Source of the DNA: Diploptera punctata
Taxonomy: Eukaryota; Arthropoda; Insecta; Blattodea; Blaberidae
Length of the DNA: 64,000 bases
Direction: 5' to 3'
Assembly (NCBI GenBank): GCA_030220185.1
Contig: JASPKZ010000425.1
Span: 1,265,501-1,329,500, forward strand
The translations under genes were made by a program, and so were the position numbers. Below, in pieces: positions 1-64,000 of this stretch; the stretch's first letter is position 1, and each line of letters opens with the position of its first letter. The notes beneath the pieces are model-generated. The model was not told the origin of the DNA, ran no database searches, and saw only the letters and a list, made by a program, of their open reading frames with translations.

Positions 1-2
1 AC

Positions 3-475
3 ATTTCATTTAATTATGATAATGATATAAATAATAAAATAGCAAAATTCCAGGGAATATGTGGTACGATAAAACGAACACTAAATAACAAAACAACAAG
101 AGAGACCCAATTGAAATTTTATAAAATGTTGGCAGTACCGGTACTGCTCTATGGTTCAGAAGCCTGGATACACAAGAAACAAGATCTAAGTAGGATAACG
201 GCGGCAGAAATGAAATTTTTGAGATCTGTTAAAGGGTGCACAAGGAAGACAGAATCAAGAACACAGAAATAAGACAGGAACTTGAAATATTTGCAATAAC
301 TGATAAAATGGATACATATAGACAAAAATGGAAGCAACACATAGACAGAATGAATGAAGATAGATATCCAAAACAAATAACAAAATACAAACCTAAAGGC
401 ACCCGAGATGTGGGCAGACCTAGAAAGAGATGGGCTGAAGTCGGAACGGGTCAACAGACCTAATCCATGAATGAA
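3..475 (+). pseudogene. RTE-like retrotransposon, 3' end of reverse transcriptase ORF
   Basis: Frame 3 reads the C-terminal part of an RTE-type polyprotein: GICGTIKRTLNN, then LLYGSEAW, then FLRSVKGCTRK. A single frameshift near base 240 moves the reading to a frame that continues through YRQKWKQHIDRM and ends with the family motif DVGRPRKRWAE and a stop. The 3' end is a short GAT repeat at 474-488, as in the other copies of this family in the window. The region is the connection/C-terminal domain only; the catalytic palm lies upstream of the window or is missing. It is a dead copy in the intron or flank of AAA gene A. Confidence 0.85.
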
Positions 476-683
476 GATGATGATGATGAACTTCAATAAA
501 AAGATTTTCAGGAGGGATAACCATGAGAAAAGAGTTGTGATGCATCGAGAATGTTGCACAGATAGCAACAAAACCAGTCTGCATAAAAATCAAGAAATAT
601 GAGGTGAGTCAAAAAACACAACTCAAATATAATTAAATTAGTTGATTTTCAGAATCATACAGAGATCAAAATATAACATTTAC

Positions 684-875
684 CTGTATTATATTTTCCA
701 CGATCTTCACTCTTTCATTTTGTGTAGGCATACCTATGTATATTGTCTCAAAATGTGATAGCGCATTAGCATCAATTTTATCCAAATTGGGAGTTATTCC
801 TATTACTAAAACATGATCATTTCTTCTATTCATTTCACGAATCAATGGATTTCTAAAAAAGTAGATGTTTCCATT
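684..875 (-). CDS. Divergent AAA-ATPase, gene copy A, exon 4 (partial gene)
   Basis: A 64-codon phase-0 exon. The acceptor is TTTCTAG (AG at 876-877) and the donor is CAG/GTAAATG (GT at 682-683). It encodes the sensor-1 to second-region-of-homology segment of an AAA module: DHVLVIGITPN sits where classical AAA proteins have a GATN motif, followed by IYIGMPTQNERVKIVENIIQ, equivalent to the 'PDxxxRxxIL' stretch. The arginine-finger motif (RPGRFD-like) is absent; ANALSHFET stands in its place. The exon is fully open. The gene reads leftward and the next exon lies outside the window. Paralogous to 54394-54585. Family identification is from motif order, not from a search. Confidence 0.75.
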
Positions 876-1006
876 CTAGAAAGAAAAAGTTATAATTAAT
901 ATATTTAAGAAGTATCACTGTGAGATTTTTTAAAATGTAAACATTAAAAATTAGAAAATTCACCGAATGCTATGAAGTGGGAATTACAACGTTTATACTT
1001 ACTTAC

Positions 1007-1265
1007 TCACTGGCACTCTTGAACCCATAGGTTCATGGCCACATGGACATAAGCTCCCCATAAATCCCTATCCTGAGCTAATGCTTTCCAATCATTCCCT
1101 GTATAATCTACTTCCCTCAAATCATAGTTAATGTTACTCTCCCACGTCATTCTTGGTCTACCAACTGGGCGTTTTCCCTCAGGTTTTCCTACAAGAAGCT
1201 TCCATGCAACTCTTTCATTCCCCATACGTTCCACATGCCCTGTATCACAACATATATAGAGAAAA
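1007..1265 (-). pseudogene. Non-LTR retrotransposon 3' fragment (GKRPVGRPR family)
   Basis: The minus strand reads GHVERMGNERVAWKLLVGKPEG, then KRPVGRPRMTWE and DWKALAQDRDLWGAYV. This is the C-terminus of a non-LTR polyprotein that recurs at 19064-19702, 44826-45400 and 58519-58666. The element's 3' end lies at the left edge and is a short TAAG/TGAG-type repeat (tacttacttactcactgg on the plus strand). Strongly 5'-truncated; only the extreme C-terminus remains. Confidence 0.8.
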
Positions 1266-1432
1266 AATTTCATTTAAATCGGCACTGCTCTGGTAGCTCA
1301 GTTGGTAGAGCACTTGGTCTAGAGAACCAAGGGTCCCGAGTTCAAGTCCCAGTCTGAGTGTATAATTTTTCTCTTCAAATATGATTTATCCATCATTGAG
1401 ATGTATGAAATGAATAATAAATACATCAAAGA
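1262..1432 (+). repeat. tRNA-derived SINE, copy 1
   Basis: Contains a tRNA-like head with A box (TAGCTCAGTTGGTAGAGC) and B box (GAGTTCAAGTCCC) at about 1290-1355. An anticodon-like stem CTTGG/CCAAG carries an enlarged 9-nt loop. The tail carries ttctcttcaaatatg and atgtatgaaat. The acceptor stem does not pair, so this is not a functional tRNA. A second copy lies 110 bp downstream. Confidence 0.75.
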
Positions 1433-1544
1433 AGCCATACTGGCATTTATAATGTAATGTATAGTTCCCAAATATGTCTTCTTAATAAAGGAGTTGACAT
1501 TTGCAAAGATAGAAGCAAAGGCTTCATAGCATTCGGTGGGTGGG

Positions 1545-1737
1545 AATTACAAAGTATATAGAGAAAAATTTGCTACTTGCTCCAGTAGCTCAGTTTTTAG
1601 AGCACTTGATCTAAGAACCAAGAGTTCCGGGTTCATGTCTGGGTCTGAGCGTATAATTATTCTCTTCAAATATAATTTATCCATCATTGAGATGTATGAA
1701 ATAAATAATAAAAACATCGAAATCATAACTATATTTA
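1545..1737 (+). repeat. tRNA-derived SINE, copy 2
   Basis: Same family and same orientation as 1262-1432. The head is agtagctcagtttttagagc, the B-box region ggttcatgtctggg is mutated, and the tail (ttctcttcaaatataattta) is the same. The tandem spacing suggests either local duplication or two insertions at one preferred site. Confidence 0.75.
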
Positions 1738-1738
1738 A

Positions 1739-1860
1739 ATAATGACTTTTGAGCAAACAGTTTAATTCTATTCGTTAAATAGTCCTATCAAATGCCACTC
1801 TTGATTTCCAAATCCTCTAGATAATTTGCAAATACTCGTGGCATTTCTTATGATAAAGAA
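1739..1860. repeat. Palindromic MITE-like repeat, copy 1
   Basis: About 120 bp nearly identical to 7645-7770. The core is an imperfect inverted repeat: AATGCCACTCTTGATTTCC and its partner ending ACTCGTGGCATT flank a short spacer. Small non-autonomous element; superfamily not determined. Confidence 0.6.
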
Positions 1861-1941
1861 ATTGTTTGAAAAAAGCATTTCCTGTAAGAGCACTCGATTG
1901 AATGCAGGCTTTCATGGTAGGTAATCATATTATAAAGAGAT

Positions 1942-2061
1942 TCTGGACTATGTGGCCATGGGTCCATGATTGGTATTTCTTCCAGATGTTTCTCCCTCTG
2001 CAGTTGAGGGAGAAATATCTGAAAGAAACACCAGTCATGGATGATGGCCACATAGTCCAGA
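1942..2061. repeat. Long imperfect hairpin
   Basis: Two arms of about 57 bp (1942-1998 and 2005-2061) are reverse complements with scattered mismatches. The outer ends are TCTGGACTATGTGGCC and GGCCACATAGTCCAGA, and the apex is CTCCCTC-tgcagtt-GAGGGAG. No coding potential. Confidence 0.8.
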
Positions 2062-2181
2062 TTACAATAGCACTCAATGCCTGAATTTCTGAAAATTTAC
2101 CTTCTGCACAGAGTACAAAAATATATGAGGCAGTCAGAGGACAAGGGGTACAAGTGACTTTTTTAAAAAATGAGTTAATTG

Positions 2182-3175
2182 AAATTAGGAAATTGGAATG
2201 TAAGGGGAATAAATACAAAAGAAGAAGAAGAATTAAAGAAAAAAGAAATAAATATAGCAACAATAACAGAAACAAAAAAGAAACTAAAAGGAACAAAGGA
2301 CTTAAAACACTATACTATGTTGTATAGCAGAGTTAGAACTGACAACAAGAGCGCAGTGTGGAGTAGCAATTTTAATAGATGAAAAATGGAAGAACAAACT
2401 GAATAGCTATGAGTTTATAAATGAAAGAATCCTGATAGCCAGATTTAAAATTGAAAGAGGATATATGATGATAATTGCTGTGTATGCCCCAGAGGAAGGT
2501 AAGAAAGAAGAAACAAAAAAAAATTATAAAACAATACAAACATTAGTTGATAAATATACAAAATATCATCATTTAATAATAAGTGGAGAGTTAAATGCCA
2601 GAGAAGGCAATGTCCCTATACCTAATGTAATAGGAAATAATGGAGAAATAACAATAAATGACAATGAACAGGATTTGAGACAGTTTTCAATCTATAATCA
2701 ATTAAAAATAATGAATACCTATTTCCGAAAAAATGACATACATAAATATACTAGAAGTGGATATAACTCAAGATCAATAATTGACTATTTAATCGTAAAC
2801 AACAAGCTTGGAGCCTTGGTAACAGATGTGAGAGTACATAGAGGAAGCGATATATACTCTGATCACTATGTCGTGATAAGTAAAATAAACATAGTAGCTA
2901 AATGGCGGAAAAATAACACAAAGAACAAAAGAAACCAAGAAGAAGTATATAAAGTATATTTATTACAAGATCAATGTATTAGACAACATTATGAAAGCAG
3001 AATGAATAAATATATATCAGAGATAGCGACGTCAGAAAACATAAATATTGAATGGGAAAATATATCAAATGTAATACATAAAACAGCAAATGAAATATTA
3101 GGAAAGAAAAATAGAATAAGAAATAGGAAGGGCTTGAGAACTTGGAATGCGAATATACAAAATGCAGTGAATTAA
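2182..3175 (+). pseudogene. RTE endonuclease domain (APE-type), frameshifted
   Basis: The first block (to 2382) reads LGNWNVRGI and IATITETKK, the N-terminal strands of an exonuclease/endonuclease/phosphatase fold. After a frameshift the block from 2465 reads MIIAVYAPE, then LIISGELNAREGN (the GDFNA motif of active enzymes, with Asp changed to Glu), then HKYTRSGYNSRSIIDYLIV and SDIYSDHYVV. The last two blocks carry the Asp and the catalytic SDH of the fold. The ORF closes with KGLRTWNANIQNAVN and a stop. Known role in the family: nicking target DNA. Here it is broken by at least one frameshift. Confidence 0.85.
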
Positions 3176-3239
3176 AAACAAAAAGCATATCATACATACT
3201 TACGACTGAAAAAAAGAAGAATCTTACGAAGAATATAAA

Positions 3240-3611
3240 ATGAATAGGAGAATTGCTAAAAGCATTATAAGAAAAGCCCATCAGGAGTCTTGGGATAAAT
3301 TTATAAGCACAGTAGAACATGATATGTATAGAAGACAAGAAATAGGTTATAAATTAGTGAAACATCTAAATCAGACTGAGAAAGATTCTGCCAGATTGAA
3401 TATAATCCCAGAACAAGAATGGATACAACATTATGAAAAACTTTGGAAAAAGGAGGAAATTGACGGAAATGAGAACAAAGAGGAAAAAATAAAAGTGGAA
3501 AATATTGATGTAATAGACATAAATGAATTAGAAATAGCTGTGAAAACCAATAAGAATAGGAAAGCAACAGGATTAGATAATATAAATATAGAGTTAGTCA
3601 AATATAGTGGA
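3240..3611 (+). pseudogene. RTE linker and N-terminal reverse transcriptase, interrupted
   Basis: Reads AHQESWDKFISTVEHDMYRR, LVKHLNQTEKDSARLN and NRKATGLDNINIELVKYSG. The last is the standard 'NRKAPGxDxINxELxKY' entry into the RT domain. The frame is cut at 3612 by a 13-bp duplicated target and resumes after the insertion at 4705 as WQTYEIPTSWKTAIV. Confidence 0.85.
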
Positions 3612-3624
3612 ATATTGTGTAAAC

Positions 3625-3703
3625 ACAAGACCATCTTCGCTAGGTTTACCGTACAGGCCACATGGCCTAAAACGAATTTGTTCATGATGATGATGATGAT
3701 GAT
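3625..3703 (+). mobile_element. Very short 5'-truncated non-LTR tail (host of the solo LTR)
   Basis: The insertion 3625-4691 is bounded by a 13-bp direct repeat ATATTGTGTAAAC (3612-3624 and 4692-4704). After removal of the solo LTR, what remains is about 80 bp ending in six ATG/GAT units, the tail of a non-LTR element. A similar tail occurs at about 11450-11515. Confidence 0.75.
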
Positions 3704-4688
3704 TGTTACGCGGCGCGTCAGTTAAGCCCCTGCGTAACGATAGCGTTACTTTAACTATTGTTTAAGTTGTTGTGGCCCGAGCGGATGGCCTTGGTTTTGG
3801 AGGAAAGATCTAAATTAAACATATTAAAATCACAGAAACGAAAATTAACATAATTTTATTAAAACATAGTCAACATAGAGATATATTAATACATAAAAGA
3901 CAGTTATTAAAAACAGCTAAAATCGCCTCATTGACTAATGTCCAAATATTCAAAGTATTGAAATGTTAATATTCAGAGAAAACAATCATATTAAAATATA
4001 CAAAAGAATCAACTTTGGTCATTATTCTAAGTCCGTTTGACCATTCGGTCCTTTATTTAAATTTATGAAGTTAAAATGACCATTTATGATAAAAGTAAAG
4101 AGAGATTCTTACCCATGTAGAACTGCCTCGTCCCAGGGGACCGAACCCTTCGGTCCCCCCACACCGATCTGCTTTTGGGACAATATTCGCGAGTTTTTAT
4201 ATGATACTTTAAACTTTCTAGTCGGGGGAAACTTGGGTGGAAAGGTAGCTTTTTCCCTTCAATACATGTGGGGTTTTTTTCCATCGGTTTTCCTTACTCT
4301 TTCACATGATCTAGTTCAAACCTATCTATGTCAAAAAGGAAAACTTTTTGTCCCACTTTCTCTTGGCAACTCAACTCACCCTTATCTAAAGTGGTCATCT
4401 CTGATCTTTCTGACTAAATGTTGTTGATATGCTTTGCTTCATGGAATCTTGTGACCTAGTTTTTGATCCAGGATATAAAACCTTATAAAACCTTATAGCT
4501 TTTTACTCGTTTTTTTTTTACTTCTTCAACCCTTGTATGAACTTTAACCTGAGATAATTAGTATTTTTCACGGAGATTATTCTTCTCCCTATCTTTTGAT
4601 ATAAAACATCAGTGTCTCTCGCCTCTGTTCCTATCTTTTATCTTCATTTTTATGATATCTGAAGTTAGGCCCTATTGCAGGCGTCACA
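3704..4688. mobile_element. Solo LTR
   Basis: 985 bp starting TGTTACG and ending CGTCACA, i.e. TG...CA, flanked by a perfect 5-bp duplication ATGAT (3699-3703 and 4689-4693). No internal retroviral-type genes are present, so it is the product of recombination between two LTRs. The 5-bp duplication fits Gypsy-, Pao- or Copia-type elements; the family cannot be named from the LTR alone. Confidence 0.85.
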
Positions 4689-4739
4689 ATGATATTGTGT
4701 AAACTATGAATACTTCATTTAATTAATATATATTGGCAG

Positions 4740-5996
4740 ACCTATGAGATTCCAACCAGTTGGAAAACAGCAATTGTGAAGAATATATTCAAAAGAGGAG
4801 ACCGGAGAAATTGCGAGAATTACAGAGGGATTAGCTTAATGAATACTGGCTACAAGATATATACGAAAATAATAAATAATAGATTGAGAAACATAACAGA
4901 AGTAATAATAAATGAAAATCAAAGTGGATTCAGAAAGGGAAGGTCATGTATAGACAATGTCTTTACACTAAAACAACTGATAGAAATGAGAAGAGAACAT
5001 AACTTAGAAACTCACATAGGATTTATAGATTTGGATAAGGCCTTCGATCGAGTAAACAGACAAAAATTATGGGAAATATTACGAATGAAAGGATACCCGC
5101 TGTGCCTTGTTGAAACAATAAAGAAATTATATGAAGACACAAATATAATTATAGATACCGGATTCAAAAGAACAGATAAAATCAAAACAAATACTGGATT
5201 ACGACAAGGATGTAGTTTATCACCCACTTTGTTTAATATATATATATATATAGACGATATTTTAAACAAATGAAAAGTTTTAGTGAATCCCAGATTAAGA
5301 ATAGATAAGAAAGTGTGCATAAATAATCTTCTATTTGCTGACGATGTAATCATAATACAGAAAAATGAAGACGACTTACAGAAATCTATGCATGCATTAA
5401 ATGAAATATGTAAATTATATGATCTAAAGATTTCTGTAAGGAAAACGAAGACCATGGCTTTTAGAGGAAGAGATTCAGTGAGATCCAAAATTATTTTAAA
5501 AAATCAAAGTGTAGAACAGGTGTCTAGTTTCAAATATTTGGGCTGTGATGTTGGCTACAATGTGGAAAGAGATATTGACTCCAAAATAAATAAATTTCAG
5601 ACGGTGTGTGGAACAATACAGAGAACATTAAAAAATAAAATTAGAAAAGAAACCAAGATAAAAATGTATAATGTTGTGACAGTTCCCACAATATTGTATG
5701 GATGTGAAACTTGGGCTCCAGTAAAAAAACAGAAGGATAGAATACAGACGGCGGAGATGAGCTTCCTAAGACAAGTAAAAGGATGTACAAGACTTGATAG
5801 AATAAGAAATCAGGATATAAGAAAAGAATTGAAAGTACAGCCTTTATTGGATAAGGTCATGAATTACAGACAGAAATGGATTTATCATATGGATGGAATG
5901 AGTAAGGAGAGATATCCATTGTTAGCAAGAAATTATCAAGCAAGAGGAAGACGTGATGTTGGAAGACCTAGAAGACATTGGGCTGATGCAGTATGA
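4740..5996 (+). pseudogene. RTE reverse transcriptase and C-terminus
   Basis: The block to 5273 carries NYRGISLMNTGYKIYTKI, NQSGFRKGRSCIDN, GFIDLDKAFDRVNR (motif A with its Asp) and GLRQGCSLSPTLFN. A TATA microsatellite expansion shifts the frame just before the next block. The block from 5283 carries NLLFADDVIII (catalytic FADD box), the YLGCDVGY region, LYGCETW and the C-terminal GRRDVGRPRRHWAD. Catalytic residues are all present, so the copy is broken only by frame errors. The function in the family is target-primed reverse transcription. Confidence 0.88.
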
Positions 5997-6360
5997 AGTC
6001 GGAACGGGCAATTGCCTAATCCCTGGAGTGATAATGATGATGATGAGTTAATTGCAAAAATGGTTAGCTAATATGATAAACTGTTTGGTACTCAAGAGGT
6101 ATATGTGTGAGTTTGACAGGTTCTGACATATAGTGGAGTCTTAGAAAATCACTCAGAGAAACAGCTCTTCTACTTAGAGGACAAGGCGTACGTCTGTAGT
6201 TGTACTCATTGGCTTCCAACAGCTAGGTGAACTCAAGCTTAGAGCATTGTATTTTTTAATATTTTTAACAAATTTTACGTGAAGATTATTATTGTATTAC
6301 GAGTTTTTAATATAGTGCTGGTGATTCTTCGAGGTTTATTGATTTATCAAATATTAATAT

Positions 6361-6895
6361 GTCTGAATCAGAATCTGATGAGCATGAACTTAACCTCAGC
6401 CTTCATGGTAAGTAAAATATTTTAACTACTTTATCTAAATTTTGCACTTTTCTTCTTATTCCTTCCAAGTATTAGGCCAAGGCCTGTTACGATCCTATAG
6501 AAAATTTTCCCTCCACTTCTATATTATAAAATAATACTTTTTAGCAATATATTTTGAGATGATAGGAAATTATTTAATAATCTAAAGATATAAAATGATT
6601 TAGATCTGCAGGATTTGTAATCTAATAATGTTTATAATGAAGGGTTTTTTAAATGTGAAGATTAATCATTGGTGTTGTTTTTGTTTTCTTGACTGATTCC
6701 AATGAAGACATCATTCAAGAACCTGGCATTACAGGACCTACAGAAGAAGAAGATGCTCCAATATTGCATGTTGGCAGAAAGGGGATTAGTAAATCAGGAA
6801 ATTGGGTAAAAAATAAAGAAAAAGAGGAAGGAGTGAAGGCAAACAGTAGGCCTATACAGACAGGAAGGGAAACATTAATGTGGAGGAGCAGGTAA
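6361..6895 (+). other. Possible two-exon remnant of an uncharacterised gene
   Basis: ATG at 6361 opens a short acidic peptide (MSESESDEHELNLSLHG) ending at a good donor (GTAAGT, 6412). About 280 bp downstream an open stretch (6689-6895) reads DSNEDIIQEPGITGPTEEED followed by a basic part (GRKGISKSGNWVKNKEKEEG) and a stop. The acidic-then-basic order resembles N-termini of insect orphan genes or transposon-derived proteins, but I do not recognise the family. The strand is opposite to AAA gene A. A retroelement 3' tail lies between the two parts (about 6435-6510). Confidence 0.3.
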
Positions 6896-7029
6896 GAGAA
6901 TGTATCCAAGAATGCAGGTTTATGTCAAATGAACTTTAAGACTGATTTTGTCAATTAATCTTGTTGTAATATGTAATTTTTTTTATAAGTACGTATTTCC
7001 AATCATAATAAAAGCTTTACTATGAATCT

Positions 7030-7225
7030 ACTTTTCTTGGACTATTTAACTCATGCCCCAAATGGGACTCAATGACCAATCACGTTTCAATGATTTCTGT
7101 TTTACAACCAATCACAGTCGTGTTCCACCAAATATTTATCAATATTAAATTTATCATATTAAAGAAAGCTCCTCCTTTTTAATATTCTGAACAGGTCTGA
7201 CCATTATTTTGCAGTGACTGAGCCT
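7030..7225 (+). repeat. 3' UTR fragment of RNase H-bearing non-LTR element
   Basis: About 190 bp matching the reverse complement of 54740-54930: CTCATGCCCCAAATGGGA, TTTTACAACCAAT and CTCCTCCTTTTTAATATTC are shared. In the 54.7 kb copy this segment follows the C-terminus of a retroelement ORF, so it is best read as that element's 3' UTR, inserted here 5'-truncated. Confidence 0.6.
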
Positions 7226-7644
7226 ATAAAAAGTATGGCTACCAGATTGTATATATATATATAGTGCATAGATGTTAACACATAGCGCTTGCACAGGAGT
7301 TAATATAAAAACATTTGTAGCAATTTATTATACCACCAAAAAAAAAGAAACCACTGTTTGCACTTTCTTAAATGTATTTTTTCCCAAGTAATAATCCAGA
7401 AAAATATAATTGTCATATTTACATCATACAACATCAGAAATGAATTAATATACAGTTTGATGTGTTTAATTTTTTCTCCACTAAAGAGCATTCTTACAAT
7501 ATTGCATTCCTTTGGTAATAAATAGTATGATCTGGTTGCAGTGATAAACATAAGAAGCAGATGAAGCGTACCAATAGTTTCTCATTTGTTTTCAAACATC
7601 GCCGTTTACATTAAATATATAAATATTTTAAAATAACTATAGTT

Positions 7645-7770
7645 AAATAATGATTTGTGAGTAAACAGCTTAATTTTATTCGTTAAATAGTCCTATCAAA
7701 TGCCACTCTTGATTTCCAAATTCTCTAGATAAATTGGAAATCACTCGTGGCATTGCTTATGATAATTTAT
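7645..7770. repeat. Palindromic MITE-like repeat, copy 2
   Basis: Second copy of the 1739-1860 repeat. The inverted arms are better preserved here: CCACTCTTGATTTCCAA and TTGGAAATCACTCGTGG around a short spacer holding TCTAGA. Confidence 0.65.
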
Positions 7771-7787
7771 TTCAAAATATTGTTTGG

Positions 7788-8022
7788 TGGATAAGGGGCA
7801 CAAGTGACTATTAATGCAAAAAAAAAGTTAGAGTATGGGCTAATGTTTATATTGAATCTGTTCATATCTTACGGATAAATGGACTCATATATAAGGAACA
7901 TAAACACAATTTATGAGACTCGTCAGATATTCCTGGAATTTTACATTCTCATTGATCTTTAAACATAATTTTCTCCAAAATAATTTTTTGTCACTTGAAC
8001 CCTTGTCCTAAATTATAACATA
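7788..8022. mobile_element. MITE with about 20-bp terminal inverted repeats
   Basis: The left end GGATAAGGGGCACAAGTGAC is the inverted partner of the right end GTCACTTGAACCCTTGTCC. The element is about 235 bp with no coding capacity. A similar end, GGACAAGGGGTACAAGTGAC, occurs at 2140 just before the RTE insertion point. Superfamily not determined. Confidence 0.65.
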
Positions 8023-8042
8023 AATTAAAATAAATATTATAC

Positions 8043-8162
8043 CTCTGCATGGTCTAGAGCGCAGATAAGACGCTCGATATTTTCTATAAACATTACAGTA
8101 GGAGCAACACTTCTTGCCTTATTAAATATCGATTCCACACTTTCAGTGACAGAATGCCCATG
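8043..8162 (-). CDS. Divergent AAA-ATPase, gene copy A, exon 3
   Basis: A 40-codon phase-0 exon between TTTTTTTTTTAG and GAG/GTATAA. It encodes the segment from the pore-loop follower to Walker B: ESVESIFNKARSVAPTVMFI and then ENIERL. In active AAA proteins this is 'hhhhDExD'; here the DE pair is replaced by EN, which should abolish normal ATP hydrolysis. It is nonetheless completely open. The 40 bp of intron upstream of the acceptor is almost identical to that upstream of the copy B exon at 57315-57425, while the exon itself is far less similar. Confidence 0.78.
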
Positions 8163-8281
8163 CTAAAAAAAAAAAGTTTATTCTTAAATCTTGGAAATTT
8201 AAGACATATATGGAGTTATAAAACAGAATTGAAATTAGAAATAAGGTGCCATTCTTCATTTTTAAATACATGAAAAAGATC

Positions 8282-8335
8282 TTGAACAATGGTTTTATTC
8301 TGTGGTCTTTGGTCAATAAACCATTGTTGTTCAAA
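8282..8335. repeat. Short hairpin
   Basis: TTGAACAATGGTTTTATT faces AATAAACCATTGTTGTTCAA across about 15 bp. Imperfect stem in intron 3 of gene A. Confidence 0.6.
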
Positions 8336-8476
8336 CTGTTAGTATTTGTTTTGTTACATTTTGTTAAAAATGCATGTTACAGATATAATAGAAAAAAATG
8401 TGTTTGTATAATTAAACTCTGTTATTGTCAGATTACTGCTTATGCTTAAAGAAATGTTTTCTTCAGATTTGAACAT

Positions 8477-10169
8477 CTTCTTCTTCTTCACTTCCTGGTT
8501 TAGGCAAGAGTTGCCTGTTCCGTCTTCACTAATACATCTAAGACCATCTCTTCCGAGGACGTCCGACATCTCTTCTTCCTCTTGGAAAATAATGGAAGAT
8601 TTTATTTGGTAATCTTCTTTCTTCCATTCTTTCTACATGTTCTTTCCACTGTATCTTGTTGTTAAATATCTTTTCTTTTATGGAGTAGATCTGCAGTTCT
8701 TCACGGATATCCTCGTTTCTTATCTGGTCCATTCTAGTGCAGCCTTTTACTCTCCTTAAAAATTTCATCTTGGCTGCTTGGATTTTATTTTCTTGTTTGG
8801 TAGTGGTAATCCAAGATTCACTCCCATACAAAAGGACAGGGACAGCCATTGTTTTATAAAATTTTAATTTTGTTTGTTTATGGGCTTTATTATTCAATGT
8901 TCTATTTATTGTACCACAAATAGCTTGAAACTGATGTGTTTTGTGTTCAATATCTTTATCATACCCATAGCTGATGTCACATCCTAAATATTTAAAGTGA
9001 CGATACTTGTCAATAATTTCGTCTCTAATTACTATTTTTGCACGCAGAGTATTTCTTCCACAAAATGCCATTACTTTTGTTTTACTTATTGAAATTTTAA
9101 AATTATAGTCGCTACATATTGCATTTAGTTTGTAAGCAGCCAATTGTAACAGATCTTCATCATGGTGTAGTAAGACCAAATCATCGGCGAAATGTAAGTT
9201 ATTAATACTTGAGTTATTGTTCAATCTAAGGCCATTGTCCATTATAATTTTCCATTGTTTCATAATGTCGTCGATATATATATTAAAAAGAGTAGGTGAT
9301 AGACTACACCCTTGTCTAACTCCTTGATTTATTAAAATTTCTTCTGACCTTTTTCCATCAGTTTTTATCACAACTTTAGTTTCTTCATATAAGCCTTGGA
9401 CTGATCTTATTAGATGGTGTGGATATCCTCGTTCCTTCATTATTTCCCATACTATAGATCTATTTACTCTGTCAAAGGCTTTTTCAAAATCAATGAACAA
9501 CAAGTATGTTGGCAGGTTAAATTCTCTTCTCTTTTCAATTAGTCTCTTTATAATAAACACATTATCACTACAGGATCTTCCTTTTTTGAACCCTGCTTGT
9601 TCTTCTTCTAAGAGTGTGTCAGATATCTTCTTCAATCTATTATTTATTATTTTTGCATATAATTTATAAGTGGAGTTCAATAAGCTGATACCTCTATAAT
9701 TTTTACTATCTAATCTATTTCCTTTTTTGAAGAGGGATATGACTTCACCTATCTTCCAATTTTCAGGTATTTTACATGTCTTCTAACATTCGTTTATTAA
9801 GTTTAATAATCTTATTTCTGCAAATAAACCTGCATACTTTATCAGTTCATTGTTTATACCATCTATACCTGGTGCTTTTCTATTTTTCATTTCTTTCAAT
9901 GCCTCTCTCATTTTGCTTAGAGTAATTCTGTCTATTTCTGATTTATTTTCACTTTCAGAAGGGCGTTCTATAACTAATTCTTCTTCGTTACACCATAATT
10001 CTCTGTAGTGATTATCCCATGCCTTCAGATCAATGGTATTTAGTTTTGCAGTATCTTTTTCTGTTGTATTTAATTGTTTCATTACTTTAAATGCTAACGA
10101 TTATCTGCCATGTACATCGTGCTCTATTTTGGAAATAAATCTTTCCCAGGAATCTTTATGAGCTGTTCG
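8477..10169 (-). mobile_element. 5'-truncated RTE retrotransposon, young copy
   Basis: A perfect 12-bp target-site duplication AGATTTGAACAT lies at 8465-8476 and 10170-10181. The 3' end on the minus strand is a GAA repeat. The coding part reads through the RT and C-terminus with only isolated stops, so it is one of the less decayed copies in the window. It lies inside intron 2 of AAA gene A, in the same orientation as the gene. Confidence 0.9.
8538..10167 (-). pseudogene. RTE reverse transcriptase (almost intact RT, missing endonuclease)
   Basis: Begins inside the linker (TAHKDSWERFISKIEHDVHG). Two stops follow, then MKQLNTTEKDTAKLN and NRKAPGIDGINNELIKYAG, one stop at about 9783, then an uninterrupted 380-residue stretch. 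That stretch carries NYRGISLLNSTYKLYAKI, LLFIDFEKAFDRVNR (motif A Asp), GVRQGCSLSPTLFN, NLHFADDLVLL (catalytic Asp pair), FKYLGCDISYGY, LLYGSESW, GCTRMDQIRNEDIREELQ and the terminal GRRDVGRPRKRWS. All catalytic positions of the RT are retained. The endonuclease is lost by 5' truncation, so it cannot be autonomous. Confidence 0.9.
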
Positions 10170-10734
10170 AGATTTGAACATACAATACTTAATAATGATT
10201 GATATAAAATTGATAATTATGTCTGCAAAAATTTAGGGGAAAAAAAATGATCTTACACGTTAATATAATTTGTATTTCTTGGAATTCATATTGTCCATAG
10301 AACTTAAAATCTATGGAGAGACCATATTTTAGCATGAGAAGGACAGAAAATATTACCTCTATGTTGTGAACTGTATTGCAACCATTTCCCTTTGCTAGAA
10401 TGCATGGAGGAAGCAGATATGTTACCGTCAGATATGGCAGTTAAAAATAAGATGGAATCCAAAAACAGTGTTTAAAAATGCATTATGAAAATGTTGTAAA
10501 TACATATCTCAAAATACCTCCAGAATTTATTCAAAATTTTAAATTTTGTTGTTTTTTGCATTATCGTAGGATTTTGCATTATTTTGTGATTCGTAAATGC
10601 TTCATTTTAGGTTATGGGATGCAGAGTTAAGAAATGGTACAAGAAAATGACAAAATTAGAACATTTTGCATTATTGCGACTCGTGAATTTCACGGATCTC
10701 TGTTAATAATGCATATTATAAAAATAAAGCATTG

Positions 10735-11118
10735 GTTATATAAAAAAGAGGAAAAACAAGGTGGTTTGATGAGGTATGTACCGACATTGTAAAGAAAAGA
10801 AAGCTAGCAAAAATGAAATGGTTACACGAGCCAAATGAGGTAAATTTAGAGCAATTGGGTAGTATTAGACAGGAAACCACCAGGTTACTAAAAAGTAAAA
10901 AGAGGGAGTATTTGAGAGAAAAGATTAATGATCTTGGAATGAATGCCAAATATAGGAACATTAGAAAATTATATCAGGGAATTAGGATAGAGAAGAAAGG
11001 ATTTCAGGATAGAACAAACATAATTCGGAATGAAAATGGGGATATGATTGCAGATGCCAGGAGTATATTAAATAGATGGAAAAGTTATTTTAATCAGGTG
11101 TTAAATATACATACATAA
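10735..11118 (+). pseudogene. Non-LTR retrotransposon linker fragment
   Basis: Reads WFDEVCTDIVKKRKLAKMKW, SIRQETTRLLKSKKREYLRE, NIRKLYQGIRIEKKGFQDRT and NENGDMIADARSILNRWKSY, then FNQVLNIHT and a stop. This is the segment between endonuclease and RT in a common insect non-LTR family ('NENGDLLAD... RWKNYFxxLLN'). Neither flanking domain is present. Confidence 0.75.
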
Positions 11119-11195
11119 CATGACATTAAAGAGTGGTTCGATAGTGCCAATGAGTTTGTTAGTTACTAAATATAAATATCAAATTAAGTCCTTAC

Positions 11196-11351
11196 CTCTA
11201 CACTAAAAGTACCTATTTTTACATCCATGAAAGTTTTTACTGCTTCTAGATCAGCCGCACCTTTTGCTAACATATATTTCTCGTACTCAGCGGGGCCGTA
11301 GAGAAGAATTCCTGTTTTTGATTCTGAATTGGTAGATGAGTTGGCATTTGA
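11196..11351 (-). CDS. Divergent AAA-ATPase, gene copy A, exon 2
   Basis: A 52-codon phase-0 exon between ACTTCCAG and GAG/GTAAGG. It encodes the Walker A region: TGILLYGPAEYEKYMLAKGA aligns with 'GxLLxGPPGCGKTxLAKAxA', but the P-loop glycines and the GKT are gone (AEYEKY). It then gives VKTFMDVKIGTFSVE where the family has 'FISVKGPELL'. Nucleotide binding in the normal way is unlikely. A 33-bp stretch of intron just upstream is identical to the intron upstream of the copy B exon at 61463-61627. Confidence 0.78.
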
Positions 11352-11439
11352 CTGGAAGTCGAAACAGAAACAAAAATATTAAGAATAATTAATAATAGAT
11401 CAAAATGTTAAAATATCAACCTGCAGGAAGAAGAAGACA

Positions 11440-11518
11440 CTCAAAAGACTGTTTCTTTTGATGCCTTAATATGTCAACAAATGGCCTAAATTCGTGAATG
11501 TACTATGATGATGATGAA
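11440..11518 (+). repeat. Non-LTR retrotransposon 3' tail
   Basis: AAATGGCCTAAATTCGTGAA followed by ATGATGATGATG resembles the tail at 3655-3703. It is immediately followed by TA/T-rich low complexity (11521-11550). Confidence 0.5.
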
Positions 11519-11547
11519 TAATAGATATATATATATATTTTTTTTTT

Positions 11548-11893
11548 TTTTCCATGGCATGAGGGGCCTAGAAGGCCCTTAGCCTACCAGCAGGCTGCTG
11601 ACCTCTCATCCATATGTGTCAATCACAGAGGTAGATGATCATCTAGCCAGTGTAGGGGTGACATGCGGTCAGCATGTCGAGTCCCCCAGCCATTATAGCT
11701 GGCTTTCTCAATCCTGGAACCGCTACTTATTGTAGCTACCCAAATGCCTCATGATGCTGGGTGGGCACCCGTCCCATACTGGCCAAAATACCATGAGAAA
11801 AATTTCTTCCCCCATGGAGACTTGAACCAGCGCAAGTCCCACAGCTCTGCGCCAAGGCTTCCAGCCTTAACCACTCGGCTACGGCACGGGGGC
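11548..11893 (-). repeat. tRNA-derived SINE (Ser-like head)
   Basis: The minus strand starts with a tRNA-like head: GTAGCCGAGTGGTTAAGGC (A box) and GGTTCAAGTCTCC (B box) with a long variable arm, typical of a type II (Ser/Leu-like) tRNA. A body of about 260 bp follows and ends at CATGGAAAAAA. It lies in intron 1 of gene A. Not a functional tRNA because of the long body. Confidence 0.75.
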
Positions 11894-12709
11894 TGTATAA
11901 ATTTGGTTGTTTAAATACTGATTTTTTTTTGTTTGGTTGTGATGCCCATATCACATACTCATCTGCAAATAATGAGCAATTGGCATATTTTACTTCAGTA
12001 ATTTAGATGAGAGATCATTTATCATGATATTAAAAATAGCTGTACTTGAAACTGTTTCTTACAAAAATGTAGCAATCGGAATTATTTATAGGAAAGAATT
12101 TGTGGAAGTCAGTGAAGAAGACATTAAAAAGGGCAATGAAAAAAAGAAAAAGAAAATTAAAAATCTGAGTAATCTTGAATTTTTCATTTAATTAAATGAA
12201 AATAAAAAAGTTTTATGTGATTTTCATATTTATTAAAATATAAATTGTTTTTTTTTGTAAAGAGTCGTACATTTTTTTTCTTATGGTATAATTTTTTTAA
12301 AAATCTTACTCCCCTTAAATATGAAAGTAGGACTTTTATAGTGGTAACAAATTATGCAATGAAACCATCAATAAGTTTAATTATGAACCTTGCTTACCCA
12401 ATTCAGTAGGGAGTCCTAAAGTCTTTTACAATAAATTAACAGAAATTCAACATGGATGGGACAAGCATGTGCAATAATTGTAGGTATTTAGGAAGTAATT
12501 TAATGGGGATAGGCATGATAGTCTAGGGATGGCTTTCATGTGAGAAAAATATTGTTCTGAATGCCATAGTAATGAGAAATAAAATTGTGCTCCTTCACCT
12601 TATGTGATTATGAGACTTTATGGACATAGTGAGGACTAATTATTGGGTGTTCTTAAATACTTTAGTGAATAACAATTTTGGTTGGGGAACAGAAGGGAGC
12701 ACTATATAT

Positions 12710-13294
12710 ACAGGGTGTTTCGAAATTCAATGATCAAACTGCTAGGTATGATGCAGAAGGCAAAAACAAATATATTTTGTTAAATAACCATGTGTCGGAA
12801 ATTCATACGTATTGAGTACTGAGCATGCGAAGATAGTACGAGAGTGGAGGAGATATTAAATGAGCAATTATTTTTACAAATCCATTACACTAAATACTGT
12901 ACTTGATTTGAAGTGTGCAGTGCATTGTGATGCCATATTTCGACACTGAGTAAGTAAACAGCACTAGTAACTGTGTAACGGACTAAGCATCAACATGGAA
13001 CGCTACTCATGGAGAGAACTGTGAGACATGCACTTTGTCTATGGTGCGGCTGAGGGTAATAGTCGGCAAGCCCAGAGAATGTACCGCGTACGTTACCCTG
13101 CACGAAGATGTCCGGATTATCGTACATTTACTTCAATCCACGATCGACTAGCACATTTCTGCACTCCCGTATTACTTTCGCATGCTCCGTACTCAATACG
13201 TACGAATTTCCGACACATGGTTATTTAACAAAATATATTTGTTTTTGCCTTCTGCATCATACCTAGCAGTTTGAGCATTGAATTTCGAAACACC

Positions 13295-13298
<4 letters not shown>
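12710..13298 (+). mobile_element. Internally deleted DNA transposon with about 135-bp terminal inverted repeats
   Basis: Both ends begin ACAGGGTGTTTCGAAATTCA and the arms match for more than 130 bp (about 12710-12850 versus 13165-13298, few mismatches). It sits in a TA microsatellite, consistent with TA target duplication. The centre keeps the N-terminus of a transposase: MERYSWREL, then a stop, then DMHFVYGAAEGNSRQAQRM and CPDYRTFTSIHDRLAHF. This is the N-terminal helix-turn-helix region seen in a large insect mariner/IS630-type group (DUF4817-like). The catalytic domain is deleted. Confidence 0.8.
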
Positions 13299-13340
<42 letters not shown>

Positions 13341-13555
13341 TTTTTTTAATGGTAAATTACACAACAAAAACTGTCTCTTACTGATTGTGATCATTCACTG
13401 GAATGTACAGAGGTAGAAGCAGAGGGAGAAATCTACGGAGTATCTCATGTCCTCATACCATTCCAGCGAGGATGATCAAATTAAGAGATTGGAACACACA
13501 GGGAATTGAAACTTGCACTAATGTTAATAAATGTATGTTAGGTTGTTTAAGATAC

Positions 13556-13656
13556 CTCAATTAAATTTTTAAGTTGATCTTTCTGTTCTTGTAAGCCGAT
13601 TATGTTGTCCCAAGTTGATACATTTTCTGCCATTTTGTGTGCTGATTATTTATTTT
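13556..13656 (-). CDS. Divergent AAA-ATPase, gene copy A, exon 1 with start codon
   Basis: The exon begins after TTTTATTTCAG, has 23 nt of 5' UTR with an in-frame TAA, then ATG at 13633-13631 and 26 codons up to GAG/GTATC. The peptide MAENVSTWDNIIGLQEQKDQ continues LKNLIE and matches the N-terminal edge of a CDC48/VCP-type AAA module ('VTWEDIGGLEDVKxEL'). The upstream in-frame stop argues that this is a genuine start and that copies A and B are separate genes rather than the D1 and D2 halves of one protein. An untranslated first exon must lie upstream (to the right); its position is not recognisable. Confidence 0.75.
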
Positions 13657-13769
13657 CTGAAATAAAAATCAAAAGAGAAATCAGTAATGTTAATAAAAAC
13701 TAATTTTGATATAATATTTCAAATTAACATTTTCCAGAATTGGACATAGTTTTATTTTAGAAAGAAAAT

Positions 13770-13985
13770 TAACACTCGGACTGGGATTCGAACCCAAGAT
13801 CTCTGACTCTTGCGCATCAGTATGATACTGATTACACCATCCCAACTCTAATACAAACGTCAACAATACTTTCCACTTACACAACTCTCTTTCATCAGAA
13901 GGCTGGTAGCCATTGTTGTTAGTAGTGACAGCTACTAGCCTTCTGATGAAAGTGAAAAGAATTGTTGACGTTCATATCGGAGTTC
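13770..13985 (-). repeat. tRNA-derived SINE with foldback
   Basis: A tRNA-like head on the minus strand (GATGGTGTAATCAGTATC ... GGTTCGAATCCCAG) is followed by an inverted pair: AACGTCAACAATACTTTCCA with CTTTCATCAGAAGGCTGGTA on one side, and TACTAGCCTTCTGATGAAAG with AATTGTTGACGTT on the other. The stem is about 50 bp around a 20-bp loop. Confidence 0.65.
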
Positions 13986-14404
13986 AGATGGTGTATTCAG
14001 TATTACATTGACACGCAGAGCATTAATTTTTCTTTTTAACAAAAAAAAAACATAACCATATAAAAAATCTGCAAAACGGTTGTCTAAAACTGGAAAGAGA
14101 ACCTCAATTTGTCTCTATTGAGGACTTAAAGGAACTGGCCTGATAATAACATAGTGTCCAGTCCCTACCCTCTTGTGGTACAGCTGTTATCACGTTATTG
14201 TAAACAATGGTAAAGAGATTTTTTCTTTAAATTTCAATCATAGTAATAGCTTTAGTTTCTTAATATTAAATTAATAAATAATGCTATAGCTGTGTGGAGT
14301 CCCATCTTGTAGTTTTAATGTAGAAGCTATTCAATATTTATTTGTGAATGATACTAGTAAAATTCATGACAAAATTCCGTTGAGGTATTAAGTCACAATA
14401 ATAA

Positions 14405-15605
14405 TTTTTAAAAATAAAATTATAAAATAGTCAGCTTGCAGGTCCGTGTCCTCAACTTAAGATGCTCTGTAGGCCTTTTGGGACTAGTCCCATCATCAGT
14501 AGAAAGAAGTAGGTCTGTATGTGTTGACCTTCGTTGAAGCACGGATTTTGTTGTGATTATTCTGTATAGAGGATTGTGTATACTGGATACGTTCTCGTTC
14601 AGAAATAAGTCGTTATCGATTTCTCTCAAAATCGCAGTTTCTTCCAATATATTTATCTTTGCCAGTATGTTTTCTTTGTATAATACTGTAAGGGCATTAT
14701 CTATGTTGTGCATTTGGTGTCCTGCTTGAATTACATGTTTTTCGTAACTTGACCTTCCTCCAGCATAGACAAAATGTCTAAAATGCTCTTTAAATCTGAC
14801 ATTAAAGCTTCTGCTGTTTTTTCCAATGTACAATTTTTTACAATCTGTACACATTAATTTGTATATTCCTTTATTGTTAAATCATTTTTTCTTCAATATT
14901 GTTGTTTATTAAGTTGTGTAATTTAGTTCCTTTTCTGTATGCTATATTTATATTTTTGTCAAGCTTTTTCAATGTGATTCCATGAGAACAATTGTGTTGC
15001 CTTTGTCTGCTTTCGTGTGTATGATATTATTGATCCTAAGCTTTGACTTAATGTGGGATATGTTTCTAAGTATTTGTTTTTCGGAACTGTTTATTGTTGG
15101 TGAAATTTCTTTAATGGATTTAGCAGCTTCATATCTAGCATATTCTTTATTGTCAATGTATAGTCTGTTTATTGCAATCTCACTTTCTATTATTAAATTT
15201 TGCTTAACTCTGTTCACATTATTTATGGGAAAGTTGAATTTATATCCCACATTGGTTTGGTTTCCTACATGTCAGTATGAGGCAGAACGCTGACCACGGA
15301 CCACTCAAATGACATCTATACGAAAACAAGTGTAACTAAATTAGTATGGTTCAAATTCTTCCCTGTAGGGGTGCCTAAAAATCTCTGTTAAGGGAAACAT
15401 GGGCTTACAAGATACAAGAAGATCTAATATATTGGCTTCTTGTTTGTTTAATTTTCATTTCGTAAGATTTAAGATTACATTATCAGATATGTTGTTAGGT
15501 TTGCCATTTTGTTTGGCATTTATTTTGTGTTTTTCGGCTTTCAATTTTTTAATCTTATTGGTTAATGTTTCGTATTTAGTTTTTATAATTTTATTTAAAA
15601 AAATG
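14405..15605 (-). pseudogene. Penelope-like element, copy 1, RT core deleted
   Basis: The minus strand holds the N-terminal part (INNVNRVKQNLIIESEIAIN ... SKLRINNIIHTKADKGNTIV, up to 14990). It jumps directly to a region near the C-terminus and then to the GIY-YIG endonuclease: GIYKLMCTDCKKLYIG, RSFNVRFKEHFRHFVYAGGR, then KHVIQAGHQMHNIDNALTVL. The reverse transcriptase palm expected between them is missing. An unrelated stretch of about 140 bp interrupts the N-terminal part near 15265-15405. It is oriented head-to-head with the plus-strand copy that follows. Confidence 0.8.
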
Positions 15606-15640
15606 ATTATTGTGACTTAATATCTCAACAGAATTTTATC

Positions 15641-18120
15641 TTGAATTTTATATCTGCAGCCAGTCAGGCTAAAGTGAAATTTAAATATTTTAACAGCAAA
15701 CTGACTCTACACAAAATGATAGCAAACATATATTTCAATAAAGAATGCTTTAAATACAACATCAGACCTAATTATGCTAAAATTAAAATTAAAGACAAAA
15801 GTTATACAGCATTAAAAACACGAAAACAAGCAGAAATTAAATTGCTAAAAAACGAAATCAGATTCCTTTATATAAAGAAACAAAACATTAATAACCAATT
15901 ATAGGCCTACTTTTATTCACAAGAAGCCAGCTAAACATTTGGTGAATGTTAGATAATAATAGAAAACCAAATACATGAAGAAATTAACAAAATTATGGAA
16001 ACTAAATATGAAACATTAAATAATAAGATTAGAAAATTGAAAGCTGAAAAACACAAAATAAATGCCAAACAAATTGATAAACCTAACAACATATCTGATA
16101 ACAGAATCTTAAATCTTACGAAATTAAAATTAAACAAACAAGAAACCAATGTATTAGAAATGGGATGTAACTTTCCCATAAATAATGTGAACAGAATTAA
16201 GCAAAATTTAATAATAGAAAGCGAGATTGCAATAAACAAACTACTCACTGACAATAAAGACTATGCTAGATACAAAGCCGCTAAAACCATGAAAGAAATT
16301 TCACCAAAAATAAACAGTTCCGAAAAACAAATACATCCCACATTAAGTTATAGGTTAGGAGCAATAATATTATACACACAAAAGCAAACAAAGGCAACAC
16401 AATTGTTCTCATGGAAAAGGAAGAATATATAAATAAAACCAAAGATTTCATATGGGAAAACAACTTAAAAAAATTGAGAAGGACCCAACTGGAAAATATA
16501 ACAGATCAATAAAAGAATTAAAATCAAGTCCTTTAGTTATCAACACAAAAAATAATAATAAAAACAAATTCATATATAAGAAGTGGACGAACAACATTCC
16601 GTCACCACCTACAATGAAGGTTCTTTCAAAAATAAAAATACACAAAAATAATATTCCAATGCAACCAATTGTTAATTGCATAAACACTCCCAATTATAAA
16701 ATGTCTAAATTCATTGCCCAGTAGATAAAAGGAAACATCAAATTAGATAATCAATTCTCAATTAAAAATTCATATAAATTAACAGAAAAACTACATAATC
16801 TAGAAGTCAATAATAACACTAAAATGACGTCTTTTGATATAAAAAAACTTATACACCAACATCCCAATAAATGAAACTTAGACATAATAAAACAAAAACT
16901 AAGGGACAAAAACCTGGATAATAACTACTAAACCAATTAAATAATATTATGAAAACAATAACACAACCAAATAATTTCTAATTCAATAATGAACTCTTCA
17001 TCCAAGAAGACTGAATCCCTATGCCCCACTTCTGGGATTCTAGCAGAAATATTCCTGCAGGAGTTGGAAAATAAACACCTTAAAGAATTAATTAATGAAT
17101 TTAACATAAAATTAATTACAAGATATGTAGATGACGTCTTGGTAATTTTGGACAATGAAAATAGAAAAGACAAAGAAATCTCGCAGGAATTAAACAATAT
17201 GCATAACAAAATTATTTTTACCCAAGAAGCAGAAGTAAATAATCGTATTAACTATTTGGATTTAATAATAACAAAACACTTCAGTACTAACAAGATAGAA
17301 ATTGGCATTTATCGAAAACTGACAAGTAACACACTAGCTATAAACAATAGATCTAGACATCCTTTCCAACATAAAATATGTACGTTTAAGAGTTTAATAA
17401 ATTGAATGCTAAAACTTCCTTTAAATAAAAATAATTATAATAAAGAATTAAACACATGGCTCAAGTAAACGGCTATAATAAACAAATAATAAATAAACAC
17501 CTAAATAAACAAAAAAGAAATAATAATATTTCCAACACAACCAAACTTGAGAAGGAATCCAACAAAAATAACAAGAACTGGATAATTCTCACATATACAG
17601 GCAAAGAAACATTAAAATTAGCCAACACATTAAAAAGCTTGACAAAAATAGAAATATAGCATAGAGAAGAAAAAAAAAATTACACAACTTAATAAACAAT
17701 AATACTGAAGAAAACAATGATTTTAATAATAAAGGAATATACAAATTAATGTGTATGGATTGTAAAAAAAATTACGTTGGAAAAACCAGCAGAAGCTTTA
17801 TTGTCAGATTTAAAGAGCATTTTAGACATTTTGTCTATGCTGGAGGAAGGTCGAGTTATGAAAAACATGTAATTCAAGCAGGACACCATATGCACAACAT
17901 CGATAACGCCCTTACAATATTACACAGGGAAAACATACCGGCAAAGATAAGTATATTGGAAGAAATTGTGATTTTGGGAGAAATTCATAATGATTAATGA
18001 CTTATTCCTGAATGAGAACATACCCAGTATACACAATCCTCTGTACAGAATAATCACAACAAAGTCAGTGCTTCAATGAGGGTCAACAAATACAGTTGAG
18101 GAGACGGACCTGCAAGGTGA
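15641..18120 (+). pseudogene. Penelope-like element, copy 2, with RT and GIY-YIG
   Basis: In order: an N-terminal basic segment (KNEIRFLYIKKQ, to 15904), the conserved INNVNRIKQNLIIESEIAIN block (16180-16240), a thumb/finger region with IPSPPTMKVLSKIKIHKNNI, RT motif A (MTSFDIKK, about 16830), and the palm block LITRYVDDVLVILDNEN with the catalytic YVDD (about 17115). Next come INYLDLIITKHF and a GIY-YIG nuclease (GIYKLMCMDCKKNYVGKTSR, about 17735-17800). Several frameshifts and stops make it non-functional. It is the same family as copy 1 and supplies the palm that copy 1 lacks. The 3' ends of both share a short GGACCTGCAAG-type sequence. Confidence 0.82.
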
Positions 18121-18232
18121 CTATATTATAATTTTATTTAAAAATTTTATTACTGTGAATGATGATTAATTGTATTGGATGTGGGACCAAGAGAGTAAGG
18201 TAAAGGGAGGATTTACATTTGGATGGGAATGC

Positions 18233-18312
18233 AGCCTGAATTAGCTCAGTGGTCAGAGCATCAGCATGTAGAGTGAGGGTTTGGGGTTTGATTCCCGGTT
18301 CAAGCAAAGAAT
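18233..18312 (+). repeat. tRNA-like SINE head
   Basis: TTAGCTCAGTGGTCAGAGCA and GGTTTGATTCCCGGTT act as A and B boxes about 45 bp apart. It is followed by a T-rich tail that recurs near 14215. The acceptor stem does not pair. Confidence 0.55.
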
Positions 18313-18389
18313 TTTTTCTTTAACATTGATTACAATAGTTTAGTTGTGTACAAGTACTTATTTCAATTATAGTAATAGTAAAGAACTGA

Positions 18390-19063
18390 TACATTTCTGT
18401 GAGTACAATGATTTACGAATTATGAATACTTTTTTTGAACATAAAGATATTCATAAATATACTAGATGTGAAAGAAACTCTCAAATTATTATTGACTATG
18501 TAATTGCAAATAAGAAGATTGTCCCACATATTGAAGATACTAGAGTATTCAGAGGTCCAGACGTTATGACAGATCATTTTCTAGTAAAAGCAATACTTAA
18601 ATTTCCAACAAGATGGAAGAAATTACAGAAAAAAGGAAATATTACTTAAACATTTAAGGTACATTTATTAAGAGAAGATAGTATAAAAATGTTATACCAA
18701 AATAGATTAAATCAATTAATGGAAGAAATGCCAATAAGCTTAAATATAAATTTAGAATGGCAGAAGATAAAAGCAACTATATTGCAAGCTGCAGAGGAAG
18801 CACTAGGTAAAAGAAAGAAAAGATATAAAAAGCGTGGTCTTAAAATTTGGAATTCAGAAATAGCAAAACTTATTGAAGAAAAGAAAGAAGGTTATTTGAA
18901 CTATTTACATAATGAAACTGCAGAAAACAGAATAGAATGTAAAAATAAATGTGCCATTGTTAAGAGAGAAACTCGGAGGCTACATAGGCAAAGTTGGGAT
19001 AAATATATTTCTGATATGGAAAACGATCTTCATGGTAGACAAAATTATGCTTATAAAATCTTA
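18390..19063 (+). pseudogene. RTE endonuclease C-terminus and linker
   Basis: Reads IIIDYVIANKK, FRGPDVMTDHFLV, a stop at about 18649, then LREDSIKMLYQNRL, KRGLKIWNSEIAKLIEEKKE and TRRLHRQSWDKYISDMENDL up to the insertion point. The SDH endonuclease signature is changed to TDH. Same domain order as in the element at 2182-6043. Confidence 0.8.
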
Positions 19064-19702
19064 CATACTTACTTACTTACTCACTCACTGGCACTATCGA
19101 ACCCGTAGGTTCATGGCCGCACGGACATAAGCTCTCCATACATCCCTATCCTGAGCTAATGCTTTCCAATCATTTCCTGTATAATCTACTTCCCTCAAAT
19201 CATGGTTAATGTTATTCTCCCACCTCATTCTTGGTCTACCAACTGGACGTTTTCCCTCTGGCTTTCCTACAAGAAGCTTCCACGCAGTCTTTCATTCCCC
19301 ATACGTGCAACATGTCCTGCCCATCGCAGCCTACGAGACTTAACTGTTCTTATTATATCTGGCTTTCCATAAAGACCATGTAGTTCATTGTTATGTAGTC
19401 TTCTCCATTCACCTGTCTGTTCATCTCTCTTGGTCCAAACATTTTCCTAAGTACTTTATTCTCAAATACTTATAATTTTCTTTCCTCCCTTAAAGTAAGA
19501 GTCCATGTTTCGCACCCATATAATATAACTGATAGAATAATAGTTTTATATATTTTCAGTTTAACGTTTTTTGAAAGGAGTTGGGACATCAAGAGTCTCT
19601 GCAATGCATAATAGCACACATTTCCAGAATTAAGCCTATGTTTAATTTCTTTGTGCATCTCATTCCTATTTGTGATTAATGTTCCTAGGTATTTGAATTC
19701 AG
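19064..19702 (-). mobile_element. 5'-truncated non-LTR retrotransposon inserted in RTE copy
   Basis: Bounded by a 10-bp duplication TAAAATCTTA (19054-19063 and 19703-19712). The minus strand reads LNSGNVCYYALQRLLMSQ, NVKLKIYKTIILSVILYGCE and TWTLTLREERKL, then after frameshifts LLVGKPEGKRPVGRPRMRWE. The 3' end is the TAAGTAAG-type repeat at the left edge. Same family as 1007-1265 and 44826-45400. Confidence 0.85.
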
Positions 19703-21348
19703 TAAAATCTTAAGAGAGATAAATAAAGATGAAAAGGATAAAGAGCGATAAATAAAGATGAAAAGGATAAACTTAATTTTAATCCAATTCATGAAAAAAA
19801 TTGGCTACAATACTATAAAGAATTATGGAGCCATAATGACAAAAAGAAAGTAACATATTAATTATGGAAAGTGATTTAAGTGTTGATTCCATAACAATAG
19901 AAGAATTTACTGAAACAATAAAGAGCTTTAAAAACAAAAAATCACCTGGAATTGATAGAATCAATATCAAACTTATTAAATGCGGATCTCAAGCTCTTAC
20001 ATATAGGATATTAAACTTCATAAATATCTGTTGGCAATATGGCTGTGTACCTGAAGAATGGAGTGAAGCTATTGTTATCCCTATACATAAAAAGGTGACA
20101 GACATAACCCAAATAATTGCAGAGGTATAAGCCTTTTGGGAACATGTAGCAAAATCTATGCTAAAATATTATCTAGAAGAATCGGAAAGATAAGTAATGA
20201 AATTATTTCAAATGAACAACATGGGTTCAGAAAAGGCCGCTCTACAATTGATTGTATCTTTTCACTCCAACAGTTGATAGAAAAGATAAGAGAATTTAAT
20301 CTTGAGACACACATATTATTTATCGACTATGAGAAGGCTTTTGATAAAATTATGCGTTCTAAATTATGGGATATACTAAATAATAAAGGATATCCACCTC
20401 ATCTAATTAAAGCTATAAAAAGTTTATACGAAAATACAAAAATTCGTATAGATAAAGGAAATGGTCCTGGAGAAACTTGCGTAGAAATCAATAGTGGACT
20501 TCGACAAGGTTGCCCTCTTTCGCCCAATACTTTTTAATATATATTTAAATGATATCATTAATACATGGCAAACTTTTTTAGATGAACATTTTATGATAAA
20601 CGGTACAAAAATGAACTGTCTTTTATTCGCAGATGACCAGATCATTGTAGCTTCCTCAGAAAATCAATTACAAAGATCAGTTTATAAATTATGGAAACTA
20701 ATAAACGATTATAATTTAAATATATCAACAGAGAAAACAAAGTCAATGGCATTAATTGGAACTCAGCATAAAAGGACAAAAATTGTAATTGGAGCAAACA
20801 TAATTGAACAAGTAACTTGTTTCAATTATCTGGGATGCATGATATCATACCAGCATAATTTGGACATGGAGAAGAAATTAGGGAGATTTCAACAGATATG
20901 TGGTTCAATAAGAAGATATTTGAGAAATAAGACCACAAGGGAAACTCAATTAAAATTTTACAACACAGTAGCCGTTCCAACATTAACATATGGGTCTGAG
21001 ACTTGGCCTTTAACGATCTCTGATAAAAATAAAATTGAGACAATAGAAATGAGATTTCTCAGATCAGTTGCAAGTGTACCTCTAAGAGATCAAAAGAGAA
21101 GTCAAGATATCAGAGATGAACTACAAATCTATAATATAAACGAGAGAATACACACAAATAAACTTAATTGGTTTGAACATATACAAAGAATGCCAAATAA
21201 TCATTTATCAAAACAGCTACTTCATTATAGGCCTCTAGGCCGAAGAAATGTAGGAAGACCAAAACGTCGTTGGAAAGATGACCTGCACCTGCAGCATATA
21301 GTGCATCGGGGAGCGGAACAGGCCCATACCTTGACGATGATGATGTAA
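19703..21348 (+). pseudogene. RTE reverse transcriptase, second half of interrupted copy
   Basis: After a short local duplication (AGATAAATAAAGATGAAAAG repeated at 19717 and 19749) the ORF reads NKKSPGIDRINIKLIKCG, a stop at about 20130, then GFRKGRSTIDCIFSLQQLIE and HILFIDYEKAFDKIMRSKLW (motif A) and GLRQGCPLSP. A one-base frameshift near 20520 precedes NCLLFADDQIIV (catalytic box), YLGCMISYQHN, LTYGSETW and LGRRNVGRPKRRWKDD. Catalytic residues are kept; the copy is dead through frameshifts. Confidence 0.87.
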
Positions 21349-21364
21349 TAGTAATATCTGTAGT

Positions 21365-21520
21365 GTTATGCCCAAGAGCAGGTCTTTCACTGCAATCATA
21401 ACATTTTCATGATATGCTTTGCAGTTTTACTCACAGAGAAAACACCTCTGTGGTTTTACTAGGGAATTATAGGTGCGGTAGTTTCCCATTGTTTTCTACA
21501 CTGGTGAAGGATGATGATGA
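21365..21520 (-). repeat. tRNA-derived SINE (GGATGGAT-tail family), partial
   Basis: The plus strand shows the 3' part of the family (GCAGGTCTTTCACTGCAATC, GGAATTATAGGTGCGGTAG, CTGGTGAAGGATGATGATG) that is complete at 35105-35437, 50302-50613 and 59310-59598 (all minus) and 56770-57045 (plus). The tRNA head is missing here. Confidence 0.75.
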
Positions 21521-21539
21521 TAATGATAAGACGGCTCAA

Positions 21540-22740
21540 CTGCACTTCTACTAGTGCTTGATTTTTCAGTTATATTGTTGTAAACTATAGCTCTTCTCCT
21601 GTATTTACTAACATTATTTAATATTTTAAACTTTTTCAAACAATTTTTATAACATTATTAGACAATTTTGAAGTATTTATTTAAATATGCAAATCACAAT
21701 ATTATGACACTGTTAGACAATATTGTGATGTTAACTGCTATTTTCTCCACAGAGTATATTACTTAGTCTATGATTTTTCTATCACTGTTTTGGGTTATCG
21801 CTGGTTGGATCAGCGTTAGGGAGTGATAAGTAAGTGTACACCCATTTTTAATAAACGTTTGGTAATCTTAATATAATTAATATATTTTTTAACATAGATT
21901 TGGGCATTTATTGCAAATATTGGTCATTTAAATTTCATAGCGATGGATAGTAATCGAGGATGATAATCGATACGTGGTTCGATTGTGGGTTATCGCTGGC
22001 TCTAAAAACTTTGGCGCATGCGCACTGTTGTTCTATAGGACTTTGAAAATATTTCACGCTAGTTTAAGTGCAGTTTTTCCTGATAAGACTTAAGGCCCAA
22101 TATAACGCGAAGCAATTTGTCACTGATTTAGTTAGGTTAGTTGATGACAAATTAGTGTAAACCAAATTAGATTACGCAAAGTATATAACTAATTTTATGT
22201 TAGGTGAGGAAAAGTTAAAATACACAAGATTTTGTTACAAATAAGTGGGATAAATTTATTGAATGTTATGAATGGATTAATTTTGCCGCTGTTTGTTTTC
22301 GAGAAATACGTACGACGACGAATCGATTATTGTCGACTGTCGAAAAGAGTGCGCGTATCTTTCCTGTAGTTCTCTAAAAATTATATAAAAAAAAACAGAA
22401 ACAAAAGTTACCTAACATCAAATAATTTCAACGAGCTCTTGATGAATCAAACAATATAGTTTTTTTATAAAAAGCAATAAAAACTTATAAAAGACACTTA
22501 CTATAGGCAATGCTGGTATTGAAGGCGATGATTCGAATACTAATCAGCTGACTGCGAATACTTTAATTTACTATGTAGTGTAGATACCTTGTGACGTAAT
22601 GAGGACTTTTAATACGTCGGAACGGTTTTCCTTCAAACATACTATTTCTTTCTGAACTATGACATCTAAAGACCAAAACAAAACATAAAAGTTCACAAAC
22701 TCTCTTTAAACTAGACGAACAGATGTCAGACTAGAGGTTG
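21540..22740. other. AT-rich intergenic stretch without recognisable gene
   Basis: No open frame longer than about 60 codons looks like protein. Two partial duplicates of GGGTTATCGCTGG lie at 21793 and 21987. A small inverted repeat AATTTGTCA/TGACAAATT lies at about 22116-22156. GC-containing patches (gcgcatgcgcac at 22015) could be a transposon end or an old promoter; nothing decides this. Confidence 0.5.
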
Positions 22741-23477
22741 CTTTAAAAGGATTATGAACTTTTTAGAAAATGAACAATTTCGAAAATCGTGAAAAATGAA
22801 CAATGTTTTACCGGGATTATTACAGCGACAAACCAGATATCTCTCCTCGTTTTTCAATTTCTTGGAGTTTTCACAAAAAAAAAAAAGGGTGGGAGATAAA
22901 AATCGAAAATCTTAAAAATATAAAAAAATAGTCTACAATGTGTGTTCGCGGTTAAAAAAAATTGACACATCCCAAAATTTCAGATCTAATTTTCCAAGGT
23001 TAAAATGAAAATACTGAAAAGTGTAATAACGCAGTCTGTAGTTGCTCTGCGATTTTTACATGTAACTTATCCAACATTTTATATAACTTTCCAAGGCTTC
23101 TAACCAGAGGCTTTTTATCATTGAAAAAAAAAAAAAAAAAAAAAAAAAACATACCTGGGATATTTATAGCGAAATGTTTGACATATATCCTAGAATTTTT
23201 AACCTCATTTTCTAATGTTACGACATCTATCTCAATATTTCAGACAAGGGCGGTTCCAGGACAGATTTTCGGGTGGGGGGGGGCATGGGTCCGTATAAAT
23301 TAACGAATACATTTATTTGTAAATTTTAGCTTACTAATAACGCGTTTTAAAATTATTTTGAGCAGTTTTTAAGAGTATTTAGTCATTAAACATAATATCA
23401 CAACGTTTATATTGTAAGTCGTAAGACCAAACAATAAACTAGCGTACGTAATACTAACATTTTTTTTGTTATATATA

Positions 23478-24861
23478 CACACAGGTGAATCTAAATTCCC
23501 GTTACGAGTTTGAGGACTTATAGAGGGGACCAACATAATTAAATTTAACATAGGAACCCATGTCCGGAAACATACTGTTTTTCCGTTACACACAAAATAC
23601 CATTACAACGTATGATGTTGCTCTCTCCGACTCCTACTGCCTGTGAACCACTTACGAGAAGGGCTCGATGTGACGACCACCGACTTCAATGCAGGTACGG
23701 TACCTCTGTACCAAGTTCTAGTACACACGATCACCAATCCCTGGTCCTTCAACATCGCCGCAACCATAACTCGTACTAGTAGGTCTTCCTCTCGCAAGGG
23801 AATAAAGCATATTTTGCTAATTTTGATATATTCAAAAGCAAATTAATATAAAAAAATGTTAAATTCAATTTATATACAGCAATAATAAGACCAATCATAT
23901 GTTATGGAGCTGAAACCTGGGTACTAAAAGAAGCAGATAAACTAAGACTATTAACGTATGAGAGGAAAATATTTAGAAGAGTGCTAGGTCCAGTAAAGTA
24001 AAATGGAAATTGGAGGTTAAGAAGGAATGACGAATTATACCTCAAGAATAATAAAGAAAATATAGTTAGTTTCATCAAATCCAAAAGATTACAATGGTTT
24101 GGACATACACTAAGAATGCCAAAGGGAAGATTGCCAAATTATATTTTGAATTGGAAGCCACAAGGAACAAGACCAAGGGGAAGACCCAAGGATCGATGGG
24201 AAGATGACGTAATTGAAGATTTGAGAGAAATGGGGATTTTTGATTTGAAATCCACTGCACAAGATAGGAAGAAGTGGCGTAAACTGGTTCAGAAGGCCAA
24301 GACATTCCACTGGAAGTCGTAGAGCCTGACGAAGAAAGAAAAGAGGTCTTCCTCAGATTCTACAGGGGTATCGTAAATTAAGATTTTCATGTGACCCCAC
24401 AGGTAGAAGTCTAACAGGTACAAGTCGGGAGAATGTGCAGGCCAAGCAATCGTGCCGGCTATTGCACCGAGCTTCACTGTACAATATAACATCATGTCTG
24501 AGTATTCTGCAAACATGTATGCCATAGATAACAGCAACACGTACCAATAAAGTATGTTCACCTTGCACTGTGAAGGATTACTACTGTACTGTGCAGGTAC
24601 AAACGTCCCTGGGTGGATCGCGAATTCAACTGTACAGCACATAAACAAACTTGCAGTGGGCATGGAACATCAGGTGAGCGGGGAATGACATATGGACTAC
24701 CTCAGTCAAGACTATCCTAGTGAGTTGTGCCGAAAAAGCGTGTGAGGTGATTTAGCGCATAGCGGAAAATCAGTACGTTTCCGGATACGAGTTCTTATGC
24801 TAAACTTAATTGTCTTGGTCCCTACTACAAGCCCTGAACCTCTGCAAGGGGAATTTTGACT

Positions 24862-24870
<9 letters not shown>
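23478..24870 (-). pseudogene. Mariner/IS630-like transposon nested in hAT 1
   Basis: Inverted ends: the left interior GGACCAACATAATTAAATTT and the right interior, which on the minus strand reads GGGACCAAGACAATTAAG, with CCGGAAACATACTG and CCGGAAACGTACTG further in. TA repeats flank both sides. The minus strand of the right half keeps the transposase end AWPAHSPDLYLLDFYLWGHM and KILIYDTPVESEEDL, the 'SPDLxPxDFFLWG' block holding the last catalytic Asp. Cut by a retroelement at 23792-24343. Confidence 0.75.
23792..24343 (+). mobile_element. Non-LTR retrotransposon 3' fragment nested in the mariner-like element
   Basis: An 11-bp duplication AGGTCTTCCTC lies at 23781-23791 and 24344-24354. The plus strand reads RPIICYGAETWVLKEADKLR, KSKRLQWFGHTLRMPKGRLP and TRPRGRPKDRWEDDVIEDLR, a C-terminal fragment. 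The tail is GAAGAAAGAAA. This is the youngest of three nested insertions. Confidence 0.88.
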
Positions 24871-24925
<55 letters not shown>

Positions 24926-24930
24926 TATAT
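24866..24930. repeat. TA/TG microsatellite
   Basis: About 25 TA units followed by TGTGTGTG. Confidence 0.9.
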
Positions 24931-24959
24931 CGTAGATTTTCGATCTTAATCATATATAT

Positions 24960-26035
24960 ACATATATACCCTAAAAAATAGGTAATCCTAAATGGCTGTA
25001 TCTTCGCGAAAAATTATCGAAACAATTGAAAAAAAAAGTATCTTGAAGCTTAAAGATTCTAGTTTCTGAATCATTTTTATTACTTTTTTCATCCACTTTG
25101 ATGACTTTTTAAGTATAAAGTGGAAGAATTAGAGGCCAAAAATTGTCAAGTTTGGAAGTTGCACGCGTTGAACGAATGTTTTCGGACAAATCGAACAACG
25201 GATTCTGGTAGGGTAATTCCTCCACTTTCGTTTCGTTTTTTTTAAACTTTCCTGTACAATTTTTTTTTACTAAATTAATGCGATAAATCAAGAAATGACA
25301 CTTTTCACTTTGATCGCCTATAACTTCCGAATGAGTAATCGTAGAACATTTCTAGACAGTGCTTCGGAAAGCTGAGGGAATTTGCCTTAAATCGAATATT
25401 TGGTGAGAAACAAATTCATTGCAATTTAGTATAAATGACAATATTCACAAGTTTGGGCAATGATAATGCCGGCGGTATAATTTAGATTTCATTATCAGAG
25501 TAGAAACTTTTTTTTTTTCCAAAGTTGTGAATATTTTCACTGATGCTAAACTGCAATGAATTTGTATTTTAGACATTTCTCAAAACGTGTCTCTTATACT
25601 CTGCAAGTAATTTTCGGGCGAATTTTAAACGATGGAAAACAATTTCACCAAATATTCGACAGCAAATTTCCTCAGCTTTTCGAAGCACATTCTAAAAATG
25701 TCCTATGGTTACTCGTTTGGAAGTTATAGGCGATCAAAGTAAAAAGTACCATTCCTTGATTTATCGCATGTAATTCAATTAAAAAAATCGTACGGTAAAG
25801 CTTGAAAAAAATACACTAAAGGAGAGTAATTGCCTACGAGAATCCGTTGTTCGATTTGTCCGAAAAAAAATTGTTCATCGCGTGCAAACTTCTAAACTTG
25901 ACAATTTTTGCCGCTCTGCTTCTTCCACTTTATACTGGAAAAATTATCAAAGTGGACGAAAAAATAATCGCATTACTAATTCAGATACTAAAATTACCTA
26001 TTTTTTCGAGGATAAGAAGCTGATCCTTTAATTTT
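24960..26035. repeat. Large foldback (arms about 470 bp)
   Basis: The segment from about 24966 to 25440 is the inverted partner of about 25555-26010. Paired phrases include TTTCACTTTGATCGCCTATA with TATAGGCGATCAAAGTAAAA, TGCGATAAATCAAGAAATG with CATTCCTTGATTTATCGCA, and CGGACAAATCGAACAACGGA with TCCGTTGTTCGATTTGTCCG. Related sequence occurs once, without the second arm, in hAT element 2 (41700-42020), so it is probably part of the hAT family interior rather than an independent insertion. Confidence 0.8.
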
Positions 26036-27479
26036 GAGTAGCAGTGCAGTTCCATTTTTATTTATTTTTTCTAAAACAGAATTGGGCCTGAGCAAAATTT
26101 GGTGGAATTATAAATTTGTAGGTACTAAGGAAATAAAAATACTAACTTTTAGGTTTGAAATGTGAGAGAATCCTGCCTGCACATTAACCTTAATAGTATT
26201 AAGTATTTACGCTAGTTAATTAATTTTCCTTTGTACTTATTATTTTTCATTCTTGTATTGGAGTGAAAATACAAGCACTGAACAAGAAAAAAAATCACGA
26301 CATAATTTAACACAAAACAAACATTACCAGTGTAATTTTTATGCTGATCGCATAACAAACGATGAGGACTGAGAAAAACAGTCGCTGTGCACGATATCAA
26401 TATAGAGTGGGAGGCACTGTTGTCAATTTTTTTCGTCCAACATTAACATATTGTTGACCGGCAATTTATCTCAGAATCTATATCATGTCACGCTGACTAG
26501 AAACAAAAACGCATCGATCACGAATTTACTTGTGGCCGGTCAGCAACGCTCTTTGCTAATTATTGCACCGAAGTTTATTTGAATTTTTAAGTACACAATA
26601 ATAGTTCATTAATAAAATTAGTCTCAAATTTATCTTTAAAAATTCTCGGGGGGGGGGGCATGGCCACCATGGCCCCCTCTCTGGAACCGCCACTGATTTC
26701 AGATCTCATTTTCCATTTGTTTGGTGTCATGATCAAAATTGACAACATTTTGGAAGTATTGAAAGGTGTGAAATCGCAGTCTATAGGTTATGAACGATAA
26801 TTTTACAGCGAAAAATTTGCCATCTAATAAAAAAATTTAGACTTCATTTTTTAAGTTTTCTGACGACAAATGACGTGTTGGGGAATTTTATACCTGAAAA
26901 CCCAACACTTAACCTATCTACTCGATCTCATTTTCAAAAAGACATAACATCCATGTGTTTTGACCAAGAATAACAAAAATTATTAAATCTTAAATAATGA
27001 AACAACACATTCTATAGGATGTTTCTGAAAATTTTCCAGCGAAAATCCTGATATCTATCCGAAAATTGCAGTCTTAACTTTCTCAAGGCTTCTTCTTGCT
27101 TTGACTAAAAATGGCAAAAATCTCGACCAAAAATCCCATCCATCCCAAAATTGCAAACCTCAATTTCAAGTCTTCTTGTTGTTTTATCTTAAAAATAGCA
27201 AAAAATCTCGAGTGAAAATCCAAACATCTATCTGAAAATTGCAAATTTCACTTTCAAGGTGTCTTGTTACTTTGACTAAGAATGGTAAAATATCTGGAGA
27301 ATCTTAAAAAAAAAAAAAAAAAGTCCGGAATTTTTATAGCAGAAAACCCCCACATAATTATAGCGTATTCCACAATTTTCCGACCCCATTTTCCAATCGT
27401 CTTGATGTTTGGGAGAAATGGAAAAATATTGAAAAGTGATATTCAATCTGTTCGTATAAACTTAAATGGTTACTTTTAC

Positions 27480-29640
27480 TGCACCAGAACACATTGACAC
27501 AGCTGTTAAACACATAACAGAAATATTCACACAAGCCAGACACATAGCAGTACCTACAAAACGTATCAATCCACAACACACCAGACCACTTCCAAGACAC
27601 AAAATATAAACAAACACAAATGACAAGCACCCAAACAATACATGAGAACACATACTCATGCAGACAGAAGAACATACAGAGGACTGCAAGAAGACATATA
27701 GGCCTATACCATGATTACACAATATGAAAATACGTAAATTCAACACACTAACATTAGATATATATGAAAAATACTATACAGACATTAAACTATTTTGGAA
27801 CAAAATACAGAAAATCAAAGGAAACACAAAACATACTCTCTATCTTTCCACTCGTACACAGTAACACATAATACATGAAATTAAGAGAAATTTGAACTCT
27901 TCAGACAAAATCTACAAGAAAGACTCAGAATCTAATGACCCACGCTATGATATAAATCACTACAACACAGCAAACTTCAGCCAAACTCATAGACACCTTT
28001 ACACACCTAAACAGCAAGATTAACACCCAAATACAGATACAATATCATCAAATTAAATAACAGCTACTCTTTCAGACAAGAAAAACACAGCACCAGGATA
28101 GGACAAAATTAGGAACACATTTCCAAAATAGTTGCCATGCAATACTTAGTAATTTATACACAGCAAGCCCGTATCTGAAATATGTACCAAAGTGCTGGAA
28201 ACACGCTCACATAATAGTGTTTCACAAACCCAACAGAGATAAAACTAACGTAAAGAACTAAGACCTATATCACTCACATACACAATTTCCGAACTCATGG
28301 AAAAAATACTAGTAAATAGAATACACACACATTCAGGTCAAAGTATTATACCAGACTTCCAAGCTGGATTCATACCGGGACTTAGCATAAAACATCAGTT
28401 CCTAAGAATACTTACGCCCCCGGTCTTGGTCGCGCTTGACATACAAAATGTTTCTACCCCCGATGGCACAATGACATAAAATGCAAATTTATAATATTCA
28501 ACATACCAGAATCAATTACATGCGGGGTGTCAAGCTTTTCACAGATAGAACAGGTCAAATTAAACACAGAAACACACTGTCTCACACTCTAAACATACAT
28601 GTAAGTACATCACAAGGCAGCACCTTAAGTTTTCTCATCTAATCATATTCACCAGTGGCACACTCCAGTCACACGATCCCAGAACAGCCATTGCGTTGTA
28701 TGCAGACGATGTAGCCTATTGGTTCGCTTATCCACAACTAACACATTCAGCAGCACATTTACAACCTGAATTAATACGATTTCAACACTGGGCTAATACC
28801 TAGCGCATAATCATTAATACAAAAAAAAAAAAAACACACAAATTAGCGTCTTTAAAAAAACGCAAGCTCTGAAAAATCATCTCTACTACACTCACCAGTC
28901 ATCGTAAATGACACTCCAGTACAATACACACATACTATTACATACCTAGGTTACACATTAGATTCAAAACTTAAATGGGCCAGGGCAGTAGAAAACTTAT
29001 AGCAAAAAATGAGACAATCCCAGAGGTTTATAAATTTTCTTCGAGGAGTTAGAACCATTGGCTGTTCTCGTAACATACTCACCCGTCTATACAAAGCATT
29101 CACACAGTCTCACTTTACATACTGTACACCCCTAGCATCAGCCGCAAAAAAAAAAAAATCAGACCGACCAGATATTACACTAATATCAAACTTTACACGT
29201 ATATAAACATGGATCTACTCAAGAAATACATTCACAAAATTCATCACACTTGCACAACAGAATATCTTATACACATATTCACAATTCCAGTTTGAAAAAA
29301 CCACAAAAGTAATTAAAATCTGTTTTCTACTCCGTTTTTCCATCTCGTTTCTCCCAGAGCTTACGCATCTTAAATGTTCTCATAAAACCCATTCACACAG
29401 TGCTTTCCTATGGCCTGACGTTACACACAATTCTCAAAAATCAAAACACAAAATTCACACACCACAAAAACACATACGTATAAAAACCGAAGAGGGAAAT
29501 TAATAAGTCCCTAACACGGCGAGAGCAGGCTTACACCTGCATCTCATATCCACACATCTGCTGTACAAACTTTCTTACATACAGTCATTTTTCTTCAGTT
29601 AACAACTTATATACACACAACAGTTTTTTCCATCTACACT
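27480..29640 (+). pseudogene. Jockey-like non-LTR retrotransposon, heavily decayed
   Basis: The plus strand, across many frames, shows APEHIDTAVKHITEIFTQAR (start of the pre-RT linker), LRPISLTYTISELMEKILVN and IPDFQAGFIPGLSIKHQFLR (RT finger motifs), IALYADDVAYW (catalytic ADD box at about 28695), then SQRFINFLRGV, LTRLYKAFTQSHFTYCTPL (thumb/C-terminal region). Composition is A/C-rich on this strand. No long frame survives; it is clearly ancient. The YADD block and 'RPISL' are characteristic of the Jockey/R1 group. Confidence 0.7.
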
Positions 29641-29984
29641 ACAGTTTCTAAATTAGTGAACAACCAGTTTATGGTTACCACCGTCGATGGGACTTGGAAA
29701 AAAAGTTCCTATACTCTAAGAGTTCTTGGTATTGCCTTATATAAATAGCAGTTGCCTCCAACTTTAATTTTATGCATTTTTATCATAAAAGAGATTATTT
29801 TCATTTTATTTCTGTTTTGTCCGTTTGGTGGAAAACCGTCCTTACATTTAGGTAAAGACACCCATAAGTCATTTGAAATGAAATATTTCCATATTAATTC
29901 CCTGTAGCCTACTTATGACATTTTTCACCAAAATAATGTAAATTTAAGTATGTAGTTACGTGAAAAAACCTACCTTTCGAAAAT

Positions 29985-30660
29985 CATCATCATCATCAGC
30001 AGCATCAAGGATTAGACCTGCTGGTCTGTTCCGATCTCATGTTAGAATTGGTCTATCCATCTTTTACTGGGTCTTCCAACATTTCTTCGTCCTAGTGGTT
30101 TGTAATGAAGAATCTGTTTCGGAATTCTATTGTTATCCATTCTATTGATGTCCAATCATTCATCTCTGTATTTTCTAATTCTATCTAATAGTTTGGATAT
30201 AATCAGTTCTCTTCGTACATCCTCACTTCACCTTTGATCCATTATTGTATAGCCAGCCACACTCCTCAGAGACCTTATTTCTGATTATTCTATTCTTCAT
30301 TCCTGGTATTTGGTTAAGACGCAATGTTGCGATCCATATAGTAGCGTTGGAACCGCCATTGTTTTATATAATTTTAGAAGTGTCTCCTTTCTAGTTCCTT
30401 TGAGACTTCGTTTTATGATGCCACACATATGATTAAATTTATTTATTTTGTTTTCAATGTCTTCACTTTTTCTATATGATACATTGTATCCCAGGTAATT
30501 AAAATTGCTCACTTGTTCTATTGTTTTATTCTCTAATTGAATTTTTACTCTTAGTGGCTCATACCCTCGAAAAGCTAAAACTTTTGTTCTTAGAGTAGAT
30601 GCTTTCAGGTTGCATGTTTCACATATTTTACTTAATTTGTAAATTGCCCGTTGTAGGCCA
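29985..30660 (-). mobile_element. 5'-truncated RTE fragment
   Basis: A 10-bp duplication TTTCGAAAAT lies at 29975-29984 and 30661-30670; the 3' end is ATGATGATG on the minus strand. It reads the C-terminal region SNFNYLGYNVSYRKSEDIEN, then MCGIIKRSLKGTRKETLLKL and AVPTLLYGSQ, with frameshifts. RT palm missing. Confidence 0.88.
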
Positions 30661-30670
30661 TTTCGAAAAT

Positions 30671-31360
30671 ATGTTCATAATTAGGTTTGTTACTTTGAGA
30701 ATATCCGGACAAAATATCATTTTGGAATTCGTTCTACAAATACAGCATATCTAAATTATATTTTTATTGTGACCTACACTATTATAAATGAAGTGATTAA
30801 ATACAAATTCATATTTAATTTAAATGTAAATATTTCACTTTCAAAATGGGAACTTACATTTCTTCAACTCTTATTTATGTAAGCTAAGTTTGGTAGCATT
30901 ACCTTTGAAACAGACGGATTTATGAGCAAATTTATACCTATTACAGAACTAAGTTAACTTCGCACGGGCGGAGGGGAAGAGTTTTAACGCTAGTGTCGCC
31001 GAACTACTGAATCTGTGGAAGGGATGTAGGAAAAAACTGTACATCCGATCACGTACTGAAATGGTTCAGTTTTAAGTGTGGGCGGAGAATCCATAAACAC
31101 GTGTGAAATATCTTAATATGGTTGTCAAATTAGTCATTTAAACACGGAACCCTCAAGTGGTCGGATCATTTAAAATCACAGTATTTGTTGTCTCTCCGTT
31201 ATCAGCCTCACAATAAATCACAAGTGGCAACATGTAATGAGAAGTGACAGCCCATTCCTACACGTAACCCCAATAGTAACAGGGTTGTCAAATTAGTCAT
31301 TTTGCCAATGACCGCGTAGAAGGACGGACCATTAATATAAAGATAAAAGGTTCACCTGAA
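30671..31360. other. Intergenic stretch with a short direct repeat
   Basis: No coding potential recognised. GGTTGTCAAATTAGTCATTT occurs twice (about 31115 and 31277), about 160 bp apart, with little else shared between the two flanks. GC-richer patches at 30960-31060. Confidence 0.5.
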
Positions 31361-31366
31361 TGGGTA

Positions 31367-33285
31367 TTATTCTTTGCTATAATCGGAGATCGATTGTGTT
31401 CTTTCACGACACTCAGTGATATGATATTGGTTGCATCTCTGCCCGCACAATTCACACACACATTCGTCATTCGGGGTATGGAATGTCTTATTCTTACATA
31501 TTTTGTGGTGGAAGCCGTGTATGGCTAGTCTTGTAATGGTGTGCCTCTGCTCCTGATTCTCTTTGGTCCAGTTGCGGTCGATCATTGCAGTCATCCCATA
31601 AAAGTCGACATCTATCTCCGCTCTTTTCGTTCTTCTCCGTTCTAGTAGTTTGTTGCTGGCTCCGGTAGATGATAGGCTAAGTCTCAGATCTTCTATGCAA
31701 AACGTTTTCTTGGCCAGCTCATATGCTAGCCTTGATGGCGCATATTTTCCCACTCTGAGGGCACATTTTAGGAACCGTGCCTTCACTTTTTCAATGCGTT
31801 CTAAGTCACTGATTGTCAATTTTTCCCACATTAATTCGAGTCCATACATGATTATTGGGGATATTATCGTGTCGAAAAGTCTAATGGCAGTCTTTAGTGT
31901 TAAAGATGCAGTATTCTTTATTCTATATATCGCTTTCGTGGCTTTCGCTGTCCTTTCCTGTATGTGGTATCTGTACGAGTTCCCTGTTGTTTGTAGGGTT
32001 ACGCCTAGATAGCTGAAGTTGTTATGGGTTCGTGTGTGGCATCATTATGTCTTTCGTTGATGTTCGTCCTCCTTTTCTGAATGTCATCAGACAAGTTTTT
32101 TACATATTGATGCTTTCTAGTTCTAAAAGTGTTTCTTGTAGTTCTTCTCGGTTGGGGAATCCTAAGGCCATATCGTCTGCATACATGATTAATGTGGTTG
32201 CAGTCTTTCTTTCGAGTATCTCCACTATGTTTGCCGTCGCTATGTTAAACAGTAGCGGGCTTATGGGGTCGCCCTGGTGGACTCCATTTGTCTGTGTGAT
32301 GATCTTTGATTTGGTGACCCCGTCTTCTATTTCGATATAGTAGTATTGGAGAGCGTCTTCTATTATGTTGACTAGTGGGTGTTGTATGCCGATCATGTGT
32401 TTTACTTTTTGGATCAATAGTTTTCTGTTCAGAGAGTCGAATGCTTTGCTGTAGCCTATATATATATATATATTTTGAAGAGGCTGTTTTCAAGTGCCAC
32501 GCCTCTGTAAGCATTGGGGTCGCTTGTGTCTTTTCCCTTGTATAACACTTTAATGAGAGATCTTCTCCAGCTGTTTGATATACCCCAGTTTAGGTATTTG
32601 TTGAAAATATTGGTCCATAGTGGTAGTACTCTCCCGACGGACTCTTTGATGTGTTCTATGTAGATTCGATCTAGTCCCGGTGCTTTTCTATTTTTTGCCT
32701 GTCTTATAATGGCCTCTATTTCCTCTGGTGTTGTCGTGACTTTGATGCCTTCTTTGTGGTTCGTTGTCGGTTCTTCTGTTTCGTTTTCGTTTCTGGTGTA
32801 AGCGATGGCTATGTTGTTTTTGTTCAGTAAGTTTTGAAAGTGTACCTCCCATTTATCCATTGGTATTTCTTTGGCTCTTGTAACAGTTTTTCTGCTCAGT
32901 GCTATGAAGAAGCCATTCCTCGCGTCTTCGGCCATCTTTTTGGTTTCTTGTTCTACGAAGGTATCTTTCTTCCGTTTTAGAAGTAGCTTATATTCCTTTT
33001 TGCATTGTGCATATATGTACTGTTCGATCTCTGTTTGTTTCGTCCTTAGAATCATTTTGGTGGCGAGTTCGAGGGCTTCGTCCGTTTTATCTTTCAAGGC
33101 AAGTTCTTCAGCTTCTGCAGTATTCCAGTTCATTAATTTCTTCATGTCCAGTCTCCGTGATAATTTTATGTTTCTGGGAGTCGGCTGTGATTGCAATGTT
33201 TGTGAGATTTGTATGTCCGTTGCTATTGGAATGTGTTTCCAGATGATAGATGCACCAGAGTTCCAGAGCCCTCATTAAAATCCAT
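31367..33285 (-). pseudogene. Non-LTR retrotransposon with C-terminal zinc knuckle, internal RT deletion
   Basis: The minus strand starts in a linker (QSQPTPRNIKLSRRLDMKKL), then EIEAIIRQAKNRKAPGLDRI, WRRSLIKVLYKGKDTSDPNA and YRGVALENSLFKI. At a TA repeat (32459-32475) about 60 residues expected between the finger region and motif A are missing, and the sequence resumes in another frame as GYSKAFDSLNRKLL; the motif A catalytic Asp falls in the deletion. NGVHQGDPISPLLFN, TTLIMYADDMALGF (second catalytic pair) and NNFSYLGVTLQTTGN follow, then MYGLELMWEKLTISDLERIE and a cysteine/histidine knuckle (CELCGQRCNQYHITEC). GC content is higher than its neighbours. Clade not assigned. Confidence 0.82.
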
Positions 33286-33836
33286 GGTATTTGTCAGCTC
33301 TTTACCTGCCAGACAAAGAACATATACAGAGAACAGGAAGTGACAAAATAGTAAGGAAGAGAAAGAGAAAGACAGTATGTTAGTTAACATATTTGCCGCC
33401 TGTGCAGATTACTTGGTGGAGTAATTGATGTAAAACCATCAACAACATATTTAAGTTTTCTTTCTTCGTTTGCTGTAACATATTTTTTATCATATTAGGA
33501 AAATTTTCAAGAAAATATCCTTAAATGGAAAGGAATGGAAGGCTCTCTGTAAATTATTGATGCAAGGGAACTGCTAACCATTGTATGTCGACAAAATTTA
33601 AAAAAATATATATATTTAACACTAAAAACCAAACAAAATTAAAAAAAAATAAATTTCAAACACTAGAGTTTATAAAATATAATTAAACAATTAAAATGTT
33701 TTATTTATTTTCAACTTCGGTGTCGTCCGATCCTGGCATTACAGGATTTTTATTTCCCTGTCAAACATAGACTTCTTTTTTAATGCTATTACTTGATCGT
33801 TTTGATGGGTAACAGAAGATATAAGATAGTCTGAAG

Positions 33837-33837
<1 letters not shown>

Positions 33838-33883
<46 letters not shown>

Positions 33884-33890
33884 TAATGAA
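33838..33890. repeat. TAA microsatellite
   Basis: About 14 TAA units, with one TAAA interruption. It lies inside the Transib-like remnant. Confidence 0.95.
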
Positions 33891-35104
33891 TGCCACAAGT
33901 GAGTAATGATCTTAGATGGGAATATTTAATTGAATTATAATGTAAGTACCTTCGCAAATTCTTGTTACGTGACTCAAATGCTTCTTCCGAGAGCATTTCT
34001 ACTGGAAAAAAAATAAAAAATAAAAAAAAATAAACATCAGCCTCAACAATCTCCGTTCCATGGATTTGTATCCGGTGGATACTGGAAGGCATGTAATATT
34101 AGGGATGAAGACTCAGGTATAAATTTGCAGTCTCTGTTGTATGTTCTTTTAATTTATTGGTATCAATATTAAATTAACCAGAAAATATATACAATATTAC
34201 ACCGAATCGTCTTACGAGGTCTCAATTGTTGCTGTAGTTCAAGATACTTTGTAAAAAATTGCAAAAAATAAATATTCTAGCTATACTGCCATCATTAGTA
34301 GTCCCATAATTAAGCTTTGGCATGTCTATTAAATGCCTAATAGTTTAGTTCATTCTGCATATACGTATTTCTTTCTGTATTTCCTTTTGTCTTCACTGTC
34401 ATTTACATACTTTAATTCAATAGGAAATATGAAATGGGCATTCCAGGCAACGTATATAGCTATGCAAAGTGGACAGTCGTACGAATACCTTTGAACCTCA
34501 CTTCATAATTTTTGGAATCGGAAAACATATCCACAAGATTGGCAAAATGTCTCCTTGAGCGCTCTCGAAACGTCTTTCCATCAATCATAGTTAAATTGAA
34601 ATTGAAATCAACATAGACCTCTTCACCATAAAGAATAACTTTAATTTTATCTAATTTATGAATTTGTTAATCTATCTCATTAACCTCTTATGGAGATTCT
34701 TGTTTAAACATGAATTTGAGAGGGAGGTAAAATCTTGCTGAGGATAGCCTTGTGTTTTGCTAGATGACTTGGTTGTTTGCTATTAATTGAAGAGGAAATA
34801 CGTATACGATGAACAAGGATTCAGAGACATCAGGACATTGAAATCTCCCCTTATAAGAGGAATGGTCTGAACTGCCATAGCATCCTCGTTTTTTTGGTTA
34901 ATTTCATGCTTGCAGCCACCATCTCCGGGGTTTCAGAAGAATTTTTTCCAATAGCAGATATCCTTTTGACTGTATGGTCAACAAGGACTTGCAAGGTGAC
35001 CTCTGCAGATGATTCTACAATTTTAATTGTGGTTGGGTCTGGATAAAAAACATTCTTTTGCTCTAGTTACATTTTTATAGATTGGATAAATATTTTTATT
35101 TCAT

Positions 35105-35437
35105 CCATCCATCCATAGTAATTCTGCCCGAAGGCAGGTCTTTCACTGCAATCATAGCATTTTCATGCTATGCTTTGCAGCTTTACTAGGAAATTGTAGG
35201 TGTGGTAGCTTCCCGTTGCTTTCCACACTGGTGAAGGATGATGATGATGATAATGGTAATGATGATGGCCATATGATTTCGGGGACCGTTTGGACCATAA
35301 CGTTTTCCTGACATTTGTCTTACAGGTGAGGAAAAACCCCGATAAAACTTCACCAGAAAAACTGTCCCGACCGGGGATCGAACCCGGGCCCGCTGCGTGA
35401 CAAGGCAGCACGCTACCTCGAGACCACAGTGGTGGAC
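35105..35437 (-). repeat. tRNA-derived SINE, full-length, GGATGGAT-tail family
   Basis: An 11-bp duplication TTTTATTTCAT lies at 35094-35104 and 35438-35448. The minus strand has a tRNA-like head (CTCGAGGTAGCGTGCTGCC, GGGTTCGATCCCCGGTCGGG), a body with the complement of ATGATGATGATAATG, and a GGATGGATGGAT tail. It interrupts the Transib-like remnant. Its antisense and sense frames give spurious His-rich reading frames. Confidence 0.9.
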
Positions 35438-36227
35438 TTTTATTTCATTGTAGCATTATATTATAAGAGTGTTTTGAATAGCTTCCGTCAGTGAACAAAG
35501 CTAAAGGTTTTTCGGGCGAGTATGATATTAAGTTGGAACTTTTTCTATGTATTGTCATGCCTGATTTCGTAATAGTCTGCACTAATTTAGCAGTATTCCT
35601 TCTTCCAACTAAATGCAAGATACAGCTTGCAGCGAATGTAAGTCAAAAGGAGCTTGATTTTACTCCGCCTTGATTACACAGACATTTCTATGAACATTTT
35701 TATTGGGCAGCCTTGAATTGCTTGAAAGTCAGAATGAGCAAACAAATTCTCTGAACTGAATTTCTTTATCAAGCCAGCTACTCTCATCTTCTAAAAACCT
35801 ATCCACTACATGCGTATGTTTTGCCTTTTTACTGTCAAGTCTACTTGTGACATTTTTAATTTTACCTATTGGATCTTCAGAAAGAACTATTTCATCATCA
35901 ATTTGCCATAATTGTTTCTTTGTTTTGAACGTATTCTAGGATGTTGGAGTTCTTAACAACTAATTCACGCTTATCTTATCAAATTTCGAAAAAGCTCCCT
36001 CCCACAAATGGCCGGCATTCTTAGAAAAGAAACACATATGTAGATGTAGCTCACACGGATGCAAGTGGTTAGATACAAATCATATAGAAGTTTATTTTTT
36101 GGCTGTTTTTGTAAACGCTTATGTCGACATTAAATTGAATGTAGGTGAATCTTGTAGTGGGGGTAAACATAAAAAAAAACTCTTTTTACACACTTTATAT
36201 TAGCTTGACCTTTATCTATCTATCTAT

Positions 36228-37015
36228 GTAACGGAATCTTTCAACGCGATTTTCACCCACTTAAAATCATTGGATCGACTTGAAACTTTGTATACTTGTA
36301 AAGGACCCGTGACAATGCAATAATTTCATTTTTTTCTAAAATCCTGGCCAGAATCATCAGAAAATAAAAAAAAAGTGTCTTTGTATCTACGTAACGGAAT
36401 CTTTGAACACGATTTTCACCCACTTAGAAATATTGGATCGACTTGAATCTTTGTATACTTGTAAAGGACCCGTGACAATACAATAATTTCATATTTATTT
36501 TCTAAAATCCTGGCCAGAATCATCAGAAAATAAAGAAAGTGCCTTTGTATCTTTGTAACGGAATCTTCGAACACGATTTTCACCCACTTAGAAACATTGG
36601 ATCGATTTGAAACTTTGTATACTTGTAAAGGACTCGTCACAATACGATAATTTCATATTTATTTTCTAAAATCGTGGCCGGAATATTCAGAAAATAAAAA
36701 AAGTGTCTTTGTAACGGAATCTTTGAACACGATTTCCACCCACTTAGAAACATTGGATCGACTTGAAACTTTGAATACTTATAAGGGACCCGTCACAATA
36801 CAATAATTTCATATTTATTTTCTAAAATCCTGGCCAGAATCATCACAAAATAAAAAAAAAGTGTATTTGTATCTTTGTAACGGAATCTTTGAACACGATT
36901 TTCACCCACTTAGAAACATTGGATCGACTTGAAACTTTGTATACTTGTAAGGGACCCGTGACAATACAATAATTTAATATTTTGTTTCTAAAATCCTGGC
37001 CAGAATAATCAGGGA
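36228..37015. repeat. Tandem array, five units of 156-166 bp
   Basis: Units start at 36228, 36391, 36555, 36711 and 36877 with GTAACGGAATCTTT and contain ACGATTTTCACCCACTTAGA and GGATCGACTTGAAACTTTG. The other copy of this module (from 47692) has a single unit, so the array was amplified here. It is preceded by TTATATTAGCTTGACC in both copies. Confidence 0.9.
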
Positions 37016-37068
37016 AAAAAATGAAAACTGGTATAATAGGTTGCGGACTTGTCGACTTTTTAGTCAAT

Positions 37069-37160
37069 CGTTGTAAGAACTCAGTTGGTAGAGTGGTGAA
37101 CTGTAGTGGTATATAATTTCAGTAATCCAAAAGTTGCTGGTTCAAATCCGGCTGGGATGA
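37069..37160 (+). repeat. tRNA-Tyr-derived sequence with intron-like insert, copy 1
   Basis: CTCAGTTGGTAGAGTGGTG, then ACTGTAG (anticodon GTA), an insert of about 20 bp, then the rest of the anticodon arm and GCTGGTTCAAATCCGGC. This matches the layout of an intron-containing tRNA-Tyr. The acceptor stem is degraded and the element lies in a repeated module, so it is called a tRNA-derived repeat and not a gene. Confidence 0.7.
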
Positions 37161-37261
37161 TTTTTTTAGAAGAGTATTACTTTTAGCTCATACTACAATA
37201 GTATCGAACTTAAAGATATTTACATTTTTATCTTATTCTTTGAAATATTAAAACTAAAAAA

Positions 37262-37747
37262 TAAAAAATAAATAATACTTTTAAAAAAACTGAAACAACA
37301 CGCTTTATTAGAAAACCAAACTAAAAAAATTAAAAATAATTTTAATTTCAAACACGCTTCGGATAAAATTAAAGTGGTCAACAAAAACATAATCTCCAAC
37401 ACATATAGAATAAAACTAGAGTTATCAACAAAACGAAAATAATTTTACCATCAAAAGCGTGGGGTGCTTTTTATGATTTTTACATTTCCTTCTTAGAGAC
37501 TTTACTTTTACCAATATCTGTTTATCAAATATATTAATTGATATAAAGCAGCCCACGCTTTTGATGGTAAAATTATTTTATTTTTGTTGATAACTCTAAT
37601 TTTATTCTATATGTGTTGGAGATGATTTTTTTGTTGACCACTTTAATTTTATCCCAAGCGTGCTGGAAATTAAAATTAATTTTAATTTTTTTAGTTCGGT
37701 TTTCTAATAAAGCGTGTTGTTTTAGTTTTTTAAAACTGTTATTTATT
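37262..37747. repeat. Long foldback, copy 1 (arms about 200 bp)
   Basis: The left arm (37267-37468) and right arm (37547-37747) pair: CAACACGCTTTATTAGAAAA with TTTTCTAATAAAGCGTGTTG, and TTTTACCATCAAAAGCGTGG with CCCACGCTTTTGATGGTAAA. Loop about 78 bp. A second copy is at 48283-48785 at the same place in the module. Confidence 0.88.
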
Positions 37748-37799
37748 AAATAAAAAATATATGTATATTAATTTCCTGTAGATTGTGCTCTATTTTCTT

Positions 37800-38430
37800 T
37801 CGGTTGCCCACTGTATATTAATACATATTCATCAATTTTAATAATGCACAAATTTTTATATCTTTTTTCTTTTATTTCTTGTATTATTTCTTCTTTCCTT
37901 TTAAACCAAGACATAACATCCCAAGTAGCAATTCTTAATATGTTTTTCTTTTTCCAAATCGTAGACCTTTTCCTAGCGTTTGTCGTATTTTGTTTCCGTC
38001 TTTGATCCGAGGCTTGATCCTTGGGACTGCGAGCAATGTATAAGATACACCTTGAAGTGGGTTGCTAGCCCGTTTTCATGGCGGGTTTATTATTCGGGGT
38101 TTCCTCCCTAGGCTGATCACCTTCACCCAGCTCCAGAGCTCAGCCTGCCCCGTTTTATTTCGGAGTTGTCTCTCCTAGATGGGTTGTCTTGCAGGACTAA
38201 CGAACCGCATTCGCCCATTTGTCAATCTACAAGGCAGTAGATGTAGAGTTGCCTCTTCCGTCAGGTACACCGTACCGAAGGACTCCTTCTCCGCTGTATC
38301 TGCCGTTGAGGTCTTCACCGTAACCCTGGCAAGGGGCCCTCACAAGGTACTATCAGCTGGGCAAGCTGAACCAACGTTTTTTTACGAGGTGTTACTCCTC
38401 CCCCTCACACTTTTTCAACCTGGCTTGGGA
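37800..38430 (-). pseudogene. Non-LTR retrotransposon 5' region with endonuclease start
   Basis: The minus strand reads TTNARKRSTIWKKKNILRIA, then TWDVMSWFKRKEEIIQEIKE and KIDEYVLIYSGQP. This corresponds to the N-terminal 'IATWNVRSL' strand and '...YxLIYSG' of an APE endonuclease. The preceding GC-rich 400 bp (38030-38430) would be the element's 5' UTR. The rest of the element is absent. Confidence 0.55.
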
Positions 38431-38436
38431 CAGGCT

Positions 38437-38815
38437 ATGGAGCAGAAACTAGAGCTGATACAACAAAAACTAAACAAATAATAAGCACATGCGAAATGAA
38501 AATCTTAAGAACTATTCAGGGGAAAACATTATTTGATAAAATACACAACACGGAAATTAGGGACAACTGTAATATTCAAGACATAACCAAATTTATTATA
38601 GATAGACGAAAATATTGGAAGGGTCATATAGAAAGAATGGAAGAAAACCGGCTTGCAAAAAGAGCTAAAGAAGATAGACCAATGGACGGGAGAAGAACAA
38701 GAGGAAGTCCTGCCAAGAGATGGATAGACAGTGAATGTACATCCAGTACGTCTTCCTCCGAGGAGTGATTTTGGAAATAAACAGGATGAAAATCCTACAA
38801 ATTAAGTTTAAGAAG
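38437..38815 (+). pseudogene. Non-LTR retrotransposon C-terminal fragment
   Basis: Reads YGAETRADTTKTKQIISTCE, then MKILRTIQGKTLFDKIHNTE, RRKYWKGHIERMEENRLAKR and RRTRGSPAKRWIDSECTSS, and a stop, followed by a GAAGAAGAAG tail. Typical end of an insect non-LTR polyprotein. It abuts the opposite-strand 5' region at 37800-38430. Confidence 0.8.
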
Positions 38816-38819
38816 AAGA

Positions 38820-39798
38820 AGAATTTCCTGTATTAATTATTCTATAGATCCTTCAATTAGAATTGCCATTGACATTAGAAATAAAAAAAAGTTATATCCG
38901 CACTCCGTGATAGTTTGAACAAAACTGATCGATCAATAACAGTAATACTTTATATACACTTACCTCCAAACAGCTGACTTTAAGGGAGTGAGGGCCTTTT
39001 ATGAGACACTTGTGTTTACATCTCTTATCATACAAGTCTTCTTATCAAACCTACAATTCTGGACTTACTCGCCCCTAGATATGTCATTTTCCCCATCGTG
39101 GAGAGGGAGAGAATGCCAAACGAGCGTGTGGGAGTAGAATGCAAGAGAATCAAAATCAATGCACGTAAAATTACTATTATTTTGCCGGGACCAATACATT
39201 TGTTCACATTGGACAGATGTCCGCATTACTCACGTTCCGGATTAAACAAGTTTTACTGTATTATTAAATTAGTATTGTTTACAACATTTAGACTATTATC
39301 AATTTATTATTGTATCTCGTTCCGGTATTATGTTTCGTTTTAATTAAATATCAGTTTACTGTGAATCTGCAAATAAAACGTCTGCTAACACTTGTCGAAA
39401 TTGCACGCTCCGCCACTGTTTATAATTAATCTATTCTGGACTATCTTTAAACGAAATTATTGTAATCTAATTTATGTCATATATACTTATAATAGGCTTA
39501 TAGTTGTAGCAATATAAAAACAGCAACACATTTAGGTTATTCTATGCCACAGTGCCACTTGTGAATATCCGATCGGAGAAAATATGACTGCTACCGTCAT
39601 GCTGGCCACAGGATAACATACATTCCCGCTAGAACCAATTGCCAACAAGGGAATTCTGTCTCAGCAGTCCACCTATATTAGTGTGCAAGTTACGATGAGA
39701 AAATGGGAAAGTTAGTACACACCAGATTAGTTTAGCATCCAGTTGTTTGTTAGCGAGTTTTTCTGATAAGTTGGCTACACTGCATGAGCAATAGCTAA
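38820..39798. other. Intergenic stretch, nothing recognised
   Basis: No protein-like frame and no clear repeat structure. Two short frames (about 60-80 codons) on opposite strands lack any recognisable motif. Confidence 0.5.
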
Positions 39799-39828
39799 TC
39801 ATCATCATCATTGGCGTGACGGTCCTTT

Positions 39829-39925
<97 letters not shown>

Positions 39926-39970
39926 TTTATTATTATTATAAAAGGACCGTCACGCCAATGATGATGATGA
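39799..39970. repeat. TAA microsatellite inside a palindrome
   Basis: About 100 bp of TAA/ATT units flanked by inverted arms CATCATCATCATTGGCGTGA plus CGGTCCTTTTATAATAAT, and their exact complements ending TCACGCCAATGATGATGATG. The third copy of GACGGTCCTTTTAT lies just right of the palindrome (39969), so the arm is also part of a DNA transposon end or target. Confidence 0.85.
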
Positions 39971-41226
39971 CGGTCCTTTTATGCTGTGGTTTATCTACGA
40001 CGCAACGCGCCAGCGCAAAAATTGCTCCCCATGTATTTAAATGGATGTGGTTTATCTAAAACGCAAATTGCTGCCGCAAAAAAATTTGCGCTGACATGTC
40101 GCGTCGTGTTTTGGAATCTCTTGAATCCAGGACGCAATTTTCCAGCGCAAACAAAGAATATAGAAGCTATTATCTGTACTCATTGGTGTAATTGCTAAAA
40201 ACAAACGAAGCTTTTATGACAAAATGTCGGAAATACAGCGCTTGTTTTGTAACTTTACAATTTTTAACGACGATAGTTTGATAGCTTTGTTGCAAATCAT
40301 CGAGTTCTATATATGTTTTATACAGTTTGAGCATGAATGAGTTCAGATATGTACAGAAAAAAAGTTATTGTGGCTTAAATTTAGTCAAGAAATAAATAAA
40401 AGCTGTAAATATTGTATTGTATCTTAGGGGTATTATGGATGTACGTAAATTTCGCCTTCTATTAAATTCAAAACCTGATAAAACTGCTCAGGCGAAAATC
40501 TGAAGTATTCTAAAATTTGGTATTATCATCAACCGTATGTTTATTTAAGAACTTAAGAATAATTTGTTCTCTAATTTTCCATACAACTTTCATATGATGC
40601 TGTTGCTCTAGGTACTTTTTCCTGTCTTTACTAATATTTCGTACTATTTTAAACGTTTTGCAAGGATACTTAAAACTATTTTTATAAATAATTTTTATGT
40701 GTTTATCTATGTACACAAATTATGACTTTTCCTGTCAATTTATTTTCCAAAGTTCTTTATTAGAATTGAAGTTGACATATGTGAACGCTTATAAAATTAA
40801 ATCCACCAGAAGGCAGGACATATGTGTGAATGACCAACATTTGCATTTAATTCCAAAACATATTTTAAGAAATAAATGTTCAATCACTTTATTTTGTTAG
40901 GTTCCATTGGGTCAGTTTAGTGTACATCAGATTAGTTTATAGTTTACTAAATAGTATGTATAATAATTTATTTCAATAGGTTATTCAGGGACAGGTTTGT
41001 ATACATCCATTTTGTCATAAACACGTTTGCAAATTTATTATGAACGTTGGTCATTTCGATTTCCCATATATGTGGTGCCATCTGGCGACAATTCCGTAAA
41101 CATAAGCGCCGTAACGGTTGCTCTCCATGCTAAACCAGCATCACGCCGAGCGAAACGCGAATTCGCATCACGTCGGGCGCGACACGCTGTATAATAAACC
41201 GTAGCATTAGTTTGATCATAGCCTCC
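39971..41226. other. Probable DNA-transposon debris, unclassified
   Basis: Starts with three variants of a GC-richer motif (GACGCAACGCGCCAGCGCAA, AACGCAAATTGCTGCCGC, GACGCAATTTTCCAGCGC). The segment 40825-40945 recurs inverted at 49235-49330, and part of 40560-40700 resembles 49640-49730, so this is a repeat family of more than 300 bp. A minus-strand frame (40510-40716) is rich in Lys/Ile with no recognised motif. Confidence 0.45.
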
Positions 41227-42438
41227 CTCATAACCAGTGGCGGTTCCAAAGAGGGGGCCATGCCCCCCCCCCCCCGAGAATTTTTTAAACATAAATTATT
41301 AGACTAATTAATTAACTATTATCGTGCACTTAAAAATCAATTAAACTTTGGTGTATTAATTAGCAAAGAGCGTTGCTGATCGGCCACGAGTTAACTCGTT
41401 TGTTTATGCGATCATCATAAAAAAGACGCTGGTAATGTTCGTTTTGTGTTACATGATGTGAAATTTTTGTCTTGTTTAGTGTTGTATTTTCACTCCAGTA
41501 GAAGAACAAAACATAAGGGTGTAACTAGTGTAAATAAGGTTAATGTGCAGGCAGGATTCTCCACATTGCAAACCTAAAAGTAATACTTTTTATTTCCTTA
41601 GTACCTACAAATTTGTAATTCAGCCAAATTTTGCTCACACTCAATCTCTGTTTTAGAAAAAAAAAAATTGAAAAATAAATGGAACTACACCGCTGCTCAA
41701 AATTAAAGGACCAGCTTCGTACTACCCTCGAAAAAATAGGTACTTTTTAAATGACTGTATCTTCGCGAAAATTAATAAAAAAAAGTGTCTTGAAGCTTGA
41801 AGGCTCTGGTGTCTAAGATGGAATGGGTGATTTCTATATCTTGTCATTTATTAATTTACTTCACTAGAATATCAAGTTACAAGAACTGCAAATACGTAGG
41901 GTTGGAAAACGACAGCTGACTCCAGAACTAATCAGCAATGCGATTCTTTTTCTTGTCCACTTCAATAATTTTTTTCAGTATAAAGCGGAAGAAGCAGAGC
42001 GACAAAAATTGTCAAATTCGACTTGTTACACATTTTTTTATGATACTCGTACATCGCTTATATGATGTAGTTAAATTATGATGATTTCATTAATTTGTTA
42101 TCTATTTCATCTAATTTTAATGGTGTTTGTCACATTCTATCCCTGCGTTCTTAGATGTTTAAATGAAACAACTCTGATGTAGGCCTACCTTTTTAGAGAC
42201 TATTCGATTTTACTACACCATACGAGCGTATGATATTCTTGTGTGTTTTTTTTAGTATTATTTACAAGTTTTCCAGATTAAAGATGGCGTAGAATTGTGT
42301 TTGATATAAACAAATATTCATTTTGAGAATTTTCCTCATCATTGAGTTTTTCTCCAACCAATCTTAGTAATTAACATGAATTAAAACAATAAATAAATAT
42401 AAATGACTACAGACTTATAGACTATCATTTTGCAACAA

Positions 42439-43630
42439 TAATCATCATCAACAATCACGGATTAAGCCCATGTGGCTTGTTCCGGTCTCATAGATTCTCA
42501 TTCAAAAGTTGGATCCATCTCTTCTTCGGTCTACCAACATTCCTGCGTACTTTCGGTTTGTATTTAAGTATAATTTTGGGAATGCGATCATCTTCCATTC
42601 TCTGAACATGTTTTTTCCATTTTTTTCTAGATTCTTTTATTCTATCTAAGAGTTTAAAGATATTTAGCTCATTTCTAACATCTTCACTTCTTCTCTTATC
42701 TAGAAGTTTGCAACCAGCCACACTTCTCAGAAATCTCATTTCAGCTGCTTCTATGAACCAAAATTCACTACCATATAATAGTAAGGGAACTGCCACTACT
42801 TTATCAAATTTTAGTTTTGTTTCTTTTCTTGTGCTTTTAAATATCCTTTTGATTGTTCCACATATATAATTAAATGTGTTAAGTTTGTTAAATAGATCTT
42901 CATTTTTAAAATAGGAGATTTCATAACCCAGGTATTTAAAATGGTTCACTTGTTCAATGGGTTTCCCCTCCAGAATTATTTTAGCTCTTACGGTATCTGA
43001 TCCCTTAAAAGCTAGGATTTTCGTTTTACTTATTGATATATTGAAATTATATTTCTGCATAATGTTATTTAACTGAAAGAGCGATTTCTGTATACCATCT
43101 TCCGAACTAGACATTAGAACTTGGTCGTCTGCAAAAAGTAAGGTATCTAACATCTTATTTCTTATTTTGAAATGTGAGTCCGAGTTTATCTGCCAATTAT
43201 ATATGATATTGTCAATATAAATATTAAAAAGGGAGGATGAAAGTGGACATCCCTGTCTTACACCTCTATTTATTGTTGCTGTTATATTGTTTTTATTTTT
43301 GCCTCTAGTTTCTATTGTTATTTTATTTTCTACATATAGACTTTTTATTGCCGTTATTAGGTGCTGAGGTACTCCTTTCTCTTTCATTATATTCCACAAT
43401 TTATTTCTGTTAACTTTGTCAAATGCCTTTTCAAGATCTATAAATGCCCTAAAAGTTGGTAGATTATATTCTCTATGTTTCTCAATTATTTGATTGATAG
43501 TGAAAATGCAATCTGAACACGATCTGCCTTTCCTGAATCCATTCTGAGCTTCTAGAATAATACTTTCCATAATTACATTTAAACGATTTTTCAATATAGT
43601 TGCATACATTTTATAACAGGTACCCAAGAT
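42439..43630 (-). mobile_element. 5'-truncated RTE with intact 380-residue reverse transcriptase frame
   Basis: A 12-bp duplication ATTTTGCAACAA lies at 42427-42438 and 43631-43642; the tail is ATGATGATTAT on the minus strand. A single frame without stops (42488-43630) carries GTCYKMYATILKNRL, NGFRKGRSCSDCIFTINQII, FRAFIDLEKAFDKVNRNKLW (motif A), GVRQGCPLSSSLFN, TLLFADDQVLM (catalytic Asp pair), FKYLGYEISYFKNEDL, LLLYGSEFW and RRNVGRPKKRW. Endonuclease and RT fingers are lost by truncation at insertion. The absence of stops makes it the youngest RTE copy in the window. Confidence 0.92.
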
Positions 43631-43644
43631 ATTTTGCAACAAAC

Positions 43645-43945
43645 ATTAACAAATTTCTCTTAATTAAAGTTCTCCATCGTTCTCTGCCCTCTGTGTCTTC
43701 ATCTGTTACACCAAATTTCTTCACTGGATTTTGAATGTTGTTCTTCCAGGTTGTTCTTGGTCTTCCTTTTATGTTCCTTCTTTCAATTTTCCATGCATAG
43801 ACAGCCTTTGATAGTCTTCCATCCTGCATTCTTCTTACGTGTCCATACCATTTTAGCCTTCTGTGTTCAATCTCATTCATTATAGGCCTATTTCTTTCTG
43901 CATTCATCCATTTTCTAATTTTTTCCAGTCGAGATTTAGAAAGAT
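43645..43945 (-). pseudogene. Non-LTR C-terminal fragment split by the RTE insertion
   Basis: Reads NRPIMNEIEHRRLKWYGHVR, RMQDGRLSKAVYAWKIERRN, then IKGRPRTTWKNNIQ and RWRTLIKRN. Its downstream side is cut by the RTE copy at 43630. Confidence 0.8.
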
Positions 43946-44454
43946 TATTAAAAGAATAAAAATAAATACCTAAACTATTTTTTTATTCAAGTGACAACCC
44001 CTCTTAATTGGTTTATATAAAATAAAGCTTTATTAAGTGGCGTAACTTTTTCGGCCGTACCTTATACAAAAAGGTGTCTCGGGCCCCAATTTATTGATAT
44101 AAGAATGTTTTCTTCTTTTTATTAAACCAATAACTACCACGAACTGTTTCTTATGGACAGATAAAATAAACTGTTTACTAAAGAGGCCTCTGCACTCATA
44201 ATGTAAATTTATCCTCGTTAAATAAAATGTAGATGTTATTATGCTGATATTTTAGTGGTGTATCTCCTATCTAACTAAACATTTCGTTAGAAGTTCTTTT
44301 TTCAGCTCATACATTTAAAATTGCTTACACTGTGTACCAACTTACGATAGAGTAGGGTTAAACGAGTTCTACGTTACGCAACTCTTAGTAGACTATATTA
44401 GATTAGGCCTATCAATATTCTGTTTATTGTTTTAGGAATTTTGAAATGACGGAA

Positions 44455-44825
44455 AATGCTCGAACCCAAACCCAATAAGTTCATACTTCAAAAAAGTAGA
44501 GAAAAGAGATAACAGTAATGAAACACGGGAAACACCTACAAAAATATCTAATACATCACCATTATGTTGTGATGATGGAAATTTTAATAGTAATACTTTG
44601 TCAGTTTCTTTCAATGAAGTTGGACTTAACGATAGGCCTAATCTGCATATGAACATTGGATAACCAACTAACAATGAAAACAATAAGACATTTTCGACCA
44701 TCAGTAACAGTACTTTTGCCAATGATATAGGGTTTATTGTAAATAAAAAGACCGATGAATATACAAAGTGTTAATTATTGAAACGACCTTGGAAACCATC
44801 GAAGTCATACAAACTCCCACATTCT
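44455..44825 (+). pseudogene. hAT transposase N-terminal remnant (ZMYM1-like type)
   Basis: Reads ETRETPTKISNTSPLCCDDG, a stop, NDIGFIVNKKTDEYTKC, a stop, then LLKRPWKPSKSYKLPHS. The 'DIGxFVxxKxxDxxKxxLLxxPWxPxxxYxFP' pattern is the entry to the TTF-type zinc finger of ZMYM1/hAT transposases as I know the family. The zinc finger itself is lost at the non-LTR insertion beginning at about 44826. This is the only transposase coding trace of the hAT family in the window. Confidence 0.65.
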
Positions 44826-45400
44826 AACTAACTACTCACTGGCACTATCGGACCCGTAGGTTCATGACCGCGCGGACATAATCTCTCCATATATCCCTAT
44901 CCTGAGCTAATGTTTTCCAATCATCCCCTGTATAATCTACTTACCTCAAATCATAGTTAATGTTATTATACCACCTCATTCTTGGTCTACCAATTGGTCG
45001 TTTTCCCTCTGGTTTTCCTACAAGAATCTTCCATGCACGTCTTTCATTCCCCATCCGTGCCACATGTCCTGCCCATCGCAGTCTACGAGACTTAACTGTT
45101 CGCATTATATCTGGCTTTCTATAAAGACCATGTAATTCACTGTTATGCAGCCTTCTCCATTCACCTGTCTGTTCATCTCTCTCTTTGGTCCAAACATTTT
45201 CGCAAGAACTTTATTCTCAAATATTCGTAATCTCCTTTCCTCCCTTAAAGTAAGAGTCCATGTTTCACATCCATATAGTATAACTGGTAGAATAGTAGTT
45301 TTATATATTTTCAGTTTAACGTTTTTTGAAAGGAGTTGGGACGTCAAGTCTCTGTAATGCATAATAACACGCATTTTCAGAATTAATCCTATGTTTAATC
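44826..45400 (-). pseudogene. Non-LTR retrotransposon 3' fragment (GKRPVGRPR family), third copy
   Basis: The minus strand reads YRDLTSQLLSKNVKLKIYKT, then TILPVILYGCETWTLTLREE and IFENKVLAKMFGPKREM; the rest, to the CCAGTGAGTAG-type tail, is frameshifted. Nearly the same sequence as 19064-19702. Confidence 0.85.
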
Positions 45401-45611
45401 CCTCATTCGTCATTAGCTTTCCATTTCCATTATAGGCTATAGTATATTTCTATGTGTGATCATATAAAAGTTGCGATATTATCTGTAGTAATTAAATACT
45501 GCTTAAAAACTGACTTGTTAATTTGCACAAATCCATGTCCCCCCTCCCCAAATTTACACGGACCCATGGCCAGCCCCGAAAACCTGCCCTGGAACCGCCC
45601 TTGCTCATAAC

Positions 45612-46090
45612 GACCATCCATTCTCTTCGGCCAATGGCCTTATTTCTCCAATTTGTTATTATGCGAATCTTTCGTAGGTCCGCCTGTACGTCGTCCATCC
45701 ATCGTAACCTAGGCCTCCCAACTTCTCTCCTTCAATCCAGCTTAGCGTTTGATATTATCCTGAGCAAACGTGCCTCGTTCATTCTGCAAATATGGTTCAA
45801 CCATTCGATACGTCTAACTTTAATATCTATAACTATATCGTTATATTTATATAGGTCATATATTTCCTGGTTAGTTCTTATTCTCCAGGTACTCTTATCC
45901 TTAATTGGACCATATATTTTCCTTAAGATCTTTCTCTCCCAGGTGGCAAGTCTTGTAGCGGCTCTTTCTGATATGATCCAGGAGCAATGGCTAATGCGTA
46001 ATATTTTAAATGTGATTTTAGGTTTGAGTTCAACTCCTCACTTAATTTTAAGGCATTTATCACATTTTTTTTGGAAAAAATCAACATACG
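45612..46090 (-). pseudogene. Non-LTR C-terminal fragment, target of hAT 2
   Basis: The minus strand reads RAATRLATWERKILRKIYGP, IKDKSTWRIRTNQEIYDLYK, RRIEWLNHICRMNEARLAQ, a standard C-terminal arrangement ('RWAGHVxRM'). It extends to the edge of hAT 2's target duplication. A long frame on the other strand is an antisense artefact. Confidence 0.7.
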
Positions 46091-46244
46091 CATTTCTCTC
46101 AGGTATTTATTCACTTATTTGTTTTTTCGTTTTTTTTTTATTTTAATATATGCAGCGTATCAAACTTTTAATAAGATTATTGATTGTGGAGGAGGTAAAT
46201 TTGCTGCACTATTCCAAACAAAGTGTTATATCTATTTTATCGTA

Positions 46245-46259
46245 ATTATATATATAGGG

Positions 46260-46296
<37 letters not shown>
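46245..46296. repeat. TA microsatellite
   Basis: TA units interrupted once by GGGCC. Confidence 0.95.
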
Positions 46297-46299
<3 letters not shown>

Positions 46300-47315
46300 T
46301 AAATGCTAACTAGATATAAAGAAAAAACTATTGTGTTAGAGGTAAATGAATAGATTATAACGCTGCTAGGTTGGGAAGTGGTTTTTATAGAATCGAGGAA
46401 AACGTTTAAAAACCGAGCAATAACAAGGTTTTTAATTTCCGAGATTCTTTAAAACACTTCATAAACGTGCATTGTACATTTTTTTTTGTGCGACGGTGTT
46501 TCCAAAATAATAATAAATAATAATAGGCTAAAATAATAACATCTTTGTTGGAAATATTTGCGTTCATTATAATCAATTGACTAATGTTAACAGTGTAGGC
46601 AATGTTTATTAGTTGAAACAAGATAAGGCCGTGAGACCATTTAGTGATAAAATGATGGCAAGTAGGCCTACGTATTTATTGTTTTATATTGTTTCAAATA
46701 AAGTTCGTTCATTTAAAATGCAGTGATTTGTTTCGTATGATGTAGGCCTATATAAACACAACCATTTTGATATTTTTTATATATAGCCTACATTGATATG
46801 TAGTATACATAGAGGGCAGTGGTTTTACTTCCCACACGAGTTTTGTAACATGTAATATTACAGTATAGTTATTTTATTACAGTATACATGTAGTTATTTA
46901 GGTTGGCAACCCCGAAATGTAGGAAGTTGAACTTTTAATCTATGTCGCCATTGCTTAAGTACGGCAAAACGCAATATCGCGCAAGAAATATATTTGTATT
47001 TAATCAAGATTAAAGTGTGAAGGAACACTATGAGGAGTTGGAGTTTGAAAATGAAAGTAAACCCAAACAAAATGTGATATTTTATTCTATCGTAATTTTA
47101 TATGCATTGGGAATAAAGTCCACTATTTGTCGACCATGAATTCTTCTACGCAGAATCGCAGTGCGCATGCGCGAATAGCTTAATGCAGCTTCCGTTAGAT
47201 GTTTCTCAAATCGAAATTAACAACTTTCGGAATGAATTCCCAAACGTTTATAAAAATGGACGTAAACTAATTTCCCATTTCCTAACTTAAAACAAATTAC
47301 ATGCATATTATTTAA
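46297..47315. other. Intergenic stretch, unclassified repeat-like
   Basis: No gene seen. ATGCTAACTAGATATAAAG near its left end recurs at 49538, and AATCGCAGTGCGCATGC (47154) recurs at 49743. The Helitron-like element at 47316-49220 may therefore have inserted into an older repeat whose two halves are this stretch and 49225-49800. Confidence 0.45.
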
Positions 47316-47880
47316 TCTAATATATAAAAATGAATGTTTGTTTGTACTTTATGCGCGGCCATACCGTTGAACTGGTTGTGATGGGGTTTTCTGCAAAATG
47401 TTCAGGAGATTCCCGGGATGAACATAGGATATGAGAGTTGTGATACTCAACTCCTACACCCTTAAAAATCACCAGTTGTAGTGGAAAACGTGAAAAAGTA
47501 GTTCTTTGGACGATTAAATTACTTACGCTGCCTAAGCCATAACAAATACACAACATTAATGTACACAGAATTGAATATTTCAAAAAGCCCTTCAAAAAAG
47601 TCTACGACAGCATGTGTTTATCTCTTACGGATAACTCACAATAATCATTTCTACACGCTTTTATATTAGCTTGACCTGTACCTGTAACGGAATCTTTCAA
47701 CACGATTTTCACCCACTTAAAAACATTGGATCGACTTGAAACTTTTTATACTTGTAAAGGACCAATGACAATACAATAATTTCATAAATTGTTTCTAAGC
47801 ACACCTGGCCAAGGTCATCAGGACATCAAAAAATAAAAACCGGTATAATAGGTTGTGGACTTATCGACTTTTTAGTCCAT

Positions 47881-47972
47881 CGTTGTAAGAGCCCAATTGG
47901 TACAGCGGTGGACTGTAGTGGTATATAGTTTCAGTAATCCATAGGTCGCTGGTTCAAATTCGGCCTGGAGGA
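47881..47972 (+). repeat. tRNA-Tyr-derived sequence with intron-like insert, copy 2
   Basis: GGTACAGCGGTGGACTGTAG (anticodon GTA), a short insert, then ATCCATAGGTCGCTGGTTC, which is closer to a real tRNA-Tyr than copy 1. The D arm is mutated (CCCAATTGG) and the acceptor stem does not pair fully. Confidence 0.7.
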
Positions 47973-48282
47973 TTCTTTTTTTTAGAAGAGTATTACTTTT
48001 AGCTCATACTACAATAGTATCAAATTTAAAATATATTTACATTTTTATCTTATTCTGTAAAATATTAATGATAATTTTGTAAACTTACCACATTGTAATT
48101 TATCCAAAAAATATGAGAACGATACGATTAACTGTAAATATTTTTCTATATTAAAATATTCAAAAATATAATAATTTTAGATAATAATAATTTAAAAGAA
48201 CATATAATTATATTCTTGCTTAACACTAAAAATATCGTAAGCAATACATTTTTCATGGGATTCCAGTTTATGACAATCAATT

Positions 48283-48785
48283 AAACTAAAAAAATAAATA
48301 ATAGTTTTAAAAAATAAATAATAGTTTAAAAAACTAAAACAACGTGCTTTATTGGAAAACCAAACTAAAAAATTAAAAATAATTTCAATTTCAACACACG
48401 GGATAAAATTAAAGTGGTCAACAAAAAATAATCTCCAACATATCTAGAATAAAACTAGAGTTATGTACAAAAAAAAAATAATTGCCATCAAAAGCGTGGG
48501 GTGCTTTGTATGGTTTTTACGTTTTCTTCTTAGAGACTTTACTTTTACCAACATCTGTTTATTATCAAATATATTAATTGATATAGAGCACCCCACGCTT
48601 TTGATGGTAAACTTATTTTTTTGTAGATAACTCTAGTTTTATTCTAGATGTGTTGGAGATGATTTTTTTTTGTTGACCACTAATTTCATCCCAAGCGCGT
48701 TGGAAATTAAAATTATTTTTCATTTTTTAGTTCGGTTTTCTAATAAAGCGTGTTGTTTTAATTTTTATAACTATTATTTATTGTC
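48283..48785. repeat. Long foldback, copy 2
   Basis: Same structure as 37262-37747: arms of about 200 bp pairing CAACGTGCTTTATTGGAAAA with TTTTCTAATAAAGCGTGTTG, and GCCATCAAAAGCGTGGGGTG with CACCCCACGCTTTTGATGGT. Confidence 0.88.
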
Positions 48786-49224
48786 TTTTATTGATGCCAA
48801 GATGATCGAGACAAGTACGTAGATTCCTGTGCAAGCATAGCTGCACATGTCGGGTATTCTTTTACGGATAACTCAGAATAACAAATTTTGTCTTTTAGTT
48901 CATTTATGCCAAGAAGATCGAGATAAGTAGATTCCCGGGTAATCAGCACGGGAATCTTAAAATAATTACGATGTACATATATATATATATTTTTTTACTT
49001 ATTCAACTAATCGTAAGGAGTAGGCTACATTAATTTTTGTCTTTCAGCTCATTTATGCCAAGAAGATCAGGATGAGTAGATGCAATGCCGGGTAAGCAGC
49101 ACGGGGTATCTAAAAATATAAATTTATAATTATTTTTCCTTTTACTTATTCAACTAATCATAAGAGCACATTAATTTTCATTTATTTAGGTGTAGCAGCG
49201 TACGCCGGGTTTTAGCTAATAAAC

Positions 49225-49800
49225 TATAAAATAATTTTATGTACACTAACTTGTCCCACCGGAGCCTAACAAAATTAAGTTAATTTCTTGACATATGATT
49301 AGGAATTAATTGCAAATGTTGGTAACATCTACCGGATGTTACATTAGGCATTTGCGGGTCTGTAGAACTCGATTCACAACATTCCCATAATTAAATAAAT
49401 ATTTAAAAACCGTAAGAAATGTTTATGAAATGGTTCCAAAAAAATTAAAATAGTAGGAAACATGTAGTGCAACAGTAGCATAAGAATGTTGAATGGAAAA
49501 TTGTGACCGACAAATACTAGACATAGCCTATTTTTTAAATGCTAACTAAATATAAAGAGTAAATGGTCTCAAGGCTAGTATTTGCCGCTCTCAATTTTCA
49601 TACAACGTTCTTATGTCACTGTTTCACCACAAACTTTTACCATTTGTAAGAACGTTTCGTACTATTTTAAAACGATTCTTTAAACATTTCTTATTAATTT
49701 TAAATATTTATGTAATTATGCAAATATAGTTAAGTTCTACAGAATCGCAGTGCGCATGCACTTGATATGCAATCAATATCTGTCAAGAACTCTTTGCGAT
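49225..49800. repeat. Foldback repeat related to 40.5-40.9 kb
   Basis: 49235-49330 is the inverted copy of 40825-40945 (CTAACTTGTCCCACCGGAGC with CCTAACAAAA). 49395-49540 and 49560-49735 are inverted partners (AAGAATGTTGAATGGAAAATTGTGACCG-like against CTCTCAATTTTCATACAACG). No coding capacity. Confidence 0.55.
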
Positions 49801-50301
49801 CTTCTTCTTAAACATAATGTGTAGGATTTTCATCCTGTTAATTTCCAAAATAACTTTACAAATACAAGTGAACTCCATGAAAATCGATATTTTCTACAGC
49901 ATCCCTCTACACATGATATATAATGAGTGCATTCAGCGGGCAACAAAGCACTCTAGCAAAAATGGCTGCCATTTGCAGCGGAAATTTATGGAGTTTGTTG
50001 AATGAACCACTGCATGCAGCGAAACAGCCAATTTCAATTTGTTCATTGGCTCATTACTCATATTACTATGCGATACTATTAAAATTAATCATAATAGTAA
50101 TAGGGATATACAACATTTATGATTTATTTTAATGTATGCAATTTATGAAATTGACGAACAGATCATTTAAAATAGATTATAATGAGAAAATTAGCATTTT
50201 TTAAAAATTATTAATATATCAGGCGGCTCTGTGACTCAAGCGATTATGCGCTCGCCCCTCACCGCTGGTTTCTCGAGAACCTTATTTATAATATTTATTA
50301 T

Positions 50302-50613
50302 TCCATCCATAGTAATTCTGCCCAAAGGCAGGTCCTTCACTGCAATCATAGCATTTTCATGCTATGCTTGCAGCTTTACTAGGGAATTGTAGGTGTGGTA
50401 GCTTCCCGTTGCTTTCTACACCAGTGAAGAATGATGATGATGACAATATGATTTTGGGGACCGTTTGGGCCTTGAAGTTTTCCTGACATTTGTCTTACAG
50501 GTGAGGAAAATCCCCGATAAAAACCTCACCCAGAAAAACTGCCTGACCGGGGATCGAACCCAGGCTCGCTGTGTGACAAGGCAGCACGCTACCTCGAGAT
50601 CACAACGGTGGAC
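50302..50613 (-). repeat. tRNA-derived SINE, GGATGGAT-tail family
   Basis: An 11-bp duplication ATATTTATTAT lies at 50291-50301 and 50614-50624. The minus-strand head has CTCGAGGTAGCGTGCTGCC and TTCGATCCCCGGTC. Confidence 0.9.
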
Positions 50614-50624
50614 ATATTTATTAT

Positions 50625-51116
50625 CAATCTTATTAATTTGTGTTTTAGTAAGAATACAAAGGAAACTAAAATTAAAATTTATAAGAGCATAATACAGAAT
50701 ATTTTGTCATGTGGAAGTGAAACCTGGTCTTTGATGAAATTACAAATGAATAAAATTAGAACAGTTGAATTTGATTATTTTAGAAGAAGCCTCCAAAAAA
50801 CAAGACAGGATAAAATAAGAAATGAATTCCTTTGGACAGAAATTAATGTCACCAAATCTGTTGTTAAGAGAATTGAAAATCAACCACTTAAATGGTATGC
50901 CATGTACAAAGAATGGAAAATGAAACATGGCCAAAAATATATATACCCATGGTCACACCCTGGAAGAAATAAACGTGGCAGACCAAGATGAAAATGGAAA
51001 AACTACGTCAGAACCATAATGGATGATAGGAATTTGGAAGAGGGAGATTGGAATGATAAGAGGTAAATGGAAACTAAAGGCGGAAAACCTATAAGTGGGG
51101 GAAAGCCGAAGAAGAA
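50625..51116 (+). pseudogene. Non-LTR C-terminal fragment
   Basis: Reads FSKNTKETKIKIYKSIIQNI, LSCGSETWSLMKLQMNKIRT, FDYFRRSLQKTRQDKIRNEF, then PLKWYAMYKEWKMKHGQKYI and PGRNKRGRPR, a stop, then WKNYVRTIMDDRNLEEGDWN. The tail is GAAGAAGAAG at 51107. The SINE at 50302-50613 sits right at its 5' edge. Confidence 0.8.
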
Positions 51117-51119
51117 GTA

Positions 51120-52990
51120 AGAGTAGCTTCTTTAACTTATTAGAGTGTCGGTCACTATACATGCATTTTGTAGTGGAGGAAATGGAGCTACAGCAGATTC
51201 TTTCGGGGTTTCTTCCATTTTCCCCTACCACAATTTCATTCCATCTTTATCTCATCCATTTCGTTCATCAGATGTAGTCAGCCTGCAATCCTCATTAATT
51301 ACAGTCCTCTATAAATATAGGGGCTTAATCTAATCTCTCGATCTGACCCTGAGTTGGACACAACTTGATATTATTTTATTATATTAAAATATCACTCCTG
51401 CGAATTCCCTATGTGATACATATCTTGCTCCTTCATCATCACATAACATATATATCTAAAAACCACACTAAAAGTATTGCCAGGTGGGCTGTAGAGCAAA
51501 TTTTATTCAATTGTTCGGCCATTTTATTCATGTCATTACTTACACACATTTGATACTTTTAGGTCCATATTTACATCTATGAGGATTAGGGGTTACATTA
51601 GAAAACACAGGTAATATAGGCATATGTGCAAAATTAATGTAAGTAGTGCAACAAGACATGGCCTAAGTACGGCAACCAAACAATTGTATACAGTTAGTCA
51701 TTGTTTTTTTTCAACCTGAAACATACTTCATCTTTATTTTAAATTCATTAAGGAATAGGAATGAAAACAAAGAAGAATATCAGTTTATAATAATTAAAAT
51801 AGTTTTATTATAATTGATTAATTTTTTGCATGATCTGAAAATAATAATTACTTATAAGAGTAACTACCATCATCTTTATGACTAAAGTAAAACCAAAAAA
51901 ATATGTAATTTCCAACCATATATTTGAAATTCTGTCATAACAGCAGTTAATTATAGATAACCTCTCACTCGCCATACTTAAAGACATTATTTAATATAAT
52001 TTCTAACATTAGCAAAGCCACTTACGTAGTAAAGTTAAGTGTTACACTAAACAGTAAATCACTGAATCATTTATAATATATGAAAAACATTTACCACCAA
52101 GATTAATGGTAGTATACAGTGAATATCAATATCCCATAAGAGAGACTAAATGCAATTTGCAGCTGGCTTTAAGTAGGCACAAGTGTCTCTTCAGGGTGTG
52201 TTTTAGATTAAGCTTATTTCTGGGTTCTACCGGTGTGAAGGACAAGGAATTTGATGATCAGTAACAATAAGTTGTGTAATTAATTAAAAAAGGGTTTATT
52301 ATGTTAACCTCTTATGAACAACACAATATTCACAACTAATTAATAATATCTTGCAGACTACTTGAGCAAATCTAGACTTCCATAGTATATTTACTTAAGA
52401 TAGATTGATTCACACTTTTAGGTAATAATAAGGGAGCAACTGGCTCCTCTGAATACTCGTAAAATGATAAACTAGCCCACTCTGTTTTCGTAAGGGAGTT
52501 ACTGGCTCCACTCTGTGATCTTATGAAAGCAACTGTATTCGTATGGGATCTACTGGCCACACAGTGTTAACAATAAAATGTCTTGGCCTTTTATAATTAT
52601 TCCCCAAGGAAGTTTTAAAATTGGCTCAAGTATTCCCTTTTAACAAAATGTATTGTTTTGCAAATCTGACCTTATTCAACCCGTCAGTCAGGCTTAAAAC
52701 CTTTTCTAAATGAATACACATTTTATAAGCATTAAATTCGCTTCGCTAGGTACATGTACCTGCCAACCCTTGAGTTACCGTGAACCACTGTATAACAACA
52801 GCTTATTGTGTGGTCCCAAATAAATTTTAATTCTAGGAATTACCCCTGCCTCAATTTGAATTAAAAGATATAAAATCACATTTCACTTTATGACAAATTG
52901 GGAATTAAAGTGAAAATTATTTATACGTGGTTCAAGTAATAGCTCTCAATATCTCAATGATAGGACATAGTATATAAAGTTGGAGATTAA
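51120..52990. other. Intergenic or intron B stretch, no gene recognised
   Basis: AT-rich. Three loose copies of 'GGGAGYWACTGGCTCC' lie at about 52430, 52492 and 52538 with 40-60 bp spacing, a minor decayed tandem repeat. No protein-like frame. Confidence 0.5.
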
Positions 52991-52992
52991 AT

Positions 52993-53240
52993 CTACATCA
53001 GTTAGGAAAAACTGGGTAAGTCAACTTTTGGTCGAAAATGAGTTATTAACATCTCCCGATAGCTTTTGGTCCGATGCACGTTCGGTAAAAACGGGTAAGT
53101 CGTCAAGCGAAAAGTGACGGTGTTATTAAGCATTGAATTTTCGATTTATGCACTAACTTAATGTAAGTCATTGAACTAGTTTTTGCTCTCCTGTAAAAAA
53201 TTACTTTGAAGACTTACCTGGTTTTTCCTAACTGATGTAG
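52993..53240. mobile_element. 248-bp MITE
   Basis: Terminal inverted repeats of about 30 bp: CTACATCAGTTAGGAAAAAC plus TGGGTAAGTC at the left, and GACTTACCTGG plus TTTTTCCTAACTGATGTAG at the right. An internal AAAACGGGTAAGTCG repeats the end motif. No coding sequence. Superfamily not determined. Confidence 0.85.
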
Positions 53241-54393
53241 ATAATGGATCAGCTGTGATTAAAATCCTATACTGAGTGCAAATTTTTCTGTTAATACATT
53301 AACCAACTCTAGCTGTAATTTTTAATTTTATTAATGCACATCACACTAGAGTATCTGTATCTTCACTGGTCAAATTTTGATAAGAAGTATAGAATATTGT
53401 AATATTTCAATTCAAGTTATGGCTGATACTTCACAAAGCTCTTTATTCAGAAAAGATTACAAGCATAAGATACACAGTTCATCTCTTTGTCCATACCTCA
53501 ATTTTCTTTTTGTGTTACACATTTAAAGAAGAATACAAATGTTCGTTTTATCTGTAGAAAAAATTGGTTTGACAACCACTGTAGCACTTCCAGAACACAA
53601 TCATAAGATTCTAATTTATTTTATATATATCTTGAAATTAAAAATAAAAACTATAATTAAATTAGCACCGGGTATTAGCGAATGAATCATCCGGGGATAT
53701 AATTTTCATAATAAAAACATTGACTTGTCAATAACACAATGATCTACAGAAATAAAAGAGGTTGTAATAGTAAATTCTTGATGTTTATAACAATCTTAAA
53801 ATTATCACTGTCTTTAGTTTTACCTAATATATCCTTTATATTCGTCTAAAAGAGTTAACCACCTCGAATAACTAATATAATAATAATAATAATCAATTGA
53901 GTTGGTGTTTACTTGATAAAAATCCTTATTTATTAAATAAATAAAAATAAAACTTAGTTTTATTTGATTTTCATATTTATTCATGGATCTATATTTGTTC
54001 TTTGGAATGTATACTTTTCCCCAATGAGGTGAGATGTAAAAACATTTTGTCCAACTTGATTATAAATTGAAAATTACCTCAGTGTTACTTCCCACTGTAA
54101 TTGTGATTACTTCTAAAAGAGGGATAATAAAGGAGGCACAGGTATCAACATATTTTTGTGTCCAAGGATTGTAGTGTAAAATTTGTGAACTGGTGCTTTC
54201 AATTTTAAACTTTAATCAAGAAATCAGTTGATTTACAGAGTCCTAAATTTTTACTTTCTTAATAAATACTGACTATGTGAAGAATTAAAATTAATAACAT
54301 ATTTCATGCTCACTGGTGTTCTCCTTTTGCCAGACGTGCAGAAAACATAAGAGTTAAAAAAGTGTACCTGATGCAACAAAACGTAACATTTAC
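53241..54393. other. Stretch downstream of copy B exon 4, no gene recognised
   Basis: AT-rich, with a short TAA run at 53877-53893. I looked for a further AAA exon (lid domain) on the minus strand and found none that is convincing. Confidence 0.45.
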
Positions 54394-54585
54394 CTATGTA
54401 ATTTTGTTTAAAATATCAGTTCTTTCAGCTGGAGTTGGTATTCCAATATAGAATTTAAAAATAAATTGAGCTCTTGGAAGTATAATCTCTGGACAATTGG
54501 ATGCTCCTATTAAGAACACAGTCTTTCTTTTAATATTCTTCATCTCGGACATCATCGCAGACGCTATAATTCTTCTAAATCTACT
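54394..54585 (-). CDS. AAA-ATPase-like, gene copy B, exon 4, ending in a stop
   Basis: Exactly as long as its copy A counterpart (192 nt) between CTTATTAG and TAG/GTAAATG. It encodes FRRIIASAMMSEMKNIKRKT, then VFLIGASNCPEIILPRAQF and YIGIPTPAERTDILNKIT. The sensor-1 GATN is GASN here. The arginine-finger segment is RAQFIFKF and has lost the RPGR pattern. The last codon is TAG where copy A has CAG, so translation would stop exactly at the splice junction. Either B encodes a shortened product or it is becoming a pseudogene. Confidence 0.75.
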   Translation of the reverse strand, partial: SRFRRIIASAMMSEMKNIKRKTVFLIGASNCPEIILPRAQFIFKFYIGIPTPAERTDILNKIT

Positions 54586-54739
54586 CTAATAAGAAAAAGT
54601 TAAAATTAATATTTTTGTTATAAATGGGTTTATTCCATCATAGGCTTTTTGGTAGCATAATAGGGTGATACTAAATTAGAAATTAAAATAATGTTCATTA
54701 TTTGCTATATTCTATGTATTAATTGGAGAGTAGTCACTG

Positions 54740-55690
54740 CTAAATAGTACTCTGACCTGTTCAGAATATTAAAAAGGAGGAGTTTTCTTTTATCACAAAA
54801 GCAAGACTGGTAAAGAGAATTTGATAAAGAGCAAGGTGCAATACGACTGCCATTGGTTGTAAAACAAAATTAATTGAAACATGATTTGTCATTGACTCCC
54901 ATTTGGGGCATGAGTTAAATAGACTATGTATGCATGTAGCTAATGCTCTGGAGTTAACAACAAAGCTATTATATTTCTTGCTTCCCAATAGTTGGATGTC
55001 ACATCTTGATAATTTTGAAGAGCTATACAATTTGTTAAATGTTCTCTGTCCATTTCCACACCTTGAGAAGACAATATACATTCAGGAGACATTAATACAC
55101 CAATTCCATGAAGATGTTTTCCTAAGCAGTCATGTCCTGTAGTAAGCCTCAGTATAGCAACTGCAGATTTTCGTAGTAGTTCCGGAATTATGAATGGATT
55201 TTCTAACAGTATTTTTATATTTCTCTTTCCTACATTTTCAATTAAATTGGGATTGTAATTATTCATTTTTTCTTTATAATTGTTTTAATTGATTCATAAG
55301 AAAATGCATTTGTTACTTTCTGATTAATTTTACGTCCTTTTTTTTTTCTGCAAGTGTATCAGCTCTTTCATTCCCTTGTGTTCCACAATGGACTGGAATC
55401 CATTGTAAGACTATTTCTAATTTTTCCCATTTTTGGACACATGGTTAATTCTATGGCCTGAATCGTGGCTTTGGAAGCTGATAGAATGACAATATTTTTG
55501 CAATGTTGTAGCCAATCGAAAATATTATTAAGCAAGAGATTAATAGTTTCAATTTCACCATCAAAATTAGTCATATTTCTTCCAGCGTGTTTATAAACGG
55601 AGAAGAATTGGCATGTTCCACCTGCCCCTGCTCCACTATCGTCTAAGAGAGATCCATCTGTATAGATGTGAAATAGTCAATGTAACTTAG
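54740..55690 (-). pseudogene. RNase H domain and C-terminus of a non-LTR retrotransposon
   Basis: The minus strand reads LFHIYTDGSLLDDSGAGAGG (first RNase H Asp), MTNFDGEIETINLLLNNIFD (Glu), NIVILSASKATIQAIELTMC (here the third catalytic Asp is Ala). After a frameshift it reads PELLRKSAVAILRLTTGHDC, HLHGIGVLMSPEC and DREHLTNC, the C-terminal Cys/His cluster. The 3' UTR (54740-54930) recurs inverted at 7030-7225. RNase H places it in an I/R1/LOA-type group rather than RTE. Confidence 0.8.
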
Positions 55691-55719
55691 CACGTTTACC
55701 TGTAAATGAATCAAATTTA

Positions 55720-55875
55720 ACAGCTTTCTTCATCCGAGGATTTTATTATTCATTTAATACATCTCAATGAGGGATAAATTATATTTGAAGAGAAAAAAAA
55801 TATACAAATGCATAGTAGCAGAGCATTTGCATAGGAAAGGAAAGACCCTGGGTTCAAATCCCAGTCTGAGCATTT
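55720..55875 (+). repeat. tRNA-like SINE with terminal inverted repeat
   Basis: A B-box part GGGTTCAAATCCCAGTCTGA sits between inverted arms: TTATATTTGAAGAGAAAAA on the left and TTTTTCTCTTCAAACGTAG on the right. The right arm and core match the SINEs at 1262-1432 and 1545-1737; the left inverted arm is new. Confidence 0.65.
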
Positions 55876-56119
55876 TTCTCTTCAAACGTAGTTTAACCTT
55901 ACCTCATATTTGATTTTTTTTTGAGAACTAGTTTCAAGGAATTCTCTAAGATGTTTTTTTTTTCAGAATCAGATGTCTACATATTTTGTAGTAGATATCT
56001 GATTTTGTAGAAGCCTTAACAATATTATTCTATAAATTTATGATAGTGTACATACTGGTTTTAAATGAAGGTACAGGGACTGAAGAACTTGCAAATCAAG
56101 TCCTTTTCTCGGAAATTTT

Positions 56120-56360
56120 AAAAGTCAATCCTATCTCTGCTTTTGGACATAGATCTCCCAAACGGTCAGTTCTTTTTTTTTTTTCCAACCAAACATGAGC
56201 AGCTACTGTAGCTTTATCTACCTCTGCACTTTTTATATTTTTGAGGTGTTCCTTTGTTCTGAGGTTCAAATTTCTCTTTGTTTTTCCTATGTATAGCTTA
56301 TCATAATCAACACTTTTTGTCTGGTATATTCCTGATTTTTTGCCATGAAATAACTTTTTC
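56120..56360 (-). pseudogene. Penelope-like GIY-YIG endonuclease fragment (family 2)
   Basis: The minus strand reads KKSGIYQTKSVDYDKLYIGK, then TKRNLNLRTKEHLKNIKSAE and VDKATVAAHVWL. These are the GIY and YIG strands with the basic Arg and following helix. RT part missing. Confidence 0.75.
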
Positions 56361-56769
56361 TTGTAATCATTAAAAATTGGAAAATTGCCTTCTGAAACAA
56401 GGAACTAGAATTTCGAGATGAGGTGTTAATTTTCTGATTCTTAATGTCTACATTGAAAAAATCTCATAGTGTGAACTCTTAAAAATGTAATAAATTGGAG
56501 TAAAACTAGATATATTAAACTGGGGAAAAATTATACATAAAATAATATTTTATAAAATATAATAATTTGGATACACTGGTAAAAATTATAGTAATTTGAA
56601 TAAAATATGTCTGGTAAAATTATATAAAGAAGGCAAATGGGATGAAATATTAAAACTTAAATTACTTTAACACAGCTATAATGTCATTTGTAACAAAAAA
56701 AAACATTCAAACAAAGACTGTTTAAACTATTTAACAAACATAAGATTAATAATAATCCATCGATGTGTC

Positions 56770-57045
56770 TTGAAGTAGCATGCTGCCTTGTCACGCAGCA
56801 GGCCTGGGTTCGATCCCCAGTCGGAACAGTTTTACTGGGTGAGGTTTTTATTAGGGTTTTTCCTCACATGTAAGACAAATGTCAGGCCCAAACGGTCCTC
56901 GAAATCATATATTCATCATCATCATCATCATCCTTCACCAGTGTGGAAAGGAACGGGAAGCTACCACACCTACAATTCCCTAGTAAAGCTACAAAGCATA
57001 ACATGAAAGACCTGCCCTCAGGCAGAATTTGGATGGATGGAAGAT
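56770..57045 (+). repeat. tRNA-derived SINE, GGATGGAT-tail family, plus strand
   Basis: Head GTAGCATGCTGCCTTGTCAC and GGGTTCGATCCCCAGTCGG, a body with ATCATCATCATCATC, and tail GGATGGATGG. Only plus-strand member of the family here. Confidence 0.88.
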
Positions 57046-57314
57046 TAATAATGATATTCTTGGAAAATATGATTATCAAAATAAATGAATAGTGAGTGGA
57101 GAACATATTTTTAACGACTGACCTCATACATTTCAAATTTCTTTGATACCGACAGTTTCAGACATCTTGCCCCTCTTCAGTCATGTTTAATATTATAATG
57201 TTGAATTTCTGAAATAACTTTTGCACAGTGTATAAAAGTACATATGTTATAATCAATACTGCTCTTTCTTTCTTTCTTTACTCATATATGAAAATTTTAA
57301 ACTAAATATCTTAC

Positions 57315-57425
57315 CTCATCGTTTGGAATTAAAGCATCAATCTCATCGAAGAATATGAGACAAGGTGCAGAACTTTTAGCTTTCTCAAAAACTTCTTCCA
57401 CAGCTAGTAAACATTCACAAAAGTC
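57315..57425 (-). CDS. AAA-ATPase-like, gene copy B, exon 3 (Walker B)
   Basis: A 37-codon phase-0 exon between TTTTTTTTTAG and GAG/GTAAGA. It encodes [20 protein letters not shown], then [12 protein letters not shown]: a canonical AAA Walker B (hhhhDEID), unlike copy A. The family's 'GESE' at its start is replaced by DFCEC. Intron sequence on both sides matches that around the copy A exon 8043-8162 closely. Confidence 0.85.
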
Positions 57426-57559
57426 CTAAAAAAAAAAGTTTATTCTTAAATTTTGGAAATTTAAGAAATATATGGAGCATTGAACTTTTATAGGAAAAAA
57501 TCACTATGAGGTTTAATTTAGGGTTAAATTAAAATGATTCATACCACTCCTCATATCCA

Positions 57560-58270
57560 GTCTTCTAAATAGACTGCAGTTTCAAAGCCTTGGCAGCTTC
57601 ATCTTCAGTACTTTCTCATTCACTGATGTTATGTCGATCAGAAGAACGACTTCTTTTTCCTCTGTTGGTGGACCGATAAACCTACGGATCCACTCATAAT
57701 CCGTGGGAATTCAAAGTTCATAAGTTCTTTTAGTTTTTCTATTTGTTTAATTAGACTGGCTTTGATTCAATGAGATGTTTTTCAGACCAACTTTTCCACT
57801 TCATTTTTGACATTTCTAAGATGTTTTCTCACCCTTGATTTCAAATTTCTTTTTGTTTTTCCTATGTAAATTTTGTCACAATCCCTGCACTCCTTCTTCT
57901 TCCGTACAAGTATTCGGCCAAGGCCTGTTACTATCCTATATAAACTTTTCCTTGCAGCATTTCATACGATGGCCCAGAGACAATCCCTGCATTTGATATG
58001 ATAAATTCCTGATTTGATTTCTTCTTCAATTTTTTCATTTTTATTGGTTTTAATTATCCTATTTAGGCTGCATTCGTTCTTCGGTGCTAATCTTACATTA
58101 AACTTTTTGATATTTCTTTGAAACTTGTGTTTCATTGAATGGTAAGTGAATTTCTTGAATTATATTTTTTTCTTCTGTTTGTTTTATAAGTGTGCTTTCA
58201 TTAATTAATTTTTGTCTTTTAAATTTATTCATTTTCTTTAAAGCCATTTTCTGTTGCAACATTAAATATG
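57560..58270 (-). pseudogene. Penelope-like element 3' part (family 2), split by a 90-bp insertion
   Basis: The minus strand reads KTNKNEKIEEEIKSGIYHIK, then CRDC, the insertion, and CDKIYIGKTKRNLKSRVRKH (GIY-YIG). After frameshifts ASLIKQIEKLKELMNFEFPR and SGSVGLSVHQQRKK. The C-terminal phrase ('RFIGPPT') is degraded here but visible in the neighbouring copies. Confidence 0.75.
57890..57979 (-). mobile_element. 90-bp non-LTR 3' tail insertion
   Basis: Flanked by a 12-bp duplication ACAATCCCTGCA (57878-57889 and 57980-57991), with a GAAGAAGGA-type tail on the minus strand. The same sequence (ATTCGGCCAAGGCCTGTTAC) is seen at about 6470-6500. An extreme 5' truncation. Confidence 0.85.
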
Positions 58271-58518
58271 TATTCTTTTTCATAATTCTCTTTGCTCATA
58301 AGTATATTTACTAATCTATGTGTCAAACTATTGAACACTGCCTCTTTGTGAGCAAAATAGTTAAATCCCAAAGCTTTAACGTAGTTGTCTATATGTGTAT
58401 TATTTCTGTATATTCCAAAATCTATCCTGTTTTCTCCATTTATATAGATCTAAAATGGGATTTGTCTTTCAATTTCAGTCTCCATTCTAAATTGAACTTT
58501 TATAGGAATAAATCACTA

Positions 58519-58666
58519 ACTCACTGGCACTATCATGGCTGCGCAGACATAACTCTCCATACATCACTATCCTGAGATAATGTTTCCAATCATTCCCTGT
58601 ATAATCTACTTCCTCAAATCATAGTTAATGTAATTCTCCCACCTCATTCTTGGTCTATCAACTGTG
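58519..58666 (-). mobile_element. Short non-LTR insertion (GKRPVGRPR family)
   Basis: The plus strand begins ACTCACTGGCACTATC and continues to CTTGGTCTATCAACTG, i.e. only the last 150 bp of the family. The uninterrupted version of its target is preserved at 57490-57530. Confidence 0.85.
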
Positions 58667-58694
58667 TATGAGGTTTAATTTAGGATAAAATCAA

Positions 58695-59160
58695 ATGTCT
58701 CATACCTCTCGTCATATTAATCTTCTAGGTAGATCGCGATTTCAGGTTCATGGCGGACCCATCCTCAGTACCATTTTGCTGACCGATGTTATGTCAATGG
58801 GAAGAACCACTTCTTCTTCCCTGTGTTGGTGGACCGATAAACCTCTGGATCAGGTCAGAATTCGCGGGAAATTCGAAGTCATAAGTTTTTCTTTGATTTT
58901 TCTGAATGTGGATTTTCCCCCAGACCGTGTTTTTCTTATGTTTATCTATTTGTTTAATTAGACTAGCTTTGATTCAATTAGATGCTTTTTTGGACCAAGC
59001 ATGAGCAGCTACAGCTGACTTTTCTAAGATGTTTTTTCACCCTTATTTTCAAATTTCTTTTTGTTTTTCTAATGTAAATTTTGTCACAATCCCTGCATTT
59101 GATAAAAAAAAATCCTGATTTGTTTTCTTCTTCAATTTTTTTATATTTTTGTTGGTTTTA
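58695..59160 (-). pseudogene. Penelope-like element 3' part (family 2), copy
   Basis: The minus strand reads SGFFLSNAGIVTKFTLEKQK (degraded GIY-YIG), SAVAAHAWSKKASN, SLIKQIDKHKKNTVWGK, then FEFPANSDLIQRFIGPPTQG and HNIGQQNGTEDGSAMNLKSR. A single-base deletion disrupts the YIG strand. Confidence 0.75.
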
Positions 59161-59164
59161 ATTA

Positions 59165-60060
59165 CCCTATTAAGACAAGCACACTACAAAATAAATAGAG
59201 GAAAAAATAAAATTCAGGAAATCCATTACCATCTATTGAAACACAAGTTTCAAAAAAAAAATTCAAAGAGTTTAATATAAGATTGGTACCGAAGAATGAA
59301 TATAGTCTTCCATCCATAGTAATTCTGCCCGAAGGCAGGTCCTTCACTGCAATCATAGCATTTGCATGCTATGCCTGCTAGCTTTACTAGGGTATTGTAG
59401 GGGTGGTAGCTTCCCGTTGCTGTCCACACCAGTGAAGAATTATAATGATGACTATATGATTTTGGGGGCCATTTGGGCCTTAAAGTTTTCCTGACATTTG
59501 TTGTACAGTGAGAAAGAACCCCGATAAAAACCTTCACCCAGAAAAACTGCACTGACCGGGGATTGAACCCGGGCCTGCTGCGTGACAAATCAGCGGACAA
59601 TATAGTCTTAATAACCAATTAAAATGAAAACAATTGAAGATGAAAACAAATCAGGAATTTATCAGGTCAATTGCAAGGATAGTGATAAAATTTATATAGG
59701 TAAAACAAAAAAGAAATTTGAAAGCAAGGGTGAAATAACATGTTAGAAATGTCAAAAATATGGTGATGTGGAAATGTCAGCAGTTGCTGCTCATGCTTGG
59801 TTCGAAAAACATCTAATTAAATCAGAGGATAATCTAATTAAACAAATCGATAAACAAAAGGAACTCACGGTTTGGGAAAAATCCATTCAGAAAAACAAAG
59901 AAAAACTTATGAACTTTGAAATTCCCATGAATCATGACCTGATCCAGAGGTTCATCGGTCCACCAACAAAGGGAAGAAGTCGTTCTGCCGATCGACATAA
60001 CATCAGTAGGCAAAATGGTACTGAAGAAGGGTTTACTATGAACCCAAAAATATGATCTAC
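59165..60060 (+). pseudogene. Penelope-like element 3' part (family 2), inverted copy
   Basis: The plus strand reads ENKSGIYQVNCKDSDKIYIG, then KTKKKFESKGEITC, a stop, MSAVAAHAWFEKHLIKSEDN, LIKQIDKQKELTVWEKSIQK, NHDLIQRFIGPPTKGRSRSA and DRHNISRQNGTEEGF. It faces the minus-strand copy head-to-head at about 59165 and is interrupted by a SINE. Confidence 0.8.
59310..59598 (-). repeat. tRNA-derived SINE, GGATGGAT-tail family
   Basis: An 11-bp duplication AATATAGTCTT lies at 59299-59309 and 59599-59609. It lies inside the plus-strand PLE copy and so is younger. Confidence 0.9.
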
Positions 60061-60149
60061 CTAGAAGATAGATATGAAACATTTGATATTTAATTTTAGT
60101 AAGTGATATTTTGAGGTTATTTTAATTATATTATTATTAGTTTGATCAT

Positions 60150-60503
60150 CTTACCTCAATATTAATGTTGATTTGTTCTTGAACATGTTTAAAAACAATT
60201 CTGTTTTATGGTCTGCTTGTCCAGACTGGTTTGACTTATGTTGCATACCCTTGATGTCGATGTCAGCTCCATCCTGTGGTTGGCCAAAGAACCTCCAAAC
60301 AAGGTCATGCTCCGTCGGTATTTCAAAATTTTTTCCCAAATAGTCAGCTCTTTTGTATTTTCTAACTGTTTTAATAATTTAGTGTCTCAATTTATATTAT
60401 GTTTTTCAGACCAAACATGAGCAGCAACTGCAGATTTTTCTATGTCCCCATTTTTAATATTTCTTATGTGTTCTTTGGTTCTAAGTATTAGGTTTCTTTT
60501 TGT
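60150..60503 (-). pseudogene. Penelope-like element 3' part (family 2), copy
   Basis: The minus strand reads KRNLILRTKEHIRNIKNGDI, EKSAVAAHVWSEKHNIN, a stop, LLKQLENTKELTIWEKILKY. The 3' end contains the AACATTAATATTGAGG sequence that forms the palindrome at 62432-62632. Confidence 0.75.
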
Positions 60504-60855
60504 TTATATATATATATATATAAATAATTGGCTGTTCCTACACAACAACGCCCCCACACATTGTTCTGTCCTTGTCCAAGAGGAACTGGCAAGACAACAG
60601 GTGACAGTTTTGCCAGACCCTCCGTACGCACCTGATCTCACATGATGCGATGTTTTCTCTTTCCTTGCATGAGAGCAATCCTATATGGGCGTAGATTTCA
60701 TTCTTCCGAAGACATCATGACTGCTACAAGAGAAGCCAAACGGGACATTCCTGCCAACTTCTTTCAGTGGTGCTTCCAGCAGCTATATCAACGTTGGCAA
60801 ACGTGGATATCATCCAATGGTGACTATTTTGAGGGAGGATGTGGTTCTGTTTAAG
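60504..60855 (+). pseudogene. Mariner transposase C-terminal fragment
   Basis: Reads NNWLFLHNNAPTHCSVLVQE, ELARQQVTVLPDPPYAPDLT, then in another frame GRRFHSSEDIMTATREAKRD, IPANFFQWCFQQLYQRWQTW and ISSNGDYFEG. This is the 'HDNAPxH ... PPYSPDL ... NGDYFEG' end of a mariner (DD34D) transposase. The second catalytic Asp is Asn (HNNAP); the last Asp is retained (APDL). Preceded by a TA microsatellite. Confidence 0.88.
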
Positions 60856-60959
60856 TGTATGCCTAGTTATCGGCATCTTGTGAGACATCCAGATTCTTAT
60901 GGGTGCCTACCCTCCAGGCGTAAAGTCTCAGAACTTAATGACTGTATCAGTATGTACAA

Positions 60960-61240
60960 CACTACTGTATGCCTTTTCAAAATGAATGAAGGCAGTGTAT
61001 AGTTCTGCTCCATATTCCCATTTCTCCTCAATAAGCTGTCTTACACAGAAGATTAAATCCACCGTTTTTTTCGGCTTCTGAAGGAATGTTGTTCTTCTCT
61101 TAAGTTTTATTTTCTATTACTTTATTTAATCTTCTGGCCAAAATTCTATCATAAATTTTAAAGCAGAGTTTTATCTCTATAATTTGTACATAACATTCTG
61201 TTTACCTTTTTGTAAATTGGTTCAATCATGCTTTTTTGTC
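60960..61240 (-). pseudogene. Reverse transcriptase fragment of a non-LTR element
   Basis: The minus strand reads TTFLQKPKKTVDLIFCVRQL, then IEEKWEYGAELYTAFIHFEK and AY: the 'FxxGxSTxDxIFxxRQxxEK...FVDFxxAYDS' stretch around motif A. His replaces the motif A Asp. Confidence 0.65.
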
Positions 61241-61462
61241 AAACTTGTATATAAAATCAAAGCTCAATTTCTAAATCAAAATAAAAAAAAAGACAATATT
61301 AATAAGAACAGAGGAAACTTACAGACAGAACAATTCATTTCCATGCTTTAATTAATTACACTTAGGATGATAACATTTTTAATAACGCATATTATAAAAA
61401 TTATGTCAATAAAGTAGATCAAATTAAGTCAAGCAGTCATTAGCAACATTTTAATTCCTTAC

Positions 61463-61627
61463 CATATTTATTATCGCAGGTCCCTTCACTGATATGAAAT
61501 TCATTCCTGCTTCATGTGCCACAGATTTTGCAAGATGTGCTTTTCCACATCCTGGTGGGCCAAACAACAGAGCAGTTGAACAAGAACAAAGACCTTTAGA
61601 AAACAATGCAGGATTTTCCAACATCTT
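61463..61627 (-). CDS. AAA-ATPase-like, gene copy B, exon 2 (Walker A)
   Basis: A 55-codon phase-0 exon between AATTCCAG and ATG/GTAAGG. It encodes [20 protein letters not shown], then [20 protein letters not shown]. This is a clear AAA P-loop, but the Thr/Ser that binds Mg is Ala (GPPGCGKA). 'NFISVKGP' is the hallmark of CDC48/VCP/NVL second AAA modules. Its first exon, equivalent to 13556-13656, was not found before the right edge. Confidence 0.85.
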
Positions 61628-61974
61628 CTGGAATTTGAAACAGAAACAAAAATATTAAGAATAATTAATCGCTGGACAACAAATTTTCACTTTCAGAACA
61701 TTGCATAAACTTTGAGATGTGCCGTAATATATTTCAAGTGTGCTGAAACCGAATCTGCAAACGGTTTCCTTATATCAAGTGAGATGTTTTGTAAAACAGA
61801 GATTAGTGTAACGCTCAATGCACAAATGCAGTCGTTTTAAGACAAACTTATTTTTATGATGTTTTATGTAAAACAATAATGCAGTCACTGCAAATTTTGC
61901 AATATTGTCAACTTAATATATAGTGAAAGAATACAGTTAATCCTTGGTATTCAATGTCTTTTTTTTTTTTGCAT

Positions 61975-62780
61975 GTGAAGCGTTTTATTATTGGCTTTTA
62001 TGAACACTTCTAGGAGTTTTCCTCTTCATCATCCAACAGTAGTCAGCGAGCATTGTGGTGCTACACCTGCCATGGTACCTTGTTTCTAATTACTTCAGAT
62101 CTTAGTGGAATCTGTCCCCACGATCTTCACTGCAGTCCCCAAGATTCTCGGCAAAGTAGTCCAAGTGAGAATGTAGCATGTGGACCTTTAGGCTCATGTT
62201 ACATCAAAGTTCCTTGAATACATTCAACACTTTGTTTACCAAGTTTTTGTAATCTGGGTCCTTTGTAATTTTGTAACATCTCTGAATGATTGCCATGCTA
62301 ACAATTCTTTCGAATTCATTTTACTTTCAATAGTACTATCACAAAGCAGCTTCCTGTAAATATACCTTCTTTCACTTTAGCATTGCTTAAACCTGGAAAC
62401 TTTTCATTAATGGACAAGAAGCAATGTCCTTATATTATTTTTGGTCTGGACATCTTACCTCAATATTCATGTTGATTTGTTCTTGGACATGTTTCAAAAC
62501 AATTCTCTGTTTTATCTTCAACTTTCCCAGAGTCTGGGAAAGCTGAAGATAAAACAGAGAATTGTTTTGAAACATGTCCAAGAACAAATCAACATGAATA
62601 TTGAGGTAAGATGTCCAGACCAAAAATAATATAATTAAAATAACCTCAAAATATAACTTCCTAAAATTAAATAGCAATGTCCTTCCTTGTCCAAGGCCTT
62701 GACAAATAGTTTTCATGAGCCCTAACTTAATATGGAGAGGAGGTAAGAGAACATCACATGCCTCAATAACACTCATCTTT
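61975..62780 (-). pseudogene. Interrupted pseudogene of an uncharacterised arthropod repeat-family protein
   Basis: The minus strand begins VIEACDVLLPPLHIKLGLMK, then TICQGLGQG; after the palindromic insertion it continues INEKFPGLSNAKVKEGIFTG and, with stops and frameshifts, HSHLDYFAENLGDCSEDRGD and RFH. Blocks 'LPPLHIKLGLMKQF', 'LSxAKxKxGIFxGP' and 'HLDxFxENxGxxSEExGERFHQD' belong together in a multicopy protein family I know from arthropod genomes, without an established function and probably transposon-related. Removing the insertion with one duplication copy restores the block order. Confidence 0.65.
62432..62672. mobile_element. Palindromic (snap-back) insertion from a Penelope-like 3' end
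   Basis: A 12-bp duplication AGCAATGTCCTT lies at 62420-62431 and 62673-62684. Arms 62432-62529 and 62535-62632 are exact inverse complements except for one base, around a 5-bp loop GAGTC. A 40-bp tail follows (to 62672). The arm matches the PLE family 2 end at 60150-60200, and the tail matches 60090-60130. Both strands therefore encode the same meaningless peptide. Confidence 0.92.
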
Positions 62781-62836
62781 TTAATTTTATTGAACTAACA
62801 TTCCATTGCCATTCTTTATCCTTTTGTGCCTTTTTA

Positions 62837-63165
62837 GACTTAAATATAAACATAAATTTGCAGGTATTGTGAAACAAGATTTTTCAGAAAATTACACATA
62901 ATGATAATTCGTAAACTATAATTTCTGAGGAAATGTGATGTGATGGAATTTTTCTGAGTTCTAATCTGGATTCTGTAGTTAACGTCCATCCCCAGGAACA
63001 AAATTAGACTCAAATATAAACATAAATTTACAGGTATTGTGAAATAAGTTTTTTGAGAAAATTACACATAATTTAAATTCGTAAACCATAATTTCTGAGG
63101 AAATATGATGTGATAGGATTTTTCTGAATTCAAATCTGGATTCTGTGGGTAAGTTTCACACTATA
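62837..63165. repeat. Direct tandem duplication, about 170-bp unit
   Basis: AAATATAAACATAAATTT, GGTATTGTGAAA, AATTACACATAAT, AATTTCTGAGGAAAT and TCTGGATTCTGT occur twice in the same order (from about 62837 and from about 63009). Confidence 0.85.
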
Positions 63166-63219
63166 AACGTAATTAAATCATTGTTGCCCAGTGTAATAGA
63201 TCATATGGTGAATGATAAC

Positions 63220-63922
63220 TAAGAGCCTGGATTTGAATGCGGAAACTATTTACATGTTAATTGGTCCCTTCACAGACAATTTGAGCGGTATTTGATAATG
63301 CATAGAAATGCATATTCTGGAGGAAAATGCATATTTTACTCCTAAATGTGGTATTAAATTATAATATCCCTTCAGCTAATTACTAGTAATTAATATTTTT
63401 TAAATTAATAAAGTCTCTGCAATCCATTGGATATAAGCATAATGTGTATATTTATATCTGTGTAAGAGGGGAACACCCGTGGGCCTTGAGGAATAATATT
63501 ATGGCATTGCTAAAATCACATTTGAAAAGATTAGTTAGGTATTAAATAAAAATCCTGGCTACAATAGAATTTGTCAAATTAGCAAAATACTCTCTGGTGA
63601 TAGTGAAAAAACTGTAACTGAAGGGGAATTCACTGAAGAACTGTGGTGTTTTTTCGCATGCACTTTTGACATCATGTGATGTAGAAAGGACATTTTCATT
63701 GTATAAATTCTTTTTCGCTGACAGACAAAGCAGCTTTGCCCAAGAAAACCTCATAAAAATATTCCTTATCTACTGTAACAGCCAGGAATAATGTATGATT
63801 ACCCACAAAGCAAATAATTTATTTGATTTTGTTACAATCTCTTTTTGCATATTTAGGTTGCATATTTTCTACATTTTTCATGCATATTTAGTACTTTATT
63901 TTGCATACAAATCCGGGCTCTA
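63220..63922 (+). mobile_element. Short hAT-like element with transposase tail
   Basis: Ends TAAGAGCCTGGATTTG and CAAATCCGGGCTCTA, inverted. The flanking octamers ATGATAAC (63212-63219) and ATGGTAAC (63923-63930) differ by one base. The plus strand at 63665-63790 reads TSCDVERTFSLYKFFFADRQ, then SSFAQENLIKIFLIYCNSQE and a stop: the hAT C-terminal dimerisation block ('TSVDVERSFSxYK'). The rest of the transposase is deleted. Confidence 0.78.
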
Positions 63923-64000
63923 ATGGTAACGATTTTAAAAGGTGGGTTTATCTTTAATTACTGTAATTTTATTGTTTAGGCACCATGAAGCTAATTTTTG

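Follow-up and report, generated by a model that had tools for sequence, protein, structure and literature searches.

Two AAA-type ATPase genes, A and B, lie in one orientation in a stretch of 64,000 nucleotides from the cockroach Diploptera punctata (contig JASPKZ010000425.1, positions 1,265,501 to 1,329,500; hereafter the window). The locus raises the question of how sequences adjoining the exons can be nearly identical between two genes whose encoded peptides are largely different, and whether selection on the exons is responsible.

Exon organization of genes A and B

Both genes are encoded on the minus strand of the window and comprise the following features.

684..875, minus strand: gene A exon 4, then GTAAATGTTA
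876..906, minus strand: conserved A4 acceptor flank (intron 3), 28/32 as in B including one exonic base
8043..8162, minus strand: gene A exon 3, Walker B altered to EN
8163..8215, minus strand: conserved A3 acceptor flank (intron 2), 48/50 as in B, 51/52 as in D
11196..11351, minus strand: gene A exon 2, degenerate Walker A, GPAEYEKYM
11352..11393, minus strand: conserved A2 acceptor flank (intron 1), 40/42 as in B
13556..13656, minus strand: gene A exon 1 (inferred), ATG at 13633, coding MAENVSTWDNIIGLQEQKDQLKNLIE
13657..13722, minus strand: conserved flank upstream of the A exon 1 acceptor, resuming at 14046-14110 past an insertion
54394..54585, minus strand: gene B exon 4, last codon TAG, GTAAATGTTA immediately after
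54586..54616, minus strand: conserved B4 acceptor flank (intron 3), matching A
57315..57425, minus strand: gene B exon 3, pore-loop 1 position and Walker B FFDEID
57426..57477, minus strand: conserved B3 acceptor flank (intron 2), matching A and the genome pattern
61463..61627, minus strand: gene B exon 2, Walker A GPPGCGKA, hypervariable first ~45 nt
61628..61669, minus strand: conserved B2 acceptor flank (intron 1), matching A and the genome pattern

The exon pairs A2/B2, A3/B3 and A4/B4 described in the first-pass annotation were borne out, A4 and B4 each being 192 nt long, and the lengths of all six exons are multiples of three. B4 terminates with an in-frame TAG, where A4 has CAG. Independently of this analysis, the public protein L9F63_009346 joins B exons 2-4 exactly and ends at the end of B4; L9F63_025146 joins exons 2-4 of a further copy, E. 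Exon 1 of gene A was placed by an acceptor flank common to the regions upstream of exon 1 in B and in copy D, together with an open frame that joins A2 in phase 0. The flank at 13657..13722 is 85% identical to B at 66868-66929, and related sequence is present in D.

Relation to NVL

A and B each contain a Pfam AAA domain and are paralogous to D2 of NVL, an essential AAA ATPase of ribosome biogenesis. In a comparison of B with the PDB, NVL (9bji) ranks first with an E-value of 2.3e-56, and the D2 sequence of B is closest to NVL. A resembles AAA proteins only distantly, with an archaeal VCP-like protein on top (6.2e-18) and NVL at 8.3e-12; the connection of A to NVL is drawn from intron sites and flank sequences. 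Other contigs of the same genome hold an NVL gene and the copies C, D and E, so that the family does have members elsewhere in the assembly, as had been considered from the outset. For C and H, a possible status is that of haplotypes of B and E. The NVL gene (contig C7346) agrees with A and B in its exon 2 and 3 boundaries and has the same acceptor motifs; it also carries matches to D1, exon 4 and the lid, NVL exons 4 and 5 being known as matches only. VCP/CDC48 (C8847) and PEX6 (C5441) were ruled out as parents, since their exon boundaries and flanks differ. The initial label of a CDC48-like chaperone was accordingly corrected to an NVL-type ATPase, apparently D2-only, with catalytic residues lost.

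A query of D1, D2 tail and lid, which a diverged D1 could escape, gave 86 matches; those on contigs C424, C6048, C8592 and C3532 fell solely in exons 2-4. No match to the C-terminal lid was found on the contigs of A, B, D and E, and around A and B, queries with NVL and VCP pieces revealed neither D1-like nor lid exons. A third family member was looked for in 177 kb of contig C424, and none was found. With A as query, a protein database yielded 18 candidates, none at E <= 0.001, and the window exons were absent among the 20 scored of 207 candidates from a Pfam AAA search of the genome. Regular expressions for Walker and SRH motifs had no match over the window because these motifs are too degenerate or split.

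In B-E, the Walker A threonine is replaced by alanine. Walker B DE is retained in B, D and E, and A has GPAEYEKYM and EN. The arginine-finger stretch (RPGR) is unrecognisable in A, B, D and E, and a TAG at the end of exon 4 is common to B, D and E. NVL/Rix7 is a type II AAA ATPase that forms hexamers and takes part in 60S ribosome maturation. The combination of Walker A GxxxxGK[ST] with Walker B DE, an N-terminal part and D1 besides D2, and an arginine finger with C-terminal lid, all of which characterize NVL/Rix7, were not found in the copies. The copies appear to be truncated and of reduced catalytic capacity.

Similarity of the splice-site flanks

The 33-nt identity reported before exon 2 was located at 11361-11393 in A and 61637-61669 in B. 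Before exon 3 the ungapped match reaches 48/50, and before exon 4 it amounts to 28/32 with one base exonic, barely beyond chance. As a control, 19,181 other AG-ended 45-mers from both strands of 177 kb were compared with the A acceptors; for each of the three exons, none matched as well as the B acceptor (0/19,181). The best other scores were 32.0, 17.5 and 17.0, compared with 35, 36 and 18.5 for B (exons 2, 3 and 4). The site scoring 32.0 is taken to be the B2 site itself read three bases onward, because no third site was found. Non-homologous acceptor pairs, such as A2 with B3, scored at most 13.5. Acceptor similarity is thus far beyond chance for exons 2 and 3 and narrowly so for exon 4. 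With up to 3 mismatches allowed, the acceptor 2 and acceptor 3 patterns each occur at 6 places in the 3.1 Gb genome, all of them family members; a backwards control pattern had no match genome-wide.

At exons 2 and 3, the cross-pairs and the genome patterns led to the rejection of a generic splice consensus behind the likeness of A and B; at exon 4 and at the donor sites the case against it is weak. Both GTAAATGTTA and GTAAGGA do occur in A as well as in B, as the first-pass annotation noted, but the donor match is weak against chance, with 27, 24 and 1 of 18,005 GT sites matching equally well. U12-type introns, considered on account of a TTCCTTAA-like motif, were dropped, as the donors GTAAGGA, GTAAGAT and GTAAATG depart from the U12 donor consensus.

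The notion that whole introns are conserved between A and B did not hold, alignment being confined to the vicinity of the splice sites. In introns 2 and 3, ungapped matches scoring at least 17 comprised the flanks, a 23-nt piece in intron 2 and a piece of 25 nt out of colinear order; reversed sequence, used as control, produced one match at this threshold.

Coding divergence between A and B

In agreement with the description of peptides that differ outside AAA landmarks, 48 of 147 aligned A/B residues are identical. In the exons, dS (1.39) exceeds dN (0.76), and silent differences at conserved residues are saturated (26/44). The comparison of intron and exon rates proposed as evidence of selection consequently turned out negative for this pair. 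Reasoning from neutral introns to selected exons fails here because dS is saturated and intron conservation is limited to the neighbourhood of the splice sites; selection cannot be demonstrated from A/B. Of the positive selection postulated for the exons, nothing is gained from A/B; it is instead indicated by B/D and, more weakly, by the pairs with copy E.

Exons and non-coding DNA in B, D and E

B and D form the sole pair on megabase contigs. They differ at 8.1% of non-coding positions (484/5989) and at 17.4% of positions in exons 2-4 (81/465). For B/D, dN is 0.218 and dS 0.139, the latter close to the intron rate of 0.110, or 0.074 with a longer reference, over which the silent excess has p 0.049. 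Nonsynonymous change exceeds intron change with p 6e-6 (3e-12 with the longer reference) for B/D and, relative to the long intron, with p 9e-10 for B/E and 0.006 for D/E, Fisher values that are too small given the clustering of substitutions. The dN/dS ratios are 1.57, 2.11 and 1.44 and the dN/intron ratios 1.99, 1.65 and 1.47 for B/D, B/E and D/E, respectively; dN against dS alone is significant only in B/E (p 0.023; B/D 0.096, D/E 0.18). Carried over to copies outside the window, the test of dN against the intron rate is hence positive for B/D and points in the same direction for B/E and D/E, with the reservation that E sits on a noisy contig. Aligned with B or D, E has ~50 gap openings per kb, compared with 12.8 for B/D; its exon 4 changes frame and the acceptor of its exon 1 lacks AG, which marks E as either an error-rich contig or a dying copy. 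In C, many small indels occur in exon 4.

A site model of B, D and E, run with the authors' own code on three sequences and an alignment with indels, favoured a positively selected class (2dlnL 29.8, p 3e-7) containing 26% of sites at omega 9; a single-omega model gave 1.73 (p 0.06). In exon 1, 1 of 50 bases differs between B and D before the ATG, and the 81 nt after it contain 12 nonsynonymous and 0 synonymous changes. At the start of B2, B and D disagree at 25 of 45 aligned bases, the non-exon maximum being 17/48 in 5,848 overlapping windows. For the beginnings of exons 3 and 4, respectively, 72 of 5,893 and 42 of 5,848 windows reach the same level, so that solely the exon 2 start exceeds all intron windows.

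The exon segments treated as hypervariable were picked with the data in view, and in them pS is likewise elevated (0.24 for B/D). At conserved residues, silent differences number 3/100 in B/D, 2/94 in B/E and 7/107 in D/E. This low silent change speaks against a hypermutator acting on coding sequence in B, D and E, which was rejected on these grounds and because exon 1 is conserved before the ATG. Coding capacity is retained: indels in the B/D exons are multiples of three, and in base shuffles of exons 2-4 of A, B or D, 0 of 20,000 lacked stops. Taken together, coding-specific diversifying selection is supported for B/D and more weakly for the pairs with the error-prone E.

Gene A: old-looking exons and young-looking flanks

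Silent sites of A are saturated relative to every member (26/44, 25/43, 26/42 and 11/22). Towards D, 25/43 silent differences in coding sequence stand against 30/306 in flanking non-coding DNA. In ungapped motif blocks, pN of A (0.35-0.41) is below pS (0.64-0.69). The exon-proximal flanks of A differ from B at 4/93 and from NVL (F) at 12/87 positions, and thus group with B/D and not with NVL; overall, the A flanks are about equally distant from D (8/125) and B (9/125). Upstream of exon 1, A and D share ~306 nt at 90% identity, partly repeat-derived. In A, exons may have been replaced, or exons and flanks may have different histories.

Proposed origin and alternatives

With a probability of roughly 0.65, A, B, C, D and E are proposed to form a small lineage-specific family that would have arisen by duplication of the NVL gene and retained, as far as found, the large AAA part of D2, with a short pre-P-loop exon and exons 2-4. 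Intron sites and the exon 2 and 3 acceptor-flank sequences would be an inheritance from NVL. After duplication, diversifying positive selection would have acted on coding and not on non-coding DNA, most cleanly visible in B versus D and less so with E. Changes cluster ahead of the P-loop, at the exon 4 start and across the stretch expected to hold the arginine finger, with one site in pore loop 1; the core around Walker A and B remains recognisable. The proteins of ~185 residues are probably weak or dead ATPase pieces, as the Walker A threonine is lost, the arginine finger is unrecognisable, and the reading frames of B and D terminate with exon 4. Such copies might serve as decoys, regulators or poison subunits by binding to NVL, to NVL partners or to a target that itself changes fast, and an arms race might alter their exposed surfaces. 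The silent divergence of A does not fit duplication followed by selection.

That divergence could be accommodated if A were an ancient NVL-type paralog whose ~50-nt acceptor flanks were held by purifying selection, with branch point and pyrimidine tract kept and the rest saturating, so that A/B would need no positive selection. Saturation against every member, also in ungapped motif blocks, unalignable A/B intron interiors and the few changes in the B/D exon 2 and 3 flanks (3/92 versus neutral ~8%) would agree with such an age. However, summed over three exons the B/D flanks (8/124 versus 484/5989) are not clearly slower, the divergence of the NVL flanks from B (14/86) is similar to that at silent sites (9/47), the flanks of A group with B/D, and the A/D similarity, though partly repeat-derived, reaches beyond the splice signal. 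Since B/D is also left unexplained, an old duplication of this kind is considered unlikely. Gene conversion or unequal exchange might instead have homogenised the flanks of an ancient A with the B/D type while exon conversions were selected against; the tandem arrangement of A and B in one orientation and the contrast of ancient-looking exons with young-looking flanks would suit this. The similar islands, however, lie directly at the acceptors, whereas intron interiors, which should convert as readily, cannot be aligned, and the distance from A to D, a copy on another contig, is no greater than that to B, which makes conversion very unlikely.

Exon divergence would be merely relaxed if the copies were decaying pseudogenes, a reading to which the altered Walker A, the missing arginine finger, the TAG ending exon 4 in B, D and E, and the frame changes in E and C could be assigned; in addition, D has a stop in the annotated B exon 1 frame, though before the ATG taken as start. 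Relaxed exons would be expected to change at the intron rate, but about twice that rate is observed, all 12 changes of B/D exon 1 beyond the ATG are nonsynonymous, indels in the B/D exons preserve the frame, and exons 2-4 of A, B and D lack internal stops, all of which renders general decay highly doubtful. An exon-only process that rewrote the A exons, silent sites included, several-fold faster than the flanks, for example error-prone copying of spliced RNA into the A gene combined with selection for new surfaces, is extremely improbable; if true, it would represent exon-targeted diversification of an intracellular ATPase gene.

Comparison with known systems

Among the papers listed by literature searches on insect NVL duplication, on the Diploptera genome and selection, and on introns outconserving exons, none dealt with these genes. 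VCP/CDC48 and PEX6 of the same genome share AAA fold and motifs with the copies. NVL/Rix7 D2 (PDB 9bji, 6mat) is the best sequence match of B and agrees in exon 2/3 boundaries and acceptor motifs, yet the copies are fast-changing in their exons, have lost the Walker A threonine and the arginine finger, and are without a found D1 or lid.

In the ASSET segment switching of venom genes, exon segments are radically changed while matching intron segments remain >85% similar and the fold is kept. The present copies are not venom genes, whole A/B introns are not conserved, and the B/D differences appear to consist of point substitutions and of indels that keep the frame, at homologous positions, rather than of unrelated segments. 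At the exon 2 start 25/45 bases differ between B and D, but this segment still aligns with NVL at near-equal length. An insect case of non-coding DNA more conserved than coding is provided by the gene families for salivary gland proteins of the Hessian fly (PMC2955719). Those proteins are small and secreted, whereas the copies are pieces of an intracellular nucleolar ATPase.

Coding sequence outpacing its own introns has so far been associated mainly with secreted weapons such as venom, salivary and plant-feeding effectors. If confirmed in truncated copies of this nucleolar ATPase, the selection proposed here would mean that a driver within the cells or the germline of a live-bearing cockroach sustains an arms race centred on ribosome assembly, and since copies, parental gene and neutral reference are all contained in one genome, the idea is directly testable. 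In gene A, moreover, exons and flanking DNA tell different ages of one gene.

Gene structure

The AAA ATPase genes A and B form a tandem pair on the minus strand: the upstream gene is B, which spans 61,627 to 54,394, and the downstream gene is A (13,656 to 684). The placement of their exons 2 to 4 in the first-pass annotation holds, and all lengths are multiples of three. Because the flank upstream of an acceptor is again common to both genes, a candidate exon 1 could be located for each, which would represent their added first exon:

13,556–13,656, minus strand: candidate exon 1 of A, ATG at 13,633, shared flank upstream of the acceptor
Equivalent to 66,734–66,867, just beyond the window (in the longer stretch L011): candidate exon 1 of B, shared flank upstream of the acceptor

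Copy D (on contig C6048), used as a protein query, retrieved two annotated proteins of Diploptera punctata, a blaberid cockroach described as bearing live young. L9F63_009346 comprises exons 2–4 of B with identical joins, and its end coincides with the TAG of exon 4; L9F63_025146 corresponds to copy E (C8592).

Near exon 1 of A, a 147-nt inverted repeat (12703–12849 / 13159–13305, 95% identical) has the look of a foldback element. Intron 1 of D carries a tandem array of ~52-nt units upstream of exon 2 (1.7–3.1 kb of L030, the piece with copy D), and a single related unit is present in B at 66653–66713. Two ORFs (14420–14881 and 17665–17997), 88% identical and inverted in orientation, contain a KGIYKLMCxDCKKxYIGKTSRSF-type GIY-YIG stretch, as in Penelope-like elements. 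Diverged non-LTR reverse transcriptase frames, with mutual DNA identity of ~64–67%, are located at 4710–5996, 8538–10100, 20091–21348 and 42488–43645, and a tandem array of ~160-nt units (36215–37021, 88–91% alike) has a matching block ~11 kb away (47648–48068).

Family members and relation to NVL

The spliced exons of B have the ribosome-biogenesis ATPase NVL as top match among solved structures (E 2.3e-56); A is only distantly AAA-like (archaeal VCP-like 6.2e-18, NVL 8.3e-12, Pfam AAA 1.4e-11). The search for further members suggested in the first-pass annotation yielded copies on other contigs. Allowing up to 3 mismatches, the pattern of the exon 2 acceptor flank, i.e. the intron sequence just before the exon, occurs at 6 sites in 3.12 Gb, corresponding to A, B, C (C3532), D, E and F (C7346). 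The exon 3 flank pattern likewise marks 6 genomic sites (A, B, D, E, H on C9990, and F), and the backwards control patterns of both flanks gave 0 genomic matches each. Exon 2 of F translates as [56 protein letters not shown] and exon 3 starts [30 protein letters not shown]; together with D1, exon 4 and lid matches on the same contig, this identifies F as the NVL gene. Its exon 3 (about 5098–5225 of L029, a piece of C7346) comprises 125 nt as assembled, which is not a multiple of three and, in a gene expected to be essential, would reflect either an assembly error or a real change. C could be the other haplotype of B, and H that of E. Among the 86 matches listed for an NVL query, no D1 or lid exon was found near A, B, D or E.

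Long intron-free AAA ATPase frames, 276–719 aa in length, occur on C462 (1683715, 2312693, 2417495, 2420882) and C6963, with several sharing one contig; bacterial contigs, or DNA of a symbiont or contaminant within the assembly, are possible sources.

Divergence of A and B

The first-pass annotation had described the introns of A and B as more conserved than their exons and had read this as accelerated exon divergence. The acceptor-side similarity is real at exons 2 and 3 and marginal at exon 4, as it is at the donors, and the intron interiors do not align. Nei-Gojobori counts over 146 codons (pS 0.63, pN 0.48) give dS 1.39 and dN 0.76. With unalignable interiors, saturated silent sites and no dN excess, the argument therefore fails for this pair.

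The age of A is contradictory. In the exon 2 and 3 flanks, A/B differ at 4/93, A/D at 3/93 and B/D at 3/92 positions, and A is far from NVL (12/87). Upstream of exon 1, A/D differ at 30/306 positions, a similarity lying partly in repeat-derived sequence, and A/E at 55/292. Compared with every other member, A shows saturated silent sites, and this extends to ungapped motif blocks (15/27 to 17/26 versus B, D and E; 7/15 versus NVL; B/D 1/50), where pN is below pS in the comparisons with A. The exons of A appear old and its flanks young. Strong constraint on the flanks, their homogenisation, and change confined to the exons may each account for part of this conflict.

Rates in the young copies

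B and D are situated on megabase contigs and their introns can be aligned over kilobases. They differ at 484/5989 non-exon positions, and at 31/162, 15/111 and 35/192 positions in exons 2, 3 and 4. The comparison of intron rate with dN/dS, negative for A/B, is positive against introns for B/D, B/E and D/E; for B/C, exon 2 only, p is 0.07 versus introns.

Substitution in B, D and E; p-values versus longer introns assume independence of sites that are clustered
Pair; dN/dS; dN/intron, flank references (p); N versus S alone (p); versus longer introns (p); silent sites versus longer introns (p); silent differences at conserved residues
B/D; 1.57; 1.99 (6e-6); 0.096; 3e-12; slightly above (0.049); 3/100
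B/E; 2.11; 1.65 (0.005); 0.023; 9e-10; matching (0.46); 2/94
D/E; 1.44; 1.47 (0.04); 0.18; 0.006; matching (0.86); 7/107

A site model (own code, 146 codon triplets of B, D and E) gave a single omega of 1.73 (p 0.06 against 1) and strongly favours a positively selected class (2dlnL 29.8, p 3e-7, omega 9, 26% of sites), a result that depends on E. Copy E is unreliable: it shows ~50 gap openings per kb versus B and D (B/D 12.8), a frame change in exon 4 and an exon 1 acceptor without AG.

Location of the changes

Seventeen sites have a posterior above 0.9. Seven fall in codons 1–18 of exon 2, before the P-loop, four in codons 1–16 of exon 4, three where the arginine finger of NVL lies and one at the pore-loop 1 position in exon 3; the other two are the last codon of exon 3 and codon 33 of exon 4. 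Between B and D, 25/45 aligned bases differ at the start of exon 2, whereas none of 5,848 overlapping non-exon windows exceeds 17 per 48. At exons 3 and 4 the start is less extreme, with 72/5,893 and 42/5,848 non-exon windows, respectively, reaching the same level.

In the segments taken as hypervariable, which were picked after data inspection, pS is raised as well (0.24 for B/D, versus 0.045 in the remainder). Exon 1 of B and D differs at 1 base in its opening 50 nt, which precede the ATG, and the coding part contains 12 nonsynonymous and 0 synonymous changes and one in-frame gap. Fast change thus begins at the start codon and not at the splice site, a boundary that favours selection acting on the protein over an exon-wide mutational process.

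Proposed function and comparison with known systems

The predicted products, of ~185 residues, would combine the large AAA subdomain of D2 with the part encoded by a short exon at the N-terminus. In these predictions the Walker A Thr is replaced, the arginine finger is not recognisable and the lid is missing. We infer that the proteins have lost ATPase function and act by binding instead. As decoys or regulators, they would most likely bind NVL or one of its partners, and their surfaces would be under diversifying selection.

Published accounts of ASSET in viperid three-finger toxins describe intron segments with >85% similarity and some exon segments down to 12.5–50% (PMC2474615; PMC2711939), and coding parts of Hessian fly salivary genes are described as less conserved than non-coding ones (PMC2955719). 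The pattern in the present family resembles that in both cases. Here, it affects fragments of a ribosome-assembly ATPase that acts inside the cell.
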